The notes under the pieces are model-generated. The model saw nothing but the letters and a program-made list of their open reading frames with translations, did no database searches and was not told where the DNA came from. Shown here one piece after another: positions 1 through 64,000 of a stretch of DNA of 64,000 nucleotides. The stretch is taken from positions 186,001 to 250,000 of the forward strand of contig JAHHHK010000002.1 of assembly GCA_019359395.1 (NCBI GenBank), given 5' to 3'. Position numbers and translations under genes: made by a program. Within the stretch, counting starts at the first letter, position 1; each line of letters begins with the position of its first letter. The DNA comes from Komarekiella atlantica HA4396-MV6. GTDB taxonomy: Bacteria; Cyanobacteriota; Cyanobacteriia; Cyanobacteriales; Nostocaceae.

Positions 1-744
1 AAAAACTGTGACAATTTTTTCTATGGTTACTGTCTGTTGTGATGTAGCGAAGAAGGTTGTACTCGTTGTCGGATAGCCAGGTGCGCTGTTGAATTGCAAC
101 GCCGCCTCAGTTCCCGATATTGTTGTTCTAGCAGCCATGCCGATTTCAATTCTGGAGTTGCGGGTGCGACGATATAACCAAAAACCTTGATCTGTTTTAC
201 CTTGGTCTAGCGCTTCCCAATGATTAAAACCCTGATTTTCGGGATAGCCGTTGATGCTAGCTTGAACTTCAATCAACCCATCGAAATCTATTGGCGTTAG
301 CTGGCAGCGTTGCCCTAATATATGCTGATCTGCCAGACTAGCAAAGCGTTCAAAGTGGATGTCTATAGTCTTGCCACTGCGAGAACGCCAACGCAGAGAT
401 CGGCTGAGAATACCTTGGCGTAGGTCAAGTTGGCGATCATATCTCAATATCTCACCTTGATCGAGGCGGAAGCGATCGCCATCGACAATTACTACCAATG
501 GTAGCCAGTCAGGACAATTGGCGAGTTCGGTGTACACCACAGGAACATCATCATAGACACCGTGGATAAAAGTAGCTGGCAACGCATTAGTATACCCTTC
601 CTCAAAGCTACCTCTTGTTCCCAAGTATCCATTGCCGATTGTAAAGACGGTTTCTTTAGAGTGCAACTGGTTAGGGTCAAACTGGGTTTCGATTAATATC
701 CAATCTGTGTAGATAAAATTGCGAGAACGACCGTTGGTATCCAT
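1..744 (-). CDS. Glycoside hydrolase family 65 protein (N-terminal part, runs off window)
   Basis: The minus-strand frame from an ATG at 744 stays open for 248 codons to the window edge, so the C-terminus is missing. The visible part starts MDTNGRSRNFIYTDW and contains a motif like IGNGYLGTRGSFEE followed by FIHGVYDDVP, which matches the N-terminal beta-sandwich domain of GH65 enzymes (maltose, trehalose and kojibiose phosphorylases). The catalytic (alpha/alpha)6 barrel would lie outside the window, so substrate and mechanism cannot be decided. It lies 257 bp downstream of the sucrose synthase gene on the same strand, which suggests a shared role in disaccharide metabolism. No clear Shine-Dalgarno sequence precedes the ATG. 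The family call is fairly firm; the exact activity is open. Confidence 0.8.
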   Translation of the reverse strand, partial: MDTNGRSRNFIYTDWILIETQFDPNQLHSKETVFTIGNGYLGTRGSFEEGYTNALPATFIHGVYDDVPVVYTELANCPDWLPLVVIVDGDRFRLDQGEILRYDRQLDLRQGILSRSLRWRSRSGKTIDIHFERFASLADQHILGQRCQLTPIDFDGLIEVQASINGYPENQGFNHWEALDQGKTDQGFWLYRRTRNSRIEIGMAARTTISGTEAALQFNSAPGYPTTSTTFFATSQQTVTIEKIVTVF

Positions 745-1001
745 ATAGATGGGGAAGGGGGAATGGGGACTAAAAAAGAGTTTTATTAAATAGGTTGGTT
801 GTCTTTTATAGCGTTTATTACCTCAGTGAGGAAGAAGTAATAACCACAGATAAACACTGATAAACACTGCGAAAAGTTCTGTAGGTGGAGAGAAGTCTGA
901 GCGCCGGCGTCCGGCGATCAGAACTTCGGAGTTTCCTAACCTAGGAAACTTTTAAAGACAGATAAGTTTGTACCTCAGCAGACTAGGAAACGCTATATTG
1001 C
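745..1001. other. Intergenic spacer with a perfect 9-bp hairpin
   Basis: The spacer between the sucrose synthase and GH65 genes holds a perfect inverted repeat (arms 930-938 and 942-950, sequence agtttccta with its complement, 3-nt loop). It lies about 50 nt after the sucrose synthase stop codon. There is no T-run on the minus strand, so it is not a classical intrinsic terminator; it may be a dispersed palindromic repeat or an RNA processing site. A GC-rich stretch just before it (901-920) resembles other dispersed repeats in the window. No gene is visible. Confidence 0.5.
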
Positions 1002-3428
1002 CTAATTGCCTGTTCCCTTTATATTCATGTGTTGTTCCAAAATCTTTTCTGCTCTGGGTTTATAAATAAGATGAAATAAGGTTTCCATGTAACGATCCCT
1101 AGCTTCGTTATTTTCCGGCATAACAAAGTTCCAAAAGCTGAAAATTTTAGCAAGCAATAATAACTGACTAGTATGTAGCTGCCAATTATATCTATTACGA
1201 ATTCGCTGACTCATCCACTCAGAAGTTTCTTCCCAGTGTTCGGGATAGTTGTCGCATTGGTCAAGGAAATCTAAAATTTTCTTTGCTGTTCCTGCTAAAT
1301 CGGTGGGGTTGAGATTAAATCCATTTTCTCGATTTTCAATAATTTCTAAAGCGCCGCCAAATTGAGTTGCGAAAGTTGGCAGACCAGAAATCATGGCTTC
1401 TAAAATACTGCGTCCAAAAGCTTCAAATAGAGCAAAGTGAACATAAATTCCCTTGCGATCGCCAATTACTCGGTAAGCTTCGCCTAGGTTATGGCTAGGT
1501 AAGCGCATTCCTAGCCAGCGAATATTTCCGTGGAGACTATATTGATCAATAATGTCATAAATTTTTTGAATTTCCCCTGCTTCTTCTGGGTTTGTAGCTT
1601 CATCTAAATGTAATTTGCTCGTCAACACAATCAGGTTACAACGCTCTTGTAAAGCCTGACTTTTGCCAAAGCATTCAGCCAAACCAGTGAGATTTCTGAT
1701 TGAGGTGATGGGAGCGACGGCGAAGATTGGTCGCTTGTTGTGGTTATCTAAATGACCAAGTATTTGGGGGTCTTCGCGCTTAAATAATAGGTCGTGGACT
1801 TGTTGGCACAGGCTTGGATCTCGGTCTTCTTTTTGGCTGTAGGGAAAGAAGATGTTTTCACTTACTCCCGGCGGCACCATGTTGAACTTAGGACTGAACA
1901 AATCTATTCCATCAACTACATGATACAACTGAGGCATAGTAAATAACTTATATGACTCATACTGACCTATAGTTTCTGGTGTACCGACAATTTCCTGGTA
2001 GGATGAAGTGATAATAAAGTCGGCTGCATTCATGCTAATCAGATCAGCGGTAAATTGTGCCGAGAAGTGATATTGTTCTTCTAAGTCTTGCCAATACAAA
2101 TTACTAAATAAATATTTCGGCTTTTCCAATGAGTGAGCAATATTGCACTGAGTAACTTTCATCCGGCGGGAAAGGAGAAAGGCTACTAAATTGCCGTCGC
2201 TGTAGTTACCAATAATCAGATTAGGACGACCTTTGAATTGAGTTAACAAATCTCTTTCTGCATCCAGACCAAATTGTTCTAAATAGGGCCAAATTTCAAA
2301 TTTAGAAATCCAATTGTTGGTAATTTCAGGGTTGAATTCAGAAAAAGGAACCCGCAAGATCCAAGCATTTTCGGTATCATGAACTTTTTCAAGGCGCAGG
2401 TTGCAGAATGTACCTTCGCAGTTAGGAATGAGCCGAGTGAGAATAATTACATGAGGTTTAATACCCAGCAGATCTAGTCCAGCAAGTTTGATTTCTTGAC
2501 GCAGTTTGTTTTCTAAGCTGCGAGCTTGTTCAAGAACGTAGATAACTTGACCAAGTGTTTCATCTCGTCCTAAGACATCCTCTTGAGCAACCCAGCCATG
2601 TATGGAAATGAGGACAACGCGAAAAACAGCAGGGACACGGGCCACAAATGCCTCAAGAATGGCAGGTTGTGGAGTTTCGATCAGTCGTTCAAGGAGTTCT
2701 AGGGTTTCGCGGACTCGCGCGGCTGTGTTACCCCAACCTGGTTCAAAACCGAGTTCTTGGAATTCTGAACGAAATTTCTCGTAGGGTTCGTTTGGGTGTC
2801 GCTCACTGAGGAACTTGAGGGCTTGCTTAACTTGTTTAGCTAGTTGGAGACCAGAGGGAATACGATTATTGAGCAGTAGACGAATCCCATCGTGTTCAAG
2901 TCTGTCTAAGGCTAGATACAACAGGTCTAGCCAATATTGGGGGTCAGTTAGTAATTGACTGCACAGGTAACGGTTAAGAAAGGCAAAACCTTGACCGATA
3001 TTTCTGGGGTCGTCGATATTGGGGGAACCCTTGTAAAAGGGATGCAGATCTATTTCGAGGATGTGGGGTTGGTAGCGGTTGACTAGGCGATCGCTCACAT
3101 CTAGCAACGCTTGAGGCTTCATCAACTCGAACCTCGTGAAATCGGCTGTCAGTCGCCAAACTTCTGGGCTAGCAATCCTGGGTCGAATCACAAACCAGGT
3201 ACTTTCCTCTTCCAGAATTATCTCATGAGTGTAGTTTATTAGTTTGCCAACCGAGGAAGAGTGATAAAAGTAAGCTGGTTTTTCGGATTGCTGACAGTAG
3301 TCGGCAAAAGTTTGCAAAATCTCATTTCTCAGGAAGTATCGCTTACCTGAGATACTTAACGCATGGATCAACTGACGCAGAGCAGTTTTTTCATCACTAT
3401 CAAAGACAGATTGAACTAGTTCATGCAT
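1002..3428 (-). CDS. sus: Sucrose synthase
   Basis: Encodes an 808-residue GT4 enzyme that reversibly makes UDP- or ADP-glucose and fructose from sucrose; in filamentous cyanobacteria it acts mainly in sucrose cleavage. The length equals known Nostoc enzymes (about 805). Signature segments are RVVLISIHGW and DETLGQVIYVLEQ in the first Rossmann half, PNLIIGNYSDGNLVA, AHSLEKPKYLF and MNAADFIITSSYQEI in the middle, and the GT-B donor-site E-x7-E motif as FEAFGRSILEAM near residue 695. The ATG at 3428 is preceded by CTGGAG, a plausible ribosome binding site. The GH65 gene lies downstream on the same strand. Nostoc strains carry two paralogues (susA, susB), and I cannot tell which this is. No truncation is seen. 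Confidence 0.93.
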   Translation of the reverse strand: MHELVQSVFDSDEKTALRQLIHALSISGKRYFLRNEILQTFADYCQQSEKPAYFYHSSSVGKLINYTHEIILEEESTWFVIRPRIASPEVWRLTADFTRFELMKPQALLDVSDRLVNRYQPHILEIDLHPFYKGSPNIDDPRNIGQGFAFLNRYLCSQLLTDPQYWLDLLYLALDRLEHDGIRLLLNNRIPSGLQLAKQVKQALKFLSERHPNEPYEKFRSEFQELGFEPGWGNTAARVRETLELLERLIETPQPAILEAFVARVPAVFRVVLISIHGWVAQEDVLGRDETLGQVIYVLEQARSLENKLRQEIKLAGLDLLGIKPHVIILTRLIPNCEGTFCNLRLEKVHDTENAWILRVPFSEFNPEITNNWISKFEIWPYLEQFGLDAERDLLTQFKGRPNLIIGNYSDGNLVAFLLSRRMKVTQCNIAHSLEKPKYLFSNLYWQDLEEQYHFSAQFTADLISMNAADFIITSSYQEIVGTPETIGQYESYKLFTMPQLYHVVDGIDLFSPKFNMVPPGVSENIFFPYSQKEDRDPSLCQQVHDLLFKREDPQILGHLDNHNKRPIFAVAPITSIRNLTGLAECFGKSQALQERCNLIVLTSKLHLDEATNPEEAGEIQKIYDIIDQYSLHGNIRWLGMRLPSHNLGEAYRVIGDRKGIYVHFALFEAFGRSILEAMISGLPTFATQFGGALEIIENRENGFNLNPTDLAGTAKKILDFLDQCDNYPEHWEETSEWMSQRIRNRYNWQLHTSQLLLLAKIFSFWNFVMPENNEARDRYMETLFHLIYKPRAEKILEQHMNIKGTGN

Positions 3429-3765
3429 GACGAACTCCAGAAGTCTAACTGGGTTACAACCTCATTTTTTCTCTTCAACAACTTTGCTTTTGTATAGTAC
3501 TCAAGTATAGGTTAGGACAATGTTGATTGCTCAAAGCCTTAAATTACCTAGATTTATACTCAGTACTTAGCACGGGCTAAACTATAGCTATCCGTACTTT
3601 AGCACTTTGCTACATGACACGTTCTATGAGGCACAATTCCCTCTTAAGCGTAGTTAAACTTGCAAATCTTCGCTTCTAACTATGGGATGAAACCAATTCG
3701 TAATTCGTCGTTGCAGGGTCGAGGTTTCAAACCTTTATTTTAGTTGTGTTGTAAAATTACAATCT
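3429..3765. other. Intergenic region without recognisable gene
   Basis: This is the upstream region of the sucrose synthase gene, up to the end of the transposon. No coding sequence or strong hairpin is visible. It should hold the sucrose synthase promoter, but no convincing -35/-10 pair could be chosen by eye. Confidence 0.5.
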
Positions 3766-3781
3766 TCCTCAGTGACATACT

Positions 3782-3811
3782 CCTACACTGATGCTTCGCA
3801 TACAGTGTAGG
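3782..3811. repeat. Perfect hairpin in the tnpB-side end of the IS605 element
   Basis: Arms 3782-3790 (cctacactg) and 3803-3811 are exactly complementary around a 12-nt loop. The position outside the tnpB stop codon fits the right-end hairpin that the Y1 transposase recognises. A second smaller hairpin, 3897-3911 (cggagg, aaa, cctccg), sits immediately beyond the tnpB stop and would lie in the tnpB-associated guide RNA (omega/re RNA) region, which in this family overlaps the gene end and continues to the transposon end. Confidence 0.6.
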
Positions 3812-3913
3812 CTTCCAAGACAATCCGGCTACCGCTTAGGAGACTCTTGACTTTAAGAACAGAATGCCCTGCCGCTCTCTCTTACAAAGTTTAGATCGGA
3901 GGAAACCTCCGCT

Positions 3914-5056
3914 CTAACTTTGCGCTATTTTTAGATTTATTGCTGCATTATGGTCACGGTCAAGACTGCACCCACAATTAGAGCAATCGTGCCAACGTTC
4001 ATGTAGCTTTTTAGGAACTTTCACACCACAACTAGAACAATCTTGACTAGTACCAGATGCTTTAACTGGGATAACCAACAAACCCGCATTTTCGGCTTTG
4101 TTTGTCAGTATTGACAGAAAGCTTGACCATCCAGCATCAAGTATAGATTTAGCTAGTTTGGTTTTACAAAGTCCTTTAATATTCAAATCTTCAACCGCTA
4201 TAACATCATATTTTTTCAACAGATTGTTAGCTGTTTTGAAATGAAAGTCTTTGCGTTTATCGCCAACTTTTTTATGTTGTTTACCTAGCTGCTTAACGGT
4301 TTTCTGCCTACGCTTACTGCCTTTCTTGCGTCGTGAAACACGTTTCTGAATAACTCGTAAACGCTTTTGAGCTTTGCGGTAATGCTGGGGAATAGAAACA
4401 GTTTCACCATCAGCAGTTGTCAAAAACTCTTTCAGTCCAACATCAATACCTGTTATAGATTCAGGGTTAAAATCAGGCTTGATTGTTGTAACCGTAGCAT
4501 CTTCTAGGCTGAGAGTTAAGTAATAACCATCAGCTTTTTTGGTTAGAGATGCTGTTTTAATTTTAAATCCGTCAGGGATAGCACGATGCAAAATAACCTT
4601 AATGTTGCCAAGCATTGGCAGATTAATTAAATTACCTTGCAAGCATCCGTCTTTTATTTGAGGATAAGTAAAAGTTCTGTAACGGTCACGAGGCTTAAAC
4701 CTGGGTCTGCCGCTACGTTTACCATTACTATCACCTTTTAGGAGTCTGTCAAAATTTACCTTAACTCGCTTAACAACATCTTGCAAAACTTGCGAGTAAA
4801 TCTCACCATAATGTGGACGAGTTTTCTTGAGTTTAGGTAGAGTTTTCTTTTGAGAGTAATAGTCTGGATTATCTCTTAATTCTGGTAGGTAACAAATAAG
4901 AGGACAAGCGTTGACAGGACAACGATTTTGTTCGTACCAGTTAAATCTATCAGCCAATAAATAATTATATTGAACGCAAAGCATAGACAACCATTTATCT
5001 ATATCTTGTGCTTGCTGTTTTGTTGGGCGTAGCTTGTACTGGTACGCTGTCCGCAT
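3914..5056 (-). CDS. tnpB: TnpB RNA-guided endonuclease of the IS605 element
   Basis: Encodes a 380-residue protein with a helix-turn-helix-like N-terminus ([15 protein letters not shown]) and a C-terminal RuvC-like nuclease. The catalytic acidic residues are present: D in GIDVGLKEF (about 203), E in [10 protein letters not shown] (about 292) and D in LDRDHNAA (about 366). The zinc-ribbon cysteine pairs CSSCG and CSNCG lie between the last two. TnpB proteins are transposon-encoded RNA-guided DNA nucleases, ancestors of Cas12, that use an RNA from the transposon end. Full length and an intact active site suggest a functional copy. It is divergent from tnpA at 5133. Confidence 0.93.
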
Positions 5057-5132
5057 TTGTTTATCACCACCTTTTTAAATCAGTGTTACTATTTTAATAT
5101 ACACCAATTAAATCAGATATTCCAAAATTACT

Positions 5133-5564
5133 ATGAAAAATGATTTTGTCTCAAAAGGTAGGTCTGTCAGTGACCTTAAAACGCATTTAGTTTTGACTAC
5201 AAAATATAGACGCAAAGCCTTTACTAGCAAGATGCTAGAGCAATTACACGTTATCTTTGAAGAGTTATTGATTAAATGGGATTGCAAGCTTGTTGAGTTT
5301 AACGGTGAAAATAACCACGTTCACTTGCTTTTTCAGTATCACCCGGATTTAGAACTCAGCAAATTAGTAAACAACTTGAAGTCTGTTTCTTCTAGAAAGT
5401 TGCGTCAAGAATTTTCTGAGCATCTAGAAAAGTTCTACAGTAAAGATGTTTTTTGGAACGGTTCTTATTTTATTGCTAGCTGTGGCGGTGTTACGGTTTC
5501 AACTCTGCGAAAATATATTGAGAATCAAAACAGTCCAAAAAGTGGCGATTCCGACGCTCGATGA
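5133..5564 (+). CDS. tnpA: IS200-type Y1 HUH transposase TnpA
   Basis: This 143-residue single-strand transposase of the IS200/IS605 family carries the metal-binding HUH motif as NHVHLLFQY (about residues 61-69) and the nucleophilic tyrosine in STLRKYIENQ (about residue 128). It cuts and joins the hairpin-bearing ends of the element as single-stranded DNA. Its length is normal for the family, so it appears intact. The 76-bp space to the divergent tnpB probably contains both promoters. The C-terminal stretch after the tyrosine helix (QNSPKSGDSDAR) is short but typical. Confidence 0.92.
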   Translation: MKNDFVSKGRSVSDLKTHLVLTTKYRRKAFTSKMLEQLHVIFEELLIKWDCKLVEFNGENNHVHLLFQYHPDLELSKLVNNLKSVSSRKLRQEFSEHLEKFYSKDVFWNGSYFIASCGGVTVSTLRKYIENQNSPKSGDSDAR

Positions 5565-5695
5565 CTCGCTACCGCTTCGCTATCACCGACCCATTTCACT
5601 GTCAATCCTGCGGATTGATTTGTTTATGGGTCAATTCGTCATCACCCAAAAATTCATCTCGTCACCTCCCTTCGGGTAGGCGAGAGGCTTCTTTT

Positions 5696-5812
5696 TTATT
5701 TAGCTAACTCCTCTGGTTTCAATAGCTTGGTGATGTGAGCTTGAAATCCAGCAGCCAGTGCTTTTTGTTGGTCAATATCTCCGGCATAAGCAGTTAATGC
5801 GATCGCCGGAAT
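5696..5812 (-). pseudogene. Truncated response-regulator receiver domain fragment
   Basis: Read on the minus strand, 5812 to 5696 encodes [19 protein letters not shown] and continues through AAGFQ to KPEELAK and a stop. This is the last third of a REC domain (the ALTA motif and the K of the KP motif), as found at the C-terminus of hybrid histidine kinases. Upstream homology stops at about 5813, next to a MITE-like element, and the stop codon lies at the estimated transposon edge. The rest of the gene is absent from the window, so this is a remnant left by insertions or deletion. Confidence 0.7.
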
Positions 5813-5828
5813 TGTTCACCCCTGATTG

Positions 5829-5997
5829 AGCTACGGTGTACACACAAGTCTTTTAGAGTTGCCCCACAGGCTTTTGATCCCCCCAACCCTCTTCAAAAGC
5901 AGGGCAAAAACCGCTCAAAGTTCCCCTTTTTAAGGGGGATTTAAGAGGATCTACAACGATTTTGGTTTTGTACTCCAGATGTGTGTACACCGTAGCT
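5829..5997. repeat. MITE-like element with 18-bp perfect terminal inverted repeats
   Basis: The arms agctacggtgtacacaca (5829-5846) and its exact reverse complement (5980-5997) bound a 169-bp non-coding unit. The interior contains a C-rich/G-rich fold-back (around 5880-5945) similar to widely dispersed cyanobacterial repeats. No open reading frame is present. No target-site duplication is obvious in the flanks (left ...attg, right gact...). It lies between the response-regulator fragment and exoD. Confidence 0.7.
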
Positions 5998-6082
5998 GAC
6001 TTACCTGAGAAAAATTTGGTATTTTAAGAATTAGCTATGCTTGTATTTATATTTACCTTTTTTTAACTGGTCGCGGCAAGGA

Positions 6083-6180
6083 GTCTCCCACCATACGTAC
6101 TCGTTGGTGGAGGAGGAATGCCGCTCCGGGACTGGGTATTGGAGAAATGCTCCAAAATATGTCCGGGGTTAAAGCCCCTT
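6083..6180. other. Structured non-coding segment with several small hairpins
   Basis: Three short stems are visible: ctcccacca (6085-6093) with near-complement ending at 6112, ggag/ctcc at 6141-6153, and gggg/cccc at 6165-6178. The segment lies directly before exoD and has no coding potential. It could be a decayed transposon end or part of the exoD leader; I cannot distinguish these. Confidence 0.3.
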
Positions 6181-6271
6181 CCATAATTTTTTGTTTAATT
6201 ACCACTACCCCAATCCCCGTTACTTAAGTGAAGTTAGTTATTGTGTGGCAACTCGCATCAACTCGCACCAA

Positions 6272-6877
6272 ATGCATCTGAGATTTTCTCAAGACATTAA
6301 ATCCCTGCTGCAACGCTTATCTGAAAAGTCGTTGACTCTAGGCGATATTCTGGCAGAAACTTCTGAACGGGGATTTAGCCTGGTAATTGCATTACTGGTT
6401 TTGCCTTTTTTGTTTCCTATGCCACCGGGATTAGCTGGGCCGTTTGGTGCTGCTTGCTTGCTGTTATCAGTGCAGATGGTTTTGGGGAGGCGATCGCCTT
6501 GGCTACCCAGAAGAATCGCTAACTACAAATTTCCTCGCTCTTTTGCCCAGTTACTTTTGCAAAACCTGGGACGTCTTACCAAGGTGTTACAAAAAATCGC
6601 CCGTCCTCGGTTAGCGAAAATAGCCCATCATCCTTTAACTTGGCGAATTAATGGGCTTTGTATTTCTTGGTTAACACTGTTGCTCATGTCACCAATTCCC
6701 TTTACAAATCCCATCCCCACTGTAGGTATTTTACTTTTGGCAGTTGCCACTATCGAATCTGACGGTTTATTAATTTGCATAAGTTACGTAATCACTGCCT
6801 TGATTACCTTATTATTTGCATTCATTGGTTATGCACTTTGGTTAGCTCCCAGTTGGCTACCATCTATATTTAAATAA
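6272..6877 (+). CDS. exoD: ExoD family exopolysaccharide synthesis protein
   Basis: Encodes an integral membrane protein of about 201 residues. The N-terminal segment LTLGDILAETSERGFSLVI followed by FLFPMPPGLAGPFGA and VLGRRSPWLPRR is the ExoD signature, and two to three further hydrophobic segments follow (SWLTLLLMSPIPF, TVGILLLAVATIE, VITALITLLFAFIGYALWL). ExoD was defined in rhizobia as affecting exopolysaccharide production; its biochemical role is not established. The frame is open from a TTG at 6191, but those first 27 codons look non-family and the ATG at 6272 (MHLRFSQD) is the better start. Its 3' end meets the terminator of an oppositely oriented sRNA copy. Confidence 0.85.
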   Translation: MHLRFSQDIKSLLQRLSEKSLTLGDILAETSERGFSLVIALLVLPFLFPMPPGLAGPFGAACLLLSVQMVLGRRSPWLPRRIANYKFPRSFAQLLLQNLGRLTKVLQKIARPRLAKIAHHPLTWRINGLCISWLTLLLMSPIPFTNPIPTVGILLLAVATIESDGLLICISYVITALITLLFAFIGYALWLAPSWLPSIFK

Positions 6878-6930
6878 TAAAAGCCCCCAGCCAAAGGCTG
6901 AGAGCAATAATTTTTAAGGGTGCATCTACT
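6877..6930 (-). ncRNA. Small RNA gene, tandem array A, copy 1
   Basis: This is the first of three similar units on the minus strand. The predicted transcript begins near agatgcaccc and ends in a stem-loop (cagcc ttt ggctg) followed by cttttatt, an intrinsic-terminator shape. Upstream on the minus strand lies tcccggatac (6957-6967) and an AT-rich -10-like stretch (ggataaataaat), then the block atagtagatgcacc shared by all copies. The estimated RNA is about 55 nt. The end points are inferred from sequence conservation, not measured. The terminator overlaps the end of exoD, which runs towards it. Confidence 0.55.
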
Positions 6931-7023
6931 ATTTATTTATCCATTTAACTGATTGCTGTATCCGGGAAAATCTCGCTGATTACAAAAAGATTTTTTATGG
7001 ATAAAATATTAGAATTAGATAGA

Positions 7024-7077
7024 ATAAAAGCCCCCAGCCAAAGGCTGAGAGCAATAATTTTTAAGGGTGCATCTACT
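7024..7077 (-). ncRNA. Small RNA gene, tandem array A, copy 2
   Basis: The transcribed block is nearly identical to copy 1 over about 55 bp (terminator stem, gcaataatttttaa spacer, gggtgcatctactat). The promoter-like part is conserved more loosely (tcctgatgca at about 7104-7113 on the minus strand, -10-like tacatagat). The distance from copy 1 is 147 bp. Such arrays, where each repeat has its own promoter and terminator, are known for NsiR1 of heterocystous cyanobacteria. Confidence 0.55.
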
Positions 7078-7182
7078 ATCTATGTATACACCTAAGTTAT
7101 TGTTGCATCAGGATAAAATGGATATTTGAAAAAAAGTTTTTAAGATTACGACATTATTAACACTCAGTAATGAAAAATTGGC

Positions 7183-7239
7183 AAAAAAAAGCCTTCAACT
7201 AAAAGCTGAGGGCTTTGATTTAATTAAGGTGCATCTACT
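7183..7239 (-). ncRNA. Small RNA gene, tandem array A, copy 3
   Basis: This is the most diverged copy. The terminator stem differs in sequence (cctcagc tttt gttgaagg) but keeps the fold by compensatory changes and is followed by a stronger T-run of eight. The block ggtgcatctactat (7228-7241) and the upstream tcctgatgcagc with a -10-like tatatagat are conserved. The distance from copy 2 is 162 bp. Conservation of promoter and 5' end with stem co-variation argues for a real RNA. Confidence 0.55.
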
Positions 7240-7481
7240 ATCTATATATCCGCTTTGGTTATGGCTGCATCAGGAAGAATTGAAAAAAACGAGCGCTTTT
7301 GTAGATGGAAAAACGAGGTTGTTTGTTGCTGTAAGAGTAGCGATCGCTCTGATTTTGGCGTGATTCGGATATAGGAAAACACTAAGTAAACTCTCTTTCA
7401 GGTAAATTTAAAGTTGGCTGGTGTGATAGATAATGATTGAAAGTAGTAAGCTTGAACGCAATAATTTCAGATATAGAAATC

Positions 7482-9167
7482 ATGCCTCATACAGTACTTC
7501 TGCACGCGCTTGCAGATTTCATGAATTCTAATTATGCAGTCAGTGATTTATCTGTTAGCTATTACTACGAAGGATATTGTCCTCAAACTGGTAAAGTTTT
7601 AAGACTGCCGCGCACCCCAATGGCTGAAGCGATCGCCTATGGTTTGATGCAATACCTCGCCAAAAATGACCTTTATAATCGTGAGGGCAAGATGTATGGC
7701 ATATTACTAGTTGAACTACCTACTGGCGAACAACGTGTACTAAAAGCTTTCTCTGGTCTTCTAAATGGTCATAGTATTTTTGATGGCTGGGTTCCGCCAA
7801 TTCCCGGACGAAGCCAAGTCGCTCTAGAGGAAGCCCGTACATTAGCTCAATTGGATGCTATCAAGCACGAACTTATTACCCTGAACCAGTTAGCTGAACA
7901 GCAACAGTACGAAATACTCTGGCGCGAGTTTGAGCAACAGTTACAACAAATGAGCGATCGCCATCGATATTGCAAACATCAACGACAGGAAAAGCGTCAG
8001 CTATTATACGAAACCCTCACCGGAGAAGCACTGACTATTGCCTTAGAACAACTCGACGCAGAAAGCCGTTTGCATGGAATTGAGCGACGGCAACTTAAAC
8101 GCCAGCAAAATGAAGTATTACAGCCGCTCAAGCAGCTGATTACAGCGACCGATGAACGGATGCGTAAACTCAAACAACAGCGTAAAGAACTATCCCAGCA
8201 ATTGCAGGCTCAGATGCACGCAGCCTACAGCCTCACTAATTTTTCCGGGCAATCTCTATCGTTGCAGCAATTGATGCCATTCGGTATGCCTACTGGCACA
8301 GGAGATTGTTGTGCGCCAAAACTACTGCACTATGCAGCAATACATGATCTAAAACCATTGGCAATGGCAGAGTTTTGGTGGGGAGCTTCCTCAGTGAAGC
8401 AAAACAAAGTCCCAGGAGAATTCTACGGAGCTTGTGTAGATCGCTGTCAGCCATTGATGGGGTTTCTGCTTTCAGGATTAAAACCTAATTTACTTCATCA
8501 GGAAGGGGAAGTTTTAAACCACTCTTTTAGCAGAGAAGGAGTCATACCCATTTATGAGGACGAATGGTTGATTGCTGTGAACAAACCCCCAGGACTACTT
8601 TCAGTACCCGGTCGTTATCGCGATCGCCAAGATAGCGTCGTGAGTCGGTTACGTCATTTGTTGCCTGATGGCATGGCGCTGGCGGCTGTGCATCGCCTGG
8701 ATCAGGAAACTTCAGGGATTTTACTGCTAGCTCGCGATCGCCAAACCCATCGCCAGCTAAGTCGGCAATTTCAACAACGACAAATTTACAAGGTTTATGA
8801 AGCTGTAGTTTCCGGCTGCGTAACAACAGCTCAAGGTGTGATTGAACTACCCTTGTGGGGAGATCCTCAAAATCGCCCTTATCAACAAGTCGATTGGCAG
8901 CGCGGTAAACCCAGCTTGACTAAATTTCAGGTAATAGCCACAGAAGGAGACTACACTCGTGTAGAGTTTATGCCACTTACAGGACGTACCCATCAGTTGA
9001 GGGTTCACGCTGCCGATTCGCAAGGACTTGGGCTAACAATTTTAGGCGATCGCCTCTATGGATGTGATGCCGTTGCTAATCGGTTACATCTTCATGCAAG
9101 GGAACTTAGCTTTGAGCATCCCCAGTCGGGACAAACATTACATCTGAGAACAGAAACGCCATTTTAA
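7482..9167 (+). CDS. RluA family RNA pseudouridine synthase with long N-terminal extension
   Basis: Encodes about 561 residues. The C-terminal ~220 residues form the RluA catalytic domain: YEDEWLIAVNKPPGLLSVPG, the catalytic-Asp motif HRLDQETSGILLLA, then YKVYEAVV and the LTGRTHQLRVHAA motif. The first ~330 residues are an extension with a glutamine-rich predicted coiled coil (about 140-260, EQQQYEILWREFEQQLQQM and following), seen in large cyanobacterial and proteobacterial RluA proteins. It isomerises uridine in rRNA or tRNA; the target site is unknown. The frame is open from a TTG at 7437, but the ATG at 7482 (MPHTVLLHA) fits better. The small-RNA array lies just upstream on the other strand. 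Confidence 0.88.
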   Translation: MPHTVLLHALADFMNSNYAVSDLSVSYYYEGYCPQTGKVLRLPRTPMAEAIAYGLMQYLAKNDLYNREGKMYGILLVELPTGEQRVLKAFSGLLNGHSIFDGWVPPIPGRSQVALEEARTLAQLDAIKHELITLNQLAEQQQYEILWREFEQQLQQMSDRHRYCKHQRQEKRQLLYETLTGEALTIALEQLDAESRLHGIERRQLKRQQNEVLQPLKQLITATDERMRKLKQQRKELSQQLQAQMHAAYSLTNFSGQSLSLQQLMPFGMPTGTGDCCAPKLLHYAAIHDLKPLAMAEFWWGASSVKQNKVPGEFYGACVDRCQPLMGFLLSGLKPNLLHQEGEVLNHSFSREGVIPIYEDEWLIAVNKPPGLLSVPGRYRDRQDSVVSRLRHLLPDGMALAAVHRLDQETSGILLLARDRQTHRQLSRQFQQRQIYKVYEAVVSGCVTTAQGVIELPLWGDPQNRPYQQVDWQRGKPSLTKFQVIATEGDYTRVEFMPLTGRTHQLRVHAADSQGLGLTILGDRLYGCDAVANRLHLHARELSFEHPQSGQTLHLRTETPF

Positions 9168-9250
9168 CCTGAAATTCCCCTTTCCCACAAGAGTGAATGT
9201 ACTGTTGCAACAATCATCTAAGACTTGACAAGTTTTCAAGCCAAGTCTAT

Positions 9251-9375
9251 TAGACTTCTTGCAAAAGTCCGAAAATTATTAGTGTCATTCTGACCAGAAC
9301 GTAGTGGAGGGAGGAATCTCCGAGATGTTTCACTCCGCTCAACATGACAATTTAAGCATTTATGCAAGAGGTCTA
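9251..9375. repeat. MITE-like dispersed repeat overlapping a stop codon
   Basis: Imperfect terminal inverted repeats tagacttcttgca (9251-9263) and tgcaagaggtcta (9363-9375) match at 12 of 13 positions and bound a 125-bp non-coding unit. Elements of this form, with a gcaagag/tctattg end and an internal segment on aggaatctccgagatg, recur in Nostoc-like genomes. The right arm supplies the TAG stop codon of the membrane protein encoded at 9373-10770, so insertion probably reset that gene's C-terminus. Confidence 0.55.
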
Positions 9376-10770
9376 TTGTTTCTCTGGATGCAAATTGTAC
9401 CAGCCATACCAATGGCGAACTGCTAGCCAGACCGCTGAAAGTAGACCCGCTAGGCTGAGGGTGAGTCCGCTGAACGGTACTAGTAAACCAAAGACGGGTA
9501 GTACTGCACCAGCAATAGTACAGATAATAGCAGCCAGAGAAGCACTGCGGTTTGATCCCAATCCCCATGTTAAGAAGAGTAAGACCAAAGAAATCAAAGT
9601 CCAAGCTAACTGAGCATTCATCAAGCGACCCAGATAGGTTAAAGCCAGCAGACAAGCAAAGAAAATACCACCTGCGATCGCAACATTTTTGAGACTCATA
9701 GGTAGCGACCAATATAGCAATAATATCCACCACAAGAATAATGCTGGTGCTAGTAATAAAATTCGGGGAATGATCCCAGTGTGGCGAATGGGTTCGGTGT
9801 TGGTAAATACTCCAAATGGGTTTTTTACTGAAACATTGTCATCAAATATCCAAGTAAATTGGGTACTGCGTCCGTCACCTTTAATCTCATTGGGTACAAT
9901 ACCACTTGCAAAATCAGCAGGAGCAAAGTTAGCGATCGCCGTTAAGCGAAAATTAGAAAGCAACTGACTTGTGGCGCTATAAACCCAACGGGGCCCACCT
10001 TGAGCCTGATAAGTAACGCGAAAGCTAGTTTCTTCCCCTGGTTGCAAGCGGAAGGCAAAGCTATATTCTCCCGGATTAGTTTGTTGCAGCCGAGTCCGGT
10101 CACGCTCTACTTTATAGCTAGCGAGCAGCGTGTAGCCATTGGGCGGCGGTGCTTCAAAGAAAAAATTACTAATATTTTTGAGTTGGTTGACAACTTTATA
10201 ATCAGCAGTATAATCTGCGCGATAAATTGAGCTGCGACCTCGAACATCTGTGCTTTGGTCAAGCTTGACCTGAATTTGTGAGCCAGCCAGAGTTAAGTAG
10301 CGGTTGACTTCTCGCGTCTCATTTACCTGAACTATCTTGCCATTAACTTGGGTGGTATAGGTGTATGGTTCTTGCGTAACGTAGCGCACTTGGGGCGCAA
10401 ATTGTTCGAGCTTCTCGCCTGCAACACTTTGGGTTACTTGAGCTACCTTTGCTTGTTCCCAGTGGTGGTAGCGATTGCTCAAAGTTGAACAAAAGAAAAA
10501 TCCAGTCACTAACAGAATTAATACTAGAGCTAAATGCTGCAATCCCCGTAAAAGTTGGGAATAACGAACAGCCCATTCGCCAAGAAATATCAATTGTTCC
10601 GGCTGATTTCGACGTAGAGAAAAACTTATCAGAGCGATCGCAACTCCCAAAGCTACGACCAAAAATACTAATAATAGTGAACCTTTGAGCAACTGGGTTC
10701 CAAATTGGACTAGCTCAGTTGGATGCGTCAGATCGGGCAATCCGGGGATACCTTGAGCAAAAGATGACAT
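9373..10770 (-). CDS. Conserved membrane protein, unknown function
   Basis: Encodes 465 residues. There are two N-terminal transmembrane segments (about 28-52 and 78-100), then an extracytoplasmic beta-rich region of about 220 residues (TYTTQVNGKIVQVNETREV, FRVTYQAQGGPRWVYS), then at least five closely spaced membrane helices (about 330-455). The overall layout resembles CreD-type inner membrane proteins, but I see no diagnostic motif and do not assign that name. The gene stands alone between the two small-RNA arrays. Its stop codon lies in a MITE-like repeat, so the last residues (NLHPEKQ) may be recent. Confidence 0.75.
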   Translation of the reverse strand: MSSFAQGIPGLPDLTHPTELVQFGTQLLKGSLLLVFLVVALGVAIALISFSLRRNQPEQLIFLGEWAVRYSQLLRGLQHLALVLILLVTGFFFCSTLSNRYHHWEQAKVAQVTQSVAGEKLEQFAPQVRYVTQEPYTYTTQVNGKIVQVNETREVNRYLTLAGSQIQVKLDQSTDVRGRSSIYRADYTADYKVVNQLKNISNFFFEAPPPNGYTLLASYKVERDRTRLQQTNPGEYSFAFRLQPGEETSFRVTYQAQGGPRWVYSATSQLLSNFRLTAIANFAPADFASGIVPNEIKGDGRSTQFTWIFDDNVSVKNPFGVFTNTEPIRHTGIIPRILLLAPALFLWWILLLYWSLPMSLKNVAIAGGIFFACLLALTYLGRLMNAQLAWTLISLVLLFLTWGLGSNRSASLAAIICTIAGAVLPVFGLLVPFSGLTLSLAGLLSAVWLAVRHWYGWYNLHPEKQ

Positions 10771-10920
10771 TAGCGGGTGTTTGCAGAATTTTGAGTACCA
10801 GACTGATAAAATCCCTCAAAAGTTTCTGAAAAAATGTCTTATATAATACCCGCCAATATGCCCAAGTGCGGTTTTCACTGCCACACTAACTTATACCATT
10901 TCACATTAATCACGACCTGT

Positions 10921-10985
10921 AGAGACGTTGCAATGCAACGTCTCTACTACAACGGGCTGCAACGTCTCTACTACAACGGGCGTGT
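10921..10985. repeat. Palindromic dispersed repeat (cgtctctac family)
   Basis: A perfect palindrome with a 1-nt centre, agagacgttgca / tgcaacgtctct, spans 10921-10945 and is followed by two direct copies of a unit reading caacgtctctactacaacggg. The same family appears elsewhere in this window at 40336-40355 and, in coding sequence, at 49564, 51279, 59274 and 62625. Confidence 0.75.
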
Positions 10986-10987
10986 AT

Positions 10988-11075
10988 TAAAAATCAAAAG
11001 CCTGATCGCAAAGATCAGGCTTTTGAAGGTAAGAAATGGGGCAATATTCCCCGGAGTTTAGTTATAGATGGTAAA
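10988..11075 (-). ncRNA. Small RNA gene, tandem array B, copy 1
   Basis: On the minus strand a -10-like tataac (about 11063) precedes a G/C hairpin (gggg aatattg cccc, 11038-11052) and a strong intrinsic terminator (aaaagcctgatc tttgc gatcaggctttt followed by gattttt, about 10988-11023). Upstream sequence conserved with copy 2 extends to about 11137. The RNA is estimated at 70-80 nt with two stem-loops. End points are inferred. There is no long open frame: the conserved upstream segment could encode a short peptide in copy 2, but copy 1 has TAG at the equivalent Trp codon. Confidence 0.5.
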
Positions 11076-11218
11076 CATAAAATCGATAGTCTGATCAGGG
11101 ATACCACCCTAGCGTTATCAATTCCAGAAAATTAGCGAGAAAATTTGGAGTAACTTTTTCCTTAGTGTGATCAGCAAAATACAGCCCCCAACTGGCTCAT
11201 ATCACAAAGAGCATGTAT

Positions 11219-11304
11219 AAAAAATCAAAAGCCCAGTCGTGAAGACTGAGCTTTTGAAAACAGATGGGGCAATATTCCCCGGAGGTTAGTTATAGATGGT
11301 AAAC
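11219..11304 (-). ncRNA. Small RNA gene, tandem array B, copy 2
   Basis: Repeats copy 1 at a distance of 228 bp. The gggg aatattg cccc hairpin (11266-11280), the -10-like tataac and the upstream 60 bp are nearly identical. The terminator stem has a different sequence (aaaagctcagtc ttca cgactgggctttt, then gatttttt) but the same fold, which is compensatory change. About 50 bp upstream on the minus strand is ttccggaatt, which contains TCCGGA. Confidence 0.5.
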
Positions 11305-11487
11305 ATAAAATCGATAGTCTGATTAGGGATACCACCCCAGCGTTATCAATTCCGGAAAATTAGCTAAAAGATTTTGAATAGCCTTTATCATCAGCGTTAT
11401 GAGCAATACAGTAACCGACTGATAGCGTGAGCGTGTAGGATTTAGAGGTGAAAAAAATTACCTTTATTTATTTTTCGGCTTTTGCTA

Positions 11488-11592
11488 ATGAATGATACAT
11501 TTAGTAGCTGGCAAGAGTGGCTAACGGTATTAGCCTATCTAAGTTTCATGGTTTTCATCATCTGGCGTGTATTTACCGCACAGAAGAATTAA
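11488..11592 (+). CDS. Possible small single-span membrane protein (34 aa)
   Basis: Reads MNDTFSSWQEWLTVLAYLSF then MVFIIWRVFTAQKN. The hydrophobic core LTVLAYLSFMVFIIW could span the membrane, and the end is basic (RVFTAQKN), typical of small thylakoid or plasma-membrane proteins. There is no convincing ribosome binding site, and the end overlaps by 20 bp, tail to tail, the gene at 11573-11881. I do not recognise the family. Reported because the composition looks like a real protein rather than chance. Confidence 0.35.
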   Translation: MNDTFSSWQEWLTVLAYLSFMVFIIWRVFTAQKN

Positions 11593-11881
11593 AAAAACTG
11601 CATATCAGCTTACCAGGGTCTTTTTGCTCAAATGGCAAAACAGTCCCATTTTGTTGCAATTTGACTTGCTCACGACAGTTGTAGACCTGAATAGGCCTTT
11701 TTACTCCATTCACACTCACAGTTGCTCTATATTCCCAATAATTTTTGGCACTTCGATTGATACTAAGAATGCAAATCTGCTGACCATCATGATTACGGCA
11801 TATAGACGCATAAGATGGCAGTGCTACTGAGAACGAGAGTATCAATAGCAGCACAAAAATAACGTATTTGATCATGGTCAT
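11573..11881 (-). CDS. Small secreted protein, unknown function
   Basis: Encodes 102 residues with an N-terminal signal peptide (IKYVIFVLLLILSFSVAL, predicted cleavage after PSYA) and a short mature domain with four cysteines (ICRNHDGQQIC, YNC, LIC) that could form two disulfides. No known domain recognised. It is divergent from the MlaE-type permease gene, 122 bp away. Confidence 0.65.
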   Translation of the reverse strand: MTMIKYVIFVLLLILSFSVALPSYASICRNHDGQQICILSINRSAKNYWEYRATVSVNGVKRPIQVYNCREQVKLQQNGTVLPFEQKDPGKLICSFFNSSVR

Positions 11882-12003
11882 ATTTGAAAGATTAACGCGA
11901 TTTTCCGGTAGAGTTTACTAAGCTGAGTTGATACCATGCTGAAACAGCATCCTCAAAATTTGAGGGCAAGCAGCGTCTATTCATGAACCACGCCTTAACA
12001 TAG

Positions 12004-12810
12004 GTGCAAAAAAAGTCAGTCTTAATGGCGAGCAAATTGCAACCCCACAAAAAATTCGAGCAGTCCTGCATTGTACGCTGTTTTGCTGCAATACTTCTTT
12101 GTGGTCAAGTCTGGCTGCATTTACTCCAAGGAAAAACTTACTACCGCAAGATTTTGCAACACATGGTGACTGCTGGGCCGACTTCTATCTCTCCAGTTCT
12201 GCTGGTGAGTGGTTTTGCAGGTATGATTTTTACGATTCAAACTGCAAGAGAATTAGTACGATTTGGTGCTGTCAATGCAGTGGGAGGTGCTTTTGCATTA
12301 GCTTTTTGCAGAGAACTAGCCCCAATTTTGACTGCTAGTATTCTTGCGGGACAAGTTGGCTCTGCTTATGCAGCAGAAATAGGAGCAATGCGGGTGACAG
12401 AGCAAATTGATGCACTGTATATGCTCAAAACTGATCCAATTGATTATTTAGTACTTCCAAGAGTAATTGCTTGTTGTTTAATGATGCCTTTTATGACAGT
12501 TTTTGCTTTATTTATGGGTATCATTGGTGGAGTTTTTGCCGGTTCACAGTTCTACCAAATTCTGCCAGAAACTTTTTTAGAGTCAGTCAGAAATTTTTTA
12601 GAACCATCAGATTTGTTTATTGTTTTGCTTAAAGGGTTTATTTTTGGAGCTTTAGTTGCTATCAACGGTTGTAGTTGGGGTTTAACAACAAAAGGAGGAG
12701 CCAAAGAAGTAGGAGAATCAGCAACAAAAGCAGTTGTAACTACTTGGGTATCAATTTTTATCATAGATTTTTTTCTTTCTTTATTGCTGTTTGAGCATCC
12801 TACATTTTGA
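12004..12810 (+). CDS. MlaE-type ABC transporter permease
   Basis: Encodes 268 residues, with five or so membrane helices. The MlaE family signature is clear: FAGMIFTIQTARELVRFG, AFALAFCRELAPILTASILAG, GSAYAAEIGAMRVTEQIDAL and PRVIACCLMMPFMTVFA. In cyanobacteria and chloroplasts (TGD1) these permeases work with an MCE substrate-binding protein and an ATPase in lipid transport; neither partner is adjacent here. The frame starts with a GTG at 12004 and there is an ATG at 12025 (MASKLQPH); either could be used. The last 30 residues are diverged but the protein is full length. Confidence 0.88.
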   Translation: MQKKSVLMASKLQPHKKFEQSCIVRCFAAILLCGQVWLHLLQGKTYYRKILQHMVTAGPTSISPVLLVSGFAGMIFTIQTARELVRFGAVNAVGGAFALAFCRELAPILTASILAGQVGSAYAAEIGAMRVTEQIDALYMLKTDPIDYLVLPRVIACCLMMPFMTVFALFMGIIGGVFAGSQFYQILPETFLESVRNFLEPSDLFIVLLKGFIFGALVAINGCSWGLTTKGGAKEVGESATKAVVTTWVSIFIIDFFLSLLLFEHPTF

Positions 12811-12876
12811 CCCTAAGTGTCAAAATATCCCGTTAAGTATCAAAATTGATAGTAAATTTCGGCAATTTACTTGATA

Positions 12877-13302
12877 TTAAATTAATTTGTAGACTAGCGC
12901 ACCCAAAGCTAAACCTGTCAATGAAAAGATAGATGTAATCACAAAAGCTAGCCCTTCTCTAAAACCAGCTGTTTGAAAGTCTATCTTGACTAATATAGTC
13001 GCAGAAAGGATGAGTAAGGTATCAAGAAATACCCGAAACCAGGCAAGCATGACGAAGAACAAGAAAGCCGCTAAAACGGCAACACCAAAAGACCTAGTAT
13101 TTGATTTAAACAAAATAGTATAATAGCGTGCCATCTTCGACCAAGGAGTGGTCAACGTTATCAGTAAAAGTAAGATCACAACTACAACTACCAGCCACAC
13201 AAACAAAGGGGGACGTGTTTCAGATATTACCCAGCCCAAGGTACTGTAGCTAAGCAATACTAGTGCTAAGGAAACCCAGGGAACTCTTTTCAAAATTGAC
13301 AT
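12877..13302 (-). CDS. Conserved cyanobacterial membrane protein, unknown function
   Basis: Encodes about 141 residues, four predicted membrane helices (LALVLLSYSTLGWV, FVWLVVVVVILLLLITL, GVAVLAAFLFFVMLAWF, FVITSIFSLTGLALGALVY). The start MSILKRVPW at 13302 is chosen over the longer frame from 13344, whose first 14 residues look unrelated. No motif for a function. It runs towards the MlaE gene, with 66 bp between stop codons. Confidence 0.6.
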   Translation of the reverse strand: MSILKRVPWVSLALVLLSYSTLGWVISETRPPLFVWLVVVVVILLLLITLTTPWSKMARYYTILFKSNTRSFGVAVLAAFLFFVMLAWFRVFLDTLLILSATILVKIDFQTAGFREGLAFVITSIFSLTGLALGALVYKLI

Positions 13303-13344
13303 GGGTTTATATTTCCTGTACTGGGTGAAGCTATTATTCCACAA

Positions 13345-13691
13345 ATTTGTGGGGTAATTAAAGGCTCTATTTTACTTGAGGATTTGATGAGTTGGTGACA
13401 TTTGTCTACCCTCAACGATATTCAGGTATGAAACGCCTCTGGGTATCAGTGCGACAAGAAACCCAAAGCAAACCAAACGAAGTTATTTATATCTTGACTA
13501 TCTTGGCTTAGACTGGTAAGTCTATCATCATATTTTTTATTGCTTCAATCAATAGGCTGTTATGCTCTGCCCAACAAAGCCAAACAAGTTTGCTCCAGAA
13601 TTGCGACGTAAAGTGTTTAAATATGTTCTTAAACATTTGTAAACTATTAGCAGCCGAGTAGCCGCGTATCACATCTTGTTAAGGAATAATC
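13345..13691. other. Intergenic region, possible transposase remnant
   Basis: Contains a short plus-strand frame (13428-13511) reading MKRLWVSVRQETQSKPNEVI then YILTILA and a stop, which has the feel of a transposase or resolvase tail but is too short to assign. The rest probably holds the cruF promoter; cruF is preceded by aaggaataatc. Nothing else recognisable. Confidence 0.35.
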
Positions 13692-14600
13692 ATGAGACAA
13701 CTTGTTATTGCTGAGCGCGTATGCCTCATTGGTCATATCGTGTCAAAGGCATTTGGACTGGTAGGGATGCTACTTGTAGTACCTCATGCCGAAATAATTT
13801 TAAACTTATCGCAGGTTGGAGAAACTGCCATACAGTTAAGTATGGCTGGTGGCGGTGTAGTTGATATCATTTTGGGAACGATCGCTGTCTCTATTTATGC
13901 CTACCGCTCACTAGGATTAGGAGCTTGGCTGGCTTTTATGCTGCCGGCTGTGTTTATATCTTTGGGCAGTGAACTACTGGGAACCAGCACGGGTTTTCCA
14001 TTTGGTGATTATAGCTACTTGAGTGGCTTGGGTTATAAAATTGCGGGGCTAGTTCCTTTCACAATTCCTTTATCTTGGTTTTATGTTGGGCTGTCGTCTT
14101 ACCTAATTGCTAGATCTGGTTTGAAAGTGGCTCAAAAACCCAGTTGGGGACGCCATATTGGTGCTATAGCTGTTGGTGCTTTGCTCTTTACTTGCTGGGA
14201 CTTTGCCCTTGAGCCAGCAATGAGTCAATCGGCTTTGCCTTTCTGGTACTGGGAAAAACCAGGAGCTTTCTTTGGCACACCTTACCAAAACTATGCAGGT
14301 TGGTTTGGCACTAGCGCCCTGTTTATGAGTGTGGCAGGATTATTGTGGAGAAATACCTCGATTAAATTAGAGCGATCGCAGCTTAATCTGCCCCTAGTTG
14401 TTTATTTAACTAACTTTGCCTTCGCCGCAGGACTAAGCCTGGCTGCTGGGTTCTCCATACCTGTGTTACTGGGCTTATTTCTAGGTGTAGCTCCAGCTGT
14501 GGCGCTGTGGTTAAGAAGCTCAATCACACCCGCTCAAGTTGCTGTTGAACCAGCAACCAATGAAGTCTCAGTAGCGAGCATCAAAGTTGCTTTGAAGTAG
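13692..14600 (+). CDS. cruF: Carotenoid 1',2'-hydratase CruF
   Basis: Encodes a 302-residue multispanning membrane enzyme. CruF hydrates the psi end of gamma-carotene or lycopene derivatives on the path to myxol glycosides (myxoxanthophyll) in cyanobacteria. Recognised from the segments SELLGTSTGFPFGDYSYLSG, GLVPFTIPLSWFYVGLSSYL, LFTCWDFALEPAMSQ and YWEKPGAFFGTPYQNYAGWF, where conserved Asp, His and Glu residues are expected to form the metal-binding active site. Gene order cruF-cruG supports the call. The ATG follows a weak aaggaa Shine-Dalgarno sequence. Confidence 0.88.
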   Translation: MRQLVIAERVCLIGHIVSKAFGLVGMLLVVPHAEIILNLSQVGETAIQLSMAGGGVVDIILGTIAVSIYAYRSLGLGAWLAFMLPAVFISLGSELLGTSTGFPFGDYSYLSGLGYKIAGLVPFTIPLSWFYVGLSSYLIARSGLKVAQKPSWGRHIGAIAVGALLFTCWDFALEPAMSQSALPFWYWEKPGAFFGTPYQNYAGWFGTSALFMSVAGLLWRNTSIKLERSQLNLPLVVYLTNFAFAAGLSLAAGFSIPVLLGLFLGVAPAVALWLRSSITPAQVAVEPATNEVSVASIKVALK

Positions 14601-14643
14601 GACTGGGGATTGGGGACTGGGGATTGGGGACTGGGGATTGGGG
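14601..14643. repeat. Short tandem repeat (gactggggattgggg)
   Basis: Three units of a G-rich 14-mer (gactggggattggg type) lie in the 103-bp spacer between cruF and cruG. Such STRRs are typical of filamentous cyanobacteria. They may alter spacing but show no coding role here. Confidence 0.85.
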
Positions 14644-14703
14644 AGCAAAAGAATAATTATCTTTACCAATGCCCAATTGAGATTTGTATAGTCGGGATTT
14701 TAA

Positions 14704-15999
14704 TTGTTAAGTATTTTGATAGTGGACAACGCCTTGACAGTAGAAAGCGCCATATCGCTTTTCTTGCTATTTATCCAAATACCAGCAACGGCGATTCTGT
14801 TTTCGCGCTTGCTGAAGGGGCCAAGACGCCTTCCTCCGATAGAACCCCAACAGCCAACACCAGAGCTTTTGGGTAGTGTTAGCGTTGTCGTTCCGACACT
14901 GAATGAGGTTCTTCGTATTAGCCCTTTATTAGCTGGCTTAAGTCGGCAAAGCTACGAAGTCCGGGAAATTATCGTTGTAGATAGCAAGTCTCAGGATGGC
15001 ACTCCCGATTTAGTTAAAGCAGCACAGCAGCAAGATCCCCGCTTTCGCCTAATGACGGATGACCCCTTACCATCGGGTTGGGTGGGGCGTCCTTGGGCGT
15101 TACATAACGGTTTTTTGTATGGTTCAGAAGACAGTCAGTGGTTTATGGGACTGGATGCTGATATCCAACCCCATCCTGGTTTGATTGCTGGTTTAGTGAA
15201 AATAGCCGAAGCACAAGGCTATGATTTGGTTTCTCTTTCGCCCCAGTTTATCCTCAAATATCCAGGAGAGTGCTGGTTACAACCAGCTTTGTTGATGACT
15301 CTGCTTTATCGGTTTGACCCAGCGGGGATTAATACAGAGCAGCCAGAAAGGGTAATGGCTAACGGACAGTGCTTTTTATGCCGTCGTTCTGTTTTAGCGG
15401 CTGTGGGTGGTTATACGAGTGCGCGTAGTTCTTTTTGCGATGATGTCACCTTGGCACGGAATATTGCTGCTCAAGGGTTTAAGGTAGGCTTTTTAGATGG
15501 TGCGAAGGTACTAAAAGTGCGGATGTATGAGGGAGCAATGGAGACATGGAAAGAATGGGGGCGGAGTCTCGACCTCAAAGATGCATGTTCTCCTGCTCAG
15601 ATATGGGGAGATTTATGGCTACTATCCGCAGTCCAAGGTTTACCCCTTTTAATCGTCCTTGCTTACCTCTTTTTCCCTCTTCCCACGCCACTTGCTACAA
15701 CGGAGGGAACCTCGCAGTCGCCTGCGGAGGGAAACCCTCCCGCAGCGCTGCTCGCAACGCTGTGGCTCCTCTCCCCCTCTGCTCCTCTGCTCCTCTTATG
15801 GGGACTAAATTTATTTCTACTACTGATTCGCTTTGCAATGCTATTAGCGATCGCACCCTCTTATGATCGTAAAAGCGTCAAAGGTAGCTGGTTGTTCTGG
15901 CTTTCTCCTTTAGCTGACCCCCTAGCAGTGCTACGAATCTTCTTGTCTGCGTTCCGCACCCCACGCGAATGGCGAGGACGCAAATATAGTGCTGAGTGA
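14704..15999 (+). CDS. cruG: Carotenoid 2'-O-glycosyltransferase CruG
   Basis: Encodes 431 residues. An N-terminal membrane helix is followed by a GT2 domain: SVSVVVPTLNEVLRI, EIIVVDSKSQDGTPDL, WFMGLDADIQPHPGLIAG (DxD), GQCFLCRRSVLAAVGGY and FCDDVTLARNIAAQG. C-terminal membrane helices follow. CruG attaches the sugar to C-2' of myxol. Between two C-terminal helices (about residues 327-360) lies a low-complexity stretch (TPLATTEGTSQSPAEG...) encoded by a dispersed repeat (about 15690-15765), apparently inserted in frame. The start is uncertain: TTG 14704 or GTG 14722; no early ATG exists. Confidence 0.87.
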   Translation: MLSILIVDNALTVESAISLFLLFIQIPATAILFSRLLKGPRRLPPIEPQQPTPELLGSVSVVVPTLNEVLRISPLLAGLSRQSYEVREIIVVDSKSQDGTPDLVKAAQQQDPRFRLMTDDPLPSGWVGRPWALHNGFLYGSEDSQWFMGLDADIQPHPGLIAGLVKIAEAQGYDLVSLSPQFILKYPGECWLQPALLMTLLYRFDPAGINTEQPERVMANGQCFLCRRSVLAAVGGYTSARSSFCDDVTLARNIAAQGFKVGFLDGAKVLKVRMYEGAMETWKEWGRSLDLKDACSPAQIWGDLWLLSAVQGLPLLIVLAYLFFPLPTPLATTEGTSQSPAEGNPPAALLATLWLLSPSAPLLLLWGLNLFLLLIRFAMLLAIAPSYDRKSVKGSWLFWLSPLADPLAVLRIFLSAFRTPREWRGRKYSAE

Positions 16000-16100
16000 T
16001 TAGTGCTGAGTCAAGGGTCAAGGGTCAAGGGTCAAGAGTCAAGAATTATCTCCCCCTGCTCCCTGCTCCCTGCTCCCTGCTCCGTAACTCGCCCAACTCC
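16000..16100. repeat. Heptamer short tandem repeats between cruG and rnhA
   Basis: Two STRR blocks are seen: five units of the type gtcaagg (about 16010-16041) and three and a half units of the type ctccctg (about 16055-16083). They separate the convergent ends of cruG and rnhA. The ctccctg type recurs inside the NRPS genes (50236-50264, 49236-49262). Confidence 0.85.
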
Positions 16101-17012
16101 TCACTCCTCACCTTCACCTCCCACTTTATCGCCGCGTTCCAGTTCCCAAAGAATTTGATTGCCTTCACGACGTACCCGTGATACTATCCAGTTTCGCCAG
16201 CGCCACTGATCTCCTCGACTAGTGACGGCGCTAGCGTGGACATCCATTAAGTCTGCTAGTTCAGAACTGGTGATTAAATAACCTTTTTCGGCAATTTCAT
16301 CAGCAATACGCAGAGTTTCGATTAAGCTGCGGAGTTGCGAAACCCTCATCTCAGGCAGTTTTTCGTCATTTGTGGCTGCGGCTGTCCCAGTTGATGGTTC
16401 CATAATGGTTATTTCTGATGTAGAAATACTGATTTCTTGTGTGCTTTTGTCAATTATTGTAGAGTTTGCTTTAAAGTCAGATACTTTTGCTACATTTAGT
16501 TCACTTTGGGAATGTAAAGATTTATGAGAATGTGTGGGCAATAATTGTTGTAGGGATGGGATTTTGCCACTAGCATAGGTGCGAGCAATCACATCACAAC
16601 GTTCGTTGCCTATGTTACCAGAATGTCCTCGGACGTGTTGCCACTTTACTAATCGGCTATTAAGTTCATCAAGGGTTTCCAAAAGGTCTTGATTTTGGAC
16701 GGGGTTCCCATCTGACTTTTTCCAGCCTTTCTTTTTCCAGCCTGTAATCCACTTGGTAACGCAGTTAATCAGATATTCGCTATCGGTATAAAGGGTTACG
16801 GGTTCAGTTTGTCCAGACGTTTCCAAAAATTTTAGGGCAGCGATCGCAGCTTGCATTTCCATCTTATTGTTTGTGGTATGCGGGGATGCATCGCCCATTT
16901 CGTGAATTGAGCCATCGCTAAAGTAAACAACGACACCCCAACCGCCAGGCCCAGGATTACCAGTACAAGCGCCATCAGTATATATGCTTTGAATTATATG
17001 TTGGGTTGGCAT
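16101..17012 (-). CDS. rnhA: Ribonuclease HI with C-terminal cyanobacterial extension
   Basis: Encodes 303 residues. The N-terminal ~150 residues are RNase HI with all catalytic acids: D in IYTDGACTGNPG, E in NNKMEMQAAI, D in TLYTDSEY and D in GNERCDVIA; the basic helix WKKKGWKKSDGNPV is present. It degrades the RNA strand of RNA-DNA hybrids. A Ser/Thr-rich linker (about 170-225) leads to a C-terminal domain (LRSLIETLRIADEIAEKGYL...) with a winged-helix look (ELADLMDVHASAVTSRG), common in cyanobacterial RnhA. The start MPTQHIIQS at 17012 is preferred over 17042. Confidence 0.92.
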   Translation of the reverse strand: MPTQHIIQSIYTDGACTGNPGPGGWGVVVYFSDGSIHEMGDASPHTTNNKMEMQAAIAALKFLETSGQTEPVTLYTDSEYLINCVTKWITGWKKKGWKKSDGNPVQNQDLLETLDELNSRLVKWQHVRGHSGNIGNERCDVIARTYASGKIPSLQQLLPTHSHKSLHSQSELNVAKVSDFKANSTIIDKSTQEISISTSEITIMEPSTGTAAATNDEKLPEMRVSQLRSLIETLRIADEIAEKGYLITSSELADLMDVHASAVTSRGDQWRWRNWIVSRVRREGNQILWELERGDKVGGEGEE

Positions 17013-17111
17013 GGTGAGAACATGGAACTGCAAAGGACACACAGATAAGTTTGAGCAGCGGATTTTGGTAAATAATATTCACGCTATTATACTGGCTAGT
17101 ACTCCAACTCG

Positions 17112-18113
17112 TTAATAATCGATATTTTGAACTTTTTGTAAAAGTTGTGTAACTGCTTGTAGAATTATTTCTCGCTGATCTATCCAAACAAAATGACCGC
17201 TCTTTTCTGCTAATAATTGTTGGCAGTCAGTTGAAAGCAATAGTAAATTAGAGTGCATTTTGTTACGAAGCTTATCGGCTGATTGGATCGAAAAATAAAG
17301 CCTTCCCAAGGAAGGCTTTAAAAAAGTATTTGCTTTGATATTAATAATTGGAATCATGCCAAAATCGTTAGCTTTTTGGACTTGATAACTACTGGCATTC
17401 AAACTCCACATTTCTCTAAACATAGTTAGCCAATGTTTTGCAGAGTAAAAAGATGTTTTAACGATTGTTAATGATGTAGGCGAAAACTGGCGAAGTTCCT
17501 TTTTGATAATTTCAAATGCACCCAGTATACCTAAAAAGCGAACAATTCCTAATGTAGCCCCAAGCGATGCGATCGCAAAAGAAATTGAGAAAAATAATTT
17601 CAATAGCTGGAGACTAATTGGCATCGCTAACATTAATTTTTCATGCAAACCATCTGTTAAAATCATTCCTACTACTTCTTCAGGAAAATGATGAGCATAT
17701 AGACGCATATTATAAGTACCGAATGAGTTCCCTACTAAGATGTAAGGCGGCTCAATTTCTGCTTTGATTAAAAGACCATGTAATTCTTTGACAATCTGTT
17801 CACTAGTACGCGGTTTCCAATTTGATTGGCTCCAACCATATCCGGCTCTGTCATATATACAAACTCGTGTAAGTTTAGCTAATTCTTCTACCAGTAAATA
17901 TCCCTCTATTCCTCCAAGGCTATGATCTAAAACTATCGTTATATTTCCTTCGCCAGCGCAATATATATGTAATTGATGACCTTCTACATCAATCAACTTA
18001 CCTAATGGCTTCGTATGTAATTTTTCTTGTCTGCTAGCAATTGTATGATATACAGTTATGCCTAGTAAAAAGAATGATTTCCAGTTAAATAAAGCGAATA
18101 AAGTTGATATCAA
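17112..18113 (-). CDS. Alpha/beta hydrolase, membrane-anchored
   Basis: Encodes 333 residues. After an N-terminal hydrophobic segment (LFALFNWKSFFLLGITVY) comes an alpha/beta-hydrolase fold: oxyanion region LDHSLGG, RVCIYDRAGYGWS, nucleophile elbow VGNSFGTYN (Ser about 141) and catalytic His in KSGHFVWID (about 306). The substrate is unknown. It is the last gene of a four-gene minus-strand operon with gaps of 11, 35 and 40 bp. Confidence 0.82.
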   Translation of the reverse strand: MISTLFALFNWKSFFLLGITVYHTIASRQEKLHTKPLGKLIDVEGHQLHIYCAGEGNITIVLDHSLGGIEGYLLVEELAKLTRVCIYDRAGYGWSQSNWKPRTSEQIVKELHGLLIKAEIEPPYILVGNSFGTYNMRLYAHHFPEEVVGMILTDGLHEKLMLAMPISLQLLKLFFSISFAIASLGATLGIVRFLGILGAFEIIKKELRQFSPTSLTIVKTSFYSAKHWLTMFREMWSLNASSYQVQKANDFGMIPIINIKANTFLKPSLGRLYFSIQSADKLRNKMHSNLLLLSTDCQQLLAEKSGHFVWIDQREIILQAVTQLLQKVQNIDY

Positions 18114-18153
18114 AAATTTACTTTCTCCAAATGAATATGCTTTTCCCTAGCTT

Positions 18154-18615
18154 CTATGAATGATAATTATCAATCACCTCTTGCATAAACTTACTCCAGA
18201 TTTCATTAGGAATCCAAATCTGATTTAAATCCTGCTTAGCCTCTTCATCATTCATGCCTTTATGAAGACGGCGATAAAGATACATAAAAGCGGAAACTCT
18301 CTTATTAGCAGCACAATGGACTAATATTTTTTTATTGGCGTTTGCTTCCAAGGTGCTAAAAAACTCTGTTATATCTTTAATAGTAGGATTTTCCCAAAGC
18401 ACAGGAATATGTACATACTCCATGCTTTGAGATTCTACGATTTGCTTTTCATTAGGTAAAGCATTACTCGATGTTGGCAGTGCTAAATTGACAATTAATT
18501 GGTATCCTGATTGTTTAATTGCTGCAAACTGTTTTGCGGTTGGTTGTCCGCAAGTAGCAATTGCGTCTGATAGCTGAAGAAAGTTATCTATATCTTCAAG
18601 AGATTTTGTAGACAT
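18154..18615 (-). CDS. Tyrosine-phosphatase-like protein (DUF442/beta-lactamase-hydrolase-like type)
   Basis: Encodes 153 residues. The N-terminus LSDAIATCGQPTAKQFAAIK and the loop HCAANKRVSAFMYLYRR (a CxxxxxR phosphate-binding signature, Cys about 100, Arg about 105) match the small cyanobacterial/proteobacterial family related to dual-specificity phosphatases. Substrate unknown. It lies between the cupin and hydrolase genes in the same operon. Confidence 0.8.
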   Translation of the reverse strand: MSTKSLEDIDNFLQLSDAIATCGQPTAKQFAAIKQSGYQLIVNLALPTSSNALPNEKQIVESQSMEYVHIPVLWENPTIKDITEFFSTLEANANKKILVHCAANKRVSAFMYLYRRLHKGMNDEEAKQDLNQIWIPNEIWSKFMQEVIDNYHS

Positions 18616-18645
18616 ATTTACAATTTCCTTGATTGTTGTTTTAGC

Positions 18646-19110
18646 TCAATTTTCGTATAAAGTACCATCTTTGTGTGTGAAAATTCGACCTCCATCAGCA
18701 GCAGATTTAACCATCAAGTCATCATCTGGATAGCAAGCTTCATCGTCGGGACTTCTATCCCCAACTTCTAAATACACTACTACTGCATTGGAGTAATTCA
18801 CTAGTTGGTGTCCATCTGCTTCTCCTGCTGGAAAAGCTGCCATCATTCCCGGTTTAAGGATTTGCTTTCCTGCATTGTTGACTAGCGTCACTTCACCTTC
18901 TATGACATAAATAAACTCATCTTGGCAGGTATGCCAATGTCTGAGAGCAGAACAGCTTCCTGGCGCAAGAGTGACTAAGTTGACACCAAAATTTTTCAAT
19001 CCCGCTGCATTTCCTAATGCCTGTTTCGCTCGTCCTACCACAAGAGGCTGAAATTTATTTGGATAAATCGAAGTTGTCCGAGTTGGTACATTTTCTGGGT
19101 TAATAATCAT
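18646..19110 (-). CDS. Cupin-domain protein
   Basis: Encodes 154 residues. One cupin barrel with the metal-binding motif LRHWHTCQDEFIYVIEGE and the second motif PAGEADGHQLVN. The C-terminus (YPDDDLMVKSAADGGRIFTHKDG) is typical of a cupin subfamily often seen beside acetyltransferase genes. No specific substrate can be named. It is separated by 11 bp from the upstream GNAT gene, so cotranscription is likely. Confidence 0.8.
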   Translation of the reverse strand: MIINPENVPTRTTSIYPNKFQPLVVGRAKQALGNAAGLKNFGVNLVTLAPGSCSALRHWHTCQDEFIYVIEGEVTLVNNAGKQILKPGMMAAFPAGEADGHQLVNYSNAVVVYLEVGDRSPDDEACYPDDDLMVKSAADGGRIFTHKDGTLYEN

Positions 19111-19121
19111 TTGTAATTCCT

Positions 19122-19547
19122 TTAAATGATTGGTTTTCCTCTATACATTAACTGAATTTCTCCCACATTAGTTGTGAAGCCACAACGTTCATAAAATGGG
19201 ATCATTTTTGGTAAACAGTAAAGAGCAATATTTTCAACTGCGCTTAACTGGGGATGATTAATCACTGCATCTAGCAATTTATTGCCAAGTCCCATATTTC
19301 TATAGTTCTGCTTGATGATGACATCATAAATAGTTGCTCTATATACAAAGTCAGTAATAACGCGAGCAAACCCAATCAATTGTTCGCTGTCATCTACTAA
19401 AGCAATAATAATATCTGATGCGCTCAACATTTTAACAACTTGCTGATATGTACGGTTTTTACTCCAAAATTCATTTTTGTACAATTCTACTAGTTCTAAA
19501 ATCTGATTTTCATTCAACTTGGCAATAATTTTGTAAGTCATGAGCAA
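19122..19547 (-). CDS. GNAT family N-acetyltransferase
   Basis: Encodes 141 residues. GNAT fold with the acetyl-CoA site IIKQNYRNMGLGNKLLDAV (motif A, R/QxxGxG/A form) and an end KMIPFYERCGFTTNVGE. Substrate unknown. It is the first gene of the operon GNAT-cupin-phosphatase-like-hydrolase. Confidence 0.85.
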   Translation of the reverse strand: MLMTYKIIAKLNENQILELVELYKNEFWSKNRTYQQVVKMLSASDIIIALVDDSEQLIGFARVITDFVYRATIYDVIIKQNYRNMGLGNKLLDAVINHPQLSAVENIALYCLPKMIPFYERCGFTTNVGEIQLMYRGKPII

Positions 19548-19909
19548 TTTACAAGTGAAAATAAAATGTTTGCTTTAGAGAACTTTATTTATTTAACCTT
19601 AACTTTTGTATTTTCAAAACTTGTTATGTAGCGGTTCCCATTCAGATACGGTACAACATTACATCACCAGGTGCAGGGGCATGGCAGCCATGCCCCTACG
19701 GGTATACTTCACGCGAGAACCGCTATATCCTGAAAAAGCCATTTAAAACTCTACAAAGAGCGATAGACCGCTAACTGCGAACATAAGTGTTATCTAATAC
19801 TTGGCTGCTATCTGTATAAATATTTAAATAACGTTCATATCTCAAGAATGTGCAGTTTGCTGATTGTCCTTTGCATAGATGATGTTGCACAGAGTTTTTT
19901 GCGCTATCA
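19548..19909. other. Intergenic region with an inverted-repeat element
   Basis: Holds a ~97-bp non-coding unit (19629-19725) bounded by tagcggttc and gaaccgcta, enclosing a perfect palindrome aggggcatggc/gccatgcccct (about 19675-19697). This is a dispersed-repeat type common in Nostocales. The remaining sequence shows no gene. Confidence 0.6.
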
Positions 19910-19924
19910 TGATAACGATTCTCA
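19910..19924. promoter_or_regulatory. Zur/Fur-type operator candidate
   Basis: The 15-mer tgataacgattctca forms an imperfect 7-1-7 palindrome close to the cyanobacterial Zur box (TGATAAT-N-ATTATCA form). It lies 230 bp upstream of the COG0523 GTPase gene and the folE that follows. COG0523 genes are classical Zur targets. The position and match support zinc regulation, but binding is inferred only. Confidence 0.5.
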
Positions 19925-20153
19925 TTATTTGTGAGTTATGGTCAGTTCTCTAACCCAGTCCCAGGAGAAATTAACTTGTACAAATTCGCCACACCTGCGT
20001 TCACCTCTTGGCGATCGCTATGCAAAATTCCTTTTTGGGAACTCAACTTAATAGCGATCGCCAACGACCAATTAGAGCAGTTTTTGGCTCATTGAAGAGA
20101 TTTTCCTTTTCTGACAAGTTTTTATATTTAATAACTCTACAAGAGGATAGCAC

Positions 20154-21182
20154 ATGAACACTTTCAAAGAATCAGCTACTAATACTATTCTTGATATTCC
20201 TAAAAAGGGAATGCCTGTTACCATCATCACTGGATTTTTAGGTAGTGGTAAAACTACCCTGCTCAATCAGATTCTCAAGAACAAACAAGATTTAAAAGTG
20301 GCAGTACTCGTTAATGAGTTTGGCGATATCAACATTGATAGCCAATTATTAGTTTCTGTAGACACAGATATGGTAGAACTCAGCAATGGCTGTATTTGTT
20401 GTACAATAAACGATGGCTTAGTTGATGCTGTTTATCGTGTTTTAGAAAGAGAAGATCGCATAGACTATTTAGTCATTGAAACCACGGGTGTTGCTGATCC
20501 TTTGCCAATTATATTAACATTTCTGGGCACAGAATTGAGAGATTTTACTAATCTCGATTCTATCCTCACCTTAGTAGATTCTGAGGTTTTTAATGCAGAA
20601 CATTTTCAGAGTGAAGCAGCTTTAAAACAGATAACTTATGCAGATATTATTCTCTTAAATAAAGTTGACCTCGTTAGTTCAGAAAAACTCAAAGAATTAG
20701 AAACTTACATCTACGAAATGAAGGTGGGAGCGAAAATTTTACATACTCAATATGGACAGGTTTCGTTACCATTAATTTTGGATGTGGAGTTGACTCCTAC
20801 AGATGAATATACTTCTCTTGCTCAAGAAGACAACCACGAGCATCACCATGATCATGAACATGAGCATCATCATCATGAACATCACTCACATCATTTAGAC
20901 AATGATGGATTTGTTTCGGTTTCTTTCCAAAGCGATCGCCCTTTTGATATCCACAAGTTTGAGGAATTTCTTACTGGACAAATGCCACAAGGTGTGTTCC
21001 GCGCTAAAGGTATTCTTTGGTTTAGTGATAGCGACTTACGCCATATCTTTCAACTCAGTGGCCCTCGTTACAACTTACACGCTGATGACTGGCATTCTTC
21101 GCCTAAAAATCAGCTAGTTTTCATTGGACGGAACTTGGAGACGAGTGAAATTCACAATCAGCTTCATAAATGTTTGGTATGA
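20154..21182 (+). CDS. COG0523 family G3E GTPase, putative zinc chaperone
   Basis: Encodes 342 residues. Walker A in ITGFLGSGKTTLLNQIL (about 26-42), the metal-binding CxCC motif in NGCICCTINDGL (about 81-85), ETTGVADP (switch), NKVDLV (guanine specificity) and the C-terminal CobW_C domain. A histidine-rich loop (about 223-244, HEHHHDHEHEHHHHEHHSHH) would bind several metal ions. COG0523 proteins deliver metal, mainly zinc, to client enzymes under limitation. The next gene is folE, whose product needs zinc, which fits a client relation. A Zur-like box lies upstream. Confidence 0.92.
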   Translation: MNTFKESATNTILDIPKKGMPVTIITGFLGSGKTTLLNQILKNKQDLKVAVLVNEFGDINIDSQLLVSVDTDMVELSNGCICCTINDGLVDAVYRVLEREDRIDYLVIETTGVADPLPIILTFLGTELRDFTNLDSILTLVDSEVFNAEHFQSEAALKQITYADIILLNKVDLVSSEKLKELETYIYEMKVGAKILHTQYGQVSLPLILDVELTPTDEYTSLAQEDNHEHHHDHEHEHHHHEHHSHHLDNDGFVSVSFQSDRPFDIHKFEEFLTGQMPQGVFRAKGILWFSDSDLRHIFQLSGPRYNLHADDWHSSPKNQLVFIGRNLETSEIHNQLHKCLV

Positions 21183-21288
21183 TTAAGAAGTGTAAAGATA
21201 TGTTACACTCAGTCACTAGTTAGCGGTCAATGGCAACCGATATCTGACTACAGACTAATTTGTCAAACATTTCTACAAGACTCAAAAA

Positions 21289-21939
21289 ATGACTCTATCG
21301 ATTCGTCCCGATCTAACTTCTGCTGATCAAATACTGTCATCTTTAGCAACTCCGCAACAGCAAACTGTAACAGAAGCAGAAATGATGCAAGCTGTGCGTA
21401 CTCTGTTGATTGGATTAGGAGAAGACCCAGACCGTGAAGGACTAAAAGATACTCCCAAAAGGGTGATGAAAGCATTGCAGTTTCTCACCAAGGGATATCA
21501 TGAATCTTTGAATGAACTGCTAAATGGAGCAGTATTCACAGAAGATGCCAATGAAATGGTGTTGGTTCGGGACATCGATATTTTTAGTTCCTGCGAGCAT
21601 CATATTCTGCCGATAATTGGTCGCGCTCATGTTGCCTATATTCCCAATGGCAAAGTGATCGGATTATCTAAAATTGCCCGCATTTGCGAAATGTATGCAC
21701 GACGCTTACAAGTACAAGAACGTTTGACAGTACAAATTGCTGATGCATTGCAAGGCTTACTCAAACCTCAAGGAGTAGCAGTTGTAGTAGAAGCCACTCA
21801 CATGTGCATGGTGATGCGTGGTGTTCAAAAACCCGGTTCTTGGACTGTAACTAGTGCGATGCGCGGTGTTTTTGCAGAAGATGGCAAGAGTCGTGAAGAA
21901 TTTATGAATTTGATCCACCACAATTCTAATTTTCGTTAA
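21289..21939 (+). CDS. folE: GTP cyclohydrolase I (type IA)
   Basis: Encodes 216 residues. Converts GTP to 7,8-dihydroneopterin triphosphate, the first step to tetrahydrofolate and pterins. Zinc ligands are seen in [11 protein letters not shown] (Cys and His, about 102-105) and in [13 protein letters not shown] (Cys about 173). The active-site segments [18 protein letters not shown] and QVQERLT are present. It lies 106 bp after the COG0523 GTPase, probably in one transcription unit with zinc-dependent control. Confidence 0.94.
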
Positions 21940-21983
21940 TTAACCTCGGTTGAGTTAAATGTATATTTAGCGAGCGCTATGGG

Positions 21984-22010
21984 TGTAGAGATGGGATTCC
22001 TGTCTCTACA
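21984..22010. terminator. Hairpin after folE
   Basis: Stem tgtagaga / tctctaca (21984-21991 with 22003-22010) with an 11-nt loop, 45 nt after the folE stop. No T-run follows, so termination is possible but not certain; it also resembles a dispersed gtagagac repeat. Confidence 0.35.
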
Positions 22011-22247
22011 TCGTTGATGAATTAAAAATTAAAATTTATTCTAGTTTAATTTGAAGCAACAAGAGGTGCATCAGACGAAGAATTTTGCTGAAAGCGATCG
22101 CATTCACAATACACTGCAAACACCCGATATCCCGTTAATTGACAGACTCGATAGTACAAATCTTTAGCATTCCTGATGGACATCTACTTGAATTGTAAGA
22201 TTTAATCAGATATTGTGAGCAATCAAGATTGTTTTCTAAGGAAGCCA

Positions 22248-22598
22248 ATGAATAAATTTATACTAAGTTTACTTTCTTCTCCAGTGCTAATTAGCTCTAT
22301 TCTTTCTATGGGAGTAATGCTTAATCAAGCACAAGCTACAGAGCCAGAAGCCAAAAATACAGACCGCCTATCTTGCATACGCAATTACCATAAAGTTGGT
22401 TTTGTATGTGCTAGGGCTTCTGTATTGGCTGAAATCCCTAACTATCAGCCTGAAGTAGAGTTTTCTCAAAATGATGTCCCTATGCTAGAGTTTAACGTTG
22501 AAGAGAGCGAAATGGCGGTCGTTTTATTTAACTGCGACTGTCCTGCTTGTATAAATTCTTTACGTCAGATGCGTGGCGCAACACCCTTGGTTTATTAG
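22248..22598 (+). CDS. Small secreted protein, unknown function
   Basis: Encodes about 116 residues. Signal peptide MNKFILSLLSSPVLISS onward with cleavage expected after NQAQA. The mature part has five cysteines, including a compact FNCDCPACINSLRQ near the C-terminus that could bind metal or form disulfides. The ATG at 22248 is preferred to the GTG at 22215. Family not recognised. Confidence 0.6.
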   Translation: MNKFILSLLSSPVLISSILSMGVMLNQAQATEPEAKNTDRLSCIRNYHKVGFVCARASVLAEIPNYQPEVEFSQNDVPMLEFNVEESEMAVVLFNCDCPACINSLRQMRGATPLVY

Positions 22599-22641
22599 TA
22601 TTTCACCAGCGACTACAAAGCAAAATCTATAAACATTTGTG

Positions 22642-22665
22642 AGGGCACAACATCTGTTGTGCCCT
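22642..22665. terminator. Perfect 10-bp hairpin
   Basis: Arms agggcacaac and gttgtgccct with a 4-nt loop, 43 nt after the preceding gene and 42 nt after the stop codon of the convergent pentapeptide gene. It could serve both convergent genes as a bidirectional terminator; the short T content makes this tentative. Confidence 0.45.
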
Positions 22666-22706
22666 TAATGCGTGTCTATTCAAACGAAAACCACTATCTA
22701 GGAAGA

Positions 22707-23255
22707 TTAGCAACCGCCAGCCCAAGTTACCCATTTATGAGATAAACCTATATGCAAAACTCCCCCAATCATCTCTTGTTCAGTGATGATTGCCCCTGTT
22801 AAATCTGCACCATAAAGGTCTGCTTCATTAATATTGCTGCCAATTAAATTTGCCTTTTTGAGATTGGCATGACTTAAATCTGCTCCACTCATTTCCGCCT
22901 CACTGAGGTTTGCACCAAGCAAGTTTGCCAAAGCTAAATTTGCACTCCGCAAATCTGCACGACTCAGGTTAGTTTCTTGCAGATTTCCTCTAATTAAGTC
23001 TGCACCAATCAAGTTTACTTCACTCAAGTTTGCACCACTTAAGTTGGCTCTGCTAAGTTCCGCATCAGTCAAGTTTGCCCGACTAAAGTTACATCCACTC
23101 AAGTTGGCTTGAGAAAGGTCAGCACCACTCAAGTCGGCTTCAGCCAAATTTGCACCACTCAAGTCAGTTTCAGTTAGGTTTACTTGATGCAAATTTGCTT
23201 TATTGAAATTCCGTTCTCCTGCTGCATATAGATTCAGGAGCCTATTAGCGTCCAT
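22707..23255 (-). CDS. Pentapeptide-repeat protein
   Basis: Encodes 182 residues consisting almost wholly of A(D/N)LXX repeats (about residues 18-155, for example LTETDLSGANLAEADLSGAD), which form a right-handed quadrilateral beta helix. These proteins are abundant in filamentous cyanobacteria, usually with unknown roles. The end is GLSHKWVTWAGGC. No signal peptide or membrane segment. Confidence 0.9.
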   Translation of the reverse strand: MDANRLLNLYAAGERNFNKANLHQVNLTETDLSGANLAEADLSGADLSQANLSGCNFSRANLTDAELSRANLSGANLSEVNLIGADLIRGNLQETNLSRADLRSANLALANLLGANLSEAEMSGADLSHANLKKANLIGSNINEADLYGADLTGAIITEQEMIGGVLHIGLSHKWVTWAGGC

Positions 23256-23773
23256 ATTGTCACCTCGTAATGTCTATAGGTAAATAAGTTTAGTGAATTA
23301 ACACTACCCACACACCAAAGACGATTTGTTGAGTTGCCAGCAATCGGAACTTTAGCTAAAACTTGTAATCTTATTTTGCTATATATTTTGAATATTTAGA
23401 CGTTTACTTAATGGAAATATACTTGATACGCTGCTAACAAGTAATTGGGATCTTTTTTGTATTTCTGTTTGAATGAGAATAATTACTTAACTACCACCAG
23501 CATATTAATTATGAATAAATTGATTTTATAAATTAATTTACAATACTAGAACAAAATAGATATAAAATTATGTAGTTACTATTTTTATCCAGCTAGATTA
23601 ATTGAAAAAGTTTAGTTTCAGCTAAAACTTTAAAAAGAAAACATTGAGTTTTTTGATATAAACTATTTAAATCAAAAATTGGCTTCTAGGCTTGTGATCG
23701 CCTTTATACAAATTCAATAAACGCCACTAAATTTAATGGTATATTTGATTAAGAGTCTCATCAAATAAAAGCC
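23256..23773. other. AT-rich intergenic region without recognisable gene
   Basis: A 518-bp AT-rich stretch between divergent genes. No open frame, repeat or RNA structure that I can support; it should contain the promoters of both neighbours. Confidence 0.5.
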
Positions 23774-24091
23774 ATGACACAATTGAATTCTCATCAAAAA
23801 CCCCGTCGAGGAAGATTATTTCCAGAACTAACTATCTCTCCTGAAGAACAAGCCAAACGCCAAGCCGAACTAGAAGCGTTTCAGCAGCGAGGCCGTGTAA
23901 TTTTTGAGAAACTTCGCCCACAGTTAATCGAGAAGCACTATAACTGGTTTATATACATTGAGCCAGAAAGTGGAGACTATTTCATTGCTCCAGATAGCAT
24001 GGTGGCTGTACAGCAAGCAATTGAAAAATACCCGCAGCGTCGATTTGCAACTTTCCGGCTAAATGAGACTGGAGTCTGTGGTCGGATATGA
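23774..24091 (+). CDS. Small hypothetical protein, first gene of a two-gene unit
   Basis: Encodes 105 residues. Charged N-terminal half (SPEEQAKRQAELEAFQQRG) and a C-terminal domain HYNWFIYIEPESGDYFIAPD with FRLNETGVCGRI, like short DUF5678-type proteins of cyanobacteria. The stop overlaps the start of the next, broken gene in ATGA, so the pair was translationally coupled. Such pairs resemble a regulator plus a retropepsin-like protein. Confidence 0.65.
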   Translation: MTQLNSHQKPRRGRLFPELTISPEEQAKRQAELEAFQQRGRVIFEKLRPQLIEKHYNWFIYIEPESGDYFIAPDSMVAVQQAIEKYPQRRFATFRLNETGVCGRI

Positions 24092-24451
24092 TCCAAGGTG
24101 AGTTTGATGAGATTGGTCAGTTATTTTTTAAAATTGAGTTGATTGCTGCCACTGGAGAGGTATTACCAGTCATGGCGTTACTTTATACAGGCTCAACAGA
24201 GTGGCTGGCTATTAATTAACCAGAATTTAGAAGCTCTTGAGTGGCTTAATGTTGGAACAAGAGACGTGGTAACTGGAAAAGGTGAAATCACTTTTAATAC
24301 TTACTTGGGAACAGTAGTATTAGATGCACAAGAGTTTACTGTTGAAGTCGTTGCTGGCTCTGAATTTAGGGAGATTATATTAGGATTGCCTTGGTTAAGA
24401 AATCGGCGGCTAGTAGTAGATTTTCCAGCAGGAGTATTGACTTTAGGATAG
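24088..24451 (+). pseudogene. Aspartyl-protease-like protein, frameshifted and lacking the catalytic Asp
   Basis: From the ATG at 24088 the frame reads MIQGEFDEIGQLFFKIELIA and on to VMALLYTGSTEWLAIN, then a stop at 24217-24219. The homologous continuation NLEALEWLNVGTRDVVTGKG and ILGLPWLRNRRLVVDFPAG lies in another frame, up to 24451. Together they match the small retropepsin-like family of cyanobacteria, which has LLDTG at the active site. Here this is LLYTG, so the catalytic Asp is lost as well. The gene is therefore doubly inactivated. Confidence 0.75.
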
Positions 24452-24547
24452 AGGCGATCGCATTATTCATAGTGACTCAATAGATAAACGCTAAAATTTA
24501 TTAAAAGTACGGAAAAGTAAAAAAAGAGTTAAATCTAGAGTGCCTTC

Positions 24548-25162
24548 ATGACCGCTGATTTGAATACGGCTACACCTGATTTTATAAGCACCCTATCCCA
24601 GGCTGCGGCTGCGTATCGACAACACAGAGGCACACGTCCTAGTGCTGAAATATTAGTAAATGCATTATTACAAGCCGAAAAAGCAGCCAAGCAACAACGG
24701 TTGACTTACTCGTTTGAGTCTCTTTTAGGTAAATGGCGACTTTGCTTTGCTACTGGTACTAAGAAAGTTAGAGAGCGAGGGGGAATTGTACTAGGTAAAG
24801 GTTTGTATGTGCCTAAATTGGTAACAATCCATATTTCTTTTAGTGCCATAGAACAAGATTCAGGCAAAGGCGAAATTGCTAATCAAGTTCAATTAGGCTC
24901 AATATTGTTGAAGCTCACGGGGCCAGTACAATATTTAGATAAGAAAAATTTATTGGCGTTTGACTTTAACCACATGTTCATCAGTCTGTTTGGTCGTATG
25001 ATTTACAACAAGCAGATTCGTTCTGGTAAAATTCAATCTGAGGATTTCTATAACCAGCCCATAGCTAAACTACCCTTCTTTGCCTTCTTTTTAGTAACAG
25101 AAGATTTCATTGCAGCTCGTGGTCGTGGGGGAGGGTTAGCACTCTGGATTCGAGAAACTTGA
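24548..25162 (+). CDS. PAP/fibrillin-like lipid-associated protein
   Basis: Encodes 204 residues. The segment SFESLLGKWRLCFATGTKKV matches the LxGxWxLxxxT motif of plastid lipid-associated proteins (plastoglobulins), followed by a lipocalin-like beta region and an end FFLVTEDFIAARGRGGGLALW. In cyanobacteria and plastids these bind lipids and affect photoprotection. The family call is moderately secure. Confidence 0.6.
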   Translation: MTADLNTATPDFISTLSQAAAAYRQHRGTRPSAEILVNALLQAEKAAKQQRLTYSFESLLGKWRLCFATGTKKVRERGGIVLGKGLYVPKLVTIHISFSAIEQDSGKGEIANQVQLGSILLKLTGPVQYLDKKNLLAFDFNHMFISLFGRMIYNKQIRSGKIQSEDFYNQPIAKLPFFAFFLVTEDFIAARGRGGGLALWIRET

Positions 25163-25206
25163 AGAGATGAGAATAGAAGTTATGGCTTTGGCGTTAACGA
25201 TTCTGT

Positions 25207-26190
25207 TTACAAGTTATTGACTACAGACTTATTTTGTGGTGTAAACCCCAATATTTCTAAAAGCGATCGCTCCATAACTTTACTCACAAGCTGATTGCCT
25301 TGCAAGTTGAGGTGAATATGATCGTGATACCAGCTTTGTGGATTGGTAGTTGAGTTAAATATTGGCAGAAAATCTATATAAGTAATTTGTTGTGCTTGTG
25401 TAAAATCACTGAGGCGCTGACGTGCTTTAATTTCGTAATCGCGGGAACCTGGTTCGCCAAGTTCTCGGAGTAAGGGAGTCATAACTAGGAGAAATTTACT
25501 GTTGCTTTGACGAGTCAACGCTTGAATTTTAGCTATTGCTTCTAGATTGAAACCAACGCGATCGCCTGGTTCATTATTTACTGCTTTCATTTCGGGAATT
25601 GGCTTTTGTGTGAAGACATAACGCCGTAATACTTCCACTAATGCGAGAAGAGGTTTACTATCTGGATAGTTGCGATCGCGTCCCACTGGGAAAGAAGTGG
25701 GAGCAGTAGCATACAAATCATCGGTATTAATTAATAACACCACTGCCTGCGCGTTAAAATTGCTAAACTTCTCTAAATAAGCTAATTCGTTTCTTGGGCC
25801 CCAAGAGTTAGCTGAAGCATTCAGCACTTCTACTTCCTGGTAATTCTGATTGATTGCTGATGTTAAAGAACGCATCATCAAGCTGGATATTGTATTAGCT
25901 TGATCTGTCCACCAACCGCCATTAGCGATCGAGTCCCCTAAGAGTAGCACTCGTAGTGTAGAGGGTGCAGGTGTCTTTGGGATTGGCGCACCTCGCATAG
26001 AATACTGATTAATCTCAATGCGATTACCAAAGCGCCGGGTACGCTGGTTAGGAGCTAACAAATAACCTATTTCTGCATCGCCAATATAAATTAGCGGATT
26101 ACCAAAGCCAAAGAGCGATCGCAATCCGATCTCTATTGCCACAAAAAATCCCACAACTACTGCCAAAATTACGCTTAGCATCACTTTCAC
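25207..26190 (-). CDS. SGNH/GDSL-type hydrolase, membrane-anchored
   Basis: Encodes 327 residues. N-terminal membrane anchor (SVILAVVVGFFVAIEIGL), then an SGNH fold: block I LLLGDSIANGG (catalytic Ser about 86), block III Asn in NASANSWGPRNE, and block V DHIHLNLQGNQ (Asp and His, about 291-294). Probably an extracytoplasmic esterase or acyltransferase; substrate unknown. The gene faces away from the 46-residue small protein gene. Confidence 0.85.
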   Translation of the reverse strand: MKVMLSVILAVVVGFFVAIEIGLRSLFGFGNPLIYIGDAEIGYLLAPNQRTRRFGNRIEINQYSMRGAPIPKTPAPSTLRVLLLGDSIANGGWWTDQANTISSLMMRSLTSAINQNYQEVEVLNASANSWGPRNELAYLEKFSNFNAQAVVLLINTDDLYATAPTSFPVGRDRNYPDSKPLLALVEVLRRYVFTQKPIPEMKAVNNEPGDRVGFNLEAIAKIQALTRQSNSKFLLVMTPLLRELGEPGSRDYEIKARQRLSDFTQAQQITYIDFLPIFNSTTNPQSWYHDHIHLNLQGNQLVSKVMERSLLEILGFTPQNKSVVNNL

Positions 26191-26490
26191 CTCAGAATTT
26201 TTAAAATCTTGCTAAAATTAAAGTAATAAATTATACTATTATTTGTTTTATTACCTGACTGGCAAACAGTCAATGATATTAAGTGAAATTACGTTAAACT
26301 ATCAACGTATCAGTTAAAATCATGTATAAATAAACGAACTACGTCTAAAGGAGTAAGTAATTTTGGGGATGGAAAAGTTGCAAACTTTAAACAAAATAGT
26401 ATTAGGAATTTAACATTGTCCGCAAATAGAAGGACTACAATCAAAACGGACAAATGCTTCACGCTGTGACGAAGGAGGAATTATCAAGCT

Positions 26491-26631
26491 ATGTCCGACT
26501 TAAATCGCGGAATTATGAAATTTGAGGGTGCAGATTCACCAAAAGTAGTCACTATTTCTACTGTGTTGCTTTTGGGGTCGATCGCCGCTCTGATCATTTG
26601 GGCCCTGCAAGCCGCCTATGCGCTAAACTAA
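26491..26631 (+). CDS. Small single-span membrane protein (46 aa)
   Basis: Reads MSDLNRGIMKFEGADSPKVV and then one membrane helix (TISTVLLLGSIAALIIWALQ) and a short tail AAYALN. It has a strong Shine-Dalgarno sequence (aaggagg, 11 nt before the ATG). The size and topology are those of small photosynthetic-complex subunits, and it looks conserved in cyanobacteria, but I cannot name it. Confidence 0.6.
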   Translation: MSDLNRGIMKFEGADSPKVVTISTVLLLGSIAALIIWALQAAYALN

Positions 26632-26852
26632 AATCATCAGTAGCTTAAAAGGACATTGGTGAAAACGGTTTCCGTCGTAGCCAAGTGTCCATTGTGCAAC
26701 TAATAAATAAAAGCCCCTGACAACCATCAAAATTTCATAAAAACTTTAGATATGAGATTTGAGATTTTAGATGGAAAATTTAAATCCGTCTTGAAAAGTT
26801 TGCTAGGTCGGGAAACCCTCTTTACGACTTTTCGTAAAATCCAAAATCCACA

Positions 26853-29744
26853 ATGTTTGACCTTTGGGGCGCTTTAGTTATTTTAATTGCCTGTCCCCTC
26901 TTGGGCGGATTACCACTGATTGGGTGGATCACCTCCGCTCTGAAACAGAAGCAATTATCGCAAATTGGTACGGGAAACGTTAGTGTCTCCGCTGCGTTTT
27001 ACCACGGTGGCACATTCGTAGGTATTCTGGCAGTTTTGTCAGAAGCTTTAAAAGGAATTGCAGCAGTATTGCTTAGTCGTGCTTTCTTCCCAGCGGGATC
27101 GCCTTGGGAATTGATTGCCCTCATAGCCTTGGTAATCGGTAGATACTGGATGGGCAAAGGGGCAGGCACGACAAATGTTGTTTGGGGATTTGTGGTACAC
27201 GACCCACTTGTGTCAGGATTTACACTTTTTTTTGCAGCCATCAGCTTTTTGATCCTGCGCTCAAGACAGATAGTGAAATTTGGGGTTTTGATTTTATTGC
27301 CCTTGTTTGTGACATTTCTGCACGTTGGTGATATCCCCAGAATGATGGCTGTTACCGCCCTGGCTGGGTTACTGGGCTGGATTTACACAAGAATTCCCGA
27401 TGACATGAACCTCTCAGCCCAAGAGGCACAAACAGAGTCGCAACCAATGTTGGAATTTTTGCGTGGCGATCGCGCTATTCTCTCTTTAGACGAAGAGTTA
27501 GATGCTGCCATAGTTGGAGAAAAAGCAGCCACACTATCTCAAATTAAGCGCTGGGGCTACCCAGTGCCCAAAGGGTGGGTACTTGGCCCAAGTGATGATC
27601 CCGCGTCAACAGAATTTCTCCAGCCATCAGAACTATCACCCTTGGTGGTGCGTTCCTCCGCCATTGGAGAAGATTCAGAACAAGCCTCCGCCGCTGGCCA
27701 GTATGAAACGGTTTTGCATGTTACTAGCCAGCAGGAGTTACAAGAAGCGATCGCTCAAGTTCAAGCTTCCTACAACCATCCATCTGCTGTACAATATCGA
27801 CGCGATCGCGGCTCAGATGATACAGCAATGGCAGTGCTGATTCAACAACAAGTCCAGAGTGTATATTCGGGAGTAGCTTTCAGCCGCGATCCCATTACTC
27901 AGCAAGGTGATGCGATCGTCATTGAAGCCCTTCCAGGTAGCCCCACACAAGTTGTCTCCGGTAAAGTCACACCAGAACAATATCGCGCTTTTGTTGTTGA
28001 GACAGAAAATTTTTCCTCTGTCCAATTAGAAGGACAAGGACGAATCCCACAAGCATTAATTAAACAAGTAGCATACTTAACTCGCCGCCTCGAAAAGCGT
28101 TATCACGGCATTCCTCAAGATATCGAGTGGAGTTATGACGGACAAACACTGTGGGTGTTGCAAGCTCGACCGATTACCACCTTACTACCCATCTGGACGC
28201 GTAAAATTGCCGCTGAAGTGATTCCTGGCGTGATTCACCCTTTAACTTGGTCGATTAATCGTCCCTTAACTTGTGGAGTTTGGGGAGAAATTTTTACTTT
28301 AGTTTTAGGCGAACGCGCCCTTGGCTTAGATTTTAACGAAACAGCAACTCTACATTACTCTAGAGCTTACTTTAACGCATCTTTCTTAGGAGAGATTTTT
28401 CGCCGCATGGGATTGCCGCCGGAAAGTCTAGAGTTTTTGACTAGAGGAGCCAAAATGAGCAAGCCGTCTTTGGAGTCAACCTGGGAGAATTTACCAGGAC
28501 TGACGAGGTTGCTAAGGCGGGAATTAAATTTAGACCAGGACTTTAAGCAGGATTATCACAAACGATTTATTCCAGAATTGTCGCAACTGGCGCAAGAAGA
28601 TATGGATGCTTTAGATGCATCCAAGTTGTTGGCCAGAATTGACCTCATCTTAGAGTTGCTGCATCGTGGGACGTACTACAGCATTCTGGCTCCCTTAAGT
28701 GCGGCATTAAGACAGGCAATTTTTCGCGTCAAAGATGGGAAAATTGACAACAGCGTTTCCCCAGAAGTGGGAGCATTGCGATCGCTCAGTGCTTTAGCCG
28801 CAGATGCTAAACAGATATTAGTTAAGTTTGAGCCAGGTAAAGTATTTGAGGAGTTGGCGCAAACCCCAGAGGGAGAGAAAATTTTACAACAGTTTGACGA
28901 GTTGCTTCAGGATTATGGCTATTTAAGTGAAGTGGGAACTGATATTTCCGTTCCCACTTGGCGAGAGAATCCTCAACCAGTCAAGCAGATGTTTGTGCAG
29001 TTGATGCAGGGAAATGAACCACAAACTGACGCTGTTGACCAGATTAATCTCGTCTTACCAAAAAAGCAAAAGCGCTCTTTTGTACAGCGACGTGTAGATC
29101 TTAAAGGACGAGTCACCGAAGTTTATTCGCGACTATTAGCTGAATTGCGTTGGAGTTTTGTAGCTTTAGAGAAAATTTGGTTAAAATCAGGTTTGCTCAA
29201 GAAAACTGGGGATATCTTTTTTCTCGAATTTGATGAAGTGCGGCGTTTAATTGCGGGTTCTGATTCCAAGTTGATGGCTGGGTTAGTTAAATTAGTGGAA
29301 TTAAGGCGATCGCAATTCGTCCAAGATAGCGAGTTTAATCAAATACCGCTTTTAGTCTACGGCAATGCACCACCTCACCCCTTAGCTCCTTCAGCGATTT
29401 ACTCTGACCAAATTTTACAAGGTATTCCCGCCAGTCACGGACAAGCTGAAGGGCGAGTGAAAGTGTTGCGAAATTTACAAGATATACCAGAGATTGATCG
29501 AGAGACGATTTTAGTAGTTCCTTACACAGATTCCGGCTGGGCCCCGTTTTTAGTAAGGGCTGGAGGCTTAATTGCTGAAGCTGGTGGACGACTTTCTCAC
29601 GGGGCGATCGTGGCGCGTGAGTATGGGATTCCCGCTGTCATGGATGTTCGCGGTGCTACATGGCTCCTGCAAGATGGTCAACGAGTACGGATTGATGGCT
29701 CTAGGGGTATTGTGGAACTATCCAACGATTTAAGACCAGAATGA
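26853..29744 (+). CDS. Fusion of a PlsY-like membrane domain with a PEP-synthase-like protein
   Basis: Encodes 963 residues. Residues 1-180 are a multispanning domain like glycerol-3-phosphate acyltransferase PlsY (LIGWITSALKQKQLSQIGTG, GTGNVSVSAAFYHGG, GKGAGTTNVVWGF). A linker leads to a PPDK/PEP-synthase ATP-grasp domain (about 215-445: VRSSAIGEDSEQASAAGQYE, GVAFSRDP, DIEWSYDGQTLWVLQARPIT), a helical middle part and a C-terminal phosphohistidine domain (about 855-960) with the swivelling His in AGGRLSHGAIVAREYGIPAV. The reaction is unknown. It overlaps the next cupin gene by 4 bp. Confidence 0.85.
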   Translation: MFDLWGALVILIACPLLGGLPLIGWITSALKQKQLSQIGTGNVSVSAAFYHGGTFVGILAVLSEALKGIAAVLLSRAFFPAGSPWELIALIALVIGRYWMGKGAGTTNVVWGFVVHDPLVSGFTLFFAAISFLILRSRQIVKFGVLILLPLFVTFLHVGDIPRMMAVTALAGLLGWIYTRIPDDMNLSAQEAQTESQPMLEFLRGDRAILSLDEELDAAIVGEKAATLSQIKRWGYPVPKGWVLGPSDDPASTEFLQPSELSPLVVRSSAIGEDSEQASAAGQYETVLHVTSQQELQEAIAQVQASYNHPSAVQYRRDRGSDDTAMAVLIQQQVQSVYSGVAFSRDPITQQGDAIVIEALPGSPTQVVSGKVTPEQYRAFVVETENFSSVQLEGQGRIPQALIKQVAYLTRRLEKRYHGIPQDIEWSYDGQTLWVLQARPITTLLPIWTRKIAAEVIPGVIHPLTWSINRPLTCGVWGEIFTLVLGERALGLDFNETATLHYSRAYFNASFLGEIFRRMGLPPESLEFLTRGAKMSKPSLESTWENLPGLTRLLRRELNLDQDFKQDYHKRFIPELSQLAQEDMDALDASKLLARIDLILELLHRGTYYSILAPLSAALRQAIFRVKDGKIDNSVSPEVGALRSLSALAADAKQILVKFEPGKVFEELAQTPEGEKILQQFDELLQDYGYLSEVGTDISVPTWRENPQPVKQMFVQLMQGNEPQTDAVDQINLVLPKKQKRSFVQRRVDLKGRVTEVYSRLLAELRWSFVALEKIWLKSGLLKKTGDIFFLEFDEVRRLIAGSDSKLMAGLVKLVELRRSQFVQDSEFNQIPLLVYGNAPPHPLAPSAIYSDQILQGIPASHGQAEGRVKVLRNLQDIPEIDRETILVVPYTDSGWAPFLVRAGGLIAEAGGRLSHGAIVAREYGIPAVMDVRGATWLLQDGQRVRIDGSRGIVELSNDLRPE

Positions 29745-30115
29745 TTAGTACTTCCCTCAAAGACTTACCAGAAGAGTCTGTTTCCCACAATCCCGAAATC
29801 AAGAAAAAAGTCATGTTAAGGTTTGGCGATTTACCTCACCTGACTAACTTTTCTCAAGCACGTTTTGCACCAGGACAAAGCGCACCAGGACACGCGCATC
29901 AGGATATGTGTGAAGTTTTCTTTGTGGAAGCTGGTTCAGGCGTAATTCACATCGACGGTAAAGAAAACCCTTTGCTTCCTGGAACCTGTGTAGCGATAGA
30001 ACTGGGGGAAATTCACGAAATAGTTAATACTGGCTCAACTGAGCTTGTTCTGACTTACTTTGGTTTGCAGGTGGAAGCGGAAAACAGAGAAAAACCATCC
30101 ACTCGCATCGAATGA
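29741..30115 (+). CDS. Cupin-domain protein
   Basis: Encodes 124 residues. Single cupin with PGQSAPGHAHQDMCEVFFVEAG (metal-binding His, His, Glu) and IELGEIHEIVNTG (His). The ATGA overlap with the upstream PlsY-PEP-synthase fusion means translational coupling and probably a shared pathway. Substrate unknown. Confidence 0.85.
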   Translation: MISTSLKDLPEESVSHNPEIKKKVMLRFGDLPHLTNFSQARFAPGQSAPGHAHQDMCEVFFVEAGSGVIHIDGKENPLLPGTCVAIELGEIHEIVNTGSTELVLTYFGLQVEAENREKPSTRIE

Positions 30116-30300
30116 AATTCAAACCCAAAATCACGATTGCTACATCACCTGGCGTTGCTGATTAATGGGATGAATTTTGTTTCGCGCAAAAGCGAGCTAG
30201 TGCGTTGCGGGATACACAGATTTCTCGTAGGGGTACGGCATTGCCCATACGTGTCAACTTAACGTGAAAGCCTAGTCTGATAAACATTTCAAACTTTTTC

Positions 30301-30742
30301 TATGTACCAAGCATCAGCTATGACGACAGCCACTTAACCCAACGCTGGGTAGTCATGGTCAACGGTAAAGAAGTATTTCGTGCCAACACCCCAATACGCT
30401 GTCATCGCTACATCTGCACTCACTATAATAGATGGCACAGGACGTATTCAGGAATTGGAACACGCCGGAGAGCAGCGTCCTCAAGAGCAATGGAATAATA
30501 CCATGACTGCTCAGGCTACCAAAGTTTTGAACAAGCAGATCAAGCGCTCGCTGGAGAAAACTATTGACTTGCGATGCCGAAGGCGGGCGCTTACGCCATC
30601 GCTCTCTGTTGAAGCACCAAAGGAGAATGCCACCGAATGCTTACGACTAATGGGCATGGACTTGTGGAATCTAGCAAGTGCCATGAATAATGCCCAAGCG
30701 CTTAAAATAGTCCTGTACTCAACTGCTCCTAAAGAATGGTAG
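30301..30742 (+). pseudogene. Decayed hypothetical gene carrying an embedded palindromic repeat
   Basis: One frame encodes YVPSISYDDSHLTQRWVVMV and NGKEVFRANTPIRCHRYI up to about 30417; the apparent continuation (DGTGRIQELEHAGEQRPQEQ and WNNTMTAQATKVLNKQIK) lies in another frame to the stop at 30742. This suggests a single frameshift near 30420. A dispersed palindrome (about 30571-30605, gcgatgccgaaggcgggcgc...) interrupts the second part in frame, giving RCRRRALTPSLS. The family is unknown to me. Confidence 0.5.
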
Positions 30743-30777
30743 GTGTGAACCTGCTTGCTCCCTTGAATCTTCTCTAA

Positions 30778-31017
30778 CTACATCCCTGTATTTTCTGTAG
30801 TGCTTGGCTGTTCTGTAGGGGGAGGAGGAACCACCGGGGATGTTGGCTCTTCATCTAGAGTGATTGGAGGTTCGGGAACTTCAGGTTTATCTGAGGAGCC
30901 TGGTTTTGGTATGTGTAATGGTGTTGCTGGCTCTATTGTTTTCTGCGATGACTGTTCTGACAATGACTTCATCTTAACTGCCAACCAAAAAATGTCTGCT
31001 ATCAATCCTATGCTCAA
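30778..31017 (-). CDS. Small Pro-rich protein, hypothetical
   Basis: Encodes 79 residues. A short hydrophobic N-terminus (IGLIADIFWLAVKM) and a long Pro/Glu/Thr-rich tail (PKPGSSDKPEVPEPPITLDE) suggest a membrane-tethered flexible protein. The opposite frame (30800-31024) is also open but has glycine/serine-rich translation of the same repeats; I prefer the minus strand. Unrecognised. Confidence 0.45.
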   Translation of the reverse strand: MSIGLIADIFWLAVKMKSLSEQSSQKTIEPATPLHIPKPGSSDKPEVPEPPITLDEEPTSPVVPPPPTEQPSTTENTGM

Positions 31018-31178
31018 GCGGTAATCTAAATAAAATATACCGACTTCATAATCTAATCTCGCGGCAATATATGCGTTTTAGCCGCAAAAACCTTTGATTT
31101 TCGCAATAAGCGGATAAAATTGTGAGAAAATTGAACTCGTGATTTATACCAAATTCTCAATTGATCAAAGTCAATTTT

Positions 31179-31589
31179 ATGAAAAACAACCATGTTTTAC
31201 TGACCTTAATCTTATTGATTTGCACTGCTGCGCCTCAAAAAGCTCTAGCAGATGAGGTTTGGAAAACGGAAGAATATAAAGTGGTTTATCAAGAAGATCG
31301 CAATAAAACTGCTGTGTGGCGCTATGGTCGCGATGGAGTAATCTTCATTGATGGTTTGGCAGGAGTGTTTAATGACCGAGGCTCATACAATGGCTATTGG
31401 GTACAAAAGTCTTCATCGGTGCGTTGCGATACCTATAGAGAAGGGGCAGACGGTAAACCTACTTATCATTGGGGCAGATTTAAAGTCACTTTCATTGATC
31501 CTAAATTCCCCTCCCGTTGGAAAGCTGATATTAGCCTTTGCGATCGCGATCCTATGATGACTTTAAACGGTACACCTATTACACAGTAA
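31179..31589 (+). CDS. Secreted protein, unknown function
   Basis: Encodes about 136 residues. Signal peptide MKNNHVLLTLILLICTAAP with cleavage expected after QKALA. The mature domain (DEVWKTEEYKVVYQEDRNKT and on to RYGRDGVIFIDGLAGVF) is a compact beta-rich protein with two cysteines. The ATG at 31179 is better than the TTG at 31161. Looks like a conserved cyanobacterial family without assigned role. Confidence 0.65.
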   Translation: MKNNHVLLTLILLICTAAPQKALADEVWKTEEYKVVYQEDRNKTAVWRYGRDGVIFIDGLAGVFNDRGSYNGYWVQKSSSVRCDTYREGADGKPTYHWGRFKVTFIDPKFPSRWKADISLCDRDPMMTLNGTPITQ

Positions 31590-31767
31590 TCACCAAGCTA
31601 AAACATTTGCAACTGTTTGGTGGCTCTAAACACTTATGGCAAATAACTTGATTTTGTTAACCAACCTGTTTATTGAGCGAAACTTTATTATTTAGTCTAA
31701 AGTCCAGTCACACTATAGATTGGCGATTCACCACAGAGAATGTTTGGATAAATTGAAGTGTTGCAGT
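31590..31767. other. Intergenic spacer, no recognisable feature
   Basis: Between the secreted protein and the decayed Uma2 gene. No terminator or repeat of note. Confidence 0.4.
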
Positions 31768-32347
31768 TTAGACTTGTCCGGCTGCTAATACTAAATCTGC
31801 GGTCAAATTCAGCATAGGGAAAATCACTGATTTGATTGGCTCTGTCCCTTGAAATACAGATTCTTCATTATAGTCCATCTACCAGAGTTAGCAGGGTTAT
31901 TCGGGCTTTCTGAGCATCAATAATCCAGTATTCAGGGATACCCCGTGCTGCATACTCAGAACGCTTGTAGCGGTAGTCTCTATCCTAATTCACCTTTTTT
32001 GGGGACACAACCTCAACTACCATTGTTGGAGAAGGCATCTCTGGGGTGATCGTTGCTCGTTTTCCTGCAATCGCCTCCAATAACTCTTGTGTAAATATCA
32101 TCAAATCCGGTAGTCGCACACGAGTCCGGTTGCCTATCACCACAAGTTCTGTATCTTTATGGCGAATCAGTTGAATAGGAACAAACTTAAGAAATTGCGA
32201 CAGCAGATAGAGAGAGATTAAGTTATTTCTATCGCTTTCTGGTGGCATTTCAACCAACTCTCCATCCACAAGTTCATACTTAGTATCCGTGCCATTATCA
32301 TGGGCAAGGTACTCATCAAGGGTAAGTTTCTTGACTGCTGTGCTCAT
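31768..32347 (-). pseudogene. Uma2 (DUF820) family protein, broken by a stop codon and a frameshift
   Basis: The frame from the ATG at 32347 starts MSTAVKKLTLDEYLAHDNGT and reaches PTMVVEVVSPKKVN, then a TAG at 31985-31987. The same frame continues with perfect family sequence (DRDYRYKRSEYAARGIPEYW, IIDAQKARITLLTLVDGL) to a TAA at 31868, and the last part (YNEESVFQGTEPIKSVIFP) is in yet another frame to 31770. Uma2 proteins are restriction-endonuclease-fold proteins, highly multiplied in cyanobacteria. Here the fold's catalytic PD-ExK core is partly retained, but the gene looks inactive unless the TAG is suppressed. Confidence 0.75.
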
Positions 32348-32401
32348 AAACTCTTTACTTGAGCATTATTCTTAAATACATATTTTACTTGATCAATAAC
32401 T

Positions 32402-32902
32402 ATGCTTGATTTAAACAAAATCCAGGCTATTGCTCAATCCTATTCTCCTCAAGAACTCTTTGCAGCATTGGTTTGGCAGCGCCAATTCAATCAGTTTAAT
32501 GGCGAACAAGTGATTACTGACCTTTCACAGCATACAGATTTATGGGCAAGCTTTCTGTTTACCAAACCAATCTTTGCACCAGATGAAAACGGTCTGAGCT
32601 TTGGTGGCGTGATCGATACACTCTTGGCAATGGCCAACTATCGTCCCATGCCTGAAACTAGCATTATCCATTTCGTTGCTTATCCTGCCGATACACTCTA
32701 CATCCTGACCCAAAACCAAGACACAAAAGTATCTCAGCTTTTAGATTTAGGTAAAAAGTGGCGCGCTGATTCGGTAGAAGTAACTGATGGCACGAATGAG
32801 GAGTATAGTTTTCGGCTGAAGCGTCAACTGAGAACTCGATTAGAAGGTAATGATATTCAACACCCCCGTGATGCAGTCGTTGTTTGTTATTGGTGGGATT
32901 GA
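32402..32902 (+). CDS. Hypothetical protein
   Basis: Encodes 166 residues. Begins MLDLNKIQAIAQSYSPQELF and ends RDAVVVCYWWD. The composition is that of a soluble alpha/beta protein; no motif is recognised. It starts 55 bp from the divergent Uma2 pseudogene. Confidence 0.6.
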   Translation: MLDLNKIQAIAQSYSPQELFAALVWQRQFNQFNGEQVITDLSQHTDLWASFLFTKPIFAPDENGLSFGGVIDTLLAMANYRPMPETSIIHFVAYPADTLYILTQNQDTKVSQLLDLGKKWRADSVEVTDGTNEEYSFRLKRQLRTRLEGNDIQHPRDAVVVCYWWD

Positions 32903-32951
32903 AATAGTACACAGCGATGGCAACCGTTAAGTAACCCTTCCTTGATAACTC

Positions 32952-33150
32952 TCAACTACTGACATACTCCAGCACTCCTTCCCACTAAGAGTGCCACGCC
33001 GTCTCGACTAACATTTCCTTACCGTTGGTGAATTGGATGAATTCTTGCCCAAAGGCAATAAAACATATCAGCAACTAGGCGATTATATACATCATACCGC
33101 CACTTGGAAACTGCGGCATTCGACCGTTCATTGGCAATTCTTCTTTCCTT
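32952..33150 (-). pseudogene. Truncated duplicate of the 33893-34609 gene
   Basis: On the minus strand this stretch encodes NAAVSKWRYDVYNRLVADMF, then after a frameshift EFIQFTNGKEMLVETAW and finally WEGVLEYVSS. These align with NAAVKMWGYDLRNKLVADVF, EFIKFTNGKEITVEAAW and WEWERVLNYAS at the C-terminus of the protein encoded at 33893-34609. There is at least one frameshift plus an internal TAG. Only about the last 60 codons survive. Confidence 0.75.
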
Positions 33151-33186
33151 TACTGATAATAGTTTTAGAGCTAATTATTTAAGAGG

Positions 33187-33792
33187 TTGATTGTGGTCTT
33201 TGCTCAAACCAGTCACCCAGATGTGATAATAACTCGCCTGACGTTAGACGAGTATCGGGCTATGGAACAAACAAACCCAGAACGCCATGAATACCGCAAC
33301 GGAGAGATTATTACTATGTCGGGAGGTTCGGAATCTCATAGTGCGATCGCCAGCAACTTCTTAATTTACTTAGGGTTTTTACTAAGAGACACCGATTTTC
33401 GTTTGCATAGCAGCGACTTGCGAGTTTGGATTCCTGAATATCAGTGTGGAACTTATACCGATTTGATGGTTGTTAATGGTGAACCAGAGTTCAATGGCAA
33501 TCGCAATGATGAAATTCTCAATCCAATGCTTATTGTCGAAGTTCTATCGCCCTCTACCGAAGCTTATGACCGAGGCGAAAAGTTCAGAAAATATCGCTCT
33601 GTTGTCAGCTTTTGTGAATATCTGCTTGTAAGCCAAACTGAACCATACATTGAGCAATATCACAACGAGGATCGTAATAGTAATGATCGCTGGCTATGGC
33701 AAGTTCACTCTCACCTTGAGCGAGCGATCGTTCTGCACAGTTTAAACGTAGAAATTCCCCTGACTGAAATCTATCGTCGCATTAATTTTTGA
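33187..33792 (+). CDS. Uma2 family (DUF820) restriction-endonuclease-fold protein
   Basis: Encodes 201 residues. Segments RLTLDEYRAMEQTNPERHEY, RNGEIITMSGGSESHSAIAS, DLRVWIPEYQCGTYTDLMVV (PD-like core) and NPMLIVEVLSPSTEAYDRGE (E-x-K-like VEVLSPST) are typical Uma2. The role of the family is unknown; many copies occur per cyanobacterial genome. The start is uncertain: TTG 33187 or GTG 33193, with aagagg just upstream. Confidence 0.85.
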   Translation: MIVVFAQTSHPDVIITRLTLDEYRAMEQTNPERHEYRNGEIITMSGGSESHSAIASNFLIYLGFLLRDTDFRLHSSDLRVWIPEYQCGTYTDLMVVNGEPEFNGNRNDEILNPMLIVEVLSPSTEAYDRGEKFRKYRSVVSFCEYLLVSQTEPYIEQYHNEDRNSNDRWLWQVHSHLERAIVLHSLNVEIPLTEIYRRINF

Positions 33793-33892
33793 GGGTGGCT
33801 AACTTTCTGACGAGAATACCAAATAATCCCATCAATAGAGCGTTAGAGCGTTACACCCACATTTTCACATCCTAAAAGAGCGGTGATCGCTT

Positions 33893-34609
33893 TCATCTGC
33901 TGGCGTAATTCAGTACCCGCTCCCATTCCCAGCGCCATGCTGCCTCTACCGTTATTTCTTTGCCATTGGTGAACTTGATAAATTCTGTACCGTCACTGTA
34001 AAATACATCAGCGACAAGTTTGTTACGTAAATCATAGCCCCACATTTTGACTGCGGCATTCCACCACCTTTGCCCTGGTGATTCCAACATTGGTAGCTCA
34101 AGGTATTCATCTTGCCACGCCATAGGTTTCCACTGTTCTTGTAAGGCTCGAATCAAAATGGCATTCGGGAAAATTTGTTTCTTATTCTTGTGCAACCACA
34201 GCACATAATCAATCGTGCTTCTGAGTGCATCTTCTAAACCGTAAGTGCAAGCTTCTAAAGCGATTTGAACTTCTTCGAGTGAAAAGTTTACACCAATGGC
34301 TACCAACGCTCGTTCGTATTCCTTGAAGATCTCGTACTCAACTGAGTTTTTTTCCCAGAACCACACGCTTAACACGTCTCCCAAATAATCAGCAACTTCC
34401 AGATGGTCAAATTCTAGCAAGCCACTTGGTAAGCCCAACAGTTCCTTATGAAAGAACGTTTTCCGCCGTGTCCGTGCCAAATCCTGATTAAAAATGGTCA
34501 AGTGAGGCTGATCCGCGCCCAGAACTGGCACAACTTGCTGGAAGTCGAGTCTAGCAGAACAGTTGACCTGATGTTTGGCGATGCTGGCTACCTGCAAGTA
34601 CTCATTCAT
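33893..34609 (-). CDS. Hypothetical protein with a truncated neighbour copy
   Basis: Encodes 238 residues, soluble, rich in Trp and Glu. No known domain recognised; the C-terminal half (WWNAAVKMWGYDLRNKLVAD to WERVLNYASR) is repeated as a pseudogene at 32952-33150. The ATG at 34609 begins MNEYLQVAS. Confidence 0.6.
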   Translation of the reverse strand: MNEYLQVASIAKHQVNCSARLDFQQVVPVLGADQPHLTIFNQDLARTRRKTFFHKELLGLPSGLLEFDHLEVADYLGDVLSVWFWEKNSVEYEIFKEYERALVAIGVNFSLEEVQIALEACTYGLEDALRSTIDYVLWLHKNKKQIFPNAILIRALQEQWKPMAWQDEYLELPMLESPGQRWWNAAVKMWGYDLRNKLVADVFYSDGTEFIKFTNGKEITVEAAWRWEWERVLNYASR

Positions 34610-35014
34610 GGCGAAGACTTGAAGCGGCTGGATTTTTCTACGGTCTACGTGAACCTTGAATCAAGCTAAAGCTTCAGTGCGATGTCTATCAAAATTCAGG
34701 AGTCAAATGAAAAGAAGCTGTATTTGTGGCTGCTTGCCTTGAGGGGAAGAATCTAGAAACAGCGTAGGTAAAATCAGATGTCATAGCTTAGTTTGAGTGG
34801 GCTAGGAAATAGAGGATTGCGATTGCGATGTTCAAGGAAGTTGTGTATACGGCTGAGGGTGAAGCGGTAAATATTAATGAGATGATACGACCGTATCCTC
34901 TGACATGAGTAAATTAACAGTAATATTACGTATAAGCTTTAGTAATATTAAAATATGCGTTTATATCTATTTTTTACTGCCAGTTAGTTAACATAGACCA
35001 TTGGTTAATAATAC
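34610..35014. other. Intergenic region without a convincing gene
   Basis: Contains short frames only, for example 34828-34908 on the plus strand (MFKEVVYTAEGEAVNINEMI and a few more residues), too short and without a ribosome binding site. It may be a remnant. No RNA structure of note. Confidence 0.4.
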
Positions 35015-35656
35015 TCAGTTAATCTCAAAGAGCGAATTAGCAATGATCGCTAACTGGGAGCGGTTTCGGCAATCGAGGCGACTTAGCAAATGCGTTACAT
35101 GAGTCTTTACAGTCCCTTCAGCAACTACTAACTGCTCAGCGATTTCTCGATTTGTGGCTCCTTTGCCGATAAACTGCAAAACCTGCTGCTCTCGCTTCGT
35201 CAGCGTCTCAAATTCTGGCGAAGCGGTAGGTTTAGCAATGCCCAAAGGATTCTTCATCAGTTTTTCTAACAGCCCCGGAGCCAACTGAGCATAACCCTGG
35301 CACGCCAGCCGAATTGCTTGCACTAACTCGTCTGCGGGCATATCTTTCAGCAGGTAGCCTTTCGCACCTGCCCGGATCGACTCGACAATATACTGATCAT
35401 CGTCAAACGTGCTGAGTACTAGCACTTTCACATTAGGAAATCGTTCGCAGATTATTCGTGTTGCAGCTCTCCCATCCATTAATGGCATTCGCACATCCAT
35501 TAGCACCAAATTAGGCTGGAGGGCTGCGACTTGCTCTATCGCCATCTCGCCATTGCTGGCAATCCCCACTACCTGCAAATCTGGTTGTAACTCCAGCATT
35601 GTTTTCAGCCCTTGGCAAATCAAGCTTTGATCATCCACAATTAACAGACTAATCAT
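35015..35656 (-). CDS. NarL/LuxR-family response regulator
   Basis: Encodes 213 residues. REC domain with acidic pocket in LLIVDDQSLI and phospho-acceptor Asp in NLVLMDVRMPLMDG (about 54), KGYLLKDMPADE (Lys about 105), then a LuxR-type helix-turn-helix (LTKREQQVLQFIGKGATNRE IAEQL, about 150-205). It pairs with the histidine kinase encoded 7 bp upstream. The regulon is unknown. Confidence 0.94.
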   Translation of the reverse strand: MISLLIVDDQSLICQGLKTMLELQPDLQVVGIASNGEMAIEQVAALQPNLVLMDVRMPLMDGRAATRIICERFPNVKVLVLSTFDDDQYIVESIRAGAKGYLLKDMPADELVQAIRLACQGYAQLAPGLLEKLMKNPLGIAKPTASPEFETLTKREQQVLQFIGKGATNREIAEQLVVAEGTVKTHVTHLLSRLDCRNRSQLAIIANSLFEIN

Positions 35657-35663
35657 AAATCAA

Positions 35664-36914
35664 CTAGCTAGACGACACTTCTGGCACGGTAGTTGTTAGA
35701 GGTATTTCCACCTGAATTCGACAGCCTTTTCCTAGTTCTGTCTCTAAGGTAAATGTACCCCCCAGTACAGCAATTCGCTCCTGCATCCCTTGCAGTCCAA
35801 ATCCTCTGCCAATGGAGCTACTCCGTTCAAACCCACGTCCATTATCTACCACAATCAGCCGTACGATTTCGGACGTTACCTCAATTTTTACCGTCACCGC
35901 TGTTGCCTGAGCGTACTTGGAAATATTAGTTAGCGCCTCCTGAACAATTCGGTATAGTGCATTCACGATCGCAGTAGACACCGACGCATTACCTATTCCT
36001 GTTGTCTGCTCTACGATCTGCATTTGCGTTTCAATGCCAGTTCCTTGCCGAAAATCATCGACCACAGCGGCGATCGTCTCAGTCAAAGACTGCTCCGCTC
36101 GATTTTCTTCGCGCAATGCCTGCACCGATTTTCGCACCTCTTGCATGGCAATCACGCCCAGCCGTCGAGCTTGCTGTAAAAAGGGTTCTACCCGGTCTGG
36201 CTGCTGTTGCCAGAGCATCACTGCTGTTTGTAGCTGCACATTCAATGCTGTCAGCGCGTGTCCCAAAGAATCATGAATATCACGAGCAATTCGATTGCGC
36301 TCTTGGGCAGCTGCTAACTCTTCTGCCTGGGAGGCATACTGCCGAAGTTGCTGATGCGCTGTCGCCAGATCCTCCTGAACCTGACGTTCAGACAACAGCG
36401 TACTGACTAGCATTAGCACCAGGAACAGCCCCAACCCAAACATCAACGTTTCGGCAAACAGATGCATCCAAAACTGCTCCTCTAGTTGAGGTACGAACAC
36501 TGTCATGTTCTGCACGTATATAATCTGATGCTTCAAAAACAGCACGAGCAATATTCCGCCAACTGCCCAACGTCCGATCGTACTGAACATGAAGCAACTG
36601 CGAATAAACACAATCAGGTACAGCGTCGGCAAAATGTGCAGATATCCCAGCACTGTTCCATAAAAAATTAAACCGATTTCGGCAAGAGTGTAGAGGATTT
36701 TGATAGGCGATTTGCCCATTGGCAGCATCCATCCCATGATGCAAAGCAACAGCAAAACGGAAATATGCTGGAGAGGTAAACGCCGACCAGCGATCGCTTC
36801 TAATACGGCTAAGGAACCGCAGCTTGCAAGCATTACCCACTCGGTATACACCAGAAAGCGGAATGGATTGGGCTGGAATTTTAGACGAGATAGCATAAGA
36901 TGATCGCAACGCAA
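35664..36914 (-). CDS. Sensor histidine kinase, DesK/HisKA_3 type
   Basis: Encodes 416 residues. Five or six N-terminal membrane helices (about 15-180), a short coiled coil (LATAHQQLRQYASQAEELAA), dimerisation/phosphoacceptor His in ERNRIARDIHDSLGHALT (about 213), and an HATPase_c domain with N-box IVQEALTNISKYAQA and G-boxes VVDNGRGFE and GRGFGLQGMQERI. Lies directly before the NarL-type regulator. ATG at 36914; MLSRLKFQ at 36896 is an alternative start. Signal unknown. Confidence 0.93.
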   Translation of the reverse strand: MRCDHLMLSRLKFQPNPFRFLVYTEWVMLASCGSLAVLEAIAGRRLPLQHISVLLLLCIMGWMLPMGKSPIKILYTLAEIGLIFYGTVLGYLHILPTLYLIVFIRSCFMFSTIGRWAVGGILLVLFLKHQIIYVQNMTVFVPQLEEQFWMHLFAETLMFGLGLFLVLMLVSTLLSERQVQEDLATAHQQLRQYASQAEELAAAQERNRIARDIHDSLGHALTALNVQLQTAVMLWQQQPDRVEPFLQQARRLGVIAMQEVRKSVQALREENRAEQSLTETIAAVVDDFRQGTGIETQMQIVEQTTGIGNASVSTAIVNALYRIVQEALTNISKYAQATAVTVKIEVTSEIVRLIVVDNGRGFERSSSIGRGFGLQGMQERIAVLGGTFTLETELGKGCRIQVEIPLTTTVPEVSSS

Positions 36915-37123
36915 AGATTTTATTCAAAAATACTGTCAATAGTTTCAAATTGCCATACCCCTTTCGTTACTATCTGGCAACAATCTCAACGAAAGTCGTA
37001 GTTGGAATATACAATTCGTTGAGCCAAAATACGAGACGTTCTTCAGATGTTTTCAGTAAAGGTGAATGCCTAATATAAAGTTATTAGCTTGAGCAAGGAG
37101 ATATAGACAGCGTTAATCTTGTT

Positions 37124-37327
37124 ATGGAAGCAACTATGGATGATCCTAAGTTGAGACAGATTATTGTAAAAATCAATTTATTCCATCAGGAACAAGAATA
37201 ATTAATACCGATTGATATAGAAGGGGAAGCAATTAGTCTTTTACTCAATAATCACTTGTTTATTACTTCTGAAATTGATAAAAAAACCAAAGCTCTTTAT
37301 GAACAAGAGATGTCAATAGTGTTATGA
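37124..37327 (+). pseudogene. Small coding unit with an in-frame TAA, coupled to the sigma-like gene
   Basis: From the ATG at 37124 the frame reads MEATMDDPKLRQIIVKINLF then HQEQE, a TAA at 37199-37201, and continues in the same frame LIPIDIEGEAISLLLNNHLF to a TGA that overlaps the ATG of the next gene (37324) by 4 bp. The continuous protein-like composition on both sides suggests one 67-codon gene interrupted by a nonsense codon. Family not recognised. Confidence 0.5.
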
Positions 37328-38043
37328 AAAATAACAATTATTTGCTAACAATGAATCAAAAACATTACGCGATATCTCATTGCAATCTAATCAAAGAAAA
37401 ACCAGATGAACAGCTAAAATACCTAGTTACACAAGCTTGTGGACACCTACCTGGAAGCCAAGAGCGTCAGAAGCTACTCACGCAAATTATTCGTTTGACT
37501 TCTAGAAAACTATGGAAGGAAAGCACTCCTTACTATCAAGATGCACTACAACAAACTTGGTTGTATTTCTGTCGCAATGTTTGTGAAGGTTTAACAGGTC
37601 AAGCCTATGACCCTACTTGTGGTAGTGTAATCACTTGGCTGAATGCTTACCTCAAATGCAGACTACGAGATTTTGACATCAACCAGCGCCGGGAACAAGC
37701 TACAACAGTCTCTTTCAGACATCACCAGTCTACGTCAGGTGACAGAAGTGAAACTATTGACCTCATAAATAACTTGCCTGCCCCCGCCCAAGTACCTCCG
37801 ATTTTGGAAAACTTAGAGATATGGGTCAATACAGACTCAGACGGAGAACTGCGTCATACTTACATTAAAGGGCGTCCAGATGTGAATTGTCAGGTGTTGA
37901 TTCTCAAACGCCTACCCCCAGAAATTAGTTGGAGAGAATTGTCCGAAGAATTTGGGCTACCAATTCCGACATTGAGCAGTTTTTATCAACGTCAGTGTCT
38001 ACCGCGCTTGCGAAGTTTTGCTAAACTTGAAGGCTTATTATAA
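37324..38043 (+). CDS. Sigma-70-like protein (group IV-like, cyanobacterial)
   Basis: Encodes 239 residues. The N-terminal half (LTQIIRLTSRKLWKESTPYY, QDALQQTWLYFCRNVCEGL, GSVITWLNAYLKCRLRDFDI) resembles sigma region 2 and its linker, and the C-terminal part (VLILKRLPPEISWRELSEEF GLPIPTLSSFYQR) resembles the region 4 helix-turn-helix. This type of sigma-like factor is common in Nostocales. It follows the interrupted small unit with overlapping codons. Confidence 0.65.
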   Translation: MKNNNYLLTMNQKHYAISHCNLIKEKPDEQLKYLVTQACGHLPGSQERQKLLTQIIRLTSRKLWKESTPYYQDALQQTWLYFCRNVCEGLTGQAYDPTCGSVITWLNAYLKCRLRDFDINQRREQATTVSFRHHQSTSGDRSETIDLINNLPAPAQVPPILENLEIWVNTDSDGELRHTYIKGRPDVNCQVLILKRLPPEISWRELSEEFGLPIPTLSSFYQRQCLPRLRSFAKLEGLL

Positions 38044-38257
38044 AGGGTGAAATCAGCGAGATTGTTGCTTGACAAATAATATCACGCTATTGCCAAATTG
38101 AAGGAGATTGCAAAAAAGTAAGCGACTACAAATCTCACACTCTGTTGTACTTGATTAAGCTTATTCCTTAACCCTGAGAAAATCTGGTTTCTTAGAAGAA
38201 AGATAGAAACTAAATTCTCATCATGATATCAGCAAGAGTGATAAGATTTTTATAAAA
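38044..38257. other. Convergent intergenic spacer
   Basis: Between the convergent ends of the sigma-like gene and the AlaX-like gene. No clear terminator stem is seen. Confidence 0.4.
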
Positions 38258-38983
38258 TTACTCAAATTGATAGCTGATCTTAAGTTTTCCTTTTTGGCGT
38301 TTTGCTTTAGTAACTACTACACTTTTTAATTCATTAAGTGATTTTAAATGAGTCCCCCCGCATGGAGTTGGATGAAGATTATCAATTGTCACTACTCTCA
38401 AAGGTTTTCCTGAAGGTAAATTACTGGGTATGTTAGACCAACGCACTGCTAATTCTTCTGGCATAATCAGTGAAGCTTCTACACTGCTAGCTTCATTCAA
38501 AGCTTCACTAATTTTTGTATTAACTTCAGCAATAAATGTTTCCGTATTTTCAAACGAAGGACTTCCTTGAAACTCTACGTAGGAACCATCCGGAAAATGA
38601 TAGCCTTTAACTGCGATGATATTTTTATCAAGGGATTCGACTATAGTATACATAAGATGTCCAGCCGTATGAGCCTTAGCATTTTGCATACGACGGGCTT
38701 CATCAACGTATAAAGTTACCTCTTCGCCTTTTTCTAAAGATACAGATGAAAAATCTCCATAATGACGAACGTCTCCATCTACAAAGCTGACAAAAATGAT
38801 TGTCAGTTGAACTCCTTTTACTTCAATAGTGCCTACATCTGAGGGCTGACCACCACCCTGCGGATAAAATACAGTGCTATCTAGTACACAATAATAACCC
38901 CGCTCATCATTGGCAATATACTCAACGCGAGCCTTATCGGTGAATTTATAAGTATCTTCAAGATAAGCAAGTACTGTAGACAT
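38258..38983 (-). CDS. AlaX-like aminoacyl-tRNA editing protein
   Basis: Encodes 241 residues. N-terminal beta domain (TVFYPQGGGQPSDVGTI) and the editing domain with zinc ligands HTAGH (His about 106 and 110) and CGGTH (Cys about 208, His about 212). Such free-standing AlaRS editing homologues hydrolyse mischarged tRNA (Ser- or Gly-tRNA-Ala). The gene is on the same strand as the biosynthetic cluster but 408 bp beyond its last gene; I see no reason in the sequence to include it in the pathway. Confidence 0.85.
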   Translation of the reverse strand: MSTVLAYLEDTYKFTDKARVEYIANDERGYYCVLDSTVFYPQGGGQPSDVGTIEVKGVQLTIIFVSFVDGDVRHYGDFSSVSLEKGEEVTLYVDEARRMQNAKAHTAGHLMYTIVESLDKNIIAVKGYHFPDGSYVEFQGSPSFENTETFIAEVNTKISEALNEASSVEASLIMPEELAVRWSNIPSNLPSGKPLRVVTIDNLHPTPCGGTHLKSLNELKSVVVTKAKRQKGKLKISYQFE

Positions 38984-39391
38984 AAATAAGTCTCTCTAGT
39001 TTAAGGTCTTACAATTTATCATAATCTATGAGGTCAATTGCGTCTGCTGTTCAAGTACTTTTGATGATGATAATATTGGCTATAAAAGTAGGATAGAAGG
39101 TAAAAATATATTCTTGTATACTATATTTTATGATATAAATATAAACTAAATAGATATGTAAAACAGTAACTTAAAAGACTTATATATTACCATCTAAATA
39201 GTAAGGAACATTCCTTAGTAAAATTCCATTTATTTTAGCATTTGAGTGGTTCGAGCGTAGGCAGAGAAGCTTGCGTTCCTATCAAAGAAGATTAAACTGG
39301 TCAAAATAAATGGTATAGATTCTGATTAGAAGGAATCTTGGAGTGAAAGTAGCGATCGCTATTTTCACTCCTTAAAGGTTATAATCTGCTT
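38984..39391. other. Intergenic region with a hairpin after the biosynthetic cluster
   Basis: An inverted repeat ggagtgaaa/tttcactcc (39340-39348 and 39363-39371), with a HIP1 site in its loop, lies 20 nt past the last oxygenase gene's stop codon (minus strand). It is a candidate transcription end of the cluster, although without a T-run. The rest is AT-rich and has no gene. Confidence 0.5.
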
Positions 39392-40189
39392 TTACGACCA
39401 AAAAACTAAATCACCTCCCGGCATTTTTCCAATAAAAGAGCTAATTGTTATACGTTCTCCAATTCCTGGTAAGACTTCATGAAAATTACGGCTATTGAAG
39501 ATAACTAAATCTCCTGTAACTGGAATATTATGTTTTACTTCTGAGGTAGCTACTAAGGAGTGATCGTAGCCATACGAACTAAGAGTTTTATATTTTTCAT
39601 CTTCCGGCTGCCACTGCCGATTGTAGACTTTGCAGACGCCTCCTTGGCTAGGCGCTTTTACATAAAGATTCCATACTAGCTGTGAAGTAATATTTCCTAT
39701 TACCCAATCTGGAGCATCTAACCGCGCAAAGTCTATGTGTAACAAGGCAATATTAATATGACGTATCAATCCGGCAAAATAATACCCATAAGTTTCATTT
39801 TCATAAGCTATTTGTACTTTACCCGAAACATTCTGACGCAGAATTGTTGCCAAACGTTTTAGCGGGTCAAAAGATAAAGAAGTTACCTGATTATAAGTTT
39901 TTTTGGCTTTTTCAACCGCGTCAAAATATCCCAACTTATCCTTTTTTATATATTCATATTGAGTAATTCCAATTCTTCCTATTGGTGGTTCGACATTTTT
40001 ATAAAAATCAAAACCAACTTTTGCAATTGCCAGAGCTAGTTTATTACATTCTTCAGATGAAGCAAAATTAGAAATGCGAATTGATGGAATCTCGTTTCTC
40101 AGTAATGCTTGGAAATTTTCTTTGTTCATTTCGCAGTCATTTAAGGTTTGCCACTGAGTTGCTTTTAGCATGGGAACTTTCTCATTCAT
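39392..40189 (-). CDS. 2OG-Fe(II) oxygenase-like protein, second copy
   Basis: Encodes 265 residues. Iron-binding facial triad as HID in ALLHIDFARLD (about 152-154) and the distal His in NSRNFHEVLPG (about 239), with the 2-oxoglutarate-binding Arg in GERITISSFIG. Homologous over its full length to the protein encoded at 44537-45331; both end in FWS. It is the last gene of the cluster, 238 bp after the exporter gene. Likely hydroxylates an amino acid or the peptide; a free-leucine 5-hydroxylase role is possible for one of the pair, but this is inference. Confidence 0.75.
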   Translation of the reverse strand: MNEKVPMLKATQWQTLNDCEMNKENFQALLRNEIPSIRISNFASSEECNKLALAIAKVGFDFYKNVEPPIGRIGITQYEYIKKDKLGYFDAVEKAKKTYNQVTSLSFDPLKRLATILRQNVSGKVQIAYENETYGYYFAGLIRHINIALLHIDFARLDAPDWVIGNITSQLVWNLYVKAPSQGGVCKVYNRQWQPEDEKYKTLSSYGYDHSLVATSEVKHNIPVTGDLVIFNSRNFHEVLPGIGERITISSFIGKMPGGDLVFWS

Positions 40190-40427
40190 AATTTCTTGTA
40201 AATTAAGTTGTTGTTCAAATAGGTAAAGTTAAAGTTATTTTTTATCTTGTATTTAAGTTGTCAAAAACTTAGCGATCGCCATAATCAAAAAAAGGAACGT
40301 TGCCTCTGATATTTTGCGTAGAAAATTGGTTTTTCAGACGCGATAAATCGCGTCTCTACATGAGGGTTTGTGTCTCTAACTGAAATGTATTAGTTTATAA
40401 ATTGGATAATTTATTTTTTGGAGTTTA
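40190..40427. repeat. Spacer with perfect palindromic repeat (agacgcgat type)
   Basis: The hairpin agacgcgat-aa-atcgcgtct (40336-40355) followed by ctac is a copy of the dispersed cgtctctac family. It separates the exporter gene from the last oxygenase gene, which may therefore have its own promoter or be a later addition. Confidence 0.7.
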
Positions 40428-42443
40428 CTAAATTCTGATCCATTTTAATACTTTGGGATCTTTGTTATATCGATAGGTTAAGCTATCCCTAGTAGTGATA
40501 GATTCCCCTTTACTTGCCTTACTTCTAATAGTGGAAACTGAATAGTTTGTTAATGCATTCATTTCCTTATGAGAAAGCCTTTCACTTGTATTAATTTCTG
40601 ACTCAATTGGGGATTCATTATTAGGTAAAATATCTATACTGACTTCAGTATTTTCGGCAGTATTAGTGACAATTTCTTTTGCTTTTTGGAGTCGATAGTC
40701 TTGCACAGTCATCAGTTGCCAACTGGAATCTTGTGTAAGTTCCAGAACCCATTGATGATAATTAAATAAACTTTCTCGATGTCCAACACTAATAAATGTT
40801 GTTTTCTTCTCTTGCAACTGTTGATATAAATTACCTTCATTTCTTAAATCTAAAGCGCTCGTTGCTTCGTCTAAGATAGTAAAGCTAGGATGAGTAACTA
40901 ACAGTCGGGCAAAGGCAAGACGTTGTTGTTCTCCCAGAGATAAGATGTTTTCCCAAGGAACTTCTGTATCAAAGCCTTCAACTCGACTTAGTAAGTTTTG
41001 TAGGTTTACTTGTTGCAAAACGTCTTTGAGTTCGGCGTCGGTCATTTGACGATTTGTATTAGGATAAATTAACTGTTCGCGCAAAGTTCCTAAGATAATG
41101 TAAGGACGTTGGGGCAAAAATAAAACTTCATCTAGGGGAGGTCGTACTAAACGACCAGTTCCCGCATTCCACAAACCTGCGATCGCTCTTAATAAAGAAC
41201 TCTTACCTCGACCACTCGGCCCGACAATTAATAAACCTTCTCCTGGCTGAACATTCAATGACAAGTCTTCGACTATCACCTGTTCATAATTAGGTGTTTG
41301 TAGGGTGACATGCTCAAAAGTAAAATGATTTTCTTCTATTGTTTTAATCGTCCTAATGTTTTCAGGTTCTTTAGTTACTTCTTCTAACGCATCTGTAAAC
41401 TCAGATAAACGCTCAACATAACTAGAAAATCTTCCAGAAACGTTAAATTCTCGGATTAATTCTTCTAAAGCACCAGCAAACATATAGCAAGCTGTAGTCG
41501 CTTGTCCAACTTGTCCGAAATCAATTTCACCTCTAATATATAAAGGTGCGAGAACTACGAGTGCAATCAGTTCGATAACAGCCCGATATCCTCTATTAAA
41601 AATTTCCTTACTTCTTTCCCAATCAATCTTTTGTTTAATATCTTTTATCAGATTATTAAATCGGCGTTGAATTATATTTAGTTCCTGTTCTTCTCCTCGA
41701 AAAAAAGCTATCGACTCGGCATGATTGCGAACATGAGTTAGAGAATAACTATAATCAGCTTTAGCTTCAAGTTCTGCCTGATTGATTTTAATTAATTCTT
41801 GATTTAAGTAAATAGCAATAAAGTTACCTACAACTGTATAGATAATTAAAGCAATAGCTATCTGTTGCGAAATTGTCCAAACAACTATTAAAAAAGTGAT
41901 CATTTCCAGTACTTTCTCTAGGAAAGTAGCTGAAAAACTGAGGGCATTACCAGTAACAGGTTCAATTTCTTGAGCTAAACGCTGATCGGGATTATCAATA
42001 TCGGCTTTAAAATTAATTTTATAATAAGCACGTTTGTGCAAATATTTATTTAAAACATAATTATTGAGCCATTGATACCAATCCAGAGAAATTTTTTTTC
42101 TTACAAATTTAGTAAGTCCTACTAAAAGTGTTATTAAGATAAGTCCAACAGCGTAAAATGCTATAGTATAAGTAAATTTAGAAGCATCTTTTTCTTGAAT
42201 GATGACATCGATTAAATAGCGATGAATAAAACTATTAAAAGTAGTTACGCCTACAAGCGTGAAGATTAAAAATATTAGGAGAATCAGCATTCCCCAGGCG
42301 CGGATAACATCTGAAAACGCTCTTTCTCCTGGCTTGGTTGGATACCAATAAGGGCCAGCGATCGCTTTGACATTTTCCCAGAATCGGATAAAGTCTGAAA
42401 AAATATTTGTTGCGGGTTTAATTTGAACAACTTGAGTTGACAT
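40428..42443 (-). CDS. nosG: SbmA/BacA-like ABC exporter (NosG-type)
   Basis: Encodes 671 residues, a half transporter with N-terminal membrane domain (about 45-330, five or six helices) of the SbmA/BacA/YddA class (DWYQWLNNYVLNKYL, NPDQRLAQEIEPV) and a C-terminal ATPase: Walker A GPSGRGKSSLL (about 409), signature LSLGEQQRLAFARLL (about 508), Walker B FTILDEATSALD. A 90-residue C-terminal tail follows. It probably exports the peptide, as NosG is thought to do in nostopeptolide clusters. It is 34 bp from nosF, so part of the operon. Confidence 0.85.
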   Translation of the reverse strand: MSTQVVQIKPATNIFSDFIRFWENVKAIAGPYWYPTKPGERAFSDVIRAWGMLILLIFLIFTLVGVTTFNSFIHRYLIDVIIQEKDASKFTYTIAFYAVGLILITLLVGLTKFVRKKISLDWYQWLNNYVLNKYLHKRAYYKINFKADIDNPDQRLAQEIEPVTGNALSFSATFLEKVLEMITFLIVVWTISQQIAIALIIYTVVGNFIAIYLNQELIKINQAELEAKADYSYSLTHVRNHAESIAFFRGEEQELNIIQRRFNNLIKDIKQKIDWERSKEIFNRGYRAVIELIALVVLAPLYIRGEIDFGQVGQATTACYMFAGALEELIREFNVSGRFSSYVERLSEFTDALEEVTKEPENIRTIKTIEENHFTFEHVTLQTPNYEQVIVEDLSLNVQPGEGLLIVGPSGRGKSSLLRAIAGLWNAGTGRLVRPPLDEVLFLPQRPYIILGTLREQLIYPNTNRQMTDAELKDVLQQVNLQNLLSRVEGFDTEVPWENILSLGEQQRLAFARLLVTHPSFTILDEATSALDLRNEGNLYQQLQEKKTTFISVGHRESLFNYHQWVLELTQDSSWQLMTVQDYRLQKAKEIVTNTAENTEVSIDILPNNESPIESEINTSERLSHKEMNALTNYSVSTIRSKASKGESITTRDSLTYRYNKDPKVLKWIRI

Positions 42444-42477
42444 ATTCGAGAGATAAACTATATTTAATACGACTTTT

Positions 42478-43299
42478 TCAAAACATATTTCCTAATTGTT
42501 GAGTGCGGCTCAAAGCAGTAAGCACCGCATTGGAAATCACAGTTCGCATACCACCTTTTTCTAACTCGTAAAGACCAGCAGCAGTCACCCCTCCAGGACT
42601 CGTTACTTTGTTGCGTAAGACTGCTGGATGTTCGTCAGTTTGAAACATCAGTTCTACACTGCCAGCAATTGTATGCAATGTCAGTTCTTGAGCTTGTGCG
42701 CGAGTTAAACCCATCTGAACGCCAGCATCAATCATGGCTTCGATGTACAGAAAGATAAACCCTGTGCCGGCGCTACTTAAGGCCGTTGCCATATCGAGGT
42801 AATGTTCATTTTGGGTGGAAAATTCTTTGCCTAATGCTTGTAAAATGACTTGAGTATGCGATCGCTGTTGCTCTGTCACACTTGATGATGCGCTCCATAC
42901 TGTCGTTCCGCGACCAACTTGTACTGCAATATTTGGCATGGTGCGGACAATGGCAGGATGATTCAACCCTTCGCATAGAGATGCAATACTTACTCCGCCG
43001 ACGATACTAATTACTAAAGTATCAGGTGAGATTTTATCTTTCAGCATAGCCATCACAGAGGTTAAAACCTGGGGCTTTACTGCTAATATGGCGATAGATG
43101 CGCTTTGCAAAGCTTCTATATTGCTAGTTGTAGTATGTACTCCATATTCTCTTTCTAGATGTAGGCATCGTGTAGAAAGTGGGTCGCTGACTGTAACTAA
43201 GTCGGGTTGTTGAATGGTTTTTGTTGATAACAATCTACTGATTATCATTTCGCCCATTGTGCCACCGCCGATAAAGGCAATTTTTAAGTCTGTGAGCAT
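42478..43299 (-). CDS. nosF: Pyrroline-5-carboxylate reductase homologue (NosF-type)
   Basis: Encodes 273 residues. ProC fold with dinucleotide site AFIGGGTMGEMII (about 8-20) and the family signature VTSPGGVTAAGLYELEKGGM (about 229-248); LSSAGTGFIFLYIEAM is the substrate/dimer helix. ProC makes proline; NosF reduces 3-methyl-pyrroline-5-carboxylate to 4-methylproline in nostopeptolide producers. Position beside a NosE-like dehydrogenase and NRPS genes, rather than alone, supports the NosF role. Specificity for the methylated imine cannot be read from the sequence. Confidence 0.87.
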   Translation of the reverse strand: MLTDLKIAFIGGGTMGEMIISRLLSTKTIQQPDLVTVSDPLSTRCLHLEREYGVHTTTSNIEALQSASIAILAVKPQVLTSVMAMLKDKISPDTLVISIVGGVSIASLCEGLNHPAIVRTMPNIAVQVGRGTTVWSASSSVTEQQRSHTQVILQALGKEFSTQNEHYLDMATALSSAGTGFIFLYIEAMIDAGVQMGLTRAQAQELTLHTIAGSVELMFQTDEHPAVLRNKVTSPGGVTAAGLYELEKGGMRTVISNAVLTALSRTQQLGNMF

Positions 43300-43410
43300 A
43301 TTTTTTCTTTATATGTTGTTGGGATTAATAGGATTAAGAAGGAATCGAACCACAGAGGCGCAGAGGACACAGAGTTATGAGAGTTAGGGAGGTATTTTGC
43401 GTGATTTTAA

Positions 43411-44517
43411 TTAAGATAGATTGGGTTGAATTACAGCTTTTAATACTGTGCCTTGCTCGACATCTGCTAGTGCTTGATTAATTTCTTTTAGTGTGTATGA
43501 ACGGCTAATTATGCTTGACCAAGCAATATTGTTTTTGGGGTTGCTATGGCGTTTTAGTAATTCAATCGTTCTGTAAAAATGGCTGAAGTCGATTCCCCAC
43601 GTTCCGCGAATATCGATATGTTTGAGATTAATTTCTAGGTGGGGGTTGATGAGAATTTCACCGGTGTTTGTGTAATGTCCGACGATCGCATAACGACCTC
43701 CATTTCTCGTCATATTTAAGCCTTCTTTGACAGCGATGGGAATGCCTGTGGCTTCAATAGTGACATCTGCACCGTGTCCGTGGGTTAATTCCAAAACTCG
43801 CTCAATATGTTGTTGTGGATTGTTAGCATTAATCACAACGGTTTCATCTACGCCGAAGGATTTGGCAACTAGTAAGCGGCTTTCAAATTTATCGATGACT
43901 ATTACTTTGCCTGCACCTGAGAGTAAAGCTAGAATTGCCGCACTCAAACCTACGGGGCCGCAACCCTGCACTACAACAACATCACCAATTTGAATCTGCG
44001 CTCTATCGATAGCGTGTAGTGCTGTTGGTAAAGCGCATCCCCCAGCAATAAACTGTTTTGGTGAAACTTCTTCAGGTAAAGTGAGAACTTTCACCCCTGG
44101 TTTGAGATAAATCAATTCAGACCAACCACCTAGTAACCCATCTTTAGCTGAGTAGGTGACACCATAAACCTTGCGTTGCGGACAGCGAGTGGATGCTTTG
44201 GCTACTAGACAATACCAGCAGTTGTAACAGGTTTCGTGGACATCGAGAAAAGTAGCGATCGCTCCTGGCTGAATTAATTTACCATTGACATCATTAACCT
44301 GTCCGCCTGTCTCCACTACACGACCGACTGAGAAGTGACCGGGGATAATTGGATAGGGTACTCCCTGTAGGTGTCCGCGGAGTAAATGTACATCAGTGCC
44401 GCAAACCTCACTATATAAGGTTTCAATAATGATTCCACCCTTTTCTAAGATAGGGTTTGGTAATTGTTGCACTTCAACTGGGTTATTAGGTGCAGTCATC
44501 ACAGCTGCTAAGGACAT
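43411..44517 (-). CDS. nosE: Zinc-dependent alcohol dehydrogenase (NosE-type)
   Basis: Encodes 368 residues of the medium-chain (MDR) family. Catalytic-zinc Cys in YSEVCGTDVHLLRG (about 39) and His in PGHFSVGRVVE (the usual GHE is GHF here), structural-zinc cysteines CYNCWYC and RC (about 97-111), and NAD(P) site VQGCGPVGLSAAILAL (about 184-200). NosE oxidises 5-hydroxyleucine to the aldehyde that cyclises to methyl-pyrroline-carboxylate. The adjacent NosF-like gene supports this reading. Ribosome binding site gaggtaat precedes the ATG. The gap to the upstream oxygenase gene is 19 bp. Confidence 0.87.
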   Translation of the reverse strand: MSLAAVMTAPNNPVEVQQLPNPILEKGGIIIETLYSEVCGTDVHLLRGHLQGVPYPIIPGHFSVGRVVETGGQVNDVNGKLIQPGAIATFLDVHETCYNCWYCLVAKASTRCPQRKVYGVTYSAKDGLLGGWSELIYLKPGVKVLTLPEEVSPKQFIAGGCALPTALHAIDRAQIQIGDVVVVQGCGPVGLSAAILALLSGAGKVIVIDKFESRLLVAKSFGVDETVVINANNPQQHIERVLELTHGHGADVTIEATGIPIAVKEGLNMTRNGGRYAIVGHYTNTGEILINPHLEINLKHIDIRGTWGIDFSHFYRTIELLKRHSNPKNNIAWSSIISRSYTLKEINQALADVEQGTVLKAVIQPNLS

Positions 44518-44536
44518 GAATCATTACCTCACTGAC

Positions 44537-45331
44537 TTAAGACCAAAAAATAATTTCACCATTGGGAAGTAAGCCAATCATGGAGGTGAAAGCTACACGC
44601 TGTCCGTGCATCGGCTCAACATAGTGAAAGTTCGTTGTATTAAAAAGTAATACATCACCGATGTAAGGTTGAAAAGCGATCGCATCGGCATCGGCAATTA
44701 CTGTATCGTTATATCCGTATGAATCGAGTTTATATTGCTCATCTTCTGGTTTCCATCTGCGATCGTAAATGCACGTTTTACCATGATTGTTGTCAGACAA
44801 TTTCAAATACAAAGTCCAGGAAAGTTGAGTAGTAATTGTACAAACTTCCCATTGATTTTGCTCCAAAGGCGCGAAATCTATATGAATTTGAGTACCATGC
44901 TCTATTTTTCTGATCAGTCCTGCATAATAACTTCCGTAGTCCGGTTCTGAAGCAATTCGCACCTTCGCGCCACACTCTCGAAATTTCGCTATTATGCGCT
45001 CTAATGGATTGAAAGAAGCTGCAAAAATCGAGTTTCTTAATTTAGTTGCTCTTTCTACTTCTTGAAAATAAGCTGCTTTACTAATGCTGTTATATTCAAA
45101 TACTGTGATCCCAACTTTTTCAATTTTAGGAGTGACATCTTCATAAGCATTAAAATTGAGCAATTGAGATTGAGCATATAACATCTCACACTCTTCAGGT
45201 GTAGCAAATTCCTTTAAGCGAATCAGAGGAATTTGCTGTTCAAGCAGCATTTTTAAAGATTCTGTAGTTAAGGGATACTCTTGTTTTTGATCCCACCCCA
45301 TTGATTTAATCTGATTAGAAGTAGCAGCCAT
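44537..45331 (-). CDS. 2OG-Fe(II) oxygenase-like protein, first copy
   Basis: Encodes 264 residues. Facial triad HID in GTQIHIDFAPLEQ (about 151-153) and His in NTTNFHYVEPMHG (about 239), with a following Arg in GQRVAFTSMIG. Lies directly between the terminal NRPS gene and nosE. Since nosE-nosF need 5-hydroxyleucine, this gene is the positional candidate for the leucine hydroxylase; known leucine 5-hydroxylases (LdoA, GriE) are also Fe/2OG enzymes, but of a different subgroup as far as motifs show. Paralogue at 39392. Confidence 0.75.
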   Translation of the reverse strand: MAATSNQIKSMGWDQKQEYPLTTESLKMLLEQQIPLIRLKEFATPEECEMLYAQSQLLNFNAYEDVTPKIEKVGITVFEYNSISKAAYFQEVERATKLRNSIFAASFNPLERIIAKFRECGAKVRIASEPDYGSYYAGLIRKIEHGTQIHIDFAPLEQNQWEVCTITTQLSWTLYLKLSDNNHGKTCIYDRRWKPEDEQYKLDSYGYNDTVIADADAIAFQPYIGDVLLFNTTNFHYVEPMHGQRVAFTSMIGLLPNGEIIFWS

Positions 45332-45381
45332 AATCCAGTTCCTTACCTTAAAATTTCAACTCATCGCTTTCCTCTCTGTGT

Positions 45382-45433
45382 CTTTGTGTCTTTGTGGTTA
45401 AATAAATGATTTATAAACCACAAAGGCACAAAG
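45382..45433. repeat. Long inverted repeat between the terminal NRPS gene and the oxygenase gene
   Basis: Arms ctttgtgtctttgtggtt (45382-45399) and aaccacaaaggcacaaag (45416-45433) match at 17 of 18 positions with a 16-nt loop. It resembles the dispersed caaaggcacaaagg family of cyanobacteria and would form a strong RNA hairpin that could adjust expression of downstream tailoring genes relative to the NRPS. Confidence 0.75.
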
Positions 45434-45452
45434 GCACAAAGTAAAGAGGAAT

Positions 45453-48400
45453 TTATTGACTGTTTGCTTGTGCTTGCTGAATGCAAACTTTCAACTTTTC
45501 AGCTAATACCTGAACATGCGGTTCAGCCATCATCGTAATATGATTACCTGGAACAAAATGCATATCTACTGGTTCACAAGAAAACTCACTCCAGCCCCAG
45601 GTAGAATCCTGAGAAATCTCAGAAAACCTGCTAGCTAACCGTTCCGGGGGAGTTTCGCTAGCACGTAGAAGTGTAATTCGACCGGGATAAATCTGTTGTG
45701 GTACATAATTAATCAGAGATAGAGAATTTGCTTTCAAAGCTTGCACCATATTTTTCAACTGCGTAATTTCAGCGTGAGGAGGCAGCATATTCACCATTTT
45801 TAAACGCTGTAAAACGTATTTTAGTTGCTCATTTTCAGATAGCGATCGCAACACCTCATCAGAAATATCTATATTCGTTGATAGAGAAACTTCTACTGTT
45901 TTAATCAGTTCAATCAACCACCGAGCATTATCCCAATCAAGACGCTCAATACGTGCTTGTTTGTCTTTAGAGGTTGGTGCTGACATATCAATCATCACAA
46001 CTAAAGCAACTTCATGTCCTTGATGATGCAACTGAGTAGCCATTTCAAAAGCTACTATACTTCCTAAAGAATGCCCTCCTAAAAAGTATGGCCCTTGCGG
46101 CTGAACGGTTTGCATTGCTTGGATATATTGACTAGCCATATCCTTAATTCGAGTGGCTGGCTCTAAATCTAAATTGTTTGCTTGAAAACTGTATAATGGC
46201 TGATCACCTCCTAAATAACGCCCTAAATGATATAAGTAGAAAGGCTCACCACCAGCGCCGGGAATGCAGAAGAAAGGTAATTTTGCACCGTTTGGCTGAA
46301 TTGGAATTAGACAAGATGAATTTGAATAATCTGAATCTATTTGTAAAATTGTTGCTAACTGTTCAATAGTTGGATTTTGAAAGAGACTTGTTAAACTCAA
46401 ATCTTTACTAAATTGCTGCTTAATTTGAGCTATTAAATAGGGAGCTAAAAGCGAATGACCACCTAAGTCAAAAAAGTTATCTTGTACTCCTACTTTGTCA
46501 ACTTTCAGAATTTTTGACCAGATTTGTATTAGTTGCAGTTCTAATTGGTTACGGGGTTCGACAAATGTATCTAAGTTATTAATGTTAGAAGGTGTAGGCA
46601 AAGCGCGGCGGTCTATCTTGCCGTTGGGTGTTAGAGGTAAGCTATCTAAGAAGACAAAACTAGAAGGCAGCATGTAAGTAGGCAACTTTGTGGAGAGAAA
46701 GCGCCGGATTTCATTAATGGTGAGTGTTGAATCTTGATTTGAGATGATGTAAGCCACCAAGCGTTCTTCATGTGCAGTCACTACAGTTTGATGCACAAAT
46801 GGGTGTTGTGCTAAGACTGTCTCAATTTCTCCAAGCTCAATGCGTGTACCGCGAATCTTGACTTGATAATCTTGGCGACCGAGAATTTCTAAACAGCCAT
46901 CGGGAAGATAGCGACCGCGATCGCCTGTATAATACAGCAAATCTTGGTCGTCATTGCGAAAATGGTTTTTGACAAACCGAGAGCGCATTTCTTCTTTGGC
47001 GTTAATGTAGCCCAAACTGCGGAATGGTGTTCTTAAAACAATCTCGCCTGGTTCGCCAATGCCGCATAGTTGGCGATTTGCACCCAAAACTAGAGCTTGA
47101 GTTTCCGAAAGTGTCCGTCCTACTGGCTGTACTCCTGGTGATGGTTGCTTAGGTACTTGGTAATAACATTTCGCCAAAGTTGTCTCTGTCGGCCCGTACA
47201 GATTAACGATTTCACCTGCTTGGATAAAGGCTTTTCGCCATTGCTGTACAAGTGTCTCTTTAAGAGGTTCTCCAGCTAAGAATAACCAGCGTAAGTTATG
47301 CAGAGATACTTCTGAAGGTACATTAGCCAGCCATGATTGCGCTAGGGAGGGAACTGTGTGCAGAACAGAAATTTGCTCGCGTTCTAAGTAACGCAAAATT
47401 TTCGTCGGTTCTAACTTATCTTCTGGTGATGGCAGACATAAGGTTGCACCACTAGTCAAAGGTAAGAAAATATCTCTGAGGACGACATCAAAAGAAAGTC
47501 CTGTTAATTGGGCAATACGGTCTTGTTGATTAATTCCAAAGGTTTGTCTTTGCCAGTTAAGAAAATGCGCCATCCCTTTATGACACCCTAACACTCCTTT
47601 AGGAACGCCAGTAGTACCAGAAGTAAAGAAAATATAGGCTGCATCATCACCAGATATTTCAGGCAAGGGTATTGTATGACTGCTTTCTAAAGGATTAATA
47701 GCTGCTGCTGTGTCTGGATTTACACAGATAACAGTTAAAGACTGCCATATCTCCCTATCTTCTGGGGGTTGACTATTTACATGTAATATGAATCTAGCTT
47801 TAGCTTCTTTGAGCATCAGCTGTTGGCGTTGGATAGGAAGTTGCGGATCTATAGTAAGTAGTACTCCTCCACTCAAGAGTACAGCGATCGCACTAGCAAT
47901 CAATCCAAAACTTGATGTTCCGTATACAGCGACTACATCTCCCCGTTGAATTCCGTGACTCAGCAGCACCTTAGCTAAAGCTTGAGAGCTTTTGCCTAAT
48001 TCGCCATAGTTCCAAGCGTGAGTTCCTTGACGCACTGCTGAGAGTTTTGGGGCGTTATTTACCCAAGCGGTAAACGTTGTTGTGACTAATTCGTATTCTG
48101 GTTGTGGTATGGCTGTTGTGGGATCTGGCAGTAAAAGTCGGGCTTGTGATGCGACAAGAGAATAAGAAGCGATATTACTATCAGCATCGACAACAATTTG
48201 ATTCAATAAATGATGGAATTGTTGCACCATTTCCACCATTCGTGCTGAAGTAAATAGGTCAGCATTATACACCAATTGCAGCGTTATTCCTTGTTCGTAT
48301 TCTGCAACATACAAGCTTAAATCAAACTTAGAAGCTGCTTCTGACATTAATATCGGTTCTACAGACAACCCAAAAAGTTCGAGTTGGGTGTTTGCCAAAT

Positions 48401-51400
48401 TCTGTAGATTAAACCACACCTGAAAAATTGGGTTATGGCTCAGATTTCGTTCTGGCTGCAATGCTTCCACCAACATTTCAAAAGGCAAATCTTGATGGCT
48501 ATATGCTCCTAGCGCTACTTCTCGCACTCGTGATAATAGCTGCCTAAAACTAGGATTACCATCCAAGCGAGTACGCAACACCAGAGTATTGATAAAAAAG
48601 CCGATTAATCCTTCAATTTCTGCACGGTTACGGTTAGCGATCGGCGTACCTATACAGATATCATCTTGCCCACTATAGCGCCATAGTAATATTTGAAATG
48701 CTGCTAACAGTGTCATAAACAAAGTAACACTTTCTTTTTGGCTCAACTGTTTGAGCGCAATACTTAGTTCTTTTGAGAGTGTCAACTCTTGATATGCGCC
48801 GTGGTAAGTTTGCACAGCCCCTCTAGGTTTGTCAGTGGGGAGAGACAATAAAGCTGGTGCGTTAGCTAATTGTTGTTGCCAATAACTCAGTTGACTTTGC
48901 AGTACATCACCTTGTAACCACTGTCGCTGCGAAATTGCGAAATCTGCGTACTGAATTGGCAGTGGTGCTAAAGGTGACGGCTGACCTTGAGAATAAGCAT
49001 TGTACAGCGATACTAGTTCTTGGATAAACACACCCATTGACCAGCCATCAGAGACAATGTGATGCATACACACTAATAAGGCGTATTTTGTCTCAGATAG
49101 CACGACTAACGCCACTCTAACCAACGGTTCATCTGCCAAGTTAAAAGCTTGAATAGCTTGTTTTTGTACTAATTGCTGCAACGCAATTTCTTTTTCAAGT
49201 GCTGGTAAATGCTGCAACTCAACAATTGATAATATTCCCTGTTCCCTGTTCCCTGTTCCCTGCGATGCACTGCGCCGCCCTGAGCTTGTCGAAGGGAGCT
49301 TGTCGAAGTGTTCCCTAATAACTTGATTTGGTTGTCCATCAACCGTGATGAAATTAGTACGTAACGCTTCGTGGCGATGAATAATTTCAATTAAGCTTTG
49401 TTCTAGGGCGGCTATATTGAGAGTTCCGACTAGACGCAAAGCTGTAGGTATGTTGTAAAAGGCGCTGTTCGGGTTTAACTGGTCTAAAAACCACAAACGC
49501 TGTTGAGCATAAGACAGTGGTAAGTCTGAATTCTCAGCCCGCCTTAAGATGGGTGGGGAAGATAGAGACGTTACATGTAACGTCTCTACCTGCAATTGCC
49601 CAATTAATTGCGCCAATTCGGCTACTGTTGCTTTTGCAAACAACTCACGCAATGGTAGTTCTACTTGAAAAATGTTGCGGATACGTGAAACCAGTTGCGT
49701 CGCTAGTAGCGAGTGTCCGCCAAGTTCAAAGAAGTTATCATAAATGCCCACTTGCTCTAGTTTCAGCACTTGCGCCCAAATTTGTATCAGTATTTCTTCA
49801 ATGGGTGTGCGTGGGGCAACATATTTGTTTTTTTGTTCGCTGTATAAATCCGGTGCTGGTAAGGCGCGGCGGTCTACTTTACCGTTGGGAGTGAGTGGTA
49901 GGGACTCCAAAATCACAAAAGCAGTTGGCATCATGTACTCTGGCAGCTTGGCTTTCAGGTGTTGCCGCAGCTCGGCCATTGTTGGTGTACAGTCTTGATG
50001 CGCTACTACGTAAGCAATTAAACGTTTATCGCCCAGAGTATCTTCACGGGGAATGACACAACAAGCTTGCACATCACCATGTTGACTCAAAATTGTTTCT
50101 ATCTCGCCCAATTCAATGCGGAAGCCACGAATTTTTACCTGATTGTCGATGCGTCCTAAGTATTCAATATTACTATCTGGTAAATAACGAGCCAAATCCC
50201 CCGTTTTATACAAAAGTGCTGAGTCAGAAGTTTTTCCCCTGCTCCCTGCTCCCTGCTCCCTGCCTCTTCTAAAGGGGTTGGTAATAAATCTTTCAGCTGT
50301 TAGTTTGGGACGGTTAAGGTAGCCTCTTGCTAAACCCACACCACTGATGTGTAACTCTCCTGGCACACCCACAGGTACGGGTTGTAAATTTTCATCTAAA
50401 ATGTAAACTTGTGTATTGGCGATCGCTTTCCCAATAGATATTTTTTCATCTTCAAGGGTGCATTTGGCGATCGTGGCGCAGACACTAGCTTCTGTCGGCC
50501 CGTAGGCGTTAAAGAGGTTTCTACCAACAGACCACTGCTCGATTAATTCCGCAGCACAAGCTTCTCCGGCGACAATGATTGTTTGCAGTGCTGGAAGTTC
50601 ATCCATTGGCATAACTGCTAACGCTGATGGTGGTAGTGTGATATGTGTAATCGAATAATTGCGTAATTTCTCAATTAACGGCTTTCCTGGCAATAGAGAA
50701 TTTTTAGTTCCCAGGTAAAGCGTTCCACCTGACCCCAAAGCCATCAAGATTTCAGAGATAGAAGCATCAAAACTGAATGAGGCAAACTGAAGAACCCGAC
50801 TATCACTAGTCAAGCCAAAAGTTTGAATCTGAGCCTGAGCTAAGTTGCACAGTCCTCTATGCTCAACCATTACGCCTTTCGGTCTACCTGTAGAACCGCT
50901 CGTGTAAATCACATTAGCTAAATGAAAGGCTCTAGCTCCACTTATTGGATTATCTTGATTGTTTTGGGCAATTTTTTCCCAGACTTCATCTAAAAAGACT
51001 TGTTTTGCTTGATGCTGTGGAAGTTTGTCAATAAGTTGTTGTTGAGTTAACAGTAGCGAAACTTGAGCATCTTCTAGCATGAAGCGCAAACGCTCAGTAG
51101 GATACTCTGGGTCGAGTGGTACATAAGCACCACCCGCTTTGAGAATTCCTAACAGTCCTACCACCATCTCTAAAGAACGTTCTACACAAATACCTACCAG
51201 CACATCTGGTTTTACATCCAAACAGCGCAAGTAATGAGCCAATTGATTAGCACGACAATTCAACTGGTGATATGTTAGAGACGCAACATGTTGCGTCTGT
51301 ACATCTACAAACACCACCGCCACCGCATCAGGTGTACGCTGAACCTGTTCCTCAAACAACTGATGGACGCACTTATCAAAGGGATAATCCACCGATGTAT

Positions 51401-52967
51401 TATTCCAATCAACCAATAACTGCTGCTGCTCAACTTCACTCAGCAGTGGCAATTGTGAAATCTGTTGTTCCGGGTTAGTAATAATACCTGACAGCAATGT
51501 GACAAAATGCCCACTCATCCGCTCGATAGTGGCTGCATCAAACAAGTCAGCGTTGTACTGCCACATACCTACCAATCCACTGGCAGTGTTCTGCAATGAT
51601 AAAGTTAAATCAAACTTGGCAACTGCGCCTTGAGTCGGTAAAGGACTGATAGTTAAGCCAGTAAGCTCTACTTCAGATATGGGTGCATTCTGGAGGACAA
51701 ATAGCACCTGAAATAGAGGTGTATGGCTGAGGTCGCGTTGTGGCTGTAATGCTTTTACCAACTCCTCAAAGGGCAAGTCTGGATGAGCGTAAGCTTCTAG
51801 TGTGAGTTGCCGCACTCGACTGAGCAATTGCTGAAAACTGGGGTTACCAGATAAATCAATACGTAATGCTAAAGTATTGACAAAAAAGCCAATTAACCCT
51901 TCTAATTCCAAGCGATCGCGGTTAGCAATCGGCGTACCTACTACAATGTCATCGGAGCCTGTATAGCGATAAAGCAAGGTGACATAAGCTGCGAACAGCG
52001 TCATAAATAGGGTGGCTCCCTCTTGCTTAGTGAAATTAGCGATCGCTTGACTCAGTTCGCTGGATAATTCTACATATTGGACTGCACCCCAATAAGTTTG
52101 AATGGCTGGCCTTGGTCTGTCTGTAGGTAATTCTAGTAAGGAAGGAGCGCCTTTAAGTAATTGCTGCCAGTAATCGAGCTGCGTTTGCAGTACTTCTTTT
52201 TGTAACAATTGCCGTTGCCAAATTGCAAAATCAGCATACTGAATTGGTATCTCAGGTAGCTTTGGCGATAAATTATTGCAGATGGCTGAATAGATAGTTG
52301 CTAACTCGCGCATCAATATGCCTGTTGACCAACCATCTACTATGATGTGATGTACTGTTAGTATAAAAGCGTGTTCTACTTGGTTGAGTTTCACCACACA
52401 AGCTCGGAGCAAAGGAGAATTAGCTAGGTCAAAAGGCTTATTAGCTTCAGTCGTGGCTAATTTTTGGCAAGCAATTTCTCTTTCATTTTCAGTTAAATCT
52501 GTTAAATCTACTACTGATAAACTCAAGGTTAAGCTATCAGCAATTACTTGAACTGGTTGCTCATTGATAGTGCTGAAATTGGTACGTAAAACTTCGTGGC
52601 GAACAATAATTTTATTGAGGCTTTGCTCTAGCGCCACAACATTCAATTGACCGTGAAGTTTTATCGTTGTTTGTTCATTGTAAAAAGGACTATTTGGCTC
52701 CAACTGGTTTAATAACCAGAGTCGTTCTTGAGCAAAAGATAGAGGTAAGTTTTGAGAGCGATCGCCTTTAATTAGAGGTAAATCTGTGTCGGTAGTCGCA
52801 ATTTTTTCTTGCAGTAACAAAATAAGTTCTGCTTTATTTTTAGCTAAGAAATCGCGAGTTTCTAGAGTCAATACACCCTTTGGAGCATTAGCACGTAACT
52901 GCTCACCTTCAACCCACAACTTCACACCCTGTTGAGTAAGATTAGCGACTAATTGCTCGACATTCAC
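45453..52967 (-). CDS. Terminal NRPS: docking-C-A-PCP-C-A-PCP-TE
   Basis: Encodes 2504 residues. TubC-type N-terminal docking domain (about 1-52), C1 (HHIIVDGWS, about 205), A1 (YTSGSTGRPKG, about 690; pocket by motif alignment to GrsA DASSIAAVC, Tyr-like), PCP1 (LGGHSLLA, about 1084), C2 (HHIVSDGWS, about 1307), A2 (FTSGTTGVPKG, about 1786; pocket DVRLFALLA, unassigned), PCP2 (about 2169) and type I thioesterase (GGHSLGS, about 2300; His in GNHITMM). No epimerase, methyltransferase or oxidase domain. Strong Shine-Dalgarno ggaggtaat. Four dispersed repeats are inserted in frame. Follows the PKS gene after 313 bp. Extends and releases the chain, by cyclisation or hydrolysis. Confidence 0.94.
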   Translation of the reverse strand: MNVEQLVANLTQQGVKLWVEGEQLRANAPKGVLTLETRDFLAKNKAELILLLQEKIATTDTDLPLIKGDRSQNLPLSFAQERLWLLNQLEPNSPFYNEQTTIKLHGQLNVVALEQSLNKIIVRHEVLRTNFSTINEQPVQVIADSLTLSLSVVDLTDLTENEREIACQKLATTEANKPFDLANSPLLRACVVKLNQVEHAFILTVHHIIVDGWSTGILMRELATIYSAICNNLSPKLPEIPIQYADFAIWQRQLLQKEVLQTQLDYWQQLLKGAPSLLELPTDRPRPAIQTYWGAVQYVELSSELSQAIANFTKQEGATLFMTLFAAYVTLLYRYTGSDDIVVGTPIANRDRLELEGLIGFFVNTLALRIDLSGNPSFQQLLSRVRQLTLEAYAHPDLPFEELVKALQPQRDLSHTPLFQVLFVLQNAPISEVELTGLTISPLPTQGAVAKFDLTLSLQNTASGLVGMWQYNADLFDAATIERMSGHFVTLLSGIITNPEQQISQLPLLSEVEQQQLLVDWNNTSVDYPFDKCVHQLFEEQVQRTPDAVAVVFVDVQTQHVASLTYHQLNCRANQLAHYLRCLDVKPDVLVGICVERSLEMVVGLLGILKAGGAYVPLDPEYPTERLRFMLEDAQVSLLLTQQQLIDKLPQHQAKQVFLDEVWEKIAQNNQDNPISGARAFHLANVIYTSGSTGRPKGVMVEHRGLCNLAQAQIQTFGLTSDSRVLQFASFSFDASISEILMALGSGGTLYLGTKNSLLPGKPLIEKLRNYSITHITLPPSALAVMPMDELPALQTIIVAGEACAAELIEQWSVGRNLFNAYGPTEASVCATIAKCTLEDEKISIGKAIANTQVYILDENLQPVPVGVPGELHISGVGLARGYLNRPKLTAERFITNPFRRGREQGAGSRGKTSDSALLYKTGDLARYLPDSNIEYLGRIDNQVKIRGFRIELGEIETILSQHGDVQACCVIPREDTLGDKRLIAYVVAHQDCTPTMAELRQHLKAKLPEYMMPTAFVILESLPLTPNGKVDRRALPAPDLYSEQKNKYVAPRTPIEEILIQIWAQVLKLEQVGIYDNFFELGGHSLLATQLVSRIRNIFQVELPLRELFAKATVAELAQLIGQLQVETLHVTSLSSPPILRRAENSDLPLSYAQQRLWFLDQLNPNSAFYNIPTALRLVGTLNIAALEQSLIEIIHRHEALRTNFITVDGQPNQVIREHFDKLPSTSSGRRSASQGTGNREQGILSIVELQHLPALEKEIALQQLVQKQAIQAFNLADEPLVRVALVVLSETKYALLVCMHHIVSDGWSMGVFIQELVSLYNAYSQGQPSPLAPLPIQYADFAISQRQWLQGDVLQSQLSYWQQQLANAPALLSLPTDKPRGAVQTYHGAYQELTLSKELSIALKQLSQKESVTLFMTLLAAFQILLWRYSGQDDICIGTPIANRNRAEIEGLIGFFINTLVLRTRLDGNPSFRQLLSRVREVALGAYSHQDLPFEMLVEALQPERNLSHNPIFQVWFNLQNLANTQLELFGLSVEPILMSEAASKFDLSLYVAEYEQGITLQLVYNADLFTSARMVEMVQQFHHLLNQIVVDADSNIASYSLVASQARLLLPDPTTAIPQPEYELVTTTFTAWVNNAPKLSAVRQGTHAWNYGELGKSSQALAKVLLSHGIQRGDVVAVYGTSSFGLIASAIAVLLSGGVLLTIDPQLPIQRQQLMLKEAKARFILHVNSQPPEDREIWQSLTVICVNPDTAAAINPLESSHTIPLPEISGDDAAYIFFTSGTTGVPKGVLGCHKGMAHFLNWQRQTFGINQQDRIAQLTGLSFDVVLRDIFLPLTSGATLCLPSPEDKLEPTKILRYLEREQISVLHTVPSLAQSWLANVPSEVSLHNLRWLFLAGEPLKETLVQQWRKAFIQAGEIVNLYGPTETTLAKCYYQVPKQPSPGVQPVGRTLSETQALVLGANRQLCGIGEPGEIVLRTPFRSLGYINAKEEMRSRFVKNHFRNDDQDLLYYTGDRGRYLPDGCLEILGRQDYQVKIRGTRIELGEIETVLAQHPFVHQTVVTAHEERLVAYIISNQDSTLTINEIRRFLSTKLPTYMLPSSFVFLDSLPLTPNGKIDRRALPTPSNINNLDTFVEPRNQLELQLIQIWSKILKVDKVGVQDNFFDLGGHSLLAPYLIAQIKQQFSKDLSLTSLFQNPTIEQLATILQIDSDYSNSSCLIPIQPNGAKLPFFCIPGAGGEPFYLYHLGRYLGGDQPLYSFQANNLDLEPATRIKDMASQYIQAMQTVQPQGPYFLGGHSLGSIVAFEMATQLHHQGHEVALVVMIDMSAPTSKDKQARIERLDWDNARWLIELIKTVEVSLSTNIDISDEVLRSLSENEQLKYVLQRLKMVNMLPPHAEITQLKNMVQALKANSLSLINYVPQQIYPGRITLLRASETPPERLASRFSEISQDSTWGWSEFSCEPVDMHFVPGNHITMMAEPHVQVLAEKLKVCIQQAQANSQ
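49232..49315. repeat. In-frame dispersed repeat in C2 of the terminal NRPS
   Basis: Heptamers of the ttccctg type joined to a gcttgtcgaagggagcttg-type repeat encode KLPSTSSGRRSASQGTGNRE in a loop of C2. The same composite lies at the same place in a C domain of the other NRPS (60521-60599), and the second half recurs in the intergenic copy at 52997-53076. Confidence 0.85.
49564..49587. repeat. In-frame palindrome in the PCP1-C2 linker
   Basis: The 24-nt palindrome agagacgttaca/tgtaacgtctct encodes VETLHVTSL between PCP1 and C2 of the terminal NRPS. Belongs to the dispersed cgtctct family. Confidence 0.85.
50236..50264. repeat. In-frame heptamer repeat in A1 of the terminal NRPS
   Basis: Four units of the ctccctg type encode REQGAGSRGK in the loop between core motifs A6 and A7, just before YKTGDLARYL. 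Other STRRs occupy the same loop in both A domains of the upstream NRPS. Confidence 0.85.
51279..51298. repeat. In-frame palindrome at the start of A1, terminal NRPS
   Basis: The 20-nt palindrome agacgcaacatgttgcgtct encodes QTQHVAS, an insertion just before the conserved LTYxxLN segment of the A domain. Identical palindromes lie at 59274-59293 and 62625-62644. Confidence 0.9.
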
Positions 52968-52996
52968 AGAAACATTACCTCCACTCGGTTAATTCG

Positions 52997-53076
52997 TAAT
53001 ACTTCGACCCTTCGACAGGCTCCCTTCGACAAGCTCAGGGCGGCGCAGGGCATCGCTTTGCTCAGTACAAGTTCGT
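52997..53076. repeat. Dispersed repeat between the PKS and terminal NRPS genes
   Basis: Intergenic copy of the cttcgac/aggctcccttcgacaagctc repeat followed by gcggcgcagggcatcg and ctcagtacaag, the same units found inside the NRPS reading frames. A second GC-rich repeat lies at about 53175-53220. The 313-bp gap has no gene; the repeats may have expanded it. Confidence 0.8.
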
Positions 53077-53280
53077 AATTAAAGAATTATTTATAGTATT
53101 TCTTAATCCACTGAATACTTAATACATTGCTAATAAAATTGTACTAACCACTGCGTACCTTTGCGTTTAACTCTGCGACGGCAGTCGCTTTATGCCGGGG
53201 AACCCGTCCACCGCGCTGCCTCACCTTTGCGTTTAAAAACATCACTTATTTACCTCACTTAACCAGTAATTGATATATTC

Positions 53281-56200
53281 TCATATTGCGATTTCCTCTC
53301 TATCGAATGCATCTAACTTTACTTCTTTTTCTAGCTTTAGTACTATTTCAGCTATTGTAGGAGATTCAAACAAACTGGCAACAGATAATTTAATAGAAAA
53401 AGCATTACGTAATCGTGACAAAACTTGAACAGCTATTAAAGAATCTCCTCCTAAATCAAAAAAATTATCATGAATTCCTACCCGCTGAATCCCTAACAAA
53501 TCTTGCAAAATATCGGCAATTTTTTGCTCAATTTCATCGCGAGGAGCTATATATAAATTTGGTAAATCAGGTCTTGAGTGGAGTGCAGCTAATTTTTCTG
53601 GCTGAAAAACATCCAGCTTTCCTTGTAATGAAACTTCTAATTCTTTCTGCCCAGATTTAGCGCTAAATGCGGCTGATGTAGAAGCCACAGCCATAATAAT
53701 TTGATGCTCTAAAGCTTCAGTTTCAGGAAACGCGACAACTCGAACAAAATCTTGCTTTCGTAATGCCTCAAACCACTGTTCTTTAACAATAAAAGGCTGA
53801 CCTGGGTTGCGTCTTTTATCATCTAAAGGTTTCAACAGCAAACCCCAAGTGATATCAAAGTCTATTTTTGGCTGAGTTATTTCCCACACTAAAAGGAAGC
53901 CGCCAGGAGCTAATAAAGAACGTACATGGTGGAGTGTTCGATCTATATTTTGAGTGGCGTGCAACACATTAGAAGCGATGATTACATCAAAACTGTACTT
54001 CTCAAACCCTTGCTCAGTTGGCGACTTGTCTATGTCTAGTAATCGATATTCAACAAATGGATAATCCTTAAATTTCTGTTGCGCTTGAGTCAAAAAGCCG
54101 CTACCAATATCAGTAAAAGTATAGTTAGTTTCTTTAGGCGGCAACACAGTTAATAATGCTTGCGTAGTCACACCAGTACCCGCACCAATTTCTAAAATTC
54201 TCAGATTAACGGATGATGGCAATGACTTAACCACCTGTTCCAAGCTTGAGCGCAAGATAGAATTGTAGTAAGAAATTAAAGGAGATTCTGAATATGAACC
54301 GTTATTTTCTTTTTGGTAAACCAGTTCATTAAAAATCTCTAATGGTTCTTGTTCGCCAACAACAATAGCAGCTAAATTTTCACCACAGCGTTGTACTAAA
54401 TCTAAATCTACTAAAGATGAAGTAGCAAACCTCGCTCTCACTTCTGCTAAATGTTCGTTAAGATAATCTGGCGAACATGGCACTAATTCAGTAAATAATC
54501 CTTCTTGTTGCTGTAATTGTCCTTGCTCGACTAATATTTGCAACCATCTAGATAACAATTGCTGATAGCGGGGAGAAATATGGTATTGCGCTAATAAATT
54601 CTCCAAAGAATACTTTTCTTTGGCATTGCTAAAAGCCCCTAATTGCTGGAATGCAGAGTTAATGTAAGCTATACATAAACGGTCTAACCATTGTCTGTTT
54701 TCTTGATACGTGAATTCGTTAAGTTCTGCATTTATAGTATTTGCTTGTTTGTGACCTGCTTGTGTCAGCAATGTCCACAATTGTGATGTTGGGTATGAGG
54801 TTTGCAACTGTTCCCAAGCTGCTTTTTGTGGGGGATTAATCCAATAGCGATCGCGTTCAAAAGGATAAGTCGGTAAAGGAAGACGATAATACTCATCCTG
54901 ACTATAAAATCCCAACCAATCTACTTTCACCCCAGCTAACCAGAGTTGACCAAATGTATTGAATAAAATACGGCGATCGCATTCTTTTTCTTGAGGATGA
55001 CGTAACGAAGTTAAAACAGTTTGTGTGGCTGCTTTGTCTGGATGTCTTTTGGCTAATGTAGCTAATATGCGTCCCGGCCCCACTTCTAATAAGACTTGCT
55101 CAGGCGTTGCTAAAAATTTCTCGACACCTTGAGCAAACAGCACTGTAGAACGCAGATGTTGAGCGTAATACTCAGGATTCGTGGCTTGTGTAACTGTAAT
55201 CCAAGTACCAGTTAGGTTGGAGATATAAGGAAGTTTTGGCGGATTTAAAGTAACTTTTTTAACTCGTTCTGCAAACGCCTCTAAGATTGGTTCCATCATT
55301 TGGGAATGGAAGGCATGGGAAGTATGCAGACGGCGACATTCAATCCCTTGAGTAGCAAGCTGATTTTGTAATGTATCTATCGCTGCTGTAGAACCGGAAA
55401 CTACACACTGCGAAGGTTGATTAATTGCGGCAACAGAAAGTTCTGAACCTAACAGGGATTTTACCTTGTCTGCGGGCAGAGGAACAGAAAGCATCGCCCC
55501 CGTGGGAAGTTGCTGCATCATCACCCCGCGTGCTGCTACCAGAGATAAGGCATCTTCTAGTGTAAAAACTTCTGCTAAAGTTGCTGCTACATACTCGCCA
55601 ATACTATGACCGATCGCAGCTTGTGGCTGAATTCCCCATGACTGCCATAATTTAGCTAGGGCGTACTCAATTACAAAAATAGCAGATTGAGCGATCGCAG
55701 TTTGTTGAAGTTGCTTTGATACCTCATCAATCTTTTCGTCATTAGGGTAAAGAATATGACGTAAATCAAGCTCTAAAAGAGGTTTAAGAAATTCACAGCA
55801 ATAATCAACTTGTTCTTTAAATAATGTCTCACTTTCATAAATTTCCCGTGCCATGTTAACGTACTGAGAACCTTGACCGGGAAACATAAACACAACAGCT
55901 CGTTCTATTATTTCTGTGTAATAAACTGCTGAACTACTGAGAGCATTAACAGCATCTTCTAAATCTTGACAAATTAACATTCGTCGATAATTAAAACCCC
56001 GACGACCACTATTAAGCGTATAAGCTACATCACCTAAATTAAGTTCTGGATGCTCTTTTAAATGCGTAATTAAATTAGCCGTCGCCTTCTCAAGCGCCTT
56101 CTCACTTTTAGCCGATAGACATAACAGAACATATTTACTGTTAACTGTTAACTGTTGACTGTTAACTGATATTGCTTCTTCTAAAATCACATGAGCATTA

Positions 56201-57483
56201 GTGCCACCCATACCAAAGGAACTCACTCCCGCACGGCGAGGAGTATTATTTGTTTTCCATTCAGTCAAAGTTGTATTGACATAAAAAGGACTGTTAGCAA
56301 AATCAATTTTGGGATTAGGTGTCTGGTAGTGCAAACTTGGAGGCAGCATTTGATGTTGCAGTGCCAATACAGTCTTAATCAAACCTGCCACACCTGCTGC
56401 TGTATCCAAATGTCCCAAGTTGGTTTTTACCGAACCAATAGCGCAGAAGCCTTTTTTATCGGTAGTTTGACTAAAAGCTTGAGTTAAAGCTGCAATTTCA
56501 ATGAGATCTCCTAAAGGTGTAGCAGTACCATGAGCTTCAATATAGGAAATCGTTTCAGCATCTATACCAGCTATAGCTTGAGCTTCGCCAATTACTGCTG
56601 CTTGACCGCTCACACTAGGAGCAGTGTAGCCGACTTTCATAGCACCATCGTTATTAATCGCCGAGCCTTTAATAATCGCATGGATGTAGTCGCGATCGCC
56701 GATTGCATCCTGTAATCTTTTTAATACCACAATCCCAGCACCACTACCTGCGATCGTTCCTTGTGCTTGAGCATCAAAAGCGCGGCAGTGTCCATCAGGA
56801 GAAAGAATCATTCCTTCTTGATGCAAATAGCCGATTTTCTCAGGAATGTTAAGAGTAACTCCACCAGCTAAAGCTATATCACATTCACCATTTAAAAGAC
56901 CTTGACAAGCTATATGAACAGCAACTAAAGAAGTAGAACAGGCTGTTTGCACATTTACAGCCGGGCCAGTTAAGTTGAGTTTATATGCAACTCGTGTCGG
57001 TAAAAAATCTTTATCGTTGGAGATTCCTAACTGCACGGGGTCAATTGTTTCTAATAATTGATAGTTAGGGTAGAGGTTATTGAGCAAATACCTATTCATT
57101 CCTACACCACCATAAACCCCAATTAAACCATTGTAGGTTTGTGGATCGTAACCGGCTTTTTCTGTTGCTTCCCAAGCCAATTCTAAAAATAGGCGTTGTT
57201 GCGGATCTATTAACTCAGCTTCTTTGGCACTGTAAGCAAAGAAATTGGCATCAAACAATTCAATGTCTGATAAAACACCGCTAGCTTTTATATAATTCGG
57301 ATTACTTAGCAAATCTAAAGAAACACCAGAATTTATCAATTCTTCATCCGTTAGCCACGAGATAGATTCTACGCCATCTCGTAAATTCTGCCAAAACGAT
57401 TTAATATCTTTTGCGCCTGGAAATTTACCAGCAAGACCAATTATTGCTATTTCAGAATTATTTAAATTATTATTTATTATCAT
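53281..57483 (-). CDS. Type I PKS module: KS-AT-CMeT-ACP
   Basis: Encodes 1400 residues. KS with triad Cys in VQTACSTSLVAVH (about 183), His in EAHGTATPLGD (about 319) and His in NLGHLDTAAG (about 355). AT with GHSIGEYVAA (about 626) and HAFH (about 726), the malonyl-CoA type. A winged-helix-like segment, then an SAM-dependent C-methyltransferase (LEIGAGTGVTTQALL, about 1098; PGGFLLVWEI). ACP with LGGDSLIAVQ (about 1348). No KR, DH or ER, so the added unit should stay a beta-ketone with alpha-methyl. The acidic tail DAFDREEIAI may dock to the TubC-type domain of the next NRPS. Starts 2 bp after the upstream NRPS. Confidence 0.94.
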   Translation of the reverse strand: MIINNNLNNSEIAIIGLAGKFPGAKDIKSFWQNLRDGVESISWLTDEELINSGVSLDLLSNPNYIKASGVLSDIELFDANFFAYSAKEAELIDPQQRLFLELAWEATEKAGYDPQTYNGLIGVYGGVGMNRYLLNNLYPNYQLLETIDPVQLGISNDKDFLPTRVAYKLNLTGPAVNVQTACSTSLVAVHIACQGLLNGECDIALAGGVTLNIPEKIGYLHQEGMILSPDGHCRAFDAQAQGTIAGSGAGIVVLKRLQDAIGDRDYIHAIIKGSAINNDGAMKVGYTAPSVSGQAAVIGEAQAIAGIDAETISYIEAHGTATPLGDLIEIAALTQAFSQTTDKKGFCAIGSVKTNLGHLDTAAGVAGLIKTVLALQHQMLPPSLHYQTPNPKIDFANSPFYVNTTLTEWKTNNTPRRAGVSSFGMGGTNAHVILEEAISVNSQQLTVNSKYVLLCLSAKSEKALEKATANLITHLKEHPELNLGDVAYTLNSGRRGFNYRRMLICQDLEDAVNALSSSAVYYTEIIERAVVFMFPGQGSQYVNMAREIYESETLFKEQVDYCCEFLKPLLELDLRHILYPNDEKIDEVSKQLQQTAIAQSAIFVIEYALAKLWQSWGIQPQAAIGHSIGEYVAATLAEVFTLEDALSLVAARGVMMQQLPTGAMLSVPLPADKVKSLLGSELSVAAINQPSQCVVSGSTAAIDTLQNQLATQGIECRRLHTSHAFHSQMMEPILEAFAERVKKVTLNPPKLPYISNLTGTWITVTQATNPEYYAQHLRSTVLFAQGVEKFLATPEQVLLEVGPGRILATLAKRHPDKAATQTVLTSLRHPQEKECDRRILFNTFGQLWLAGVKVDWLGFYSQDEYYRLPLPTYPFERDRYWINPPQKAAWEQLQTSYPTSQLWTLLTQAGHKQANTINAELNEFTYQENRQWLDRLCIAYINSAFQQLGAFSNAKEKYSLENLLAQYHISPRYQQLLSRWLQILVEQGQLQQQEGLFTELVPCSPDYLNEHLAEVRARFATSSLVDLDLVQRCGENLAAIVVGEQEPLEIFNELVYQKENNGSYSESPLISYYNSILRSSLEQVVKSLPSSVNLRILEIGAGTGVTTQALLTVLPPKETNYTFTDIGSGFLTQAQQKFKDYPFVEYRLLDIDKSPTEQGFEKYSFDVIIASNVLHATQNIDRTLHHVRSLLAPGGFLLVWEITQPKIDFDITWGLLLKPLDDKRRNPGQPFIVKEQWFEALRKQDFVRVVAFPETEALEHQIIMAVASTSAAFSAKSGQKELEVSLQGKLDVFQPEKLAALHSRPDLPNLYIAPRDEIEQKIADILQDLLGIQRVGIHDNFFDLGGDSLIAVQVLSRLRNAFSIKLSVASLFESPTIAEIVLKLEKEVKLDAFDREEIAI

Positions 57484-57485
57484 CT

Positions 57486-60400
57486 TTACCTTTTTCTCTG
57501 AGAGCGATATTGTTGTCTAGATTGTAATTGCTGGTTTCTTAAAGCTTTAACTTCGCTATGAGATTGAGTACGATAATTATTTTGCCTAACTGTTATATTT
57601 TCTTTTTGAATTTTAGCACTTAAATATTGGCTTAAACTCTGTATATTGGGATAATTAAACATATCAATTATTGACAATTCTAAACCAAATTCCTCTTGCA
57701 ATTGCTGATTAATTTTTACTAGTAGTAACGAATGACCTCCTAGCTCGAAGAAATTATTATAAATTCCTATCTTTTCTACCGCTAATGCTTTTTGCCAAAT
57801 GTCAGCAATAATTCTTTCTACTTCTGTATTTGGCATTACATAATCTGATAATTCTTGTTGTAAATCTGGGTTAGGCAGAGCGCGACGATCTACTTTACCG
57901 TTGGGTGTCAAAGGTAAAGACTCTAGTATCACAAAAGCAGTAGGTAACATATACCCAGGCAGTTTTTCGGCAAGGAACTGACGCAGTTCCCCCGTTGTGA
58001 GTGTCACGTCTTTTTGCGGCACTACGTAAGCGATTAAACGCTTACTACCCAAAGTTTCTTCACGAGCGATAACACAAGATGTCTGCACATCATCATGTTG
58101 GCTCAGTGCTGCTTCAATTTCTCCCAACTCAATGCGGAAACCCCGAATTTTTACTTGATTGTCAATACGTCCTAAGTATTCAATATTGCCATTTGGTAAA
58201 TAGCGTGCTAAGTCTCCAGTTTTATATAAAAGTGCTGAGTGCTGAGTTCTCCCCCTGCTCCCTCCGAAGGGATTAGAGATAAATTTCTCTTGTGTCAACT
58301 CTGGACGGTTGAGGTAGCCTCTTGCTAACCCTACGCCACCGATGTGTAGCTCTCCTGGCACACCCACAGGTACAGGTTGCAAATTTTCATCTAAAATGTA
58401 AACTTGTGTGTTGGCGATCGCTTTCCCAATAGATATTTTTTCATCTTCAAGGGTGCATTTGGCGATTGTTGCACACACAGTAGTTTCTGTAGGGCCATAA
58501 GCGTTAAAGAAGTTTCTGCCAATAGACCACTGCTCAATCAATTCCGCAGAACAAGCTTCTCCCGCGACAATTATTGTTTGCAGTGTCGGCAGTTCCTCCA
58601 TTGGCATAACTGCTAACGCTGATGGTGGTAACGTGATATGTGTAATCGAATAATTGCGTAATTTGTCAATTAACGGCTTTCCTGGCAATATAGAATCTTT
58701 AGTTCCCAGGTAAAGCGTTCCACCTGAACTCAACGCCATTACGATCTCCCAAATAGAAGCATCAAAACTGAATGAGGCAAACTGAAGAATGCGACTATCA
58801 CTAGTCAAGCCAAAAGTTTGAATCTGAGCTTGAGCTAAGTTGCACAGTCCCTTATGCTCAACCATTACGCCTTTCGGTCTACCTGTAGAACCGCTCGTGT
58901 AAATCACATTAGCTAAATGGAAGGCTCTAGCTCCACTTATTGGATTATCTTGATTGTTTTGGGCAATTTTTTCCCAGACTTCATCTAAAAAGACTTGTTT
59001 TGCTTGATGCTGTGGAAGTTTGTTAATAAGTTGTTGCTGAGTTAACAGTAGCGAAACTTGAGCATCTTCTAGCATGAAACTCAAGCGTTCGATAGGATAC
59101 TCTGGGTCGAGTGGTACATACGCTCCACCTGCCTTGAGAATCCCCAACAGTCCCACTATCATTAAGAGCGATCGCTCCACACAAATAGCCACCAGCGTAT
59201 CTGGTTTTACACCCAATATGCGTAAGTAATGAGCTAACTGATTAGCACGACAATTCAACTGGTGATATGTTAGAGACGCAACATGTTGCGTCTGTACATC
59301 TTCATACACCACCGCCACAGCATCAGGTGTACGCTGAACCTGCTCCTCAAACAACTGATGGATACACTTATCAAAGGGATAATCCACCGATGTATTATTC
59401 CAATCAACCAATAACTGCTGCTGCTCGACTGCTGTCAGCAGAGGTAATTGAGAAATTCGCTCTTGAGGATTGGCGACAATTCCTTCCAGCAACGTTACAA
59501 AATGACCAATCATCCGTTCGATTGTGCTGGTATCAAACAAGTCAGTATTGTACTCCCACACACCCATCAATCCTTGGGTAGTGTTTTCCATCGATAAAGC
59601 CAAATCAACCTTTGTAGTTGTACTTTCCACTGGCAATGAACTAACAGTTAACCCAGTAAGTTCTACTTCCTGTAGGGGTGCATTCTGAAGGTTAAACACT
59701 ACTTGAAACAGTGGCGTATGTCCCAGATCCCTTTCTGGCTGCAATGCTTCCACTAACATTTCAAAAGGCAAATTCTGATGAGCATACGCTCCTAAAGCTA
59801 CTTCTCGAACGCGAAGGAGTAATTCGCTAAAACTGGGATTGCCTGCTGTATTAGTACGCATAACTAAGGTATTGACAAAAAAGCCAATTAACCCTTCTAT
59901 TTCGCTGCGATCGCGGTTGGCAATTGGCGAACCCACCAAAATATCTGATTGTCCCGTGTAGCGATAAAGTAGAGTATCAAATGCTGCTAACAGCGTCATA
60001 AAGAGAGTACAACCTTGCTCCTGACTCAGTTTTACCAACCTATCAGTTAAATCAACTGAGAGCGCAAACTTCTGATATGTCCCTGCGAAAGTCTGCACAG
60101 CAGGTCTTGGTCGGTCTGTAGGTAGAGATAACAAAGCTGGTGCATCTTTTAGTTGCTCTTGCCAGTACGAGAGTTGGCTTTGCAGTACATCTCCTTGCAA
60201 CAATTGTCTTTGCCAAATTGCGAAATCTGCGTATTGAATCGGCAATGGTGCTAAAGGTGACGGCTGACCTTGAGAATAAGCGTTGTACAGTGCTGTTAAT
60301 TCTTGAACAAACACACCTCTTGACCAGCCATCAAAGACAATGTGATGTATGAAGACTAATAAAGCGTGTTCTGTTTCTGACAGTACTACTAATGTTGTCC

Positions 60401-63400
60401 CGATCAATGCTTCAGTTGCTAAGTCAAAGGTTTGTTGCGCTTGTTGTTGCGCTATTTGTTGCAAAGCAATCTCTTTCTCACTTGCGGATAAATGCTGCAA
60501 GTCAACAATTGCAACTGTCCTCTGTTCCCTGTTCCCCGTTCCCTGCGATGCACTGCGCCGCCCTGAGCTTGTCGAAGGGAGCTTGTCGAAGTGTTCCCTG
60601 ATGATTTGAGTCGGTTGCCCATCAACTGTAATAAAGTTAGTACGTAACGCTTCGTGACGATGAATAATTTCAATTAAGCTTTGTTGTAGTGCGGCTATAT
60701 TCAGAGTTCCGACTAGACGCAAAGCTACAAGTAAGTTGTAGAAGGCGCTGTTCGGGTTTAACTTATCTAAAAACCATAGCCGTGTTTGAGCAAATGACAG
60801 CGGTAATTCTGCATCCTTGGCTCTGGGTAGGATGGCTGATGCTGTTAGATTCTGTTGCTGTAACTGTTGAATATTTTGAGATAATTCTGCGATCGTTGGT
60901 GCAGCAAATAAGCTCCGCAATGGTAATTCTACATTCAAGGTGGTACGCACGCGCGAAACCAGTTGCGTTGCTAGTAGCGAGTGTCCGCCAAGCTCAAAGA
61001 AGTTATCATGAATGCCCACTCGCTCTACTTTTAGCACTTGCGCCCAAATTGCTGACAGAATTTCTTCAATTGGGTTACGTGGGGTAACATACTCATCCGA
61101 TAATTGGCTGTGTAAATCAGGTGCGGGCAAAGCGCGGCGGTCTAGTTTACCGTTGGGGGTTAGCGGTAGAGTATCCAAGATAACTATTGCACTTGGGATC
61201 ATATACTCTGGTAACTTTGACTTTAGGAAGCTACGCACTTCGCTAACTCTAAGTGTTTGCTCTGGTTGCGGCACAATGTAAGCGACCAGCCGTTTATCAC
61301 CTGGGGTATCTTCGCGAACAACCGCACAAGAAGCTTGTACATCACTCAGTTGACCGAGTATTGCTTCAACTTCGCCCAACTCAATGCGGAAACCCCGAAT
61401 TTTAACTTGATTATCTATGCGTCCTAAAGATTCAAGCTTCCCGTCAGGTAAATAACGTGCTAAATCCCCTGTTTTGTACAGCCTTTCAGATTCTAATTTT
61501 GAATTTTGAATTTTGAATTTTGAATTGTTAAAGGGATTGGGAATGAATTTCTCTTGTGTTAACTCAGGACGGTTTAGGTAGCCTTGAGCTAAAAGCACAC
61601 CAGCAATGTAAATTTCTCCTGGTACGCCAACGGGTACAGGTTGTAAATATTTATCTAAAATATATATCTGTGTATTGGCAATGGGACGACCAATCGAAGG
61701 AAGCAACGGCCAAGTTTCTACTGAATTGGGTAAAGTAAAACTGGTGGCTAAATGGCTTTCTGATGGCCCGTACTGATTGTGCAATGTACAATCACTGAGT
61801 TTATCCAACCATTGAGAAATCGCTCCAGTAATCTGCAACTTATCCCCAGAGGTAATGATTTCCTGCAAATGAGTATTTACTAAGTCATTACTAATAGCGA
61901 CTTCCGCTAGTTGCTGTAAGCCAACAACGGGAAGAAACATTCTCTGGATGGCTCTTTCTTGGAGAAAATCTAACAAAGCCGAGGTATCGTGGCGCAATTC
62001 CTCTCCAATTAAAAACAATGTGCCGCCAGAACACCAGGTAGTAAATATTTCTTGGAAGGAGACATCAAAGTTAATCGAAGCAAATTGCAGGGTTTTTGCT
62101 CCACGAGAAATTTTGAGATTGTCCCGATGCCACAAGACATGATTGCAAAGGGCAAGCTGACTCATTGCTATACCCTTTGGTTTGCCTGTAGAACCAGAAG
62201 TGTAAATTATATAAACTAAGTTATTGGCTTGTACGCCAGAAATTATGTTGTCCTGACTGCACTTAGAAATCTCTTCAGCATCAGCATCTAAGCAAACCTT
62301 GTACTGAGCGACTTGTGCCGAGCGGAGCCGAGGTAAGTCGAAGTGAAGTTTTGCCTGATTTGGGGGGAGCCTATCAATAAGTCGCTGTTGAGTCAGTAAA
62401 AGTTTAACTTGAGTATCTTCTAAAATAAAGCTCAAGCGATCGCTAGGATACTCTGGGTCAAGTGGTACATAAGCTCCCCCCGCTTTCAGAATCCCCAGTA
62501 ATCCGATGACCATTTCTAAAGAACGCTCTACACACAGACCGACTAGAATATCTGGTTTTACACCCAATGAGCGTAAGTAGTGCGCCAACTGGTTAGCGCG
62601 GTAGTTTAATTCATAGTATGTTAGAGACGCAACATGTTGCGTCTGTACATTTTCAAACTCCACTGCCACAGCATTAGGTGTCAGTTCCACCTGTTCTTCA
62701 AACAATTGATGGATAGACTTATGTAGTGGATAATCTACGCCTGTATCGTTCCACTCAACTAATAACTGTTGTTGCTCAACTTCTGTCAACAAAGGCAATT
62801 GTGAAATTTGCTGATTAGGGTTAGTAATAATACTTTCAAGCAATGTCACAAAATTACCAGTCATGCGCTCAATGGTAGACGCATCAAACAAGTCAGTATT
62901 GTACTCCCACCACCCCACTAGTCCAGTACTTGTACTGAGCGGAGTCGAAGTAGCAGTGTTGTGCATGATTAAAGTTAAATCAAACCTGGAAGTTGTGCCT
63001 TTGATTGGCAATGAACTCACAGTGAGCTTAGTCAGTTCTAATTCAGACATGGGCGCATTCTGGAGAACAAACATTACCTGAAACAGTGGTGTATGGCTGA
63101 GGTTTCGTTCTGGCTGTAATGCTTCCACCAACATTTCAAACGGTAAGTCTTGATGAGTGTATGCTTCCATTGCCATTTCGCGAACACGACCCAGCAATTC
63201 ACTAAAACTGGGATTGCCTGACAAATCGGTACGCATGACTAAGGTATTGACAAAAAAGCCAATTAACCCTTCTATTTCGCTGCGATCGCGGTTTGCAATG
63301 GGCGAACCTACTAAAATATCTTCTGTACCCGTATAGCGATAAAGTAGAGTATCAAATGCTGCTAACAAGGTCATAAAAAGAGTACAACCTTGTTCTTGGC

Positions 63401-64000
63401 TGAGTTTTGTCAGCTTACTAGTTAGTTCAAGAGAAAGTGCAAACTCTTGATGTGTCCCGTTGTAAGTTTGCACAGCCGGTCTTGGTCGGTCTGTAGGTAG
63501 GGACAACAAAGCAGGTGCATCTTTTAGTTGCTGTTGCCAGTACGAGAGTTGGCTTTGCAGCACATCCCCTTTTAATCGGTTTCGCTGCCAAATTGCGAAA
63601 TCTGCGTACTGAATTGGTAGTGGCGCTAAGGGTGAGCCTTCACCTTGAGAATAAGCATTGTACAGCGCTGCTAGTTCTTGGACAAACACACCCATTGACC
63701 AGCCATCAGAGACAACATGGTGCATACACACTAACAAGACGTGTTCTGTCTCATTCAGCACTACTAATGTCGCCCTGATTAATGCTTCCTTCGCTAGGTC
63801 AAAAGGTTGAATAGCTTGCAATTGCGCTAATTTATGTGCAGCAATTTCTTGTTCGGCTACTTCGACTTCGCTCAGTACAAGTGTAGATAAATACTTCAAG
63901 TCAACAACTGATACTGTCCAAGAAGTAGGTGGAGATGAGGGAGATAAGGGAGATGAGGGGGATATTGATATTACTTTATCCTCTCCCCTGCTCCTTGCTC
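57486..64000 (-). CDS. NRPS: (partial) C-A-PCP-C-A-PCP, 5' end beyond window
   Basis: The frame is open to the window edge, so the N-terminus and perhaps earlier modules are missing; the TTG at 63899 is not the true start. Domains by position: C (HHVVSDGWS, about 63705), A1 (YTSGSTGKPKG, about 62190; pocket DVQVISQLA, Pro-like), PCP (about 60990), C (HHIVFDGWS, about 60330), A2 (YTSGSTGRPKG, about 58895; pocket DAWSIAAVC, Phe-like), PCP (about 57750). The end is a very basic tail (RNQQLQSRQQYRSQRKR) that may dock to the PKS KS, which starts 2 bp later. At least seven dispersed repeats are inserted in frame. Confidence 0.93.
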   Translation of the reverse strand, partial: ARSRGEDKVISISPSSPLSPSSPPTSWTVSVVDLKYLSTLVLSEVEVAEQEIAAHKLAQLQAIQPFDLAKEALIRATLVVLNETEHVLLVCMHHVVSDGWSMGVFVQELAALYNAYSQGEGSPLAPLPIQYADFAIWQRNRLKGDVLQSQLSYWQQQLKDAPALLSLPTDRPRPAVQTYNGTHQEFALSLELTSKLTKLSQEQGCTLFMTLLAAFDTLLYRYTGTEDILVGSPIANRDRSEIEGLIGFFVNTLVMRTDLSGNPSFSELLGRVREMAMEAYTHQDLPFEMLVEALQPERNLSHTPLFQVMFVLQNAPMSELELTKLTVSSLPIKGTTSRFDLTLIMHNTATSTPLSTSTGLVGWWEYNTDLFDASTIERMTGNFVTLLESIITNPNQQISQLPLLTEVEQQQLLVEWNDTGVDYPLHKSIHQLFEEQVELTPNAVAVEFENVQTQHVASLTYYELNYRANQLAHYLRSLGVKPDILVGLCVERSLEMVIGLLGILKAGGAYVPLDPEYPSDRLSFILEDTQVKLLLTQQRLIDRLPPNQAKLHFDLPRLRSAQVAQYKVCLDADAEEISKCSQDNIISGVQANNLVYIIYTSGSTGKPKGIAMSQLALCNHVLWHRDNLKISRGAKTLQFASINFDVSFQEIFTTWCSGGTLFLIGEELRHDTSALLDFLQERAIQRMFLPVVGLQQLAEVAISNDLVNTHLQEIITSGDKLQITGAISQWLDKLSDCTLHNQYGPSESHLATSFTLPNSVETWPLLPSIGRPIANTQIYILDKYLQPVPVGVPGEIYIAGVLLAQGYLNRPELTQEKFIPNPFNNSKFKIQNSKLESERLYKTGDLARYLPDGKLESLGRIDNQVKIRGFRIELGEVEAILGQLSDVQASCAVVREDTPGDKRLVAYIVPQPEQTLRVSEVRSFLKSKLPEYMIPSAIVILDTLPLTPNGKLDRRALPAPDLHSQLSDEYVTPRNPIEEILSAIWAQVLKVERVGIHDNFFELGGHSLLATQLVSRVRTTLNVELPLRSLFAAPTIAELSQNIQQLQQQNLTASAILPRAKDAELPLSFAQTRLWFLDKLNPNSAFYNLLVALRLVGTLNIAALQQSLIEIIHRHEALRTNFITVDGQPTQIIREHFDKLPSTSSGRRSASQGTGNREQRTVAIVDLQHLSASEKEIALQQIAQQQAQQTFDLATEALIGTTLVVLSETEHALLVFIHHIVFDGWSRGVFVQELTALYNAYSQGQPSPLAPLPIQYADFAIWQRQLLQGDVLQSQLSYWQEQLKDAPALLSLPTDRPRPAVQTFAGTYQKFALSVDLTDRLVKLSQEQGCTLFMTLLAAFDTLLYRYTGQSDILVGSPIANRDRSEIEGLIGFFVNTLVMRTNTAGNPSFSELLLRVREVALGAYAHQNLPFEMLVEALQPERDLGHTPLFQVVFNLQNAPLQEVELTGLTVSSLPVESTTTKVDLALSMENTTQGLMGVWEYNTDLFDTSTIERMIGHFVTLLEGIVANPQERISQLPLLTAVEQQQLLVDWNNTSVDYPFDKCIHQLFEEQVQRTPDAVAVVYEDVQTQHVASLTYHQLNCRANQLAHYLRILGVKPDTLVAICVERSLLMIVGLLGILKAGGAYVPLDPEYPIERLSFMLEDAQVSLLLTQQQLINKLPQHQAKQVFLDEVWEKIAQNNQDNPISGARAFHLANVIYTSGSTGRPKGVMVEHKGLCNLAQAQIQTFGLTSDSRILQFASFSFDASIWEIVMALSSGGTLYLGTKDSILPGKPLIDKLRNYSITHITLPPSALAVMPMEELPTLQTIIVAGEACSAELIEQWSIGRNFFNAYGPTETTVCATIAKCTLEDEKISIGKAIANTQVYILDENLQPVPVGVPGELHIGGVGLARGYLNRPELTQEKFISNPFGGSRGRTQHSALLYKTGDLARYLPNGNIEYLGRIDNQVKIRGFRIELGEIEAALSQHDDVQTSCVIAREETLGSKRLIAYVVPQKDVTLTTGELRQFLAEKLPGYMLPTAFVILESLPLTPNGKVDRRALPNPDLQQELSDYVMPNTEVERIIADIWQKALAVEKIGIYNNFFELGGHSLLLVKINQQLQEEFGLELSIIDMFNYPNIQSLSQYLSAKIQKENITVRQNNYRTQSHSEVKALRNQQLQSRQQYRSQRKR
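59274..59293. repeat. In-frame palindrome at the start of A2, upstream NRPS
   Basis: Identical 20-nt palindrome to 51279-51298, encoding the same QTQHVAS insertion at the start of the A domain. Confidence 0.9.
60521..60599. repeat. In-frame dispersed repeat in the second C domain, upstream NRPS
   Basis: Same composite (ttccctg-type heptamers plus the gcttgtcgaag unit) and same C-domain loop as 49232-49315, encoding KLPSTSSGRRSASQGTGNRE. Confidence 0.85.
61494..61527. repeat. In-frame heptamer repeat in A1, upstream NRPS
   Basis: Four units of the gaatttt type encode NNSKFKIQNSKLES in the A6-A7 loop just before the YKTGD motif. A different heptamer family from that at 50236, but the same structural site. 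Confidence 0.85.
62299..62348. repeat. In-frame dispersed repeat in A1, upstream NRPS
   Basis: The cttgtactgagcg and gtgccgagcggagccgaggt units encode HFDLPRLRSAQVAQYKV, lengthening the N-terminal subdomain of A1 before the YTSGSTG motif. Related units lie at 62925 and 63854. Confidence 0.75.
62625..62644. repeat. In-frame palindrome at the start of A1, upstream NRPS
   Basis: Third copy of the agacgc...gcgtct palindrome in an A domain, encoding QTQHVAS. Confidence 0.9.
62925..62956. repeat. In-frame dispersed repeat in the first C domain, upstream NRPS
   Basis: The unit agtacttgtactgagcgg with gagtcgaagtag encodes TATSTPLSTSTGL near the C-terminal end of the first visible C domain. Confidence 0.75.
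63854..63884. repeat. In-frame dispersed repeat in the first C domain, upstream NRPS
   Basis: The unit ggctacttcgacttcgctc with agtacaag (minus strand reads STLVLSEVEVAEQ) lies in the C domain loop where the KLPSTSSG-type insertion sits in the other C domains. A further purine-rich tract (63930-63963, encoding Ser/Pro repeats) follows upstream. Confidence 0.75.

Follow-up and report, generated by a model that had tools for sequence, protein, structure and literature searches.

A probable minutumamide-type branch of the nostopeptolide family in Komarekiella atlantica HA4396-MV6

Minutumamides A1, A2, B1, and B2 have been attributed to the min cluster of Nostoc minutum NIES-26 and N. linckia NIES-25 (Ishida 2025, PMC12184294). 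As described there, this cluster combines a three-module NRPS, a C-methylating PKS, and a two-module NRPS carrying a thioesterase (TE) with methylproline genes, an exporter, and the polyketide-tail enzyme MinA. The nos clusters of nostopeptolides A1-A3 and KVJ3 share the NRPS-PKS-NRPS order, and the nosE and nosF genes are described as making 4-methylproline. A hydroxylated form of this residue, 3-hydroxy-4-methylproline (Hmp), occurs in the heinamide (laxaphycin) and nostopeptin/insulapeptolide (cyanopeptolin) pathways. The heinamide gene LxaR has been linked to Hmp in a review that calls the order of the enzymes undefined (PMC8471579).

Here we describe a related hybrid cluster found in a 64,000-nt stretch of DNA (the window) from K. 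atlantica HA4396-MV6. The genes and module order given for the window in an initial annotation, which proposed a nostopeptolide-like cluster, were confirmed as open frames on the minus strand with the corresponding Pfam and TIGR matches. That annotation also placed the upstream part outside the window, and indeed the cluster continues for about 8.6 kb into the adjacent contig sequence, to window coordinate 72646. This extension adds one further NRPS2 module and the one-module NRPS1. The genes follow one another in this order:

67892-72646 (beyond the window), minus strand: NRPS1, 1584 aa, C-A-NMT-PCP, Phe code DAWTVAAVC
57486-67889 (in-window part 57486-64000), minus strand: NRPS2, 3467 aa, three C-A-PCP modules
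beyond the window, minus strand: Thr module of NRPS2, code DFWNIGMVH
about 61560-62702, minus strand: proline-type A domain of NRPS2, code DVQFISQLA
about 58296-59351, minus strand: Phe A domain of NRPS2, code DAWTIAAVC
53281-57483, minus strand: PKS, KS-AT-CMeT-ACP, AT motif HAFH, SAM motif ILEIGAGTG
45453-52967, minus strand: NRPS4, docking domain followed by C-A(Tyr, DASTIAAVC)-PCP-C-A(DVRHFALLA)-PCP-TE
44537-45331, minus strand: ox1, 2OG-Fe oxygenase, Pfam PF22814 (WelO5 family)
43411-44517, minus strand: nosE-like zinc dehydrogenase
42478-43299, minus strand: nosF-like member of the pyrroline-5-carboxylate reductase family, TIGR00112 above cut-off
40428-42443, minus strand: nosG-type ABC exporter, PF06472 and PF00005
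39392-40189, minus strand: ox2, second 2OG-Fe oxygenase, Pfam PF22814 (WelO5 family)

With the upstream sequence added, the assembly line is complete. It consists of an NRPS block, a single PKS module, and a TE-bearing NRPS block accompanied by nosE, nosF, and an exporter, as in the nos/min group. Further upstream lie a TnpB-like fragment, an AbrB-family gene, and a histidine kinase, all unrelated to a MinA-type PKS, and NRPS1 therefore looks like the first gene of the cluster.

The adenylation codes predict N-methyl-phenylalanine (N-MePhe), Thr, a proline-type residue, Phe, a C-methylated ketide, Tyr, and an acidic-type residue, in that order. For the in-window part, this agrees with the residues listed initially (Pro-like, Phe-like, methylated ketide, Tyr-like, and one unknown). 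Applied to other genomes, the same procedure reproduces the residue orders of nostopeptolide A, nostopeptolide L, nostocyclopeptide, a nostopeptin-like cyanopeptolin, and both heinamide lines as published. We consider it likely (a probability of roughly 70%) that the cluster represents, in complete form, a minutumamide-type branch of the nostopeptolide family, with the following product and steps. NRPS1 would load an acyl starter and then add N-MePhe, and NRPS2 would add Thr, Hmp, and Phe. The PKS, whose AT motif HAFH we take to be of the malonyl type, would extend Phe by malonyl-CoA, C-methylate it, and keep the ketone, which would give 4-amino-3-oxo-2-methyl-5-phenylvalerate (Amopa); no ketoreductase (KR) is present among the Pfam matches of this protein. 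NRPS4 would then incorporate Tyr followed by an acidic residue (most likely Asp), and ring closure by its thioesterase, probably at the hydroxyl of Thr, would yield a five-residue ring. The predicted product is thus acyl-N-MePhe-[Thr-Hmp-Amopa-Tyr-Asp], with a computed unacylated core of C45H54N6O12 (871.3872) and, for the butyryl form, an m/z of 941.4291 [M+H]+. D-residues were set aside in this prediction, as the cluster has no epimerisation-type domain; extra C-type domains after a PCP are found in the nostopeptolide A, nostopeptolide L, spumigin-type, and heinamide-type lines.

The code of module 6, DVRHFALLA, is read as acidic, probably specifying Asp, because of a formula difference and the codes of microcystin synthetases. 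A phmmer search of this A domain against the PDB returned general adenylation domains and no clue to the substrate. The formula difference was obtained by subtracting Pba, Thr, Hmp, and Amopa from the minutumamide formula, which leaves C13H18N2O7. Among pairs drawn from 25 residues, only Tyr plus Asp and Phe plus hydroxy-Asp fit this remainder. Tyr plus Asp restores the minutumamide formula C45H53N5O12, the last two minutumamide residues being derived in this way rather than from names in the text of PMC12184294.

From Thr onward, the layout fits that of the minutumamides, a likeness that rests on their published description, as no min cluster record was present in the genome collections scanned. 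The modules for Thr, Hmp, and Phe, the C-methylating PKS, and the two modules with TE are all found, with Hmp and the last residue assigned by prediction, and the shared ring would be Thr-Hmp-Amopa-Tyr-Asp. The difference lies ahead of Thr, where a MinA PKS for a phenylbutyrate-type tail is missing and NRPS1 occupies its place. The module order, initially described as new, is not so in the part that builds the ring, which is minutumamide-like; relatives with the same last NRPS occur in five other genomes. A known product with the same order and codes, which the initial annotation regarded as grounds for refutation, was encountered, at the level of prediction, for the ring alone. The product is probably undescribed, as suggested at the outset, although predictable. 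Literature searches for four of the adenylation codes and for a nostopeptolide with N-methylphenylalanine gave no match.

What distinguishes the cluster from the published compounds is its first module, in which N-methyl-Phe is combined with a starter-type C domain. This class is assigned from a tree in which the C domain of NRPS1 clusters with the C domains that open NosA-type and cyanopeptolin lines (7/7 tips, support of 1.0), including those of genomes with the nostopeptolide A layout (G384) and the nostopeptin/insulapeptolide layout (G363). Among the genes next to the cluster, none was recognised as acyl-activating. The genome holds other NRPS loci (29 condensation-domain matches), and the slot before the Thr module is filled otherwise in other relatives (210A). 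NRPS1 could accordingly be a remnant or belong to another pathway, with a product nearer to minutumamide whose tail comes from elsewhere. We regard this as very improbable given the tree placement, the 2 bases that separate the end of NRPS1 from NRPS2 on the same strand, and the recurrence of the NRPS1-NRPS2 pair in Brasilonema angustatum HA4187-MV1 and, as two pieces, in UCD121.

B. angustatum HA4187-MV1 is among the five other genomes that encode relatives with the same last NRPS. Its cluster has the same architecture from NRPS1 to the exporter, with identities of 78% (NRPS2), 85% (PKS), and 81% (NRPS4), and differs in carrying N-MeTyr in place of N-MePhe and the code DVQFIAHLA. No ox2 ortholog was found in that genome, and we know of no product for its cluster.

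A plain nostopeptolide was rejected as the product. The cluster shares with the nos systems the acyl-starter C domain and the nosG-type exporter, and its PKS is 79% identical to that of G384 over the first 1205 aligned residues. However, it has a shorter second NRPS block, an N-methylated first residue, a Phe-derived ketide, and a DVRHFALLA terminal module. Nostopeptolide A proper is built by nine amino-acid modules (Ile-Ser-MePro-Leu-PKS-Leu-Gly-Asn-Tyr-Pro), whereas six amino-acid modules with other codes are present here. NRPS4 shows 58% identity to the two proteins of the nostopeptolide A layout (G384), compared to 79-82% for four relatives among the five with DVRHFALLA; the remaining one (UCD121), an incomplete piece, is absent from the seven best NRPS4 matches listed.

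The proposal that the cluster carries its own 4-methylproline genes is supported by the presence together of a Leu 5-hydroxylase-like gene, a Zn dehydrogenase gene, and a P5C reductase gene (the LdoA, NosE, and NosF set), with ox1 as the putative LdoA counterpart. The nosE-like protein is 93% identical to nosE of G384. Of 12 other genomes, 11 have nosE next to ox1, as do 23 of 26 loci. The HID ligand motif of ox1 is kept in all 11 aligned sequences, and these features point to ox1 as a putative L-leucine 5-hydroxylase of the 4-methylproline route. The exporter had been called SbmA-like, a loose label for an ABC exporter with its own ATPase; the seven proteins that match it best in related clusters show 74-86% identity. 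The second oxygenase, ox2, is 40% identical to ox1 and was found at 83% identity or more in 7 of the 19 genomes searched, including its own. Halogenation by these two WelO5-family proteins was ruled out, as both have HxD (HID). In WelO5-type halogenases, HxG replaces HxD. A structure model of ox2, with a mean pLDDT of 32.8 from a six-row alignment, was not used for any reading.

The proline-type residue is probably Hmp rather than the 4-methylproline named initially. DVQFISQLA occurs in 6/6 ox2-holding clusters versus 0/13 lines that lack ox2, although the ISQ domains form a single clade (support of 0.858) and are not independent events. The 13 lines exclude a DVQFIAQLA domain in another 210A cluster (C12), two DVQFMAQVV domains (210A and UCD121), G309, and G330, as well as further proline-type domains from genomes that were already represented. 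A Westiellopsis genome (G396) has S301 (ISH) and lacks ox2. The counterpart of ox2 in the heinamide-layout genome (G330), which was compared in place of the deposited LxaR, is 83% identical, and ox2, putatively LxaR-like, may supply the 3-hydroxyl of Hmp. G330 carries its ox1-nosE-nosF-ox2 set about 0.4 Mb away from the NRPS lines, and LxaO-P-Q-R is described in a like arrangement (PMC8471579). An ISQ domain does not accompany ox2 in every genome, since G330 shows none among its three best matches. Possibly its position-10 domain serves heinamide B, for which Pro, MePro, or Hmp is reported at that position.

Because the shared ISQ code may reflect descent instead of specificity, and nosE and nosF make 4-methylproline, the third residue might be plain 4-methylproline, with ox2 modifying a different residue or the completed peptide. 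This is unlikely: ISQ occurs at the Hmp-bearing position of the nostopeptin/insulapeptolide line in G363, which like G330 holds orthologs of ox1 and ox2, and the code and ox2 co-occur in three scaffolds. The same ring position carries Hmp in the minutumamides as described (PMC12184294), and LxaR is linked to this residue.

For the origin of Hmp, our favoured reading is a route from leucine that precedes cyclisation. Leucine would be hydroxylated at C5 by ox1 and at C3 by the paralogous ox2; NosE would oxidise the resulting 3,5-dihydroxyleucine, the product would cyclise, and NosF would reduce it to Hmp. A wider proposal, which we put at somewhat below even odds, combines this route with movement of ox2 and the DVQFISQLA A core as a cassette into the minutumamide-type, cyanopeptolin, and nostocyclopeptide lines. 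A less likely but quite possible alternative to the route is that ox2 acts only once the ring has closed, on free or carrier-bound 4-methylproline rather than on leucine or 5-hydroxyleucine. Clusters with ox2 hold it in addition to a complete ox1-nosE-nosF set, which without ox2 is enough where the described product has plain 4-methylproline. Against this stand the kinship of ox2 with ox1, whose presumed substrate is leucine, and the reviewed finding that feeding 4-methylproline to the heinamide producer brought no increase in the Hmp-containing peptide (PMC8471579).

For a ketopeptide that is probably undescribed, the cluster allows a specific prediction down to the mass. It also suggests that different units can be exchanged in the exocyclic slot of the minutumamide/nostopeptolide line, with a polyketide tail (MinA) in one case and an N-methyl-aromatic module in the other (here and in B. 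angustatum). Finally, it offers a testable link between the DVQFISQLA code and ox2 for the rare residue Hmp. If confirmed, this code would allow genome miners to separate hydroxymethylproline from methylproline.

Following the contig (353,558 bases of a 7.78-Mb genome) upstream of the window, as the initial annotation had proposed, recovered the whole cluster, with NRPS1 and the rest of NRPS2 lying past the window edge. The NRPS-PKS-NRPS order described from the window, together with nosE, nosF, an exporter gene and two oxygenase genes, is borne out by open frames that carry these domains on the minus strand (window numbering):

67892-72646, minus: NRPS1, 1584 aa, C-A-NMT-PCP
57486-67889, minus: NRPS2, 3467 aa, three C-A-PCP modules
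53281-57483, minus: PKS, KS-AT-CMeT-ACP
45453-52967, minus: NRPS4, C-A-PCP-C-A-PCP-TE
44537-45331, minus: ox1, 2OG-Fe oxygenase, inferred Leu 5-hydroxylase
43411-44517, minus: nosE
42478-43299, minus: nosF
40428-42443, minus: ABC exporter
39392-40189, minus: ox2, second 2OG-Fe oxygenase

Pfam matches include TubC-type docking domains at the starts of NRPS2 and NRPS4, none on NRPS1, and no KR in the PKS. In a FastTree phylogeny the NRPS1 C domain groups with the C domains that open the lines of G384, G363 and four others (one clade, 7/7 tips, support 1.0), and we infer a short acyl cap at this start. Past NRPS1 lie a TnpB-like fragment (148 aa, L011:2933-3379), an AbrB-family gene and a histidine kinase. 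Elsewhere in the window are an apparently full-length TnpB of the IS605 OrfB family (3914-5056) and a 963-aa protein (26853-29744) joining glycerol-3-phosphate-acyltransferase, pyruvate-phosphate-dikinase and PEP-utilising domains, an arrangement of which we know of no earlier example.

Adenylation codes were taken from an alignment by motif position, with residue calls by GrsA position number and specificity name:

M1: DAWTVAAVC, Phe, with N-methyltransferase
M2: DFWNIGMVH, Thr
M3: DVQFISQLA, proline type
M4: DAWTIAAVC, Phe
M5: DASTIAAVC, Tyr
M6: DVRHFALLA

In M6, R and H stand at the positions typical of acidic-residue domains in microcystin synthetases. As a control, the identical procedure was applied to genomes known here from genes alone, and at the level of gene layout it returned published residue orders: nostopeptolide A for G384 (Ile-Ser-MePro-Leu-PKS-Leu-Gly-Asn-Tyr-Pro), nostopeptolide L for G374 (Thr-Ser-Phe-PKS-MePro-Thr-Ile-Gln-Pro), nostocyclopeptide for G383 and G327, nostopeptin/insulapeptolide for G363 (X-ISQ-Leu-Ahp-Ile-NMeTyr-Ile/Val, where ISQ denotes DVQFISQLA) and both heinamide lines for G330.

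A search of 388 genomes of the order (E<=1e-20) matched ox1 in 14, including the window's own and G368 (a 32% match), and therefore 12 other genomes carry an ox1-type gene; nosE adjoins it in 11 of these. A pattern-based scan of wider genome contigs gave 26 loci, and in 23 of them nosE lies within the stretch retrieved. The exceptions are L067, which shares a contig with G363, whose nosE is on another contig, and the proteobacterial L084 (Chromobacterium alticapitis) and L085 (Pseudomonas mangiferae), whose ox1-like oxygenases are 46-47% identical and whose retrieved flanks gave no match to nosE or nosF.

Among 19 genomes picked for ox1-type genes, and thus not a random sample, ox2 was found at >=83% identity in seven, own included (G000, G330, G363, G388, G389, G390 and G393). 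The proline-type domain reads DVQFISQLA in all six clusters with ox2 beside the NRPS line. This code appears in 0/13 methylproline-type lines without ox2, judged at cluster level (G384, G383, G327, G344, G374, G298, G058, G392, G391 and CT11a, whose genome has ox2 on another contig) or genome level (G394, G395 and G396); the Westiellopsis G396 has DVQFISHLA. G330 is a counter-case, having ox2 but ISQ in none of its three best-matching domains. Since ISQ domains, spread over three scaffolds, form one clade (7/7 tips, support 0.858; six domains, one counted twice as two HMM pieces), the association does not represent six independent events; a single clade across these scaffolds suggests that the adenylation core and ox2 were transferred together. 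The cluster has its own nosE and nosF, as first annotated, but the association favors 3-hydroxy-4-methylproline (Hmp) over plain 4-methylproline, and the M3 residue is probably Hmp. Two nostocyclopeptide-type layouts with ox1, nosE, nosF and ox2 adjoining, on Brasilonema sp. CT11 C27 (L164/L165) and Rhizonema sp. NSF051 C920 (L163/L166), read Tyr-Gly-Gln or Asn, then Ile-Ser-ISQ-Phe; their products are predicted to be Hmp-containing nostocyclopeptides.

C3 of Hmp matches C3 of leucine. The oxygenases ox1 and ox2 are paralogues (40% identical), and alignments show HxD kept in both. In the route reported for 4-methylproline, LdoA yields (2S,4S)-5-hydroxyleucine, which NosE oxidises before cyclisation and reduction (PMC5676206). 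For heinamides, whose layout G330 has, a review states that position 10 of heinamide B accepts Pro, MePro or Hmp and that LxaR participates in making Hmp; it places the Leu 5-hydroxylase, Zn dehydrogenase and P5C reductase (LxaO-P-Q) outside the heinamide cluster (PMC8471579). This siting fits G330, where ox1-nosE-nosF-ox2 are grouped ~0.4 Mb from the NRPS lines. Hydroxylation of 4-methylproline itself by ox2 is a live rival, but adding 4-MePro to the heinamide producer gave no rise in the Hmp peptide (PMC8471579). Because of this feeding result, the paralogy, the kept HxD and the C3 correspondence, we favor with moderate confidence that ox2 would act on leucine or 5-hydroxyleucine before ring closure.

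NRPSs ending in DVRHFALLA occur in five relatives. Brasilonema angustatum HA4187-MV1 shares the window architecture, with N-MeTyr, and UCD121 agrees as far as two separate contig pieces reach. Nostoc sp. FACHB-152 (L147-L149, C104) has Phe-E-Thr-ISQ-Tyr-PKS-Phe-DVRHFALLA-TE (E, epimerisation-type domain), with ox2. The Brasilonema sp. CT11 line includes PKS genes; Thr and proline-type modules are absent from it. The Nostoc 'Peltigera membranacea cyanobiont' 210A line (L159/L160, C1) is of minutumamide type, with a 523-aa adenylation-type protein before Thr-ISQ-Phe-PKS; its PKS is split over two overlapping frames (KS; AT-CMeT-ACP). Two more lines related to nostopeptolide lie together on CT11 C351 (L150-L153): Thr-IAHLA-Phe-PKS-DTEDIGSVI-DARHFSLLV-TE and PKS genes-Phe-Tyr-PKS-Tyr-DVRHFALLA-TE. 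A nostopeptolide-like line in G344 (L043-L045) has the loading code of the G298 spumigin-type loader (VGVWIAASG), then Ile-Ser-DVQFVAQLA-Phe-PKS-DVQFIAHLA-DAENLGAIT.

In the literature searched, which left most subscription journals outside, minutumamide turned up in a single paper and nostopeptolide had no match together with N-methylphenylalanine, and the product may already be described in those journals. Among the matches listed from 2021 onward that name nostopeptolide or nostoweipeptin, no title describes it.

Minutumamides A1/A2 (C45H53N5O12) are cyclic pentadepsipeptides for which Ishida and colleagues name Thr, Hmp, Amopa (Phe extended by a methylated ketide) and, as the side chain, 4-phenylbutyrate (PMC12184294). 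Subtracting the parts named there leaves C13H18N2O7, which among all pairs from 25 residues fits Tyr+Asp and Phe+hydroxy-Asp only; adding Tyr+Asp back regenerates C45H53N5O12 by calculation. With its last two residues taken from this formula difference, the minutumamide ring is matched by the window ring line at the level of prediction, because M5 has a Tyr code, M6 has the R and H presumed to be of acidic type, and the leftover formula fits Tyr+Asp. The side-chain PKS MinA has no counterpart in the window cluster, where NRPS1 with its N-methylating Phe module takes that slot. For this reason the cluster lies outside the minutumamides in the strict sense, yet it should work like one.
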